The notes below the pieces were generated by a model. It was not told the DNA's origin, made no database searches, and saw nothing but the letters and a program-made list of their open reading frames with translations. From contig LNET01000024.1 in NCBI GenBank assembly GCA_001464055.1, forward strand, positions 1-38,775: 38,775 nucleotides of DNA, written 5' to 3'. Shown piece after piece: positions 1 through 38,775 of the stretch (the first letter of the stretch is position 1; every line of letters begins with the position of its first letter). This DNA comes from Burkholderiales bacterium Ga0077543. Lineage in GTDB: Bacteria > Pseudomonadota > Gammaproteobacteria > Burkholderiales > Burkholderiaceae_C. Made by a program: the position numbers and the translations under genes.

Positions 1-1
1 C

Positions 2-496
2 TTGACGATGAAGGTGTTCGAGCTGGGCACCAAGGCGCTGCAGTACCCCGAACTGGTGGGCCTGGCGAACCCGCAGATGCAGATGCTGGCCGACCGCACT
101 GGCGAGACCGTGCACCTGGGCATGCTGATCGACAGCGAAATCATCTACGTCCACAAGGTCGACAGCCGCCACATGTTGGGCATGTATTCACGCGTGGGCA
201 GGCGTGCGCCCATCCACTGCACAGCCATCGGCAAGGTGCTGCTGGCCTGGGAAAACGCCGAACGCCGCGACCACGTGCTCAAGGGCGTGAAGTTCGAGCG
301 CTTCCGCGACAAGACCATCACCGACCCGGCCGCATTCATCGCCGAGCTGGACCTCACGCGTGCCCAGGGCTTCGGGCAGGACCGCGAGGAATTCGACGAA
401 CACATCCGCTGCCTGGGCGTGCCCATCTTCGACCGCTTCAACCAGGCCGTGGCTGGCCTGAGCATCAGCTTCTATGCACCGCGCCGGGCTCGTTGA
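2..496 (+). CDS. IclR-family transcriptional regulator, C-terminal part (5' end outside window)
   Basis: The visible 164 residues are the effector-binding domain of an IclR-type regulator; the N-terminal winged helix-turn-helix lies before base 1. Two family signatures are visible: the APIHCTAIGKVLLAW segment (about residues 69-83 of the visible part), and the late segment GFGQDREEFDEHIRCLGVPIFD-like block, which I read as the conserved G-x-D-x-EE...G-x-x-C-x-x-x-P-x-FD pattern. The domain binds a small metabolite and controls promoter binding, most often of catabolic operons; the ligand cannot be read here. The stop is TGA at 494-496. The gene it controls is not identifiable, because the next gene downstream is 700 bases away and unrelated. 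The family call is secure and the specificity unknown. Confidence 0.9.
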   Translation: MTMKVFELGTKALQYPELVGLANPQMQMLADRTGETVHLGMLIDSEIIYVHKVDSRHMLGMYSRVGRRAPIHCTAIGKVLLAWENAERRDHVLKGVKFERFRDKTITDPAAFIAELDLTRAQGFGQDREEFDEHIRCLGVPIFDRFNQAVAGLSISFYAPRRAR

Positions 497-1205
497 GCCA
501 CCGCGACAGCAACGAGATGGTTGCACCCGAACGAAGTGCAAGGCTTGTCAGCGAGCCAGGCGCTGCGCAGTACTCCTTGATGCACTGCGGCCATTGCGCT
601 GGGTCGGAGGTTTCGATGGCGGGAAAGGCCGCGATCATTCGCCGGCACTGTTCCGCCCGCCAGACCTCGTCGGCACTAGCGACCGAAGGTCCAACCGAGT
701 TGCAGCGACGCCCGCGTGCAGGCCAGCCGAGTCAAAGGCGCTGAACGAAAACGCCAGCGCACTGATCTGGCGTCTCTGCTGCGATTTGCACTTGGGATGG
801 AAGGCGAACTGAAGCGCATTGGCGGCCCGGGAGCAGACAGTTTCCCTGGCGTTTGTAGGCCAGGGATGACACCCCGGCGTGATGACCAACGATGTCAGCG
901 CGCCGGCACCCAGCACGGCTTTGCATGCGCCCCCCGGTAGGCCAGCAGAGAGCACCTCAGCGAGATCGGCACCACTGCGCTGACGCGCATAACCGAATGT
1001 GACCAGGCTGTCCAGTCCGCGGACGCGGTGGTTTGCCCTTGTTCGGCCCTGTTGGGGCACCGCCCGCCGCTGCATATAGTGCTGCGGCGACGTTGATCGT
1101 CGGCAAAGACCGCTGCAACCCCGATGGACGTCTTGACTGTCTGTCCAGCTGCCGACTGAAATGGGTTTCTGGTCCGAGTCACCTGTCACACATAGGAGTA
1201 GGCTG
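497..1205. other. 709-base stretch without a convincing gene
   Basis: Open frames on both strands here have erratic codon use and no recognisable domain, including a minus-strand frame from 1315 to 635. Just after the IclR gene there is a perfect 6-base inverted repeat (TTGCAC at 521-526, GTGCAA at 536-541), which may act as a weak hairpin but has no T-tract. The only other signal is the ribosome-binding site AGGAG at 1194-1198 for the next gene. Confidence 0.5.
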
Positions 1206-1766
1206 ATGGAATACGTCACTGTCACGGAACACGATCTGAAGGCGATTGCGCGCGAGATTGATCGGCTCTTCGATGCCGACGCCCGGTTCACGTACAGCGC
1301 AGGGGGCCAAAGCACCCCGTTCGTCTTGGTGGAATTCGGCCGGGGTTACCAGCATCACTTCCGGCTGGATCTGCTGCCTTTCGAGAATGGACGCTTTCAG
1401 ACCATGATTGGCAGCAGTTACAACGCGCCTTACTCGTATCGCGTCACCAGTCTCCACATCAAGCGACTGCGCGATCTGGAATCCGGGAAGTTCGCTGTCT
1501 ACACGTATCTCAACTACATGGGCGGGGGTGTCTGGCAGCCGCTTTGGGGCTACACCCGCGAGTTGCTCGAACGCGGCAAGGTAGGCCGGCGCCTGAGTTT
1601 GACCGACAAGGAAATGTCCGACGCCTATCTCGATTGTCACGACATGATGGCAGCCATGACCAAGGCTCTGAATTCGACCCATGCCCTGGCCTGCGGTCCG
1701 TTACGGGCACCTGATACGGCGTTTGCCAGCGTTGGACTTCAAGGGACCGGATTGCCGCAGTGGTGA
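1206..1766 (+). CDS. Hypothetical protein, 186 residues, no family recognised
   Basis: The start ATG at 1206 is supported by AGGAG at 1194-1198 with a 7-base spacer; an in-frame ATG at 1161 has no such site. The protein opens with MEYVTVTEHDLKAIAREIDR, has no signal peptide or membrane segment, and is rich in aromatic residues in the middle (YSYR, YLNYMGGGVWQPLWGY, about 78-118). It looks like a compact soluble alpha/beta protein. Codon use carries more A/T-ending codons than the neighbouring housekeeping genes, which may mean foreign origin. The next gene on the same strand, 128 bases on, is also unrecognised, so the two may form an accessory pair. No function can be assigned. Confidence 0.6.
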   Translation: MEYVTVTEHDLKAIAREIDRLFDADARFTYSAGGQSTPFVLVEFGRGYQHHFRLDLLPFENGRFQTMIGSSYNAPYSYRVTSLHIKRLRDLESGKFAVYTYLNYMGGGVWQPLWGYTRELLERGKVGRRLSLTDKEMSDAYLDCHDMMAAMTKALNSTHALACGPLRAPDTAFASVGLQGTGLPQW

Positions 1767-1789
1767 TCATCGGCGGGCCGCGCACGGCG

Positions 1790-1858
1790 TCAGAAGTCGT
1801 GCCGCAGGCCGATGGCGGTGCGCGAGTGGCGGGCAATCTTGACGGCCTGCGCGGCGGG
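1790..1858 (-). pseudogene. Possible remnant of a porin C-terminus
   Basis: On the minus strand this stretch reads ...KIARHSRTAIGLRHDF followed by TGA (1792-1790). The ending -IGLRHDF fits the outer-membrane porin C-terminal signature of betaproteobacteria (final beta strand, aliphatic-G-x-R-H-x-F-stop). Upstream the same frame runs antisense through the 1895-2578 gene and shows no porin sequence. If real, it is a scrap of about 20 codons left by rearrangement. The match is short and could be chance. Confidence 0.35.
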
Positions 1859-1894
1859 TGAGAAGCTTCGAGCCGTCGGCGAGCCGCGCAAGGG

Positions 1895-2578
1895 TTGCCC
1901 CAACGCTCTGCGAACGGATGCAAATTGACGGCTGCACAGGACTTCATCGACAACCCGCTGGCGTTCTGCGCCGACAACATCATCCTGGTATCCGAGTTCC
2001 AGGGCGAGATGCGGTCCGGGCTGCATGTCTTCACGCTGGAACATGCACCCAACCTCATTGGCAAGCAACTGGGCCGCATGCTCAATGTGTACCGGCTCAA
2101 GCCCTCGGGCTCGGTCGTCGGCATCCTGGCTTACTGGTGTCCGTACCGTGGCAACAGCGTCCATGGCACCACGGTGGGCTACCGCGCACGCTTCATGTTC
2201 ACGGCAACGATGGACGGCTGCAGCCTGGGCGTGGGCAGCGATGCCGGGCGTGGCACGCGCTTCGTCACCCATGCCAATGCCGGCACCTTCGGCGCCAAGT
2301 TCGAGCCCCAGCTCGGCATGGACAAGGCTCGCGAGATGCAGCGGGACATGCAACGCTCGCTCATCGCGCGCAAGCACGGCGCTGACGGCAACGTGGCGGT
2401 GGTCAGCCCGTTGAACTACATGAAGGACGTCGATGGCGAACTCGCCTTGAAGTCCACCACCTTCGGCTACCGGCCGGACGGCGTCGACGACTGGCACTTC
2501 TACGCCCACCGCTACCACAAGGACATGAGCAAACACGCTGCCATGTACTTTCTGCGCGGCACGACCCGCGTGTTCTGA
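1895..2578 (+). CDS. Hypothetical protein with a spaced Cys-His pair, possibly a CNF/CheD-type deamidase fold
   Basis: A 227-residue protein starting at TTG 1895; an in-frame TGA at 1859-1861 means no earlier start exists, and TTG 1925 is an alternative. No signal peptide or membrane helix is seen. The central block around residues 100-130 has F-T-A-T-M-D-G-C109 and V-T-H126-A-N, that is, a G-C motif and a His 17 residues later inside small-residue beta-strand-like sequence. That layout resembles the catalytic Cys-His arrangement of the CheD, CNF1 and BLF1 glutamine deamidase superfamily, but I see no full-length match and treat this as inference. The C-terminal third is rich in His and Tyr (HFYAHRYHKD). 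It sits between a porin-like scrap and a LuxR remnant, which suggests an accessory gene. Confidence 0.6.
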   Translation: MPQRSANGCKLTAAQDFIDNPLAFCADNIILVSEFQGEMRSGLHVFTLEHAPNLIGKQLGRMLNVYRLKPSGSVVGILAYWCPYRGNSVHGTTVGYRARFMFTATMDGCSLGVGSDAGRGTRFVTHANAGTFGAKFEPQLGMDKAREMQRDMQRSLIARKHGADGNVAVVSPLNYMKDVDGELALKSTTFGYRPDGVDDWHFYAHRYHKDMSKHAAMYFLRGTTRVF

Positions 2579-2656
2579 GGCCGGGCCCGGCCAGGCTGCC
2601 GGGCTCGCTGCGGGGTGTGGATGCTCGAGCCAGCGCATGCCGCCAGCGGTGCCGCC

Positions 2657-2857
2657 CTACAGCCGGTGGCGGATGGTCCAGGTCACCAATTCGGCGGTGT
2701 TGTGCAGGCCCAGCTTGCGTGCGATGTTCTCGCGGTGCTTGCGTACGATATGTTCGGAAATGCCCAGGTCGTGGCCGTTGCGCTTGCTGGCCAGACCACG
2801 TCCGACGCCCTTGGTGTACGGTTGTCCTTGGTTGAGATGAATGCCTGGTAACGTTCA
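2657..2857 (-). pseudogene. Decayed LuxR/NarL-type regulator, helix-turn-helix remnant
   Basis: On the minus strand, ending at TAG (2659-2657), the frame reads a clear LuxR-type DNA-binding segment: LGISEHIVRKHRENIARKL, then GLHNTAELVTWTIRHRL. These are the recognition helix and last helix of the family. Upstream the frame loses similarity at GLASKRNGH, where the usual helix region appears shortened, and it is closed by a TGA about 66 codons from the end. A neighbouring frame carries a partial match to the start of the domain (TPRASDVV), so a deletion or frameshift is likely. No receiver or sensing domain remains, so this is a pseudogene fragment. Confidence 0.65.
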
Positions 2858-3549
2858 TTGACCGAGGCCATCGTGGCACTTTTTCCCGTGGGAGGTGATG
2901 TACCGGTGACCTCGTCATGAGCCGGGTATCTCAGCTTGCCCACACCGAACCTCAAGATAGGCCAATAGGGACTGCGCTTGCACCGAATCGGGCCACCGCT
3001 GTGTCTGCAGCACGGTCACGGCCTCGTCGAGGCCACCTTCTGCAGGCGTTATCAGGATGTCAGACAGGCCATCGGCGGAACGGGAGCTGACCTCAGCCCC
3101 TTCCAGCGGTACACGGCGTCGCCCCGCATCGTCGCCGCGTACGGAAACCTCCAGTTCACACTCGAGCCGCCGCCTGAGCCGCGCCGGCGGTCAAAAACAC
3201 CTCCCCATAGGCTGCAATGCCAAACCGCAGCCGGGGCGGTGCCGCTCGACGCTTCGGCGCGGCACGATCGGAATCCGGGCCAACCCTGATAACTAGACCG
3301 CCAACGCCCCTGGTGAGCGTTCCAAGGACCTTCTGACACCGCTCGATGCTACGGCACGGGCGCCAACTCCAGACACATCAGGCCGTCGAAGGCCCGTCTT
3401 CATCCTTCCCCAGGGCCTTCGTATCTCCTATGCGCATCCGCGCTTTCGCCGCTGGTCGATGCCACGCCGGGTCGTCGTCCAGCGCCCCTGCCGCTGGTGC
3501 AGGGTCGGCCGGGCCAGTCGCAACCGCCAGACCGCCGGCCCCGCCGCCG
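2858..3549. other. Non-coding or degenerate stretch downstream of mcr
   Basis: No convincing gene is present. The minus-strand frame 3190-2915 is coding-like in composition over about 90 codons (it includes ADGLSDILITPAEGGLDEA), but it has no usable start codon near its beginning and is cut by an in-frame TGA at 3193-3191. It may be the relic of an older gene. A short GC hairpin (CCCTGC/GCAGGG near 3486-3505) lies just past the mcr stop, without a T-run, so a terminator for the long operon is not evident. Confidence 0.4.
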
Positions 3550-6500
3550 CTACACCGTGATGGCCATGCCGCGGTAGATGCGCGAGCGGTAGCGCGAGTC
3601 TTCCGCGTCGGGCAGCGGCGCACCGGCCAGCAGCACGGCGCGGCCGAAGCGCCGCACTTCTTCCAGATGCTCGCTTTCCTTGCGCGGCTCTTCGCTGCGC
3701 GCACGCCGGGTCAGGTTGATCTGGTTGACCGGCACGTCGTGCACCAGGCGTTCGTTCTCCACCGCTAGCGTGGCGGTGAAGGCGTGCAGCGTGGTCTTGA
3801 CGAAGTTGGCCATGGCGAAGCCCGCGCCCGTGGGGTCGGCCCCGGCCGGCACGTCGGGCGACACCAGCACCAGCTGCGTGCCGTCGATCAGGCTGGCCTT
3901 GCGCGCCACGCGGAAGTGGTGCGTCAGCTGGTCCTGCACCATCTGCCGGAACTCGGCTGCGTCCAGCGCACTGCCGGCGTCACCGCCCAGCAGCTTTTCC
4001 GGCAGCGGCGCAAAAGGCGTGCTCACGATGGTGGCCGGGTAGCCATGCTCGCGCAGCGCCTGGTCGATGCCGGCCTCCAGGTCGGCGCCCACGGTGGCGG
4101 TGTGCAGCAGGTTGGCCGGCACGTCGCGCAGCGCGGCGCGCACCGCAGCGGCGCCCTCGTCGGTCTGGGCCAGCACCACCAGCCTGCCGACCTGGCATTC
4201 CACCACCAGCTGCCGTGCCGCTTCGGCCATGTACTCGACCAGATGCTCGCCAATCAGCCAGACGGTGCGGCCACGCATCATCTCCAGGCGTTCGCGCTTG
4301 GCGCTGCCGAAGAGTTCGCGCTCGGTGATCGAACGCTCCAGGCTGAGACCGCCCGAAGGCATGAAGGTCTCGCCGCTGACGGCGCGGTCGGCCAGGAAGT
4401 AGACGGTGGCAAGCGCGACCTCGGTCTCGGTGGGCATCTTGCCCAGGTGCAGCAGCGACAGCACGCCATTGCGCACCTTGGCCGCCTCGGTCTGCACGCT
4501 TTGCGGCGGCAGGTAGGGCTTGTCGTCGCCGGGCAGCCGCTTCAGCCAGCCGGTGTCGGCGCGGTCCTGCCAGTCGCTGTTGTCCAGCAGCAGGCCACCC
4601 AACCGCAGCCGCGCCAGCAGGCGCTGCGCGATCGACTCGTTGACGAGGTAGCTGCCCCAGTTGCAGTGCTCCACACGTTCCTTGTGGCAGGCCAGGGCCA
4701 GGTCGCGCAGTTCGCGCGGGGCGTCGCCGTCCATCGCCAGTTCGGCCACGTCGTTGGCCGCCAGGCGGCGCAGCAGGGTGTCCACGCTCTGGCCGCGGCG
4801 GTGGGCCTTGACGACGGCGCTGTGCACCGAGTTCAGGCGCTTGTTTTCCAGGATCAGGCGGCCGCGGCGTTCGAACAGCCCGGGGCGCGTGCCCACGCCT
4901 TTCAGACGTTCGCCTTCCACCGGGCCCGGGGCGATGGCGTTGATCTGCACTTCGGGGCCCAGGAAACGCGCCAGGCTTTCCACCAAGGCGCGCTGGCCGG
5001 CCTTGCTGACGGCGTAGTCGCTGCGGTTGGGGTAGGCCACGGCCAGGTACTTCTCGCCGCCGAAGAAGCTGGACACGTTCAGCACGTAGCCGCTGCCCTG
5101 GGCCTTCATCAGCGGCAGCACCTCGTGCAGCAAGGCGTAGTTCGACACCAGGTTGGCGTCGAGCGTGGCGGTCCAGGCCTTCAGGCTCATGTCCACCGCC
5201 ATCTCCTCGGCACCCGAGACGCCGGCGTTGTTGATCAGGTAGTCGATGCGGCCGAAGGCCGCGATGGTGGCCTTCACGGCAGGCGCCAGCGTTTCGAGCT
5301 GGCCCACGTCCACGCCGGGCAGGATGCCGACTCGGCGCTCGGGCGCGGAATAGCCGATGTCCTCGAGTTCGCCGACGATGCGCTCGCGCATGGCCTGCAG
5401 TTCGCTTTCGCGGCGCGCCGCCAGCATCACCCGGGCGCCACCCAGGGCCAGCAGGCGGCCCACGGCACCGCCGATGCCAGCCGAGCCGCCGGTGATCAGC
5501 GCCACCTTGCCGATGTGCAGGCCGGCCAGGTTCTCCGTGAAGCCCACCGTGGCGCGGCGGGCGCCGCTGGCTTCGGCGATGCTGGTGGGCAGGTACAGGT
5601 TGACCTGGCGGATGCGCTGTTCCTTGAACAGCAGCCGCGCGGCATGGCCGGCGGTGAAGGGCAGGCTCTCGGCTTCGCGGTTGTCGTAGCGGATGATCTG
5701 GTTGCCCCATTCGCGGAAGCTGCGGCGGCCCAGGCGCACGTCGACCTCGCTCTCGTCGCGCCAGACGCGGATGAGCTCCTCGGTCGCCGAGCGCAGCAGG
5801 TTGGCCCAGGGCAGGCCACCTTCGACGTCGGCGTTGTCGCCGTCGACGTCGCTGCCCATCGGGCCCGGACTGGCCCCGTTCGTGACGAACACGAAGCGCG
5901 GTTCCTGCCGCAGGTCTTTGCGTTCCTTCCAGTAGCGGCTGAGCATGCGCGCCACGGCAATGGCGCCACCCAGTTCCTCGTCGACGAAGGCATCCATGTC
6001 GGCGTCGCTGGCCCCGCCCAGGCTGCCGGTGAAGCGGTCTGAACCATGGGCCGGCAGGATCACAGCACCGGTGATCGGGCCGCCATGGTCTTCGCTGAGC
6101 GCGGCTTCCATTGAACCCGGGTCGACGCGATCGAAACGGCGCACGTCGATGCGCTGGTCGCTGCGGCGGCCGGCCAGGCGTTCGCGCGCGGCGGCGCAAC
6201 TGGACTCGCGCGCCAGGCCCAGCACCACGTGTGCGCCCACCTCGGCCAGCAGCAGGGCAATGCCCACCGCGTCGTCCACCTGGTCGCCGGCGGCCACCAG
6301 CACGGTCTGGCCCTGGGCGTCGACGCTGCGCATGGTGGGGCGGCTCACCCAGGTGCTGCGGCTTTCCTTGCGCACGCGCATGCCATGGGTGACTTCGAAG
6401 TCGTGGCCGTTGAAGGCGGCCGATTCGTCGCTGCCCAGGAACACGCAGGTGTGGGCGATGTCGGTGGGGACCGGAAAGTCCTTGCGCGGCGGCTCGCCGT

Positions 6501-7281
6501 CGATGGGGCGCTGCAGCGTCATCAGGCCGAAGAATTCATTGGCCGTGCTGCCCGGTTCGGCACCCTTGAGCTGGTCCATGCTGGCGAAGACGCTGCGGAT
6601 GCGCTCGCTGCGGATGGGTCCCGGGAAGACGGTGTTGACGCGGATGCCACGCTCGCCCAGTTCTTCCGACAGCTGGCGCGACAGCGCGTTCAGCGCCGCC
6701 TTGGGCACCACGTAGGCCGTGCGGCCGTAGTACTGGGTGCGCGAGAAGATGGTCGAGACGTTGATGACAGACGCACCCGGCTGCAGCACGGGTGCGGCTG
6801 CTCGCAGCATGTTCCAGGACACACCGAGGATGTTGCGCGTGGCCTGTGCCAGGGTTTCGGTGTCAGTGGAACCCGCGGACTTCAGTTCTTCCAGTTCCTC
6901 GTCGGTCAGCGGCACCTTTTCCAGCGGCTGGCGCGGCCCGGCCGAGCCGGCGTTGTTCACCAGGATGTCCAGCCGGCCATGGCGGGCCATGATCTGCGCG
7001 ATGCCGCTGCGCACGCTGTCGGCGTCGGCGCCGTCCATCACCACGCTGTCGGCCTGCGTGGGCGAGGCCCCGGTTTCGGTCAGGGCGGCATCGAGCGCAG
7101 CGTTCAGCCGAGACTGGGTACGCCCGGACAGCACGACCGTGGCACCCTGGCGCAAGTAGTGGCGAACGATCTCGCTGCCCAGGTTGCCGGCGGCGCCGGT
7201 GATGAGCGCCACCTTGCCGGCCAGGCGGCCGTTGGCGGTGGTGGCAGGTGCCGGTGCTGCGGCTGCCTTCTTGTTGGCCAT
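3550..7281 (-). CDS. mcr: Bifunctional malonyl-CoA reductase (3-hydroxypropionate-forming)
   Basis: A 1,243-residue fused two-SDR protein, close to the roughly 1,220 residues of Chloroflexus Mcr. By homology, the C-terminal half reduces malonyl-CoA to malonate semialdehyde and the N-terminal half reduces that to 3-hydroxypropionate, both with NADPH. The first Rossmann motif is TGAAGNLG (28-35), with NNAG (about 109-112) and catalytic S176, Y190, K194. The second unit has TGGSAGIG (597-604), an NVSSFFGG serine segment (about 735-742) and Y756/K760. The extreme C-terminus, RGMAITV, matches the Chloroflexus enzyme as I remember it. The start ATG 7281 has GGAG 8 bases upstream; longer in-frame starts lack one. 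It is the last gene of the leftward operon, 64 bases after pcs. Both active sites look intact and nothing is truncated. Confidence 0.95.
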   Translation of the reverse strand: MANKKAAAAPAPATTANGRLAGKVALITGAAGNLGSEIVRHYLRQGATVVLSGRTQSRLNAALDAALTETGASPTQADSVVMDGADADSVRSGIAQIMARHGRLDILVNNAGSAGPRQPLEKVPLTDEELEELKSAGSTDTETLAQATRNILGVSWNMLRAAAPVLQPGASVINVSTIFSRTQYYGRTAYVVPKAALNALSRQLSEELGERGIRVNTVFPGPIRSERIRSVFASMDQLKGAEPGSTANEFFGLMTLQRPIDGEPPRKDFPVPTDIAHTCVFLGSDESAAFNGHDFEVTHGMRVRKESRSTWVSRPTMRSVDAQGQTVLVAAGDQVDDAVGIALLLAEVGAHVVLGLARESSCAAARERLAGRRSDQRIDVRRFDRVDPGSMEAALSEDHGGPITGAVILPAHGSDRFTGSLGGASDADMDAFVDEELGGAIAVARMLSRYWKERKDLRQEPRFVFVTNGASPGPMGSDVDGDNADVEGGLPWANLLRSATEELIRVWRDESEVDVRLGRRSFREWGNQIIRYDNREAESLPFTAGHAARLLFKEQRIRQVNLYLPTSIAEASGARRATVGFTENLAGLHIGKVALITGGSAGIGGAVGRLLALGGARVMLAARRESELQAMRERIVGELEDIGYSAPERRVGILPGVDVGQLETLAPAVKATIAAFGRIDYLINNAGVSGAEEMAVDMSLKAWTATLDANLVSNYALLHEVLPLMKAQGSGYVLNVSSFFGGEKYLAVAYPNRSDYAVSKAGQRALVESLARFLGPEVQINAIAPGPVEGERLKGVGTRPGLFERRGRLILENKRLNSVHSAVVKAHRRGQSVDTLLRRLAANDVAELAMDGDAPRELRDLALACHKERVEHCNWGSYLVNESIAQRLLARLRLGGLLLDNSDWQDRADTGWLKRLPGDDKPYLPPQSVQTEAAKVRNGVLSLLHLGKMPTETEVALATVYFLADRAVSGETFMPSGGLSLERSITERELFGSAKRERLEMMRGRTVWLIGEHLVEYMAEAARQLVVECQVGRLVVLAQTDEGAAAVRAALRDVPANLLHTATVGADLEAGIDQALREHGYPATIVSTPFAPLPEKLLGGDAGSALDAAEFRQMVQDQLTHHFRVARKASLIDGTQLVLVSPDVPAGADPTGAGFAMANFVKTTLHAFTATLAVENERLVHDVPVNQINLTRRARSEEPRKESEHLEEVRRFGRAVLLAGAPLPDAEDSRYRSRIYRGMAITV

Positions 7282-7345
7282 GGGGATTCTCCGGGTGCTT
7301 GTCTGATGGGGGTGGTCGGGCAGGTCAGCGGGGATCGGGCGAGGT

Positions 7346-10300
7346 TCAGGCCCGTTCACCCGCAGCCCAGGCTTCGAACAGGGCGTCGCGGCTGCGCAGT
7401 CCCGGCGTGGGCAAGGCGTGGTTGACGAGGTAGTTCGCGCCCTGGTGGCGGTTGTCCCACATGGCCTGGTGGGCCGTGGGCAGGTCTTGCCAGGGCACGA
7501 CGGTGGGCTCGGTGACGTCCAGCAGGCCGGCCGAGACCATGTCGTTCATGCGCGTCACTTCGAAGGCGTTGCACAGGTGGGTGCCCAATATGCTGGCCGT
7601 GGGCATGAGGATGCGGCGCTGCCGCGTCCAGACCTGCGGCGCATAGAACGCATAGCGGCGACCGGCCATCTCTTCGCAATAGACGACGCGGCCGGTGAAG
7701 GGCTTGACCAGGGCGGTGCTGACACCCAGCGCGTCGTGACCGGCGCGTTCCAGGATCAGGTCGGGCGCGCCGCGCGGGTTGTCCGGGCTGCGCAGCAGCG
7801 CGCCCACGGCCGCGCCAAAGGGCTTGAGCGTGCGGTCCTGGAAGTCGCGCACGCCATGGCGGAAGCTTTCGATGTCGCGCTTGGCATCGGCCAGCCGCGG
7901 CATGGTGCGCGGCCAGTCGAAGGCCTGGCCCTGGCGGCGGCGGATGTCTTCGAGCGAGATGACACCGGCCACCGCGTCCTCGAAGCCCAGGGACTGCACG
8001 AACTCGCGCTGGGCGTCGGTGGCGGTGGCCACCACCGCACGGGCCCCGATGGCGCGCACGGCCTCGACCATCTCCAGCCCGGTGGCGTCGAGCAGGGCGT
8101 TGCCGTCGACACCGTAGTACAACAGCACCGCCTCGCCGGCACGGGCGCCGCAGCGCTGCAGCATGGTTTCCGGCGCGGCACTGCCGGGCTTGCCGACGAA
8201 GGTGAGGTGGTAGCCCGACGAAGCGCCGTAGAACGCCAGCGTGCCGCCTTCGCCCAGCAGCTGGAAGCTGCGCGGGAAGGCGGTTTCGCCGGCGTGCGAG
8301 ACGGCATAGTCGGCCAGCCGGCCGCCGTTCTGGCGCCGGTACTCGTCGAGCAGAGGCGCGCCAGCGGCTTCCCAGGCCGCCGGGGCGTCCTCGGGCACCG
8401 GCGTGTACAGGCCGGCGAAGCGTGCGTCGGTGCGGTCGAGAGCGCCCTGGGCGCCCTGGGTCTTCACGAACTCGGCGCGCGCCGGGCTCGAAACACCGCC
8501 GGTGACCGCCAGGCCTGCGCGCATGGCACTCTTCAGCGCCTCGAGCCCGGTGCCGGTGGCCGCGCCTTCGACGAACAGCGACTTGCCGGGGGCGATGCGC
8601 AGGGTCGTGAACAGCGCGCGCACGATCGTGCCCAGGTTCAGGATGTAGGACCCGGCCTGCTCCAGCGTCAGGTCGGGCGGCAGCGGGTGCAGCTGCGGCG
8701 CCTGCGTCACCAGGAACTGGGCGTGGCTGCCGGTGCGGGTTTCGTAGCCCTGGATCGAGAAGCCCACGTACATGGGGTCGCGCGCGGCCAGCGGGCTGAG
8801 CAGGTCGGTCTGGCCCGAATACACCGCGACCAGATCGCCAACCTTGAGCCGGCCCTCGCGCTTGGCCTCGCTGCCCAGCGCCGCCACCAGGGCGACGCCG
8901 CCGGAACCGGTGACCTGCACGTCTTCCTCGTGGTTGTCGAAAGGCGAGACGGGAATGCCCGTGAGCGCCCAGATGTCGTTGAAGTTCACTTCCGAGGCCA
9001 ACATGTAGACCAAGGCCTCGTTCGGCAGCGGCGGCTCCACCGGCACGATGAGCTCGACCTCGCTCTTCTTCGGTTCGCCGAAACGCGGTTCGCCGGTGGC
9101 CGGGTCGCGCGGCACGCCGAAGCCGTATTGCCAGGCCGGCAGCGGCGTGATGCCCGGGTAGAACGGCGAACCCCGCGGCAACAGCCTGCCGTCGGCCAAC
9201 TGCTCCTCGATCCAGCCGCCCTGCTCTTCGACCACGCGCACCGTGCCGCGCCGGGTGGGCAGCGCCGGGCTCTTCTTCTGCATGAACTGCTCGATGCCGG
9301 TCTTGCCACCTTCGGGGTCGACCACGGCCTGTGCGAACAGCTCGGCCTCGATCGCCAGGCCGGCGTCCAGACCTTGCGTCCAGCCGGTGCGGATGGCCTC
9401 GAGCGCGCGATCACGCGCGCCGGCGCGGCCGGCCCACTCCAGCTGCGCGTGCACCTGCTGCAGGTGCGCGTCGGCGAGCACGGCATCGAGTACCGGCGGT
9501 CCGGGCTGCGACCACTCTTCCAGCATCTCCTGCCGCTCGCGCAGCGCCCGTCCCAGGGTGCTGCCTTCGCGGTCGAGCAGGTAGTCGCGAATGCGCGCAT
9601 GGGCGGCCGACAGCACGTCGCTCGAAGCGCCGGCGAGTTCGTCGACCACGCCCACGACCAGCGCTTCGTCGCCGCTGATGTTGCGCCCGCCCAGGATCAT
9701 GTCGAGGGCATCGCGCAGGCCTTCCGCCCCGCGGCGCGAGGCCAGCAGCCGGGGCAGCCTTTGCGTGCCGCCGTAACCCGGCAGCAGGCGCAGGCGAATC
9801 TCGGGCTGGCCGAAGCGCGAGGTCGGCTCGGCGATGCGCCAGTGGCAGGCCAGCGCGAATTCCATGCCGCCACCCAGCGCCACGCCCTGGATGGCCGCGA
9901 TGCAGGGCTTGTTCATTCGTTCGATCTTGCGGAAGGCCAGGTGGGCGTTGTTGGGCAGCGCGCGGGCCTCATCGATGTTGCGGATGTCTTCCAGCAGCTG
10001 CCGGATGTCGGCACCGGCCACGAAGCTGGCCGTGCCCTGGCCGGTGAATACCACGGCGGCCACGTCGTCGCGCCGCGACAGGTGTTCGACGACGACGGTC
10101 AGCTCGTCCAGCGCACGCTCGTTCAGCGCGTTGACGGGCGGGTTGGTCACGGTCACGGTGGCCACCCGGTGCGTGCCCACGCTGTTGAACTGAACCGTGA
10201 AGTAGCGATAGCGCTCGAACATCTGCTGCTCGTCGGCCAGCTGCTGCTTGCGCTTCCAGTCGCCGATGACGCGCCGCAGCTCGTCGATCGATTCGGGATT

Positions 10301-12850
10301 CTTCAGCGTCGACGCATCGCCGACCTCGGAGTCCTCCACCAGCGCCCGCACCATGCGCCGCATGTACTTGCCGCTGCGCGTCTCCGGGAACTGGCTGACT
10401 TCGATGAAGTCGCTGGGCACGGCCACCGCGCCTTTTTCCGAACGCACCAGTTCGCTCAGCCTGCGCCGGTCGTCCTGGGTGATCTTGCGGCCGGCGGTGG
10501 GCTTGACGAAGGCCAGTGGCGTGAGGCCCTTTTCGCGGTGCGGTGCGCCGACCACGATGACGTTGCCCACGGGGCTGTCGGGGTCCAGCGACTTGTGGCG
10601 CAGGATGGCGCCTTCGATTTCCTCGGTGCCCATGCGGTGGCCGCTGACGTTGATGACGTCGTCGCTGCGGCCGTGCAGGCTGAAGCTGCCGTCGCCGTAG
10701 CGCACCGCGAAGTCGCCCTGGGTGTAGGCCCAGGTGCCGCGCCAGCGCGCCCAGTAGGTGCTGTGCCAGCGCTGGCCGTCGCCCTTCCAGCCGTTCTGCA
10801 CGCGGCCGTCGGCAACAACGAAGTTCTCGGCGTCGCCCCACACCGTGCGCGCCAGATAGGGGTAAGGCGCGGCGATGATGATTTCGCCTTTCTCGCCTTC
10901 CTCGGCCGGGCGCCAGGCCACGCCGCCAGCGGCCCGGGTGCGGCCGAAAGGCGTCACGGCTTCGGCCGGCGCGCCGGCGTCCTCGATCCACACGTCGCCG
11001 TGGATCCAGGGCAGCGGGTAGGTGTGGGCGTCGGCCCGCAGCGGGAAGTCGGCGTTGCCGTAGAAGTGCGTCCAGACCATGCCGCCGTGTTCGGTGGCCC
11101 AGTAGCTGTTGATGTACTGCGGCGTCATCAGGTCCATGCCGAACTGCTGCACCGCCGGGCTGGTGGGTTCGGCGCAGAAGGTGGCCACGCGCAGCGTGCG
11201 CAGGTCGTACTGCTGCACGTCGCGCGCGTTCTGCGCGTCGGCCATGATCGTCTTCAGGAAGGTGACGCCGGCCTTGAAGATGCGCACCTGGTAGCGTTCG
11301 ATCATCGAGGCATAACGCCCGGCATGCGGGAAGGTGGGTGCGCCTTCGCCCAGCACGCCGGTGCAGCGCGTGGTCATGGTGGCGCTGAGCATGTAGCTCT
11401 GGCCGGTGATCCAGCCGGGGTCGGCCACGACATAGACCACGTCGCCCGGGCGGGCGTCGAAGGCCACCGACATGGTGTAGGCCACGCCCGCGGTGTAGCC
11501 GCCGTGCACGTGCACCACGCCCTTGGGCTTGCCGGTGGAGCCCGAGGTATAGATGAAGAAGAGCGGGAATTCCGCGTCCAGCGGCACCGGCGGTGCGGCC
11601 GACCAGATGGCACGCACGAAGTCGGCGTCGGGCAGGGCCAGCAGTGCGGCTTCGCTGTCGACGGCGAAGCCGGCAGCACGTGCGGCGGACAACAGTTCTG
11701 CCGTGGCAGCGTCGGTCAGCTCGTGGCTCCAGCGGTCGCGCTCTGCGCGCCACACCAGGTCGGCCTGTGCCGTGTGGCGCACCACCACCACGGCCTGAAC
11801 ACGCTGCGGCGTGGCCACCAGGGCCTCGGCCACGGCGGTGCGCACGCGCGAGGCCTGGGCCGCGTTCAGCCGCCCGTTGCGGCCCAGTTCGCCCAGCGCG
11901 CGGCCGACGCCGCGCATGGCGTCGCTGCGCTGTACCGTCACTTCGCCGGCCAGGGTTTCGGTCACCGTGGCCAGCACCTGCTGCACGTCGGCGTCGTCCA
12001 GGCCCAGCTGGCCCAGGCGCGGCGCGATGACCGCACGCACCGTGCTCACCGGCACGTAATCGTCCAGCGCCGGATCGGTGTAGGCGGTCTTGAACGGCAC
12101 GATCTGCGCGTTGCGGTAGCCGCCGTCGGCCGTGATGACCACGCGCGCGCCGGCGTCGTGGATGCGGTCGGACAGAGTCTTGTCGGAGAAGCCGCCGAAC
12201 ACCGGGGTGTAGACCACGCCCAGGCGCTTGGCGGCTTCGGTCCAGTACAGCTGGGCGGGGATGTTCGGCAGGTTCAGCGCGATGCGGTCACCGGCCTTCA
12301 GGCCCAGGGCCTGCAAGGCCAGAGCGCATTTCGCGGTTTCCAGCAGCAGCAGCTTGCGGCTGATGGCGTGCGCGTCCACAGGCGCGCCGCGTCCGCCGTC
12401 CTGCGACATGTCCCAGCGGTCGCCTTCGAAGAAGAAGGCGGTTTCGGCGCCGAAGCCGGCCAGCACATGGCGGTCGACCTCGTTGAAACAGGCATTGGTG
12501 CAGCCGCCGGAGAACCATTTCCAGTGCGGCGGGTCGCTGTCGTCGAAGGCGCGGTCCCAGGGTTCGAAGCCGGCGCCCAGGTCGGCGACCACGGCGGCGC
12601 CGCTGCGTGCGTCCCAGCCGGTCCAGCGCTGGCGGGCGTCGTCGTAGCTCAGCCAGGCCCCGTGCTGGCCTTGCGAGGCCACGAACCAGTGGATCTGCCG
12701 CCGCGCGATGGCGCCGTGGAACGCACCCGGGTCGGCCAGTGCGGCGGCGCGCTGCTGCTCCCACTCGGCCCGGCTGCGGATGGGATTGTTGTGGGCCTGG
12801 GGCACGGCGGCGGCGGCAGGGGCAGAAGCAGTGGCGGTCATGGCGTTCAT
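7346..12850 (-). CDS. pcs: Propionyl-CoA synthase, trifunctional
   Basis: An 1,834-residue three-domain fusion that converts 3-hydroxypropionate, CoA, ATP and NADPH to propionyl-CoA. Residues 1-870 are an acyl-CoA synthetase: TSGSTGKPKG at 435-444, YWATEHGG near 583-590, and the adenylate-forming lysine K828 in TRSGKYMRR. Residues about 880-1170 are a crotonase-type 3-hydroxypropionyl-CoA dehydratase with both catalytic glutamates, E997 (GGGMEF) and E1017 (GQPEIRL), 20 residues apart as in classical enoyl-CoA hydratase. Residues about 1,230-1,834 are a medium-chain-reductase-type acryloyl-CoA reductase with a GAATGTG nucleotide loop near 1429-1435. Length and domain order equal the Chloroflexus enzyme. 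The start ATG overlaps the mch stop (ATGA), which implies translational coupling. The fusion is known to keep reactive acryloyl-CoA enclosed. Confidence 0.96.
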   Translation of the reverse strand: MNAMTATASAPAAAAVPQAHNNPIRSRAEWEQQRAAALADPGAFHGAIARRQIHWFVASQGQHGAWLSYDDARQRWTGWDARSGAAVVADLGAGFEPWDRAFDDSDPPHWKWFSGGCTNACFNEVDRHVLAGFGAETAFFFEGDRWDMSQDGGRGAPVDAHAISRKLLLLETAKCALALQALGLKAGDRIALNLPNIPAQLYWTEAAKRLGVVYTPVFGGFSDKTLSDRIHDAGARVVITADGGYRNAQIVPFKTAYTDPALDDYVPVSTVRAVIAPRLGQLGLDDADVQQVLATVTETLAGEVTVQRSDAMRGVGRALGELGRNGRLNAAQASRVRTAVAEALVATPQRVQAVVVVRHTAQADLVWRAERDRWSHELTDAATAELLSAARAAGFAVDSEAALLALPDADFVRAIWSAAPPVPLDAEFPLFFIYTSGSTGKPKGVVHVHGGYTAGVAYTMSVAFDARPGDVVYVVADPGWITGQSYMLSATMTTRCTGVLGEGAPTFPHAGRYASMIERYQVRIFKAGVTFLKTIMADAQNARDVQQYDLRTLRVATFCAEPTSPAVQQFGMDLMTPQYINSYWATEHGGMVWTHFYGNADFPLRADAHTYPLPWIHGDVWIEDAGAPAEAVTPFGRTRAAGGVAWRPAEEGEKGEIIIAAPYPYLARTVWGDAENFVVADGRVQNGWKGDGQRWHSTYWARWRGTWAYTQGDFAVRYGDGSFSLHGRSDDVINVSGHRMGTEEIEGAILRHKSLDPDSPVGNVIVVGAPHREKGLTPLAFVKPTAGRKITQDDRRRLSELVRSEKGAVAVPSDFIEVSQFPETRSGKYMRRMVRALVEDSEVGDASTLKNPESIDELRRVIGDWKRKQQLADEQQMFERYRYFTVQFNSVGTHRVATVTVTNPPVNALNERALDELTVVVEHLSRRDDVAAVVFTGQGTASFVAGADIRQLLEDIRNIDEARALPNNAHLAFRKIERMNKPCIAAIQGVALGGGMEFALACHWRIAEPTSRFGQPEIRLRLLPGYGGTQRLPRLLASRRGAEGLRDALDMILGGRNISGDEALVVGVVDELAGASSDVLSAAHARIRDYLLDREGSTLGRALRERQEMLEEWSQPGPPVLDAVLADAHLQQVHAQLEWAGRAGARDRALEAIRTGWTQGLDAGLAIEAELFAQAVVDPEGGKTGIEQFMQKKSPALPTRRGTVRVVEEQGGWIEEQLADGRLLPRGSPFYPGITPLPAWQYGFGVPRDPATGEPRFGEPKKSEVELIVPVEPPLPNEALVYMLASEVNFNDIWALTGIPVSPFDNHEEDVQVTGSGGVALVAALGSEAKREGRLKVGDLVAVYSGQTDLLSPLAARDPMYVGFSIQGYETRTGSHAQFLVTQAPQLHPLPPDLTLEQAGSYILNLGTIVRALFTTLRIAPGKSLFVEGAATGTGLEALKSAMRAGLAVTGGVSSPARAEFVKTQGAQGALDRTDARFAGLYTPVPEDAPAAWEAAGAPLLDEYRRQNGGRLADYAVSHAGETAFPRSFQLLGEGGTLAFYGASSGYHLTFVGKPGSAAPETMLQRCGARAGEAVLLYYGVDGNALLDATGLEMVEAVRAIGARAVVATATDAQREFVQSLGFEDAVAGVISLEDIRRRQGQAFDWPRTMPRLADAKRDIESFRHGVRDFQDRTLKPFGAAVGALLRSPDNPRGAPDLILERAGHDALGVSTALVKPFTGRVVYCEEMAGRRYAFYAPQVWTRQRRILMPTASILGTHLCNAFEVTRMNDMVSAGLLDVTEPTVVPWQDLPTAHQAMWDNRHQGANYLVNHALPTPGLRSRDALFEAWAAGERA

Positions 12851-13905
12851 GCGCGGCGGGGCATCAAAAGTGAGTAGTCGATGTCGAGCACCACCGCGGG
12901 GTCGGCGGGGGCGGTGCTGTCGTGGCCCGGAAAGTCATGGGCCGCGCGGTCCTTGGTGGCCACGGTGCGGATGCGCAGCGCTGCAATGTCGCTGCGCCCC
13001 GGCAAGCTGTCCTTGGCCAGCACCTCGGACCAGGCATACAGCGTGTCGCCGGCAAAACTGGGCGCCACGTGCTTGCCTCCGTGGATGGCGGCGATGCCCA
13101 GGCCGTTGGCCAGGCCGTTGTACGACAGTGCGCGCGCGATGCTGATGACGTGGCCGCCGTAGACGATGCGCTTGCCGAAGCGACCTTCGCGTTCCACGTG
13201 CTGGTTGAAGTGGACCTTGGCCGTGTTCTGGTACAGGCGCGTGGCCAGCATGTGTTCGGCTTCCTCGATGGTGGTGCCGTCGATGTGGTCGATGCGTTCG
13301 CCCACCGCGTAGTCGTCCCAGAGGAATTCGCTGCCGGCGCGGGCGGTGTCGTAACCGGCCGGGCCCACCACGAAGGGGCAATGCAGGTCGGCCACCGGCA
13401 CGCTGGGCGGCAGCTCCGGCACCACGGCTTCAGGGTTCGGGGCTTCGGGGTCGCGCTTGCGCACCATCACCCAGCGCATGTAGTCGAGCACGGTCTGCCC
13501 ATGCTGGTTGACGCCCGTGGACTGCACGTAGACGACGCCGGTCTTGCCGTCGCGGTTGGCCTTCAGGCCGATGACGCGGCTGTCGCTGACCAGGGTGTCG
13601 CCAGGGAAAAGCGGTACGCCGAAACGGCAGCCGGCATAGCCCAGGTTGGCCACGGCGTTCAGGGACACGTCGGCCACGGTGCGGCCGAACACCAGGTGGA
13701 AAGCCAGCATCGAATCGAGCGGCGCGCCGGGCAGGCCCAGGCTGCGGGCGAAAGGGTCGGAAGAGTTGACGGCGAAGCGGCCACCGAACAGGGCCGTGTA
13801 GGCCGCGACGTCGCCCACCGTGACGGTGCGCGGCGGCGCATGCACGATGGCCTGGCCGAGGCGGAAGTCCTCGAAGAAGTTGCCGGCGCGGGTCTTGGTG
13901 GCCAT
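12847..13905 (-). CDS. mch: Mesaconyl-C1-CoA hydratase (beta-methylmalyl-CoA dehydratase)
   Basis: A 352-residue double-hotdog MaoC-type protein. The enzyme interconverts beta-methylmalyl-CoA and mesaconyl-C1-CoA (2-methylfumaryl-CoA). Recognised from the opening GNFFEDFRLGQ, then SLNAVANLGYAG, KTGVVYVQS and VLDYMRWVMVRKRD in the first half, and TRLYQNTAKVHFN, RIVYGGHVISIAR, LRIRTVATKD and the end LLMPRR in the second. These agree along the whole length with the Chloroflexus and Rhodobacter enzymes as I know them. I chose ATG 13905, with a GAAGG-type site upstream, over an in-frame TTG at 13920 that would overlap the mcl stop. It lies 11 bases after mcl, and its own stop overlaps the pcs start by four bases. 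In Chloroflexus mch, mcl and mct are also neighbours. Confidence 0.94.
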   Translation of the reverse strand: MATKTRAGNFFEDFRLGQAIVHAPPRTVTVGDVAAYTALFGGRFAVNSSDPFARSLGLPGAPLDSMLAFHLVFGRTVADVSLNAVANLGYAGCRFGVPLFPGDTLVSDSRVIGLKANRDGKTGVVYVQSTGVNQHGQTVLDYMRWVMVRKRDPEAPNPEAVVPELPPSVPVADLHCPFVVGPAGYDTARAGSEFLWDDYAVGERIDHIDGTTIEEAEHMLATRLYQNTAKVHFNQHVEREGRFGKRIVYGGHVISIARALSYNGLANGLGIAAIHGGKHVAPSFAGDTLYAWSEVLAKDSLPGRSDIAALRIRTVATKDRAAHDFPGHDSTAPADPAVVLDIDYSLLMPRRA

Positions 13906-13916
13906 TTGCTGCGCCT

Positions 13917-14972
13917 TCAAAGACCGTAGGCCGCTGCCAGGTCGGCGTCCTTGCGCGCCAAGAGGCGCGCCAGGTCGACCATCACCTTGGCCTGCTTCCA
14001 GGTGGCGTCGTCCTGCATCTTGCCGTCGATGGTGGCCACGCCCGTGCCGTCGGGCATGGCTTCGAGGATGCGCTTGGCGAACAGCACCTCGTGGACGGCG
14101 GGGCTGAAGACGCGGCGGGCAATGGCGATCTGGTTCGGCGCCAGCGACCAGGCGCCGCTGCAGCCCATGATGAAGGCGTTGCGGAACTGGGCTTCGCAGC
14201 CGGCTTCGTCCTTCAGGTCGCCGAAGGGGCCGTAGAACGCGCCGATGCCGCTGGCGGCACAGGCGTCGACCATGCGCGCCAGGGTGTAGTGCCAGAGGTC
14301 CTGCTGGGCGAAGGCGCGTGGGGTCTCTGAACCGGGCGCGTCAGCGGCCGGATCGGCCAGCACGCCGTAGAACGGGTGGCCGCCACCGACCCGGGTGGTC
14401 TTCATGCCGCGCGAGGCCGCCAGGTCGGCCGGACCCAGGCTCATGCCGTGCATGCGCGGGCTGGCACTGGCGATGAGTTCGACGTTGTTCACGCCCTGCG
14501 CGGTTTCGAGCAGCGCGTGGATCATGATGGGCTTGGTCACGCCGTGGCGGGCTTCCAGCAGCGCCAGGTACTGGTCGACGAAATGGATGTCCCAGGGGCC
14601 TTCGACCTTGGGAATCATCACCGCGTCGACGCGGTTGCCGACGGCCGCGACGATCTGCGCCAGGTCGTCGAGCAGCCAGGGGCTGTTCAGGCAGTTCACG
14701 CGCACCCAGACGGCGGTGTCACCCAGGTCGGTACTGCCGACGGCGTCGATGAAACCCTGGCGCGCCGCGTCCTTGGCGTCGATGGGAATCGCGTCTTCGA
14801 GGTTGCCGCAGAGCACGTCGACCTGGCGCGCGGTGTCGCCCAGGCGGGCGCGGATCTTCTCGATGTGGGGCGGGAAGAAGTGCACCACGCGTTCAGGCCG
14901 CACCGGCCTCTCGCGCCAGGGGGCGGGAGCGCCGATGGCCAAAGGCTTGTAGAAGTTGTTCGGCAGCTTCAA
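13917..14972 (-). CDS. mcl: Malyl-CoA / beta-methylmalyl-CoA / citramalyl-CoA lyase
   Basis: A 351-residue HpcH/HpaI-type aldolase. In the bi-cycle one enzyme cleaves (S)-malyl-CoA to acetyl-CoA and glyoxylate, condenses glyoxylate with propionyl-CoA to beta-methylmalyl-CoA, and cleaves (S)-citramalyl-CoA to acetyl-CoA and pyruvate. Signatures in order: [12 protein letters not shown] (5-16), [27 protein letters not shown] (53-63), [12 protein letters not shown] (119-130), [10 protein letters not shown] with Mg ligand E156, and [14 protein letters not shown] with Mg ligand D183. The 27-residue spacing of these acidic ligands is that of known Mcl enzymes. The start is taken as TTG 14972, because GGAG lies 8 bases upstream and the protein then begins where homologues do; the frame stays open much further upstream, but that part is antisense-type sequence inside mct. 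It follows mct by 23 bases. Confidence 0.94.
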
Positions 14973-14995
14973 GGGGGGGTCTCCGTGCGGTGTTG

Positions 14996-16240
14996 TCAGT
15001 GTTCCGGGCCGGCCACGATGCCGGCGTCGTGCAGGGCGCCCACTTCGTGCGCGGGCAGGCCCAGCAGGTCGAGCAGGATCTCGTCGGTGTGTTCGCCCAG
15101 GCGCGGCGCCGGCCGGGCCGGCAGGCGCGGGACCTGGCTGAATTCCAGCGGCGTGGCCGGCGCCAGGTAGCTGCCGATGCCGGGCTGGTCCAGCAGGCTG
15201 AACATCGGGTGGGCGGTGGACAGGTCGGGGTCCTGGGCCAGGGCCTGGGTGACCTGTCGGTAGGGGCCCCAGGTGACGCGGTGCGCCTCGAAGGCCACCC
15301 GCACTTCCTCCAGGCTGCGTTCGGCGAACCAGGGCTCGAACAAGGCCGACAGCGCCTCGCGGGCTTCGAAGCGGCGGCCTTCCAGCGAGAGGTCGACCTG
15401 AAGCTCGCGGCCCAGCGCGGCCACCTGGTCGGCCAGGCCGGTGGCGTTGAGCAGGCAGCGCCATTGCATGTCGGTCAGGCCCACCACCATCGCGCGTTCA
15501 CCGTCGCGGGTGAGGAAGTCGCGGCCGAAGGCACCGAAGAGGTGGTTGCCGTAACGCGGGCGGTCGACCCCTCCCAGCTGCGCTTCGGCAATCAGCCCCA
15601 GGTGGCCCAGCATGGCCAGGCCCACGTCCTTCAGCGCCAGCGTCACGAGCTGGCCCTGGGTGTGGCGGTCGCGGTGGCGCAGGGCGGCCAGCAGCGCAGT
15701 GGCGATCATCTGGCCGGCAATCGCGTCCCAGGCCGGGAAGACATGGTTGACGGGCTCCTGGCTGCCGCTGGGCCCGGTCAGCGCCGGGAAGCCCAGCTGC
15801 GGGTTGACGGTGTAGTCGACCTCGGAGCCACCGTCGCGCCGGCCCAGCAGGTTGACCATGATGAGGTCGGCGCGGTGGGCGCTGAGCTTGTCGTAGGCCA
15901 GCCAGCCGCGGGCCGGGAAGTTGGTGCTGAAGAGGCCCGCGTCGGCGCCGGGCGCGGTGATCAATGCCGTGAGCAATTCCTGCCCGCGCGGCTGGCGGAT
16001 GTCGACGGCGATCGATCGCTTGCCCTTGTTCAGGCCGGCCCAGAACAGCGAGCGGCCTTCGGCCGTGACCGGCCAGCGATGATGGTCGAGCCCACCGCCG
16101 ATGGGGTCGAAGCGGATGACGTCGGCGCCCAGCTGCGCCAGGCTCATGCCACCCAGCGGCGCGGCGACGAAGGCCGAGCCCTCGACGATGCGCAGGCCCT
16201 GCAGGATGCCGCCACCGGCCTGGGGCGAGAGCGTGCCCAT
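14996..16240 (-). CDS. mct: Mesaconyl-CoA C1-C4 CoA transferase (2-methylfumaryl-CoA isomerase)
   Basis: A 414-residue class III CoA transferase that moves CoA intramolecularly from the C1 to the C4 carboxyl of mesaconate, giving the substrate for Meh. It differs from the two Smt proteins next door and matches Chloroflexus Mct in marker segments: [21 protein letters not shown] (split as LRIVEGSAF and [12 protein letters not shown], 16-36), [51 protein letters not shown] beginning near 130, and the ending [11 protein letters not shown]172 in FPAWD occupies the position of the class III nucleophilic aspartate. ATG 16240 follows the smtB TGA directly, with no base between; an AAGG site lies inside the end of smtB. 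No defects are seen. Confidence 0.94.
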
Positions 16241-17497
16241 TCAGACGGCCTTGCGATCGCGCAGCCGGGCGATCTGCGTGTCGTCGTAGCCCAGCACCTC
16301 GCGCAGGATCTCGTCGGTGTGCTCGCCCAGCTTGGGCCCGAGGCTGCGCACGGTGCCGGGCGTTTCCGACAGGCGCGGCACCGGCGAAGGCACGATGATG
16401 GTTTCACCGGTGTCGGGCGCGTCCATCGTCATCAGGTTGCGGCGGGCGTGGAACTGGCGGTCGCCGAAGATGTCGGCGATGTTGTTCAGCGGCCCGGCCG
16501 GGGTGTCGGTGGCATAGCACCGCTGCAGCACCTCTTCGCGCGTCATCGAGCCGCACCAGTCGCGCACGATCTCGTTGACGTCGTGCTTGTGCGCCAGGCG
16601 CATGGTCTGGGCGCCGTAGAAGTCGTCGGATGCCAGTTCGGCACGGCCCATCGCCCGGGCCAGGCGTTCGAACAGCAGGTCGGTGGCGCAGGAGATGGCC
16701 ACCCACTTGCCGTCCTTGGTGGCGAAGTGGCCGTGCGGCACCGCGAAGTCGTTGTGCGAAGAGCCCGCACGTTCACGCACGATGCCGAACATCGCGAACG
16801 CCGGCGCCAGTTCCTCGGTGCAGCGGAACACCGATTCGTACAGCGCCGCATCGACAAACTGGCCTTCGCCGGTGCGTTCCTTGTGGTGCAGCGCCATCAG
16901 CACGCCCAGGCAGCCGAAGAGGCCGGTCATGTAGTCGCCGAGCGTGGTCGAGCCCGGCGTCACGGGGGTGCCCTTGGGCATGCCCGCCAGGTAGGCGATG
17001 CCGCCCACCGCATGCGCCACCCGGGCGAACCCGGGGCGGTCCTTGTAGGGCCCGGTCTGGCCATAGCCGGTGACGCGCAGCATCACCAGGCCGGGGTTGA
17101 TGGCCTTCAGCACGTCCCAGCCCAGCCCCCATTTCTCGAGCGTGCCGGTGCGGAAGTTCTCGCACAGCACGTCGGTCTTGGCGATCAGCTGCTTGAAGAC
17201 TTCGGCACCTTCGGGCGTGCGCAGGTCGATCGTCATCGAGCGCTTGTTGCGCCCCTCGCTCAGCCAGGTGAGCGTGTCGCCGCGCTGCGAAGGCGTGCCG
17301 AAGCGGCGAAGCGCGTCGCCGCCGTCGGGATGCTCGAGCTTCAGCACGTCGGCGCCGAATTCGCCGAGCAGGGTGGCGCAGTACGGCGCGGCGATGACGG
17401 TGGCGATGTCGATCACGCGCAGCCCGTGCAGGGCCGGCTTGTCGCCCGGAGCGGCGAATGACGAGGAGGAGGTGGACGAACTGGCGGCTTGGCTCAT
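16241..17497 (-). CDS. smtB: Succinyl-CoA:(S)-malate CoA transferase, subunit B
   Basis: A 418-residue class III CoA transferase of the CaiB/BaiF fold. With SmtA it transfers CoA from succinyl-CoA to (S)-malate, giving malyl-CoA for cleavage by Mcl and regenerating succinate. The B-type assignment rests on [20 protein letters not shown] (29-48), [13 protein letters not shown], the block [19 protein letters not shown] followed by nucleophile D188 (168-188), and [17 protein letters not shown], all recalled from Chloroflexus SmtB. A serine-rich leader (residues 5-13) precedes the conserved core and is probably disordered. The start ATG 17497 has an AGGGA site that overlaps the smtA stop; smtA ends 11 bases upstream and mct follows directly. 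The A/B labels are likely but not proven. Confidence 0.9.
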
Positions 17498-17508
17498 GGC
17501 GCTTCCCT

Positions 17509-18747
17509 TCAGACGACGCGCTGGCGCCGCAGCTTGCCGATTTCCTCGGCATGCAGGCCGAGCAGCCCGCCCAGCACGTCGGCGTTGGCGCTGCCCAGAG
17601 CTGGCCCGAGGTGTTCGATGCGCCCCGGCGTGGCCGACAACCTGGGCACGACACCCGGCAGCACGACCTCGCCGAGTTCGCCCGCTGCAATCCTGGCGAG
17701 ATTGCCGCGCGCCTGGAAGTGTTCGTCGGCAAAGATGTCGGCGATCGAATTCACCTTGCCGGCCGGCACTTCCTCGGCCAGGCAGCGTTCCAGCACCTCG
17801 GTGCGGTCACGGGCGCCGACCCATTCGGTGACGATGCGGTTGACCTCGTCGCGCGCTGCCAGGCGCTTGCGCTGCGGGCCGTACATCTCGTCCGATGCGA
17901 GCTCGGGCCGGCCCATGGCCACGGCCAGGCGTTCCCACATCTTGTCGGTGGTGCAGGCAATCGCGATCCACTTGCCGTTGCTGCTGCGGAAGTGGCCATG
18001 CGGGCAGGCCACGAAGCTGCCAGAGCCTTCGCGTTCGCGCACCTTGCCATGCAGGCCATAGGACGCGGCGATCTCCTCGAGCACGCGGAACACGGCCTCG
18101 TAGATGCCGACGTCGATCACCTGGCCGCGCCCGGTGTTTTCGGCATGCCGCAGCGCGATCATCACGCCCACGGCACCGAACAGGCTGGCGATGTAGTCGC
18201 CCAAGGGCACGGTGCCGGGCAGCACCGGGGTCTCGCCGGGGTAGCCGGCCAGGTAGTTCAAACCGCCGAAAGCCTGGGCGATGTGGGCAAAGCCCGAACG
18301 GCGGCGGTAGGGGCCGGTCTGGCCGTAACCGGTGACACGCAGCATCACGAGCTTGGGGTTGGCGGCGTGCAACACGTCCCAGCCCAGGCCCCAGCTTTCC
18401 ATCGTGCCGGGGCGGAAGTTCTCGACCAGCACGTCCGACTTGGCGACCAGCTTCAGGAACAGGTCCACGCCCTCGGGCTGCAGCAGGTCGCAGGTGACCG
18501 ACTTCTTGTTGCGGCTTTCGCTCAGCCACTTCAGGGTGGCATCGGGCCGGGCCGTGGCCGTGCCGAAGCGGCGCATCGGGTCGCCGCCCTCGGGGTGCTC
18601 GACCTTGATGATCTCGGCGCCGAATTCGCCCAGGATCGTTGCCGCATAGGGCCCTGCGAGGAAGTTGCCCACGTCGATGACGCGAACGCCATCCAGGGGG
18701 CGGGCCGCCGTGTCGGGGCTATCAGGTGTTGGTCCGGTTGCGCTCAA
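17509..18747 (-). CDS. smtA: Succinyl-CoA:(S)-malate CoA transferase, subunit A
   Basis: A 412-residue class III CoA transferase, paralogous to smtB and the promoter-proximal gene of the operon. The A-type assignment follows [20 protein letters not shown] (23-42), [18 protein letters not shown] (55-72), [32 protein letters not shown] ahead of the nucleophile D184, and FVACPHGHF, as in Chloroflexus SmtA. The start is TTG 18747 with GGAG 7 bases upstream; no in-frame ATG gives a full-length N-terminus. It is divergent from meh across 142 bases that hold a candidate operator. Having both distinct Smt proteins suggests the same two-subunit enzyme as in Chloroflexus rather than a simple gene duplication. 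Confidence 0.9.
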
Positions 18748-18889
18748 GGGCTTGCTCCATCAGGATCGCGTCGGCGCCATATCGATGCGGGTCCGAGTGC
18801 AACGAGCTTAGATTCCGCGCCGCCAAAGCCGGCCGCGTGGAATCCCGCGCGAATCCGCGAACTTTCTGAAGCCAGCATAGGAAACGCTG
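18748..18889. promoter_or_regulatory. Divergent promoter region between smtA and meh
   Basis: These 142 bases must carry the promoters of the seven-gene leftward operon and of meh. I see no strong sigma-70 -10/-35 pair for either direction, which is usual for activator-dependent promoters. A LysR regulator of the CbbR type is encoded just beyond meh and is the natural candidate to act here. The ribosome-binding sites are GGAG before the smtA TTG and AGGA before the meh ATG. Confidence 0.7.
18811..18844. promoter_or_regulatory. Inverted repeat, candidate LysR operator
   Basis: GATTCCGCGC (18811-18820) and GCGTGGAATC (18835-18844) form an inverted repeat matching at 9 of 10 positions with a 14-base spacer. 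Half-site-like copies continue to the right: GGAATCCCGCGC begins at 18839 and GAATCCGCG at about 18851. Iterated half-sites between divergent genes fit a LysR-type tetramer site. I did not find a clean TNA-N7-TNA CbbR box, so the regulator assignment is inference. Confidence 0.5.
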
Positions 18890-19747
18890 ATGGATACGGA
18901 CTTCCGCGAATGGATCGGCCGCACCGAGCAGGTCGACGACCCGATCTCCCCGGTGCAGGCGCTGGCCGCCCAGGCGATGCTGGACGAAGCCGAGCCTGCC
19001 CTGGTCGCAGGCCAGCCGCTTCCGCTACCTTGGCACTGGTTCTACTTCCTGCCGCGGGCGCCGCAGTCGGCTCTGGACGCCGACGGCCACCCCCGGCGCG
19101 GCGGTTTTCTGCCGCCCATTCCCTACCCGCGTCGCATGTTCGCCGGCGCCCGCATCCAGGTGCATCAGCCGCTGCGCGTGGGCGTGCCGGCACGGCGCGA
19201 GGGGCGGGTCCAGGACGTGGTGATGAAGTCGGGCAAGACCGGCGCCCTGGCCTTCGTCACCGTGGCCTACCGCACCCTGCAGGACGGCGTGCTGTGCCTG
19301 CAGGAAGAACAGGACATCGTCTACCGCGAACCCGGCGCGCCCGTGCTGGCACCGCAGGCCAAGGCGCTGCCCCCACCGCCCGCAGGCAGCTGGTCGCGCA
19401 CGGTCCAGCCCGACACGCGGCTGCTGTTCCGGTTCTCGGCGCTCACCTTCAACGCCCACCGCATCCATTACGACCGCGCCTACGCCGCCGAGGTCGAGGG
19501 CTACCCTGGCCTGGTGGTGCACGGCCCGCTGACGGCCGTGCTGCTGCTGCAATTGGTGCGGCAGTCCACGTCCCGGCCGGTGCTGGCCTTCAGCTTTCGC
19601 GGCCTGGCGCCCTTGTTCGACCTGGGACCGGTGCATCTCCAGGCCACGCCGGAACAGGACACGGTGGGCCTGCGGGCCCTGGGTCCCGATGGCAGCGTGG
19701 CGCTGCAGGCATCGGCCACGCTCGGCGCCGTGGCCGCTGCCGCATGA
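18890..19747 (+). CDS. meh: Mesaconyl-C4-CoA hydratase (3-methylfumaryl-CoA hydratase)
   Basis: A 285-residue FAS1-like/MaoC-type hydratase with two hotdog halves. The C-terminal half has N188-A-H190-R-I-H193-Y-D195 followed by YPGLVVHGPL (205-214), the pattern of this hydratase family. In the bi-cycle it hydrates mesaconyl-C4-CoA, the Mct product, to (S)-citramalyl-CoA, which Mcl cleaves to pyruvate and acetyl-CoA. The family fold alone also occurs in itaconate/citramalate degradation and other acyl-CoA pathways; the specific call leans on its place beside smtA, mct and mcl. The start ATG 18890 has AGGA 7-8 bases upstream. It is divergent from the operon and co-directional with the regulator gene 85 bases on. 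Confidence 0.82.
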   Translation: MDTDFREWIGRTEQVDDPISPVQALAAQAMLDEAEPALVAGQPLPLPWHWFYFLPRAPQSALDADGHPRRGGFLPPIPYPRRMFAGARIQVHQPLRVGVPARREGRVQDVVMKSGKTGALAFVTVAYRTLQDGVLCLQEEQDIVYREPGAPVLAPQAKALPPPPAGSWSRTVQPDTRLLFRFSALTFNAHRIHYDRAYAAEVEGYPGLVVHGPLTAVLLLQLVRQSTSRPVLAFSFRGLAPLFDLGPVHLQATPEQDTVGLRALGPDGSVALQASATLGAVAAAA

Positions 19748-19832
19748 GGGCCGTCGAACACCAGGCCCGCGGCGACGCTGCACACCGCGGCGGGATCGGG
19801 TCAAGGCACACCGGGCAGGCATCTTGAGCGGC

Positions 19833-20792
19833 ATGCACATCACCTTGCGCCACCTGCGCATCTTCGACGCGGTGGCCCGCAACGGTTCGATCTCGCGTGC
19901 CGCCAACGAGCTGCACCTGACCCAGCCCGCGGTGTCCATGCAGATGAAGCAGCTCGAGGAACAGATCGGCCTGCCGCTGCTGGAACAGGTGGGCAAGCGC
20001 ATGTTCCTGACCGAAGCCGGCCAGGAACTGCACTGGCATGCCCGCGAGATCGCCACGCGCATGATCGGCCTGAACGCCGCCATGGACCAGTTCCGCGGCC
20101 TCGAACGCGGGCTGCTGCGCCTGGCCGTGGTGTCCACCGCCAACTATTTCCTGCCGAGCCTGATCGCCGACTTCAACCGCATGCATCCCGGCGTGCGTGT
20201 CAGCCTGCAGGTGGCCAACCGCGAGTCGGTGCTGTCGGCGCTCAGCGACAACCGCACCGACCTGGCCATCACCGGGCAGCCACCGCAGAGTCAGGATCTC
20301 GTGGCCCAGCATTTCATGCTCAACCCGCTGGTGGTGATCGCTGCGCCCGGGCACGCGCTGGCGCAGCTGCCAAGCGTGACGCTCAAGCGCATGGTGGAGG
20401 AGACCCTGGTCGTGCGCGAGGCCGGCTCAGGCACCCGGGCGACCCTGGAACGCCACTTCGCGGCACAGCGCGTCACTTACCGGGCAGGCTGCGAATGCGG
20501 CACGAACGAAGCGCTGAAGCAGGCCGTGCGGGCCGGTCTGGGCCTGGGGGTGGTGTCGCTGCAAACCATCGAACTCGAACTGCAGACCGGTCATCTGGTG
20601 GTGCTGCCGGTGGAAGGATTTCCGCTGATTCGGCAGTGGTACGTGCTTCATCGCGCGCAGAAGAAGCTCTCTGCGGCGGCCAGCACGTTCCGGGAGATGC
20701 TGCTGGCGCTGGACCCGTTGGCGCCTTCGAGCACAGCGCCGGCGCCCGGCCCGACCCTGGCGGCCGAGATGGCCCATCCCGACACCGCCTGA
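19833..20792 (+). CDS. LysR-type regulator of the CbbR kind
   Basis: A 319-residue LysR-family protein. The N-terminal winged helix reads LRHLRIFDAVARNGSISRAA (5-24), then LTQPAVSMQMKQLEEQIG and LFLTEAG-type sequence, close to CbbR, the activator of Calvin-cycle operons. In the effector domain, STANYFLP and the stretch ending DLAITGQPP also follow CbbR. CbbR proteins sense metabolites that report carbon and redox state. Here no Calvin-cycle gene is near, and the only neighbours are 3-hydroxypropionate bi-cycle genes, so it probably controls the smtA and meh promoters and perhaps itself. The start ATG 19833 agrees with the family N-terminus; upstream in-frame codons are arginine-rich non-homologous sequence. 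The tail after residue 295 is proline/alanine-rich. Confidence 0.85.
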   Translation: MHITLRHLRIFDAVARNGSISRAANELHLTQPAVSMQMKQLEEQIGLPLLEQVGKRMFLTEAGQELHWHAREIATRMIGLNAAMDQFRGLERGLLRLAVVSTANYFLPSLIADFNRMHPGVRVSLQVANRESVLSALSDNRTDLAITGQPPQSQDLVAQHFMLNPLVVIAAPGHALAQLPSVTLKRMVEETLVVREAGSGTRATLERHFAAQRVTYRAGCECGTNEALKQAVRAGLGLGVVSLQTIELELQTGHLVVLPVEGFPLIRQWYVLHRAQKKLSAAASTFREMLLALDPLAPSSTAPAPGPTLAAEMAHPDTA

Positions 20793-20795
20793 ACT

Positions 20796-20833
20796 CAGGC
20801 GCCGGCGGGCGCTTCACGGGTCTTCAGCGCCTG
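20796..20833. terminator. Possible bidirectional terminator between convergent genes
   Basis: CAGGCGC (20796-20802) and GCGCCTG (20827-20833) are perfect inverted repeats. Inside them GCGCC-GGCG-GGCGC (20799-20812) forms a tighter hairpin. The position between two convergent genes fits termination, but there is no T-tract on either strand and the outer arm lies within the end of recR. Confidence 0.3.
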
Positions 20834-21414
20834 TCCCCCAGGGCGTGGGCCAGGGTGCCCAGGTCGACATACTCCAGCTCGCTGCCGGCCGGTACGCCAC
20901 GCGCGAGCCGCGTCACCTTCAGTCCACGCGCCTTCAAGGCCTGCGCCAAGGCGTGGGCCGTGACTTCACCCTCGGCGGTGAAGCCGGTGGCCAGGATCAC
21001 TTCCTCGACCACGCCATCGACAGCGCGCTCCAGCAGCGGCACCGCGCCTATGGCATCGACACCCAGGCCATCGAGCGGGCTGATGCGGCCCATCAGCACG
21101 AAGTACAGGCCCTGATAGCTGTTGCTGCGTTCCAGCGCAGCCTGGTCGGCCGGGGTTTCGACCACGCACAGCAGCCGCGGGTTGCGCCGTGGATCGCTGC
21201 AGGTGCTGCAGATCTCGTTTTCGGTGAAGGTGTGGCAACGCTGGCAATGGCGCATCTGCTGCACTGCATGGGTCAAGGCCCCGGCCAGACGGCGCGCACC
21301 GTCGCGATCGTGCTGCAACAGGTGGAAGGCCATGCGCTGGGCCGACTTCTGGCCCACGCCAGGCAAGCGGCGAAGGGCCTCGATCAGGCCTTCGAGCGCC
21401 GCCTCGGACGTCAT
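20824..21414 (-). CDS. recR: Recombination protein RecR
   Basis: A 196-residue RecR of normal length. It works with RecF and RecO to load RecA onto SSB-coated single-stranded DNA at gaps. Seen in order: a helix-hairpin-helix [17 protein letters not shown] (17-33), a zinc motif with C57, C60, C69 and C72, and a Toprim domain starting [10 protein letters not shown] (about 81-90) and continuing through [15 protein letters not shown]. The start ATG overlaps the ybaB stop (TGATG), so the two are translationally coupled. It is the last gene of dnaX-ybaB-recR, a very common bacterial arrangement. Confidence 0.97.
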
Positions 21415-21740
21415 CAGAACGGGAACTTCATGCCCGGCGGCAGCGGCAGGCCAGCGGTGAGCTTGCCCATCTTCTCGGCGCTGACTTCCTCGGCCCGGCG
21501 CACGGCATCGTTGAATGCGGCAGCGACCAGATCTTCGAGCATGTCCTTGTCGTCGGCGAGCAAGCTGGGGTCGATGACGACGCGCTTGACGTCGTGCTTG
21601 CAGGTCATCGTGACCTTCACCAGGCCGGCGCCGCTCTGGCCATCGACCTCCATCAGCGCCAGTTCGTCCTGGGCCTTCTTCATGTTGTCCTGCATCGCCT
21701 GGGCTTGTTTCATCAAGCCCGCGAGTTGGCCCTTCATCAT
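21414..21740 (-). CDS. ybaB: Nucleoid-associated protein, YbaB/EbfC family
   Basis: A 108-residue small DNA-binding protein, normal for the family. It forms dimers that bind DNA and affect nucleoid structure. The coiled-coil start [20 protein letters not shown] (2-21), the V-x-G-x-x-G region around residues 33-40, and the late segment [21 protein letters not shown] are typical. The two ATG codons at 21740 and 21737 overlap the dnaX stop (ATGATGA), with AGGA upstream inside dnaX. It sits between dnaX and recR as in most proteobacteria. Confidence 0.96.
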
Positions 21741-23590
21741 GGCTGTGGTCCTTGTTCGGTAGTGGGGGATACGGAAACCGGCCTGATCGAGCCGGGCACG
21801 ATGCGTGCTGTCTTGTACTGGACCAGCAGCTGCTGCACCACGGGGTCGCCGTGGATCACCGCTTCGGCCTCGGCCTGGCGGCGCTGGCGCTCGGCAGCGT
21901 CGCGGCGGGCGGGAGTGTCGCCCGGGCTGCCAGCCACAACGCCAAGCTGGACTTCCTGACCCAGCGCCGCCACCAGCGCGCCGCGCAGCTTGTCCTGCAG
22001 CGCCGGGTTGCGCAGCATCTCGCGTTCAACCTGCAGCTGCCAGGTCGGCGGTTCGGTGCTGTCGTCGACGGCAAGCAGCCCGGCCTGCATGGCCAGTTCG
22101 CGCACCAGGGCCTGGGCGCTGCCGTCGGCACAAATCTGCTTGACCAGTGTGTCCCAGCGGTCGGCCAGGGCGGGGTCGGCGCTGAAGGGCGGCAGGCCGG
22201 GTTCGGCGGCGACCATGGCAGCAGTGGATTCGGCCGCGGCAGGCGCGACCCGACTGCCGTCGGACTCCCGTGAAGGGGCGGGCTTGCGCACGGGCAGGGG
22301 CTCCGGGCTTGCGGCCAGAACCGGAACTTGCTCTGGCGCCGGCGCCGTCGGTGGGGCGAGCGTGGGTTGATGTCGGGGCCCCTCCGCAAGCGGCGCTGGC
22401 GGGGCCGCCGACTTCACGGGCAGCTTCATGGCCGGTGGGCCTGGCGCCCGCAACGGCGCCGCGCGCGGCGTGGCTGCCGCCTTCGCTGCCCCTGCCGGCG
22501 GAAACGCCAGGAAGCGCAGCAGCACCATCGTCAGCGCGCCGTACTCGTCGCTCATCAAGCCGAGTTCGGCGCGGCCGTGCAGCACCATGCTGTAAAGCAG
22601 CTGGGTCTCGTCAGGCGCCAGCGCGTCGGCCATGGCGCGGGCGTCTTCGGTGTCGGGGTCCTGCGGGTCCAGCGCACCCGGCACAGCCTGCTCCACCGCC
22701 ATCTGCTGCAGCAGCTGAGCCATTTCCTCCAGCGTTCCCGTGGCTGACAGGGCCAGGCCACGCAGGCCGCCGACGGCCTGCAGCACCGCGGCGCCATCGC
22801 GTCGTGCCAGGGCGTCCACCAGGGCCCGGGCCTGGCCGCGGTCGACCGCGCCCAGCATCGAGCGCACGGCCTCTTCCTGCAGCGCGCCGCTGCCATAGGC
22901 GATGGCCTGGTCGGTGAGCGACAGGCCGTCGCGCATCGAGCCCCGCGCGGCCCGCGCCAGCAGCCGCAGCGCACCATCGTCGAATGGCACGTGTTCGGCC
23001 TGCAGCACATGGGCCAGGTGTTCACGCACCGTCTGCGGCGCCATCGGCCGCAGATTGAACTGCAGGCAACGGCTCAGCACCGTGGGCAGCATCTTCTCGG
23101 GGTCGGTGGTGGCCAGCACGAACTTCAGATAGTCGGGCGGTTCTTCCAGCGTCTTCAGCAGCGCGTTGAAGGCGTCCTTGGTGAGCTGGTGGGCCTCGTC
23201 GATCATGAAGACCTTGAAGCGGCCGACGCTGGGCTTGTAGGCGGCGCGTTCGATCAGGTCCTTCACCTCGTCGATGCCACGGTTGCTGGCGGCATCGAGT
23301 TCGGTGTAGTCGATGTAGCGGTCGGCGTCGATCTCCAGGCAGGTGCTGCACACGCCACAGGGCTCGGCGCTGATGCCGCCGGTGCCGTCGGGGCCGATGC
23401 AATTCAGGCTTTTCGCCAGGATGCGGCTGACCGTGGTCTTGCCGATCCCGCGCGTGCCGGTGAACAGATAGGCGTGGTGCAGCCGCTGCCGGGTCAGCGC
23501 GTTCGTCAGGGCCTGGACGACGTGCTCCTGCCCCACCATCTCGGAAAAGCGGCGGGGGCGGTACTTGCGGGCCAGGACGACGGTGGACAT
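21737..23590 (-). CDS. dnaX: DNA polymerase III subunit tau (and gamma, if made)
   Basis: A 617-residue clamp-loader ATPase. Walker A is GTRGIGKT (45-52), zinc cysteines are C64, C78, C81 and C84, Walker B is VFMIDEAH (127-134), sensor 1 is LATTD (159-163) and the SRC finger is at 173-175. Residues about 360-480 are a proline/alanine-rich linker. The C-terminal domain (about 480-600) should bind the polymerase alpha subunit and DnaB. I saw no A-rich slippery sequence like that of E. coli dnaX, so a short gamma form is not predicted from sequence. The start ATG 23590 lacks a good Shine-Dalgarno sequence; a TAGAAT -10-like box at 23605-23600 on the minus strand suggests an almost leaderless message. 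Confidence 0.96.
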
Positions 23591-23599
23591 GTCCGACGG

Positions 23600-23618
23600 A
23601 TTCTAGGGTGGGGATAAT
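23600..23618. promoter_or_regulatory. Paired -10-like boxes, back to back, for dnaX and the PurM-like gene
   Basis: Only 36 bases separate the two divergent start codons. TAGAAT (minus strand, 23605-23600) and GATAAT (plus strand, 23613-23618) each match TATAAT at five of six positions and lie 9-10 bases before their ATG. Transcripts starting about 7 bases downstream would be leaderless or nearly so. No good -35 boxes were found, so this is tentative. Confidence 0.4.
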
Positions 23619-23626
23619 CCCGCCTC

Positions 23627-24742
23627 ATGAACCCGCCCGCCCCCACCCCGCTGACCTACGACCAGGCCGGCGTGCAGTACGAACTGATCGACCCGCTGAA
23701 GGTGGCCGCACAGCGCGCCGCCGCGGCCACCGGCAAGCACCTGGCACAGCACGGTTTCGCTGAACTGGCAGGCTCGCGCGGCGAGTCGGCCTATGTCGTC
23801 GACGTCGGTCCCTTCCTGCTGGCGAGCATCGTCGAATGCCTGGGCACCAAGACCCTGGTCGCCGACGAGATGCAGCGCCTGACCGGGCGCAGCACTTTCG
23901 ACGGCATTGCGCAGGACACCATCGCCATGGCGGTGAACGACCTCGTCACCGTGGGCGCGACGCCACTGGTTGTTCAGGCCTACTGGGCCGCCGGCGGCAG
24001 CGACTGGTTCGCCGACGCCGACCGCGCCCAGGCCCTGGTGCGTGGCTGGAAGGCCGCCTGCGACATCTGCCAGGTGGCCTGGGGCGGCGGCGAGACGCCG
24101 GCGCTGGCCGGCATCGTCGAGGCCGGTCGGATCGACCTGGCGGCATCGTGCACGGGGCTCGTCAACCCAAAGGAAAGGCTGACGCTGGGCGACCGGCTGG
24201 GCCCGGGCGACGCGATCGTGCTGCTGGCCAGCAGTGGCATCCACGCCAACGGCCTGAGCCTGGCGCGCAAGCTGGCCGAGCGGCTGCCGCAGGGCTATCT
24301 GACCGAGATCGAGCCAGGCCTGCGCTACGGCGATGCGCTGCTCGCACCGACCACGCTCTATTCGCCGGTCACCGAGGCCCTGTGGCGCGCCGGCGTCGCC
24401 GTGCACTACGCCGCCAACATCACGGGCCACGGCTGGCGCAAGCTGTTGCGCCATCCGAAGACGCTGGCCTACCGCATCCACACCCTGCCGCCGGTGCCGG
24501 CGGTGCTGCGATTCATCCAGCAGCAGGCGGCGATGGACGATGCCGAGGCCTACGGCACGCTGAACATGGGCGCGGGCTTCGCCCTGTTCGTGCCAGCGGC
24601 GCTGGCCGAAAAGACGGTGGCGGTGGCGCAGGGCTGCGGCGTGGCCGCCTGGGTGGCCGGCCACGTGGAAGCCGGTGCGAAGGAATTGCACATCGACCCG
24701 CTGGGCGTGCGGTTCAACGGGGGCGACCTGCAACTGCGCTGA
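23627..24742 (+). CDS. AIR synthase-related protein (PurM family paralogue)
   Basis: A 371-residue protein of the PurM/SelD/HypE-type ATP-binding fold. The start TYDQAGVQYELID (9-21) resembles the Y-x-x-A-G-V-D opening of PurM. The middle has the family's DTIAMAVNDLVTVGATPLVVQAYWA (97-121), with the acidic-Asn-Asp segment that binds Mg-ATP, GGGETPAL (about 153-160) and SSGIHANGLSLARKL (about 202-216). Near the C-terminus LNMGAGFALFVP parallels PurM's NMGIGM-type motif. True PurM closes the imidazole ring of AIR in purine synthesis. This protein is longer and diverges in places, so it may be a paralogue with another substrate; the chromosome probably has a separate purM. The start ATG 23627 has no Shine-Dalgarno sequence and follows a GATAAT box. 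Confidence 0.75.
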   Translation: MNPPAPTPLTYDQAGVQYELIDPLKVAAQRAAAATGKHLAQHGFAELAGSRGESAYVVDVGPFLLASIVECLGTKTLVADEMQRLTGRSTFDGIAQDTIAMAVNDLVTVGATPLVVQAYWAAGGSDWFADADRAQALVRGWKAACDICQVAWGGGETPALAGIVEAGRIDLAASCTGLVNPKERLTLGDRLGPGDAIVLLASSGIHANGLSLARKLAERLPQGYLTEIEPGLRYGDALLAPTTLYSPVTEALWRAGVAVHYAANITGHGWRKLLRHPKTLAYRIHTLPPVPAVLRFIQQQAAMDDAEAYGTLNMGAGFALFVPAALAEKTVAVAQGCGVAAWVAGHVEAGAKELHIDPLGVRFNGGDLQLR

Positions 24743-24753
24743 GGGGCCTGGGC

Positions 24754-24759
24754 TACACT
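24754..24759 (+). promoter_or_regulatory. -10 box of the SRP RNA gene
   Basis: TACACT at 24754-24759 matches TATAAT at four of six positions and is placed so that transcription would begin about 7 bases later, at the 5' end of the RNA. The -35 region is weak and partly inside the PurM-like gene. Confidence 0.5.
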
Positions 24760-24766
24760 CTGCGGT

Positions 24767-24860
24767 GACGGGCCTCCTCGCATGGGAGCGCGCCCAAACG
24801 GGTCAGGTGGGGAACCAAGCAGCCCTAAGCGTTGCAACCAGTGCCGAGATCAGGCTCGTC
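24767..24860 (+). ncRNA. ffs: Signal recognition particle RNA, 4.5S type
   Basis: The apical SRP core is unmistakable: GGTCAGG at about 24801, GGGGAACC, then AAGCAGCCCTAAG ending near 24829. These form the Ffh-binding symmetric and asymmetric loops. The ends pair: GACGGGCCT (24767-24775) with AGGCTCGTC (24852-24860), allowing one G-U, so the RNA is about 94 bases, a small hairpin type without Alu domain. It binds Ffh and docks with FtsY to target membrane proteins. It begins 24 bases after the PurM-like gene but has its own -10 box. Confidence 0.93.
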
Positions 24861-24886
24861 ACCTTCCAAGTGGCTACGGAGGCCCT

Positions 24887-24902
24887 CCCTGAACGCTCAG
24901 GG
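24887..24902. terminator. Hairpin between SRP RNA and the convergent gene
   Basis: CCCTGA-ACGC-TCAGGG is a perfect 6-base stem with a 4-base loop, located 26 bases after the SRP RNA and 14 bases past the end of the convergent minus-strand gene. It may stop transcripts from both sides. There is no T-run on either strand, so efficiency is doubtful. Confidence 0.4.
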
Positions 24903-24916
24903 CCCACGATCTTCCG

Positions 24917-25975
24917 TTACTTGAAGCCCACGCGGTCCAGCATCTGCTGGACCTGCGCTGTGTTCGCGCCCACCTTGGCGATCGGCACGGTTTCCGACTT
25001 GAAGTTGCCCAGGCTGGTCAGTGCAGGGTTGGTGATCTTCACCCCGTTGGCAGTGGTGTACTCGTTGTTGCCATCGGCCAGCATGCGCTGGGCTTCCTCG
25101 CCGGTGAGGTATTCGATGAACTTGACGGCAGCATCACGGTTCCTGGCGTTGCGCGCGATTGCAGCGCCAGAAATGTTGACGTGCGTACCCCAGCTGGACT
25201 GGTTCGGAAAGACGACGCCGACACGGTCGACCACTGCCTTGTCCTCGGGCTTGGTGCTGCGCATCAGACGAGCGAAGTAGTAGGTGTTGGTCACGGCCAC
25301 GCCGCATTCGCCCGAGGCCACGCCGCGGATCTGGTCGGTGTCGCCACCCTTGGGCGCGCGGGCCAGATTGGCCACGACACCCTTCAGCCAGGCTTCGGTA
25401 GGCTGGGCGCCAAGATGCTCCATCAACGAGCCGAACAAGCTCAGGTTGTAGGGATGTGAGCCGCTGCGGATGCAGATCTGCCCCTTCAGCGCCGGACTGG
25501 CCAGCTTCTCGTAGGTGTCGACGTCGCTGGCCTTGAACTTCGTCTTGTCGTACACGATGAAGCGCGCGCGGGTCGAAACGCCCACCCACTGCGGACCCTG
25601 CCCCGCGTCGCCTGCGCGGAACTGCGCCGGAATGCGCTGCTCGACCAGGGCCGACTTGAACGGCTGGAACAAGCCCTGTTGTTCACCACGCCACAGGCGG
25701 GCAGCATCGACCAGCAATATCACGTCGGCCGGGCTGGACGCGCCCTCGGCCTGCAGCCGCGCCAGGATGCCCGCGTCGTCGGCCTCGACCCGGTTGATGC
25801 GAATGCCGGTGGTCTTGGTGAAATTGGCGTACAGGGCTTCGTCCGTCTGGTAGTGACGGGCCGAGTACAGATTCAGTACCGCGTCCTGGGCCTGGGCGGG
25901 TGCGGCCAGGAGGGCCAGCACGGTGGCGCCCAGCAGGGAAAGACCGGGAAGAACGGAGCGGCGGTTGTCAGTCAT
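24917..25975 (-). CDS. Periplasmic Fe(3+)-type ABC transporter binding protein
   Basis: A 352-residue protein of the FbpA/FutA/AfuA class, which binds ferric iron in the periplasm for an ABC importer. Residues 1-29 form a signal peptide: Arg5-Arg6, a hydrophobic core LSLLGATVLALLAAP, and AQA before the mature end. The mature part begins LNLYSARHYQTDEALY (34-49), typical for the family. The adjacent tyrosines Y232-Y233 in TNTYYFARL fit the paired iron-ligand tyrosines. No permease or ATPase gene is adjacent, so it is an orphan here and must work with components elsewhere. ATG 25975 is chosen because it gives a proper signal peptide; the frame opens 63 bases earlier. A Fur-like site lies upstream. 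Confidence 0.9.
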   Translation of the reverse strand: MTDNRRSVLPGLSLLGATVLALLAAPAQAQDAVLNLYSARHYQTDEALYANFTKTTGIRINRVEADDAGILARLQAEGASSPADVILLVDAARLWRGEQQGLFQPFKSALVEQRIPAQFRAGDAGQGPQWVGVSTRARFIVYDKTKFKASDVDTYEKLASPALKGQICIRSGSHPYNLSLFGSLMEHLGAQPTEAWLKGVVANLARAPKGGDTDQIRGVASGECGVAVTNTYYFARLMRSTKPEDKAVVDRVGVVFPNQSSWGTHVNISGAAIARNARNRDAAVKFIEYLTGEEAQRMLADGNNEYTTANGVKITNPALTSLGNFKSETVPIAKVGANTAQVQQMLDRVGFK

Positions 25976-26014
25976 GGCAGTGGCTTGGTTGGGAATTCGG
26001 TGGAACAGACCCCA

Positions 26015-26042
26015 ACTATAAACACGAATCATTGTCATTGGC
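26015..26042 (-). promoter_or_regulatory. Candidate promoter with Fur box for the iron-binding protein gene
   Basis: On the minus strand a TATAGT -10 box (26020-26015) lies about 40 bases before the ATG. Just upstream, 26042-26024 contains AATGACAATGATT; the 19-base site matches the Fur consensus at 12 of 19 positions. Its overlap with the -35 region fits iron-dependent repression of an iron-uptake gene. The -35 itself is weak. Confidence 0.5.
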
Positions 26043-26044
26043 GA

Positions 26045-29000
26045 TCAGTTCACCAGTTGTGCCCACACCTTGTCCAGGCGTTTTGTGCTGACCGGCTGCG
26101 GCGTGCGCAACTCCTGGGCAAACAAGCTCACGCGCAGCTCTTCGAGCAACCAGCGGTACTCCTCCATTCGCGCATGCCCGGCCCCCTTCAATTCGGCCAG
26201 GCGCCGCAGCCAGCGCTGCTCCAGCGGCCTCAGCTCGCCCAGTCGGGCTGCGTCACGGGCGGGGTCGGCCCGCAGTTTGTCCAGGCGCAGCACCACGGCC
26301 TTCAGGTAGCGCGGCAAGTGCTGCAGCGCAGGCCAGTCGGTGTCGGTCAGGAAACGTCTGGGCACCAGGCGTTGCAGCTGCGCCGTGATGTCGTCGGCCA
26401 CGTCGCGCGGGGGTTTGCTGTCCTTCAGCTTGCGTGTGGCCGCGGCGTACTCCGCCAGCACGGTGGCCGCCAGGCGCGCAACTTCCTGGGCGATCAGGGT
26501 CAGCCGGGTGCGCCCTTCGTCGATGCGTTTGGCAAACCCGGCGGCGTTGGTGGGCAGGGGGTCGACCAGGAAAGCGCGGTCCAGCGCGATCTCGACGATC
26601 TGCGTGCGCAGGTCTTCCAGCGTCCCCAGGTTCATGTACAGCGCAGCCATCTTCGGCAGATCGGGAATGCCCTTCTCGAGGTACTTCAGCGGTTCCTTGA
26701 TCTGCAGCGAAACCAGGCGCCGCAAGCCGGCGCGATGGCGGGTGGCAGCGACATCGGGTTCGTCGAAGACCTCGATCTCGACATGGGTGCCGCGGTCCAG
26801 CAAGGCCGGAAAACCGACCAGCGTCTGCGCGCCACGGCGGATTTCCATCAGCTCGGGCAGTTCGCCGAAGCTCCAGCTGGTGTAGCGCGCAGCCTCGGCC
26901 GGTGCTGCCGCGTCGCGCCCTTCGGCCGCGGCTGGCCTGACGACCTGCGCCACCACGCCGCGCGAGCCCGGCATGGCCGGTGCAGGCACCGTCGGGGAGG
27001 CCGCCACAGGCACGGCCGGCGCCGCCACCTTCAGCGCTGCCAGCGCCTGGAAGGCGCTGCGCGCCTGCCCGCCCAGCTCGGCCTTCAGGCTGACCAGGTC
27101 GCGCCCGGTGCCCAACTGCCGGCCGTGCTCATCGACGACACGGAAGTTCATGAAGAGGTGCGGGCCCAGCGTCTCGAGCTTGAAGTCGTTGCGCTGCACC
27201 GCGAGCTGCGTGCGTTCGCGCACGGCCTTCAGCAGCGCGTCCATCAGGCTGCCCTGGGCATAGGGCGCCGTTTCGCAGAACTCGGCGGCGTAGTCGGGCA
27301 GCGGCACCAGGCGCGAGCGCGGGCGCTGATGCAGGCTCTTCACCAGCGCCAGCACCTTGCCGTGCAGCATGCCAGGCACCAGCCATTCACAGCGCTCCTC
27401 GTTCACCTGGTTCAGCGCGTAGATGGGTACGGTGACGGTGATGCCGTCCTTGGCGTTACCGGGCTCGTGCAGATAGCTCACGCTGCAGTCGATGCCGCCC
27501 AGGCGCAGCGTCTTCGGGAACGACGCGGTGGTGATGCCGGCGGCTTCATGCCGCATCAGCTCCTCGCGCTTCAGGTGCAGCACCTGCGGCTGCGTCTTCA
27601 GGGCTTCGCGGTACCAGCGCTCCAGCAGCGCGCCAGAGAACACGTCCTTGGGCAATTGCTGGTCGTAGTAGGCGAAGATGAGCTCGTCGTCGACCAGCAC
27701 GTCCTGGCGGCGCGACTTGTGCTCCAGTTCCTGCACCTGGGCCAGCAACTTGCGGTTGTGGGCCAGGAAGGGCAATTTGCGCTCGAAGGCCGCATCCCAG
27801 GTGTCTTCGTGCAGGCTGGCCACCAGGGCTTCGCGGATGAAGATCTCGCGCGCCGCCGCAGCGTCGATGCGCCCGAAATTCACGCGCTTGTTGTTGTAGA
27901 TGACGATGCCGTAGAGCGTGGCGCGCTCCAGCGCCACCACTTCGGCGGCCTTCTTTTCCCAGTGTGGTTCCAGCAGCTGGGTCTTCAGCAGGTGGCCGGC
28001 GATCGCCGGAATCCAGGCCGGGTCGATGGCTGCCAGGCCGCGGCCATAAAGGCGCGTCGTTTCGACCAGTTCGGCAGCCACCAGCCAGCGGCCGGGCTTC
28101 TTGCTCAGGTGCGCACCCGGGTGGCGCCAGAACTTCAACCCGCGTGCGCCCAGGTACCAGTCCTCGTCGTCGCTCTTGCAGCCAATGTTGCCCAAGAGCC
28201 CGGCCAGCATCGCCAGGTGCACCTGGTCATAGCTTGCGGGCAAGGTGTTCAGCCGCCAGCCGTGTTCGGCCACCACGGTATGCAATTGCGAATGGATGTC
28301 GCGCCATTCACGCACCCGGCGTGCGCTGACGAAGTTCTCGCGCAGGCGCTGTTCCTGCTGGCGGTTCGTCAGCTTGTGAACTGCGGTTTCAGCGGCCTCT
28401 GTCTTGTGGCCACGGCCTTCGTCGATCCACTTCCAGAGCTTCAGGTAGCCCATGAATTCCGAACGCTCGTCGTCGAACTTCTTGTGCTTCTCATCAGCAG
28501 CCTGCGCCGCTTCCATCGGCCGGTCGCGCGGGTCCTGCCCGCTCAACGCCGCGGCGATGATCAGCACTTCGCTCAGGCATTGGCGTTCGCGTGCTTCCAG
28601 GATCATCCGGCCCACGCGCGGGTCCAGCGGCAAGCGACTCAATTCCTTGCCGATGGCCGTCAGCTCGTTGGCCTCGTCGACCGCGTTCAGTTCGTCCAGC
28701 AGCGCGTAGCCGTCGGCAATCGCTTTCCTGGGCGGGGCTTCCAGGAAAGGAAACTCTTCCACCGTGCCCAGGTGCAGGGCCTTCATGCGCAGGATGACGC
28801 CAGCCAGAGACGAACGCAGGATCTCGGGGTCGGTGAATTTCGGCCGGCCGGCAAACTCCTGCTCGCCGTACAGGCGGATGCACACGCCATCGGCCACCCG
28901 CCCGCAGCGCCCGGCGCGCTGGTTGGCCGCGGCCTGGCTGATGCCCTCGATCTGCAGTTGCTCGACCTTGTTGCGGTAGCTGTAGCGCTTCACGCGGGCC

Positions 29001-29986
29001 AGGCCGGTGTCGATGACGTAGCGGATGCCCGGCACGGTCAGCGAGGTCTCGGCCACGTTCGTGGCCAGCACGATGCGCCGACCATTGCCTTCCTGGAACA
29101 CGCGGTCCTGCTCGGCCTGCGACAGGCGTGCAAACAGCGGCAGGATCTCCGGCTGCGGCCCACCCCGATGCTGCTGCGCGAGATGCCGGCGCAGGTGATC
29201 GGCGGCGTCACGGATCTCGCGTTCGCCAGGCAGGAAGACGAGGATGTCACCGGCTCTTTCTCGCCAGAGCTCGTCCACCGCGTCGGCGATGGCGTCTTCG
29301 AGATCGAAGTCCTTTCGCTCTTCGAAGGGTCTCCAGCGCTGTTCGACCGGGAAGGTGCGCCCCGAGACCATGATCACCGGTGCCGGCCCGCGTGCGCTGG
29401 CAAAGTGCCGGGCGAAGCGGTCGGCGTCGATCGTGGCCGAGGTGACGATCACCTTCAGGTCTGGCCGCCGCGCCAGCACTTCCTTCATGTAGCCCAGCAG
29501 GAAGTCGATGTTCAGGCTGCGTTCGTGCGCCTCGTCGATGATCAGCGTGTCGTACGCCTTCAGCAGCGGGTCGGTCTGCGTTTCGGCCAGCAGGATGCCG
29601 TCGGTCATCAGCTTCACGCTGGCACCGGCACCCAGGCGGTCCTGGAAGCGAACCTTGTAGCCCACCACATCGCCCAGCGTGGTGTTCAGTTCCCTGGCGA
29701 TGCGCTGCGCAACGCTGGAAGCGGCGATGCGCCGCGGCTGGGTATGGCCGATCAGCCCCTTGCCGCCTGCGCCCCAGCCGCGGCCGAGTTCGAGCGCGAT
29801 CTTCGGCAGCTGCGTGGTCTTGCCCGAGCCCGTCTCGCCACAGACGATGACCACCGGGTTGTCGCGAATGGCGCGCGCGATTTCCTCGCGTCGGGCCGAG
29901 ACCGGCAGCGATTCGGGGTAGGTGATCGGGGGGATGGGCTGCGCCGCCTGAGGCGGGCGGGCAGCGCGGGAGGATGGGGATCGCAC
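26045..29986 (-). CDS. hrpA: ATP-dependent RNA helicase HrpA
   Basis: A 1,313-residue DEAH-box helicase, the usual length for HrpA. Walker A is GETGSGKT (50-57), the Q-P-R-R motif is at 83-86, DEAH is at 151-154 and SAT at 183-185. The family helicase motifs continue with TNVAETSLTVPGIRYVIDTG and QRAGRCGR-type sequence, and a long C-terminal HrpA-specific region follows. The protein acts on mRNA and stalled, collided ribosomes. The start is GTG 29986, since the helicase core begins 20 residues later and no better ATG is seen; a GATAAT sequence on the minus strand (30001-29996) sits 10 bases before it. There is no Shine-Dalgarno site of quality. Confidence 0.95.
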   Translation of the reverse strand: MRSPSSRAARPPQAAQPIPPITYPESLPVSARREEIARAIRDNPVVIVCGETGSGKTTQLPKIALELGRGWGAGGKGLIGHTQPRRIAASSVAQRIARELNTTLGDVVGYKVRFQDRLGAGASVKLMTDGILLAETQTDPLLKAYDTLIIDEAHERSLNIDFLLGYMKEVLARRPDLKVIVTSATIDADRFARHFASARGPAPVIMVSGRTFPVEQRWRPFEERKDFDLEDAIADAVDELWRERAGDILVFLPGEREIRDAADHLRRHLAQQHRGGPQPEILPLFARLSQAEQDRVFQEGNGRRIVLATNVAETSLTVPGIRYVIDTGLARVKRYSYRNKVEQLQIEGISQAAANQRAGRCGRVADGVCIRLYGEQEFAGRPKFTDPEILRSSLAGVILRMKALHLGTVEEFPFLEAPPRKAIADGYALLDELNAVDEANELTAIGKELSRLPLDPRVGRMILEARERQCLSEVLIIAAALSGQDPRDRPMEAAQAADEKHKKFDDERSEFMGYLKLWKWIDEGRGHKTEAAETAVHKLTNRQQEQRLRENFVSARRVREWRDIHSQLHTVVAEHGWRLNTLPASYDQVHLAMLAGLLGNIGCKSDDEDWYLGARGLKFWRHPGAHLSKKPGRWLVAAELVETTRLYGRGLAAIDPAWIPAIAGHLLKTQLLEPHWEKKAAEVVALERATLYGIVIYNNKRVNFGRIDAAAAREIFIREALVASLHEDTWDAAFERKLPFLAHNRKLLAQVQELEHKSRRQDVLVDDELIFAYYDQQLPKDVFSGALLERWYREALKTQPQVLHLKREELMRHEAAGITTASFPKTLRLGGIDCSVSYLHEPGNAKDGITVTVPIYALNQVNEERCEWLVPGMLHGKVLALVKSLHQRPRSRLVPLPDYAAEFCETAPYAQGSLMDALLKAVRERTQLAVQRNDFKLETLGPHLFMNFRVVDEHGRQLGTGRDLVSLKAELGGQARSAFQALAALKVAAPAVPVAASPTVPAPAMPGSRGVVAQVVRPAAAEGRDAAAPAEAARYTSWSFGELPELMEIRRGAQTLVGFPALLDRGTHVEIEVFDEPDVAATRHRAGLRRLVSLQIKEPLKYLEKGIPDLPKMAALYMNLGTLEDLRTQIVEIALDRAFLVDPLPTNAAGFAKRIDEGRTRLTLIAQEVARLAATVLAEYAAATRKLKDSKPPRDVADDITAQLQRLVPRRFLTDTDWPALQHLPRYLKAVVLRLDKLRADPARDAARLGELRPLEQRWLRRLAELKGAGHARMEEYRWLLEELRVSLFAQELRTPQPVSTKRLDKVWAQLVN

Positions 29987-30077
29987 GGGCCGCCGATTAT
30001 CGGGGCCAGGCGCTTTTCCCGGTGCAGGCCCATGCGCGGCATGCGGCTGCGAAGTGGCAGCCCGCGCCTGCCGAGGC

Positions 30078-30458
30078 TCAGCCGCTGTACTTCATGACCG
30101 AGAACACGGCCCCCTGGGGGTCCTGCAGCACCGCCATGCGTCCCACGGTCGGCACGTCAATCGGTGGCAGCAGCACTTTGCCACCCAAGGCCACGGCGCG
30201 CTCTGCGGCACGGTCGGTGTCGGCCACGGTGATGTAGCTGCCCCAGTGTGGCGGCATGGGCGGACTGCCCGGGGCAGGCGCCATGATGCCGGCCACCATG
30301 TCGTCGCCCAGCGATGCCACGCGATAGTCGCCCATCTCGGGAATCGGATCCTTGACCTGCCAGCCGAACATTTCGCTGTAGAACCTGGCTGCAGCTGCCG
30401 GGTCGGGAGTCATCAGCTCGTTCCAGCTGAAGGCGCCATGGGTCTGGGTGACATCCAT
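30078..30458 (-). CDS. VOC (glyoxalase/bleomycin-resistance fold) family protein
   Basis: A 126-residue single vicinal-oxygen-chelate protein with two beta-alpha-beta-beta-beta modules. It opens GAFSWNELMTPDPAAAARFYSEMFGW (motif from residue 8), followed by a GxI segment (MVAGIMAPAP) and ends LQDPQGAVFSVMKYSG, where the E/D-P-x-G-x-x-F pattern is common in VOC proteins. The substrate is not predictable; this subgroup is often annotated as glyoxalase-like. The start ATG 30458 has GGAG 6 bases upstream, which decides it over an extended frame to 30722. It is divergent from argA. Confidence 0.85.
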   Translation of the reverse strand: MDVTQTHGAFSWNELMTPDPAAAARFYSEMFGWQVKDPIPEMGDYRVASLGDDMVAGIMAPAPGSPPMPPHWGSYITVADTDRAAERAVALGGKVLLPPIDVPTVGRMAVLQDPQGAVFSVMKYSG

Positions 30459-30559
30459 CTCGAGCTCCTGGTGCGACGATCGGAACAGCGATGCTGCTGC
30501 ACAATCCGGCACGCTGTCGACCCCCCGGGACAGAACCCCGCCACCGCAAAGAGCACCGC

Positions 30560-31900
30560 TTGAGCCTCGTCTTTCCGCACACCTTCGTGCCCTGGTTTCG
30601 TGCCGTGGCGCCGTATATCCATGCCTACAAGGGCAAGACCTTCGTGGTGGCGATGGCCGGGGAAATGATCGCGGCCGGAAAGCTGAATACCTTCGTCCAG
30701 GACCTGGCCATCCTGCATTCAATGGGCATCAGGATCGTGCTCGTGCACGGCTTTCGCCCGCAAGTCACCGAGCAACTCGCCGCCAAGGGCCATGTTTCGC
30801 GTTACCACCGAGGCATCCGCATCACCGATGCGGTGGCACTTGACGCCGCGCAGGAAGCCGCCGGGCAGTTGCGTTTCGAGATCGAGGCGGCCTTTTCTCA
30901 GGGTTTGCCGAACACCCCCATGGCCAATGCCACGGTTCGCGTGGTGTCGGGCAACTTCCTCACCGCCCGGCCGGTGGGCATCGTCGATGGCATCGACCAC
31001 TTGCAAAGCGGCCTGGTGCGCCGTGTCGACCACCAAGCCATCCGCCGCGCCATCGACATCGGCGCGCTGGTCCTGCTCAGCCCGTTCGGTTTTTCACCAA
31101 CCGGTGAAGCCTTCAACCTGACCATGGAAGACGTCGCCACGGCCACGGCCATCGCCCTCGCGGCCGACAAACTGGTTTTCATGACCGAGATTCCAGGCAT
31201 CCGCGAGCATCAGGACGACCCGGACAGCGCGATCGACACTGAATTGTCGCTGGCCGAGGCACGCAAACTGCTGGCCATTTTGCCGCCGCCGACACTGCCC
31301 ACCGACATTGCCTTTTACCTGCAGCATTGCGCCCGCGCTTGCGAAGGCGGTGTGGAACGTTCGCACATCCTGCCCTTTGCCAGCGACGGCGCCTTGCTGC
31401 TCGAGGTCTTTACGCACGATGGCGTGGGCACGATGATCGTCGACGAAAGGCTGGAAAGCCTGCGCGAAGCGAATTCGGACGACGTTGGTGGCATATTGCA
31501 GCTGATCGAACCTTTCGAGCGTGACGGCACGATGGTCAGACGCGAACGCACCGAGATCGAACGCGACATTGCCACCTACACCGTGATCGAGCACGATGGC
31601 ATCATTTTCGGTTGCGCTGCACTCATGCCCTATCCGGAGGCGCGGACTGCCGAGATGGCGGCCCTGACGGTATCGCCGCTTTCGCAAGGCCAGGGCGACG
31701 GTGAACGCATCCTCAAGCGCATCGAGCAGCGAGCCAAGGCTGCCGGCTTCGAAAGTCTGTTCGTCCTGACCACCCGCACCATGCACTGGTTCATCAAGCG
31801 CGGCTTCAAGCAGGTCGACCCCGACTGGCTGCCCGAGGCACGCAAGAAGAAATACAACTGGGACCGGCGCTCGCAAGTGCTGGTCAAGAAACTCGTCTGA
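30560..31900 (+). CDS. argA: N-acetylglutamate synthase
   Basis: A 446-residue two-domain enzyme, near the usual 440. It acetylates glutamate with acetyl-CoA, the first step of arginine synthesis. The N-terminal half is an amino-acid-kinase-like regulatory domain (VVAMAGEMIAAGKL near 26-39, LVHGFRPQV near 58-66), where arginine normally binds to inhibit. The C-terminal GNAT domain (about 290-446) has MAALTVSPLSQGQGDGERIL as the acetyl-CoA-binding block and ends with the W-F-x-K-x-GFK segment (MHWFIKRGFKQVD). The start is taken as TTG 30560, with GAG 6 bases before and the homologous start LSLVFPHTFVPWFR; an ATG at 30491 is in frame but codes for non-homologous sequence. Confidence 0.93.
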   Translation: MSLVFPHTFVPWFRAVAPYIHAYKGKTFVVAMAGEMIAAGKLNTFVQDLAILHSMGIRIVLVHGFRPQVTEQLAAKGHVSRYHRGIRITDAVALDAAQEAAGQLRFEIEAAFSQGLPNTPMANATVRVVSGNFLTARPVGIVDGIDHLQSGLVRRVDHQAIRRAIDIGALVLLSPFGFSPTGEAFNLTMEDVATATAIALAADKLVFMTEIPGIREHQDDPDSAIDTELSLAEARKLLAILPPPTLPTDIAFYLQHCARACEGGVERSHILPFASDGALLLEVFTHDGVGTMIVDERLESLREANSDDVGGILQLIEPFERDGTMVRRERTEIERDIATYTVIEHDGIIFGCAALMPYPEARTAEMAALTVSPLSQGQGDGERILKRIEQRAKAAGFESLFVLTTRTMHWFIKRGFKQVDPDWLPEARKKKYNWDRRSQVLVKKLV

Positions 31901-31915
31901 CTACGGAGAACCAAC

Positions 31916-32188
31916 ATGGCCAGAATGGTCAACTGTATCCATCTGAAAAAGGAAGCCGAAGGTCTGAGTTTTGCACCCTACCCTGGGGAACTCGGCAAAC
32001 GCCTGTATGAGAACGTGAGCAAGGAAGCTTTCGAATTGTGGAAGAAGCATCAGACGATGCTGGTCAACGAAAACCGGCTGAATCTGGCAGATGCCCGCGC
32101 CCGCCAGTACCTCGCGCGCCAGATGGAGCAGTTCTTCTTCGGCGATGGCGGCGACAAGCCGGCTGGCTACGTTCCGCCATCCTCCTGA
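31916..32188 (+). CDS. yggX: YggX, Fe(2+)-trafficking / oxidative damage protection protein
   Basis: A 90-residue protein, the usual length. It opens [17 protein letters not shown], with the conserved Cys7, then [23 protein letters not shown] sequence in two parts (25-43), [22 protein letters not shown] and MEQFFFG, all family-wide. The protein protects iron-sulfur enzymes and buffers labile iron. The start ATG 31916 has GGAG (31905-31908) with a 7-base spacer. It follows argA by 15 bases and is probably cotranscribed. Confidence 0.96.
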
Positions 32189-32281
32189 ATCATCCAAGGC
32201 ACCGGCTGGGGTTTATCTGGGAAATATGTCATTTTGAATGATGATATATTTTCGTACCGATAAACCAAAGCAAAGGACACC
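32189..32281 (+). promoter_or_regulatory. AT-rich promoter region of the H-NS-family gene
   Basis: This short stretch is clearly more AT-rich than its surroundings (for example ATGATGATATATTTTC at 32238-32253). TATATT (32245-32250) can serve as a -10 box, and TCATT-TTG-AATGA (32229-32241) is an inverted repeat. AT-rich, bendable DNA before an H-NS-type gene is the usual place for autoregulation. AAAGGA (about 32271-32276) is the ribosome-binding site. Confidence 0.6.
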
Positions 32282-32587
32282 ATGGCAAGCCTGAATGATC
32301 TCCTGGCGCAGAAAGCCGCCCTGGAAAAGCAGATCGCCGAGGCCCAGCGAGAAGAACGGGGCGCGGCCATCAACAAGGTCAAGGCGCTGATGGCCGAACA
32401 CGGCCTGAGCCTGGCCGATCTGGGCACCCGCAGTGCCGCTGCCTCGCCACGCAAGGCCATGGGCAAGGTCGCAGCCAAGTACCGCAATCCCGCGACCGGC
32501 GACACCTGGTCCGGACGAGGCCTGAAACCCAACTGGCTTCGCGCTGCACTGGAAGCCGGCCGGAAGATCGAGGATTTCGCAGTCTGA
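32282..32587 (+). CDS. H-NS histone-family nucleoid protein
   Basis: A 101-residue H-NS-like protein. Residues 1-50 form a coiled coil for oligomerisation (LNDLLAQKAALEKQIAEAQR at 4-23). The C-terminal DNA-binding part has KYRNPATGDTWSGRGLKPNWL (65-85 region), the family signature Y-x-NP...W-x-GRG-x-x-P-x-W. Such proteins bind AT-rich DNA in the minor groove and silence foreign genes. The loop reads GRGLKP rather than GRGR. ATG 32282 with AAAGGA upstream. A strong intrinsic terminator follows, so the gene is monocistronic. Confidence 0.92.
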   Translation: MASLNDLLAQKAALEKQIAEAQREERGAAINKVKALMAEHGLSLADLGTRSAAASPRKAMGKVAAKYRNPATGDTWSGRGLKPNWLRAALEAGRKIEDFAV

Positions 32588-32613
32588 GATTGGGGCGTCG
32601 GCAGGAATCACCG

Positions 32614-32647
32614 GCGGCCTGCAGCCTTGCTGCGGGCCGCTTTTTTT
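32614..32647 (+). terminator. Rho-independent terminator after the H-NS-family gene
   Basis: GCGGCCTGCAG (32614-32624), loop CCTTG, and CTGCGGGCCGC (32630-32640) pair over 11 bases with one G-U, followed directly by seven T residues (32641-32647). This is the clearest intrinsic terminator in the window. Confidence 0.95.
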
Positions 32648-32744
32648 CGGGCCGCACTCACGTTGCCCCCATCCCCCCCGTTTCGAGCGCGTGCCTTGCG
32701 GCAGGCGCGCGCGTACGATCCACCACGCCACGAACGAAGACGTC

Positions 32745-35700
32745 TTGAAATCTCCGCCAGCCCCAGCCCTTGCTGCGCCCCGCGCCACCGGCTTCAGCCA
32801 TCACGCCCAAATGGTCGCACGCATGTGCGTCCTCGTTCTTTGCTGCGGGCTTCTCGTGCATCTGGGCGCGATGGTCCTGCCGATGTTGCCGCCCTGGGCC
32901 GGTCTCGCCCTGCCGGCTGGCGTCGGGCTTGCCGCGGCAGTGCGTTGGGGCAGCCCCATGGTGGCACCCTGCGCCGCTGGGGTGGCTGGCGGCCTGGTCC
33001 TGCTGGGTCAGCCAGCGGCCTCGGCCTTGGGGCTGGCCGCGGCCCTCGCGGCGAGCCAGCTTGCCACCAGCTGGTGCCTGCAGCGGCTTGCATTTGACCC
33101 GCGCCTGGACCGGCCGCACGACCTCGGCTGGCTGGCCGCTGGGGCCCTGGTGGTTCTGGCGCCGCTGGGCACGGCACTTGTCCTGGCCTTGGGACTGGAC
33201 GGCGATGGCCACCTCGCGGCAATGGGTCCCGCCTGGTTGACAGGGTGGCTGGCGCTGGGCTGGGCTGGGCTGGCCAGCGCACTTTTTGTACTGACGCTCG
33301 ACCGTCGTACGCTTTACCCCCTGCAAGCTTCAGTACCCTGGCTGGAACCCCTTGCGGCCCTGCTGGGGGTGTTCGGCCTTTGGGGCGCGATGGCCTGGCT
33401 TGGCAGCGTGCCAGGCGCCGACAAGGCCCTGCCCTTCCTGCCCTGGCTGGCCGTTGCGGCGCTGGTCTTGCGCGGCCATGGCGCCATGGCCAGCGGCGCG
33501 CTGATCGGCGCCCTGTTGATCATGGCAGGCTCGCTGGCACCTGGCACAGACGAGCCCACGACGGCTGGCGATGTCGCCGCCCTGGCCGCTTGGCTGGCCA
33601 GCAGCATGACGCTGGTGGTGGGTCTGCAAGCGGCCCTGGTGCATTGGCGCGGCCGATCGAAGCGTTGGGAATGGGCACTCGACGCCACCCGGCTGGGCGT
33701 GGCCGACTGGCGCGCCGGCGATGCCGAAGGATTCGTATCCGTTGCTTGGCGAACCCTGTCGAACCATGTCGACCCGTCGTGGCACCCGCAGGACTGGGTG
33801 CGGCAGACGCATCCTGAAGACCGGCCGACACTGGAGGCCGCCATGCACAGCCTGGCGCAGGGGCAGGCAGGCCGCCAGCAGTTCGAGCTGCGCCTGCCCG
33901 ACGGCGACGGCTGGCGCTGGGTCGAGACGACGCTGCTGGTCATCGAACGCGACGGCGAAGGGCGGCCGACCCGCTTTCTGGCGACCCTGGCCGACGTGCA
34001 GGAACGGCGCGAAGCGCTGGAGCGCAAGCGCATGTCGGCCAGCCTCTTCCAGCACTTGCACGAAGGCCTGCTCATCACCGACGCGGATCAGCGCGCGCTG
34101 GACGTGAACCCGGCCTACACGCAGATCCTGGGCGTGTCCCGGGAAGAACTGCTGGGCACCGTGCCTTCTCTGCTGCGCCCGACGCCGGCCGACCCCATTG
34201 CACGGCAGCAACGCGCTGCCATGTGGGCCAGCCTCAGCGAGACCGGCAGCTGGCGTGGCGAACTGATCGAGCGTCGGCGCAGCGGCGAACTCTGCACGCT
34301 CCAGGCCACGATCTCGACCGTGCCCGGCCCGACCCGCGACATGCGCTACCACGTGCTGGTGATCAGCGACATCACCGAACAACGCGTGCAACGCGAGCAG
34401 CTCGAACGCCAGGCCCATTTCGATGAACTCACCCGGCTGCCCAATCGGGCCCGGCTTTCGCAGCTGCTCGACGACGCGATGAAGGCCGCTGACCGCGACG
34501 GCTATCTTCTGGCGGTGTGCTACCTGGACCTGGACCGTTTCAAGCCCGTCAACGACCAGTACGGCCACGCCGCGGGCGACCGACTGCTGGCAGAACTGGC
34601 CGGCAGGCTGCGCAGCGCGCTGCGCAGTCGCGAGCACTGGGTCGATTCGGCAGCGCGCCTGGGCGGTGACGAATTTGTATTGCTGCTGCGCGCCGGTACC
34701 CTCGAAGAAGCCCGCATGGCCGTCGAGCGCGTGCTGCGTGTCGTTGCCCTGCCCTATGTCATCGACCCGTCCGTCGACCCTGTGCGAGTCACGGCCAGCA
34801 TGGGTGCCACGGTCTACCCCATCGACCGCAGCGACGCCGACACCCTGCTGCGCCATGCAGACCACGCGATGTACGGCGCCAAGCAGGCTGGTCGAAATGG
34901 CTACCTGTTCTTCGACCCCGAACACCGCCGGCGGACCGAGGCCCGGGTGATGGCCATCGGCCGCGTCCAGGAAGCGCTGGACCAGAGCGAATTCGTGCTC
35001 CACTACCAGCCCAAGGTGGACATGCGCACCGGCCGTGTCATGGGCTGCGAGGCGCTGCTGCGTTGGGAGCATCCGCAACAGGGCCTGATCGCACCGCTGC
35101 AGTTTCTGCCGCTCATCGCCAATACCGGGCTGTCATCGCGCATCGGTGACTGGGTGCTCTCCCAGGCCCTGGAGCACCTGTCGCAATGGCGGCGCAGCGG
35201 TCTGGACATCACCGTCAGCGTCAATATCTCGGCACGCCACCTGCAAGAACCCGACTTTGCCCAGCGCCTGTCCGAACTGCTGGCGCGACACAAGGAACCA
35301 TTGGCAGCGCATCTCGAACTCGAAATGCTCGAGACCGAAGCCCATGCCGACATCGAAGCCACCTCGGCGCTGGTGGCACGTTGCCAGGCGGTGGGCGTGC
35401 GGTTTGCGTTGGACGATTTCGGCACCGGCTATTCGACACTGGCCTATCTGAAGCGCTTGCCGGTGGACGTTCTGAAGATCGACCAGTCGTTTGTGCACCA
35501 GATGCTCGACGACAGCCAGGACCGCGCCATCGTCGAAGGCGTGATCGGACTGGCCCGCACCTTCGGTTGCGTGGTGGTGGCCGAAGGTGTGGAGTCGCCA
35601 GCACAAGCTCGGGCCCTGCTCGAAATGGGCTGCGAGATCGGCCAGGGCACAGGCATTGCGACGCCCATGCCGGCCGACCAGGTGGCCGCCTGGGTGCGCG

Positions 35701-35780
35701 ACTACCGGGGCATGTTCGCCCTGGCCAGCACCGAAGCGTCCCTGGCACACTTGCCGCTGAAGCTGACACCGGGCCGGTAG
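32745..35780 (+). CDS. Membrane-bound PAS-GGDEF-EAL cyclic-di-GMP protein
   Basis: About 1,011 residues. Residues 20-300 hold about eight hydrophobic helices, a MASE-like membrane sensor. Two PAS regions follow (about 310-425 and 430-550; the second ends VISDITEQR). The GGDEF domain has FDELTRLPNR, DLDRFKPVND and LGGDEF (640-644), so diguanylate cyclase residues are present; the inhibitory I-site that should read RxxD reads HWVD, so product inhibition may be lost. The EAL domain has CEALLRWEH (768-776), NISARHLQ, DDFGTGYS (890-897), KIDQSFV and EGVE, so phosphodiesterase residues are also present. Either activity may dominate. TTG 32745 has GAAG upstream; GTG 32691 is an alternative. dnaG starts 10 bases after its stop. 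Confidence 0.92.
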   Translation: MKSPPAPALAAPRATGFSHHAQMVARMCVLVLCCGLLVHLGAMVLPMLPPWAGLALPAGVGLAAAVRWGSPMVAPCAAGVAGGLVLLGQPAASALGLAAALAASQLATSWCLQRLAFDPRLDRPHDLGWLAAGALVVLAPLGTALVLALGLDGDGHLAAMGPAWLTGWLALGWAGLASALFVLTLDRRTLYPLQASVPWLEPLAALLGVFGLWGAMAWLGSVPGADKALPFLPWLAVAALVLRGHGAMASGALIGALLIMAGSLAPGTDEPTTAGDVAALAAWLASSMTLVVGLQAALVHWRGRSKRWEWALDATRLGVADWRAGDAEGFVSVAWRTLSNHVDPSWHPQDWVRQTHPEDRPTLEAAMHSLAQGQAGRQQFELRLPDGDGWRWVETTLLVIERDGEGRPTRFLATLADVQERREALERKRMSASLFQHLHEGLLITDADQRALDVNPAYTQILGVSREELLGTVPSLLRPTPADPIARQQRAAMWASLSETGSWRGELIERRRSGELCTLQATISTVPGPTRDMRYHVLVISDITEQRVQREQLERQAHFDELTRLPNRARLSQLLDDAMKAADRDGYLLAVCYLDLDRFKPVNDQYGHAAGDRLLAELAGRLRSALRSREHWVDSAARLGGDEFVLLLRAGTLEEARMAVERVLRVVALPYVIDPSVDPVRVTASMGATVYPIDRSDADTLLRHADHAMYGAKQAGRNGYLFFDPEHRRRTEARVMAIGRVQEALDQSEFVLHYQPKVDMRTGRVMGCEALLRWEHPQQGLIAPLQFLPLIANTGLSSRIGDWVLSQALEHLSQWRRSGLDITVSVNISARHLQEPDFAQRLSELLARHKEPLAAHLELEMLETEAHADIEATSALVARCQAVGVRFALDDFGTGYSTLAYLKRLPVDVLKIDQSFVHQMLDDSQDRAIVEGVIGLARTFGCVVVAEGVESPAQARALLEMGCEIGQGTGIATPMPADQVAAWVRDYRGMFALASTEASLAHLPLKLTPGR

Positions 35781-35790
35781 TCCCAACGCG

Positions 35791-37614
35791 GTGATTCCAG
35801 CCGGCTTCCTGCAGGACCTCTTGTCCCGCGTCGACATCGTCGACGTCGTCGGCAGGCACGTCGAACTCAAGCGCGGTGGCGCGAACCTGATGGGGCTATG
35901 CCCCTTTCACGCCGAGAAGTCCCCGAGTTTTTCGGTCAGCCCATCCAAGCAGTTCTATCACTGCTTCGGATGCGGGGCCAGTGGCGACGCCATCCGCTTC
36001 CTGACCGAACACCTGGGCCTGAGCTTCGTCGAAGCCGTGCGCGACCTGGCGCAGGGCGCGGGCCTGCAGGTGCCCGAGGAACAGGTCAGCCCGGACGAGC
36101 GCCAGCGCCGCGACACGCTGCGCGAGCGTCGCAAGACCCTGGGCGAAGTGCTGGCCCAGGCCGCAGGCTTCTACCGTGCCCAGCTGAAGGCCAGCCCGCG
36201 CGCGGTGCAGTACTTCAAGCGGCGCGGGCTGACTGGAGCGATCGCCGCTCGCTTCGGCCTGGGATATGCCCCTCCTGGCTGGAAGAACCTGGCTGGTGTC
36301 TTCCCGCGCTACGACGACCCGGCGCTCGAGGAAGCCGGCCTGGTGCGCCTGCGCGAAGCCGATGCCGGCCATGAACCCGAAACCGATGCCCGCACAGCGG
36401 AGAGCAGCCGCTACGACTGGTTCCGCGACCGGGTCATGTTTCCGATCCGCGCCGTCTCGGGCGAAGTCATCGGTTTTGGTGGCCGCGTGCTGGACGACAG
36501 CAAGCCGAAGTACATGAATTCGCCAGAGACACCCGTCTTCAGCAAAGGGCGGGAACTCTATGGCCTCTTCGAGGCGCGCCAGGCCTTGCGAGACAAGGGT
36601 TACGCGCTCGTGGTCGAAGGCTACATGGACGTCGTGGCACTCGCGCAGTCGGGATTTCCGAACGCGGTCGCCACGCTCGGTACGGCTTGCACCGCCGACC
36701 ATGTGCAGAAGCTCTTTCGCTTCACCGACGCCGTGGTCTTCAGCTTCGACGGCGACAGCGCTGGCCGGCGGGCGGCCGGGCGGGCACTCGAAGCCGCCCT
36801 GCCCCATGCCACCGACCTGCGCAGCGTGCGCTTCCTGTTTCTTCCACCTGAGCACGACCCCGACAGCTTCGTTCGCGAACTCGGCCCGGCCGCCTTCGAG
36901 CACCAGGTAACGCAAGCCGTGCCGCTGTCGCGGCAGCTCATCGAACAAGCCAGCGAGGGCGCCGACCTGGAGACGGCAGAGGGCCGTGCCCGATTGCTGG
37001 CGCAGGCCAAACCGCTGTGGACCTTGCTGCCCGACGGCGCGCTCAAGCGCCAGATGCTGCCGGAACTGGCGCGAAGTGGTGGCCTCGGGATCGACGATCT
37101 GGCCAGCCTGTGGGGCACCGGGCAACCCAGGGCCCGCCCGTCACAGGGGCCGGTTCGCCTGCTGCGCAAAGGCCAGGTTCGCGTGGCACCGGCCGGGCCG
37201 GCCGACGTGGCAGTGCGCCTGCTGCTGCAGCATTCCGACTGGTGGGATCAGCTGACTCAGGACGATCAGGAACTGCTGCATGGCCTGGGCGGCACCCATG
37301 GACAGGTCGTCCAGTGGCTCGAGCAGCAGTTGGTCAACGAAGGATGCATGACCTGGTCTGCACTCAGTGACGCCATGACGGAGCAAGCCTGGGCAGAGCA
37401 GGCCAAGGCCTGGGTGCAGGCAGGTCTGGGCGACCATGAATACAGGTTCGACGGGCTGCAGCGCACCATTGCCAGCCTGTGGCTGGAAGTTCTGCGGCAG
37501 GAAGCGCAGGCCATCGTGATGGCCTCACCGTCGACCGACGAATTGCGGCGCTACCGCGAAATCATGGAACTCATTGCGACATTGAAGGCCCCGCCGCAGG
37601 CGCCAGGCCCGTAG
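35791..37614 (+). CDS. dnaG: DNA primase
   Basis: A 607-residue primase of usual size. The zinc-binding domain has C37, H40, C58 and C61 (CPFH and CFGC). The RNA polymerase core has DWFRDRVMFPI and IGFGGRVLDD, followed by the Toprim motifs VVEGYMDVVAL and FSFDGDSAGR. The C-terminal part (about 440-600) is the DnaB-binding helical domain. It makes RNA primers at the fork. The start is GTG 35791, which aligns with the usual M-I-P-x-x-F-[IL]-x-x-[LV] primase N-terminus. Upstream one would expect rpsU or a yqeY-type gene; here it is the GGDEF-EAL gene, only 10 bases away. rpoD follows. Confidence 0.97.
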   Translation: MIPAGFLQDLLSRVDIVDVVGRHVELKRGGANLMGLCPFHAEKSPSFSVSPSKQFYHCFGCGASGDAIRFLTEHLGLSFVEAVRDLAQGAGLQVPEEQVSPDERQRRDTLRERRKTLGEVLAQAAGFYRAQLKASPRAVQYFKRRGLTGAIAARFGLGYAPPGWKNLAGVFPRYDDPALEEAGLVRLREADAGHEPETDARTAESSRYDWFRDRVMFPIRAVSGEVIGFGGRVLDDSKPKYMNSPETPVFSKGRELYGLFEARQALRDKGYALVVEGYMDVVALAQSGFPNAVATLGTACTADHVQKLFRFTDAVVFSFDGDSAGRRAAGRALEAALPHATDLRSVRFLFLPPEHDPDSFVRELGPAAFEHQVTQAVPLSRQLIEQASEGADLETAEGRARLLAQAKPLWTLLPDGALKRQMLPELARSGGLGIDDLASLWGTGQPRARPSQGPVRLLRKGQVRVAPAGPADVAVRLLLQHSDWWDQLTQDDQELLHGLGGTHGQVVQWLEQQLVNEGCMTWSALSDAMTEQAWAEQAKAWVQAGLGDHEYRFDGLQRTIASLWLEVLRQEAQAIVMASPSTDELRRYREIMELIATLKAPPQAPGP

Positions 37615-37642
37615 GGGTGTCAGCGCATTTTGTTCGTCGCGG

Positions 37643-37900
37643 TATAATTGTAGGCTTGCTACAGGAACCTCAGGTCAATGCCCGAACCGGGCCAGGCGGC
37701 AGGCGCCTGACGTGTTGCACCACCCGAGCGCATGTTTTCAAACCAACGCTCGAGCCATACGGCCGCAGCACCGCTGGGCACTGCAGCACCCGACCCGAAG
37801 CTGCCGACCCCCGATGACTCGGGTTTCCCGTGAATCCCTCCAAGCCGACCGCATCTGCTCCACAGGTGCCAGGTTCGACCGTACCGACTGAAGGACCCGC
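37643..37900 (+). promoter_or_regulatory. rpoD promoter and long 5' leader
   Basis: TATAAT at 37643-37648 is a perfect -10 box; a -35 is unclear (TGTCAG at 37618-37623, spacer 19). Transcription starting near 37655 would give a leader of about 245 bases. The leader holds the palindrome CAGGCGCCTG (37700-37709) and a hairpin CCCGA-TGAC-TCGGG followed by TTT (37810-37826), which looks like a weak attenuator. No tRNA, riboswitch or small gene was recognised. AAGGA precedes the rpoD ATG. Confidence 0.65.
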
Positions 37901-38775
37901 ATGACCGCCAAGAAGCCTGCCGCTGCCCCTGCCCCCGCCACCAAGCTCGCGAAAGCATCAGCGGCCGAAACGCCGCAACGGGCGGCCAAGCCGAAGGCGG
38001 ACGCCAAGGCCGAGGCACGCAACACCAAGGCCGAGGCGAAGGCGCCGGCCAAGACGGCAGCGAAAGAAGCCAAGCCCACGGGCAAGGCCGCGGCGAAGGC
38101 GGCTCCTGATGCGAAGCCAGGAAAGCCTGCGGCTGGCAAGAAGATCGAGCCTGCGAAGAAAGCCCAGATCGTCGAGGACGAAGACCTGACCGACGTCGAG
38201 TCCGACATCGAAGGCGAGCCCGAGGCGGAAGTCGAAGCCGTTGTCGACGCCGGCACCGAGGGCGAAAAGGTCGAGAAGGTCAAGCCGCTGCGGATGAAGG
38301 TCAGTCGCGCCAAGGAACGCGCACTGATGCGCGAGTTCGGCCTGGAAGAGACCACGCTGACCGAGGAAGAAGCAGCCAAGCGGCGCCAGGAACTGAAGAC
38401 GCTCATCAAGATGGGCAAGACGCGTGGCTTCCTCACCCATCAGGAAATCAACGACCACCTGCCCGAGAAGCTGATCAACGAGGAGATCCTCGAAGCCATC
38501 ATCAGCATGCTCAACGACATGGGCATTGCGGTCTACGAGCAAGCCCCCGACGCCGCCACCCTGCTGGTGGCCGGTGGCGGCGCCACCACTGCCACGGAAG
38601 AAGAAGCCGAGGAAGCTGCCGAAGCCGCGCTGTCCACCGTCGACAGCGAGTTCGGCCGCACCACGGACCCGGTGCGCATGTACATGCGCGAGATGGGCAC
38701 GGTCGAACTGCTGACGCGTGAAGGCGAGATCGAGATCGCCAAGCGAATCGAAGGCGGTCTTCAGGCCATGATGCT
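37901..38775 (+). CDS. rpoD: RNA polymerase sigma-70 factor RpoD, N-terminal part (3' end outside window)
   Basis: The first 291 codons of the primary sigma factor. Residues 1-85 are an extended lysine/alanine/proline-rich tail (repeats of the AKA, PAKK and KAEAK kind), seen in several Burkholderiales RpoD proteins and probably disordered. Then come an acidic linker and region 1.1 (LKTLIKMGKTRGFLTHQEIN, about 166-185, through LNDMGIAVYE). An acidic, alanine-rich spacer leads to region 1.2 (DPVRMYMREMGTVELLTREGE, about 257-277). Core-binding region 2 and the rest lie beyond 38775. ATG 37901 has AAGGA 5 bases upstream. It follows dnaG as in the macromolecular-synthesis operon but has its own promoter. 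Confidence 0.97.
   Translation, partial: MTAKKPAAAPAPATKLAKASAAETPQRAAKPKADAKAEARNTKAEAKAPAKTAAKEAKPTGKAAAKAAPDAKPGKPAAGKKIEPAKKAQIVEDEDLTDVESDIEGEPEAEVEAVVDAGTEGEKVEKVKPLRMKVSRAKERALMREFGLEETTLTEEEAAKRRQELKTLIKMGKTRGFLTHQEINDHLPEKLINEEILEAIISMLNDMGIAVYEQAPDAATLLVAGGGATTATEEEAEEAAEAALSTVDSEFGRTTDPVRMYMREMGTVELLTREGEIEIAKRIEGGLQAMM

What the first reader, a model, noticed from the sequence alone, without database searches (positions are those of the whole stretch)
3550..19747. All pathway-specific enzymes of the 3-hydroxypropionate bi-cycle in one betaproteobacterial locus
Eight genes adjoin: smtA, smtB, mct, mcl, mch, pcs, mcr (one operon) and divergent meh. Together they cover every step peculiar to the Chloroflexus bi-cycle; only carboxylases and general metabolism are missing. 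In Chloroflexus, to my knowledge, mcr and pcs lie apart from the other genes. Parts of the pathway (Mcr, Pcs) are known in some proteobacteria, but a complete single-locus set on a chromosome with betaproteobacterial core genes would be a portable CO2-fixation or co-assimilation module.
Basis: partly seen in the sequence, partly recalled or inferred. Interest (0 to 1): 0.95.

Follow-up and report, generated by a model that had tools for sequence, protein, structure and literature searches.

The report
One-locus 3-hydroxypropionate bi-cycle in betaproteobacterium
A betaproteobacterium that carries photosynthesis genes, and in which no RuBisCO gene was found, holds predicted genes for every enzyme peculiar to the 3-hydroxypropionate carbon-fixation bi-cycle side by side in one locus, which it would likely use instead of the Calvin cycle.

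Summary
Seven minus-strand genes (smtA, smtB, mct, mcl, mch, pcs, mcr) and divergent meh fill 3550-19747; each matches its known counterpart over most of its length. The 94.5%-complete genome also has AccA/AccD, a propionyl-CoA-carboxylase-type gene pair, methylmalonyl-CoA mutase and a purple-bacterial reaction-centre cluster, but no RuBisCO match. The eight genes are contiguous in three relatives (G053, Methylibium sp. NZG and, reordered, a Burkholderiaceae MAG) and split, altered or fragmentary in four more. The pathway in Burkholderiales is not new: Garritano et al. 2022 reported complete sets, with one-operon glyoxylate salvage. What I did not find in print: pcs and mcr joined to the salvage operon; a CbbR-type LysR gene beside meh (4 of 7 Burkholderiales loci); a shared 42-bp element between smtA and meh; signs of transfer between families. 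All seven genomes with locus-type Mct among 148 (own included) carry reaction-centre genes; one has true RuBisCO. Best reading: a transferable, light-coupled 3HP bi-cycle operon. Autotrophy versus co-assimilation is untested.

The parts
3550..7359 (-). mcr: bifunctional malonyl-CoA reductase (GTG start 7359; ATG 7281 is an alternative start)
   Evidence: phmmer to 8hi4/8hjw over nearly full length, 1189/1124 bits; YxxxK motifs at residues 216 and 782 invariant in 11 of 11 aligned Mcr
7346..12850 (-). pcs: propionyl-CoA synthase (ligase-hydratase-reductase fusion)
   Evidence: phmmer to 6eqo over 17-1832, 2726 bits; acyl-CoA ligase, enoyl-CoA hydratase and crotonyl-CoA reductase type matches in that order, all below their cut-offs
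12847..13920 (-). mch: mesaconyl-C1-CoA hydratase / beta-methylmalyl-CoA dehydratase
   Evidence: 579 bits to 4e3e, 454 to 8hgn 'beta-methylmalyl-CoA dehydratase'
13917..14972 (-). mcl: malyl-CoA/beta-methylmalyl-CoA/citramalyl-CoA lyase; TTG start at 14972
   Evidence: 636 bits to 4l7z, far above the 4l9y malyl-CoA lyase (186 bits); start read
14996..16240 (-). mct: intramolecular mesaconyl-CoA transferase
   Evidence: 655/642 bits to 7xkg/8apq, next family 89 bits; Leu51 and Asp172 correspond to Leu43/Asp165
16241..17497 (-). smtB: succinyl-CoA:malate CoA-transferase subunit B
   Evidence: SmtB clade with Chloroflexota and Accumulibacter; 73-76% identical to L023, L024 and L025
17509..18747 (-). 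smtA: succinyl-CoA:malate CoA-transferase subunit A
   Evidence: SmtA clade; 70-74% identical to L023, L024 and L025
18808..18849 (+). shared 42-bp element TTAGATT-N26-AATCCCGCG between smtA and meh, likely operator or promoter
   Evidence: 1 match in window, 0 in 100 shuffles; a looser form gives 6 hits in 2.0 Mb of fetched DNA, all in this intergenic region of 5 genomes. The pattern was read from these sequences, so this is not an independent test
18890..19747 (+). meh: mesaconyl-C4-CoA hydratase
   Evidence: 67% identical to the divergent gene in Chloroflexota L023 and L024; PDB relatives 8khg/8huc
19833..20792 (+). CbbR-type LysR regulator, likely regulator of the locus
   Evidence: best NCBIfam CbbR NF045990 271 bits, below its 450 cut-off; best PDB 5y2v 'Rubisco operon transcriptional regulator' 258 bits; beside meh in L157, L021/L166, L156
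20824..23590 (-). recR and dnaX: chromosomal core genes flanking the locus
   Evidence: Pfam RecR domains, DNA_pol3_delta2

Best explanation
The locus encodes homologues of all enzymes peculiar to the 3-hydroxypropionate bi-cycle in one predicted operon plus a divergent meh-LysR pair, and it likely gives this predicted phototroph, in whose assembly no RuBisCO was found, a light-driven route for fixing bicarbonate and co-assimilating small acids, likely under a CbbR-type regulator. Steps as inferred from homology: acetyl-CoA is carboxylated, malonyl-CoA is reduced to 3-hydroxypropionate by Mcr, and Pcs converts that to propionyl-CoA. Propionyl-CoA carboxylase and methylmalonyl-CoA mutase lead to succinyl-CoA, and SmtAB moves the CoA to malate. 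Mcl splits malyl-CoA into acetyl-CoA and glyoxylate. Mcl, Mch, Mct and Meh then fuse glyoxylate with propionyl-CoA and yield pyruvate and acetyl-CoA through citramalyl-CoA. Shown: gene content, order, recurrence, accessory genes, reaction-centre genes, no RuBisCO match. Inferred: activities, co-transcription, regulation by the LysR, autotrophic flux.
For: Gene identities and order. Accessory genes in the same genome: AccA and AccD above NCBIfam cut-offs; a methylmalonyl-CoA mutase split over contigs C59/C128, in one frame with MeaB on C128, then a carboxyltransferase (TIGR01117, 789 bits, under its 999 cut-off) and a biotin carboxylase above cut-off. No RuBisCO large-subunit match. pufL, pufM, pufC, puhA with crtB, pucC-type, rubrerythrin-domain (recalled as acsF) and bchM-type genes on C126; PufL 96% identical to G053. 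Same order contiguous in G053 and Methylibium sp. NZG, cut inside pcs by contig ends in G043 and G074, in pieces in G024. All 7 of 148 genomes with Mct of 74% or more carry PF00124 (G043 a fragment), against 48 of the other 141 (Fisher p 0.0008). LysR and its kin score 271-280 bits to CbbR where two RuBisCO-adjacent LysRs score 304-306; the next family is 194-206 for the LysR and kin. Of the 30 contigs over 20 kb among the top 120 Mct hits, 11 equal in length one among the top 120 Mcr hits, 13 a LysR one, 9 both (length is a proxy for identity of contig).
Against: No expression, activity or labelling data. Within the genus (G000-G080) the phototrophy association is weak (5 of 5 against 41 of 76, p 0.066), the rows are related, and lack of true RuBisCO is not significantly tied to the locus (1 of 7 against 23 of 48 other phototrophs have it, p 0.12). 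G024 has both locus genes and RuBisCO, and G149 and Rhodopila G155 also have RuBisCO. G149 has all eight genes but no reaction-centre match. The epimerase was found only as a sub-cut-off match, 47 against 115 bits; AccB and AccC were not sought by name. The assembly is 94.5% complete, so absence of RuBisCO is not proof. The LysR misses the curated CbbR cut-off (so do both RuBisCO-adjacent controls) and is not beside meh in G043, G074 and L022/L159.
Confidence: 0.7

Rival explanations
1. The locus is mainly for photoheterotrophic co-assimilation: acetate, propionate, glyoxylate or 3-hydroxypropionate from neighbours are assimilated with redox balancing, and net autotrophy does not occur.
For: Garritano et al. 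interpret the incomplete sets of Actinobacteriota this way, citing C. aurantiacus, and Seah et al. do so for Kentron, which lacks Mcr and Pcs. Half of the other related phototrophs also lack true RuBisCO (25 of 48), as expected for photoheterotrophs.
Against: Here the acetyl-CoA to propionyl-CoA half (Mcr, Pcs) is present and joined to the salvage half, which co-assimilation of propionate alone would not need; the regulator is of the CbbR kind.
Confidence: 0.45
2. The contig is contamination or misassembly from a Chloroflexota bin.
For: The salvage half is 67-79% identical to Chloroflexota loci L023 and L024; the cluster's GC (69.9%) is 3-6 points above its flanks.
Against: recR and dnaX follow on the same contig; the same locus recurs in other genomes, on contigs of 84 and 192 kb; the 90%-identity clusters of the window's Mct and of its LysR both list a longest contig of 221,559 bases; Mcr is 49-51% identical to two Chloroflexota Mcr (51-54%) but 68-84% to six Burkholderiales ones.
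Confidence: 0.02
3. The set was inherited vertically from an ancestral Burkholderiales phototroph and lost in most descendants, so it is not a mobile module.
For: G053 and G043 are sisters and close to the window in the core and Mcr trees, and PufL of G053 is nearest of those compared.
Against: Mcr of G117, from another family, nests inside the host family's rows; holding the family or the genus together is rejected (AU p 0.013 and 0.0096). No window flank gene but the LysR was found beside the locus in NZG (over 16 kb seen beyond meh), or in the shorter stretches seen in G043, G074 and G117; G053 shows too little to judge. Only 2 of 399 order-wide genomes have Mct of 80% or more.
Confidence: 0.2

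Closest known systems
3-hydroxypropionate bi-cycle of Chloroflexus aurantiacus (Chloroflexota)
   Same: All pathway-specific enzymes have counterparts here; the salvage operon has the same order with divergent meh in two Chloroflexota loci, L023 and L024.
   Different: In C. aurantiacus mcr (Caur_2614) and pcs (Caur_0613) lie apart; in G151 and G152 the short contigs that hold mcr (7.9 and 6.3 kb, one side cut) show no pcs. Here both are appended to the salvage operon, and Mcr is only 49-51% identical to those two.
3HP bi-cycle gene sets of Burkholderiales and Gemmatimonadota MAGs (Garritano et al. 2022, PMC9802188)
   Same: Complete predicted gene set in Burkholderiaceae and Ga0077523, photosynthesis predicted, salvage genes in one operon (section 7 read).
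   Different: Section 7 describes only the salvage genes as one operon and names no linked mcr-pcs or CbbR-type gene; the supplements could not be read here.
Partial 3HP bi-cycle of Accumulibacter, Competibacter, Kentron (Seah et al. 2019, PMC6593406)
   Same: Salvage enzymes of the same families; Accumulibacter L026 has smtA-smtB-mct-mcl-mch.
   Different: No Mcr match in Accumulibacter G153; Mcr and Pcs absent in Kentron (passage).
CbbR / RuBisCO-operon LysR regulators
   Same: Best family and best solved structure for the LysR beside meh.
   Different: Sits beside a 3HP locus in a genome without a RuBisCO match; 45-46% identical to RuBisCO-adjacent LysRs L127 and L128.

Membership tests
3-hydroxypropionate bi-cycle | Bifunctional malonyl-CoA reductase and trifunctional propionyl-CoA synthase | tested here: met
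   Near full-length matches to 8hi4/8hjw and 6eqo; both Mcr YxxxK motifs conserved
3-hydroxypropionate bi-cycle | Intramolecular mesaconyl-CoA transferase with catalytic Asp and gating Leu/Ile | tested here: met
   Asp172 and Leu51 correspond to Asp165 and Leu43 named in PMC9813914
3-hydroxypropionate bi-cycle | SmtA/SmtB, Mcl, Mch, Meh present | tested here: met
   Meh by position and identity to Chloroflexota, its substrate not established
3-hydroxypropionate bi-cycle | Acetyl-CoA and propionyl-CoA carboxylases and methylmalonyl-CoA mutase in the genome | tested here: met
   AccA, AccD and a biotin carboxylase above cut-offs; carboxyltransferase of the propionyl type below its NCBIfam cut-off; mutase split over two contig ends
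3-hydroxypropionate bi-cycle | Methylmalonyl-CoA epimerase | tested here: inconclusive
   Best match 47 bits, cut-off 115
3-hydroxypropionate bi-cycle | Enzyme activities and autotrophic carbon flux | not testable with these tools
   Needs extracts and labelling
CbbR regulators | Score above the curated NCBIfam NF045990 cut-off (450 bits) | tested here: not met
   271 bits; the two RuBisCO-adjacent LysR controls, 304 and 306, also miss it, so the LysR is called CbbR-type, not CbbR
CbbR regulators | Controls a RuBisCO operon in the same genome | tested here: not met
   No RuBisCO match in G000

The most novel reading that the evidence does not exclude
Within a genus of purple photosynthetic betaproteobacteria, the Calvin cycle has been replaced by a horizontally moving, single-operon 3HP bi-cycle. 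The operon was built from a Chloroflexota-type salvage half and a proteobacterial-type Mcr-Pcs half, and it has captured a Calvin-cycle type (CbbR) regulator that acts on a conserved operator between smtA and meh.
Probability: 0.3. Interest if true: 0.85.

Novelty: new variant of a known kind. Interest (0 to 1): 0.64.

Why it matters
The 3HP bi-cycle was long tied to Chloroflexota; a one-locus version in betaproteobacteria would show that the specific part of a CO2-fixation pathway can travel as one unit. It would give a natural 16-kb template for moving the pathway into proteobacterial hosts, and a set of near relatives with Calvin cycle, bi-cycle genes, both or neither, in which a swap can be tested. 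A CbbR-type gene beside it makes regulatory capture directly testable.

Tried and rejected
Contamination or misassembly: rejected (recR/dnaX on the contig, recurrence in other genomes, a 221-kb contig in the Mct and LysR clusters).

Counting every Mct-like match: one search gave 21 of 148 genomes. I kept the 7 at 74-100% and dropped 14 at 49-58%. Loci were given for 13 of those 14 (L008-L020); 12 show no mcl, mch or meh nearby and no smtA/B match over 28%, while L009 (G118) has smtA (67%) and meh (57%). In one search, 3 of 5 matches (53-58%) were likewise set aside.

Topological proof that the two halves differ in origin: not reached. Mcr is closer to Rhodopila (55%) than to Chloroflexota (49-51%) while Mct, Mcl and Mch run the other way, but the branches that conflict have support of only 75-84. 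No Chloroflexota Pcs was in hand.

LysR box: no TNA-N7-9-TNA match in the window's smtA-meh region. Sigma-70 scan: none found, 0.8 expected. Viral-contig scan with the 42-bp pattern: 45 matches, taken as chance and not followed.

Rows dropped or partial in trees: L025 left out of the core tree; L071 (broken mct) and L169 (partial mch) could enter it with two genes only. The Pcs tree lacks Chloroflexota, G043 and G024.
Full report
The observation. The eight frames are intact and in the places given. On the minus strand, in transcription order, lie smtA 18747-17509, smtB 17497-16241, mct 16240-14996, mcl 14972-13917, mch 13920-12847, pcs 12850-7346 and mcr 7359-3550; on the plus strand meh 18890-19747 is followed 85 bases on by a LysR gene, 19833-20792. 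Neighbouring frames overlap or nearly abut, as in one operon; co-transcription itself is inferred. Solved relatives support the assignments of Mcr, Pcs, Mct, Mch and Mcl. Meh has weaker solved relatives, one named itaconyl-CoA hydratase; its assignment rests on 67% identity to the gene in the same divergent place in Roseiflexus and another Chloroflexota locus. SmtA and SmtB were placed by tree. Mct keeps the catalytic aspartate and gating leucine described for the Chloroflexus enzyme in PMC9813914 (passage). NCBIfam has no pathway-specific model that the four scanned proteins pass.

The genome. The window is the whole contig C24 of a 5.19-Mb, 130-contig, 94.5%-complete assembly. It has no match to the RuBisCO large subunit (the search rings in 5 of 14 control genomes). 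AccA and AccD pass their cut-offs. A methylmalonyl-CoA mutase is split over contig ends C59 and C128; on C128 it runs in one frame with MeaB and is followed by a carboxyltransferase (best model TIGR01117, below cut-off; the propionyl-CoA type is my reading) and, one gene on, a biotin carboxylase. An epimerase was seen only as a weak match on C128. Contig C126 carries pufL, pufM, pufC, puhA and bacteriochlorophyll/carotenoid genes; PufL is 96% identical to that of the same-genus genome G053 and only 40-43% to two Chloroflexota. So the reaction centre is purple-bacterial. The genus is probably Rubrivivax: an Mcr named 'Rubrivivax sp.' lies on a 5,921-base contig, the length of contig C140 of same-genus genome G074; this is an inference.

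The locus elsewhere. Of 148 relatives, 7 including G000 have Mct at 74% identity or more; 14 more matches at 49-58% were set aside as a different subfamily. Of 399 genomes drawn across the order, 2 (G000, G117) have it at 80% or more. The full order meh | smtA smtB mct mcl mch pcs mcr is contiguous in G053 (L157) and Methylibium sp. NZG (L021, L165, L166; NCBI Betaproteobacteria, Sphaerotilaceae), cut within pcs by contig ends in G043 and G074, fragmentary in G024 (meh and pcs not seen), and altered in G117 (another family), where a single hybrid, short smtA/smtB remnant stands in for the pair. A Burkholderiaceae MAG (L022/L159) has all eight with pcs-mcr on the other side of meh. In Gemmatimonas (L071/L158) the salvage operon and pcs-mcr are on separate contigs. 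In Chloroflexota L024 the salvage operon has the same order without pcs-mcr in the 2.7 kb seen after mch; L023 ends at mch, and L025 shows only smtA to mcl on a 6.6-kb contig. Accumulibacter (L026) has the salvage genes but no Mcr match in its genome. Rhodopila (L160) has pcs-mcr beside mch, mct and mcl without smtAB or meh. So all eight genes in one place were seen here only in Burkholderiales, in two arrangements.

History. In a tree of Mct+Mcl+Mch the Burkholderiales rows other than L022 form one clade (100/100), and with L022, Gemmatimonas, Chloroflexota and Accumulibacter they stand apart from the alpha- and gammaproteobacterial rows (100/100). In the Mcr tree the Burkholderiales, Gemmatimonas and Rhodopila rows stand apart from Chloroflexota (100/100), and the window's Mcr is closer to 6k8s/6k8v (950/664 bits) than to the other solved Mcr parts (735/448 and below). 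The two halves thus differ in which outside group is nearest, which suggests, without proving, two sources; no Chloroflexota Pcs was compared. Mcr of G117 nests within the host family; a clade of the host family or genus is rejected (AU p 0.013, 0.0096). Both clades were named after the tree was seen, which weakens those p values. Window flank genes other than the LysR were not found beside the locus in NZG, G043, G074 or G117 within the DNA fetched, 16 kb beyond meh in NZG but only 2-6 kb in the others; in G053 less than 1 kb is held there. I read this as transfer within the order.

Company. All 7 locus-type genomes among the 148 relatives have PF00124 (G043 a fragment), against 48 of 141 others (p 0.0008); within the genus 5 of 5 against 41 of 76 (p 0.066). 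The rows are related, so these p values overstate. Among 15 genomes searched by handle, 10 of the 12 with Mcr have a full PF00124 pair, G043 has the fragment and G149 none; of the three without Mcr, two have none and one is below cut-off. True RuBisCO (my line: E below 1e-100) is in 1 of 7 locus-type genomes and 23 of 48 other phototrophs (p 0.12); G117 has only a weaker match.

Regulation. The LysR next to meh matches CbbR best among NCBIfam models (271 bits; next 202) and the 'Rubisco operon transcriptional regulator' 5y2v best among solved structures (258; next CmpR 175). LysRs that adjoin RuBisCO in G024 and G149 score 304 and 306 on the same model, so the curated cut-off of 450 is too strict for this group. 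The same LysR (74-82%) is beside meh in G053, NZG and G117; G043 has a different, NhaR-like LysR there, and none was found beside meh in G074 or L022/L159. Some of its close relatives bear the JGI name 'low CO2-responsive transcriptional regulator'. The smtA-meh gap holds a shared element, TTAGATT-N26-AATCCCGCG at 18808-18849, found in the same place in G053, G043, NZG and, looser, G074, and nowhere else in 2.0 Mb of fetched DNA (the pattern was drawn from these sequences). It was not found in G117 or L022. Since G043 and G074 keep the element without that LysR alongside, the link between the two is a guess.

Prior work. Garritano et al. 2022 (PMC9802188; abstract, outline, passages, section 7) reported complete 3HP bi-cycle gene sets in MAGs of Burkholderiaceae (4) and Ga0077523 (3), with predicted photosynthesis and the salvage genes in one operon, and in two Gemmatimonadales. 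Seah et al. 2019 (PMC6593406; passages) list partial sets in Accumulibacter and others and cite Shih et al. 2017 (not held) for transfer. I found no description of a one-locus set with pcs and mcr, or of a CbbR-type neighbour, in ten searches, of which I opened four papers (PMC9802188, PMC6593406, PMC9813914, PMC3150298) and saw the rest as listings; preprints, subscription papers and supplements were outside reach.

Verdict. A real, recurrent, one-locus set of all enzymes peculiar to the 3HP bi-cycle in betaproteobacteria that carry reaction-centre genes. The pathway in this order is known from genomes since 2022; the single-locus form, its neighbour regulator and its signs of mobility are the new part. 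Function as autotrophy or co-assimilation is untested.

Noticed in passing
L156:16152-16841: In G117 (another family) smtA and smtB are replaced by one short hybrid: smtA-like start, smtB-like middle; either a deletion between the paralogues or an assembly collapse.
   Followed up: partly
L071:10001-11206: The mct gene of the Gemmatimonas MAG gives two separate matches with a gap between, so it looks broken.
   Followed up: no
L165:5260-6165: Methylibium sp. NZG has a second CbbR-type LysR (223 bits to the CbbR model, 41% to the window's) about 1 kb beyond the end of mcr.
   Followed up: partly
window 23627-37614: Ordinary chromosomal genes by Pfam: AIR synthase-type protein, solute-binding protein, helicase with DUF3418, amino-acid kinase with acetyltransferase domain, GGDEF-EAL protein, DnaG primase.
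   Followed up: no
window 635-2918: Three frames downstream of mcr have no Pfam match at 1e-8 and GC falls to 63%; perhaps not genes, or an acquired stretch.
   Followed up: no
L154:34-2334: The methylmalonyl-CoA mutase piece and MeaB share one reading frame, a possible fusion.
   Followed up: no
L053/L160 (Rhodopila, alphaproteobacterium): pcs-mcr lies beside mch-mct and mcl, but no smtAB or meh nearby; that genome also has RuBisCO and reaction-centre genes.
   Followed up: partly
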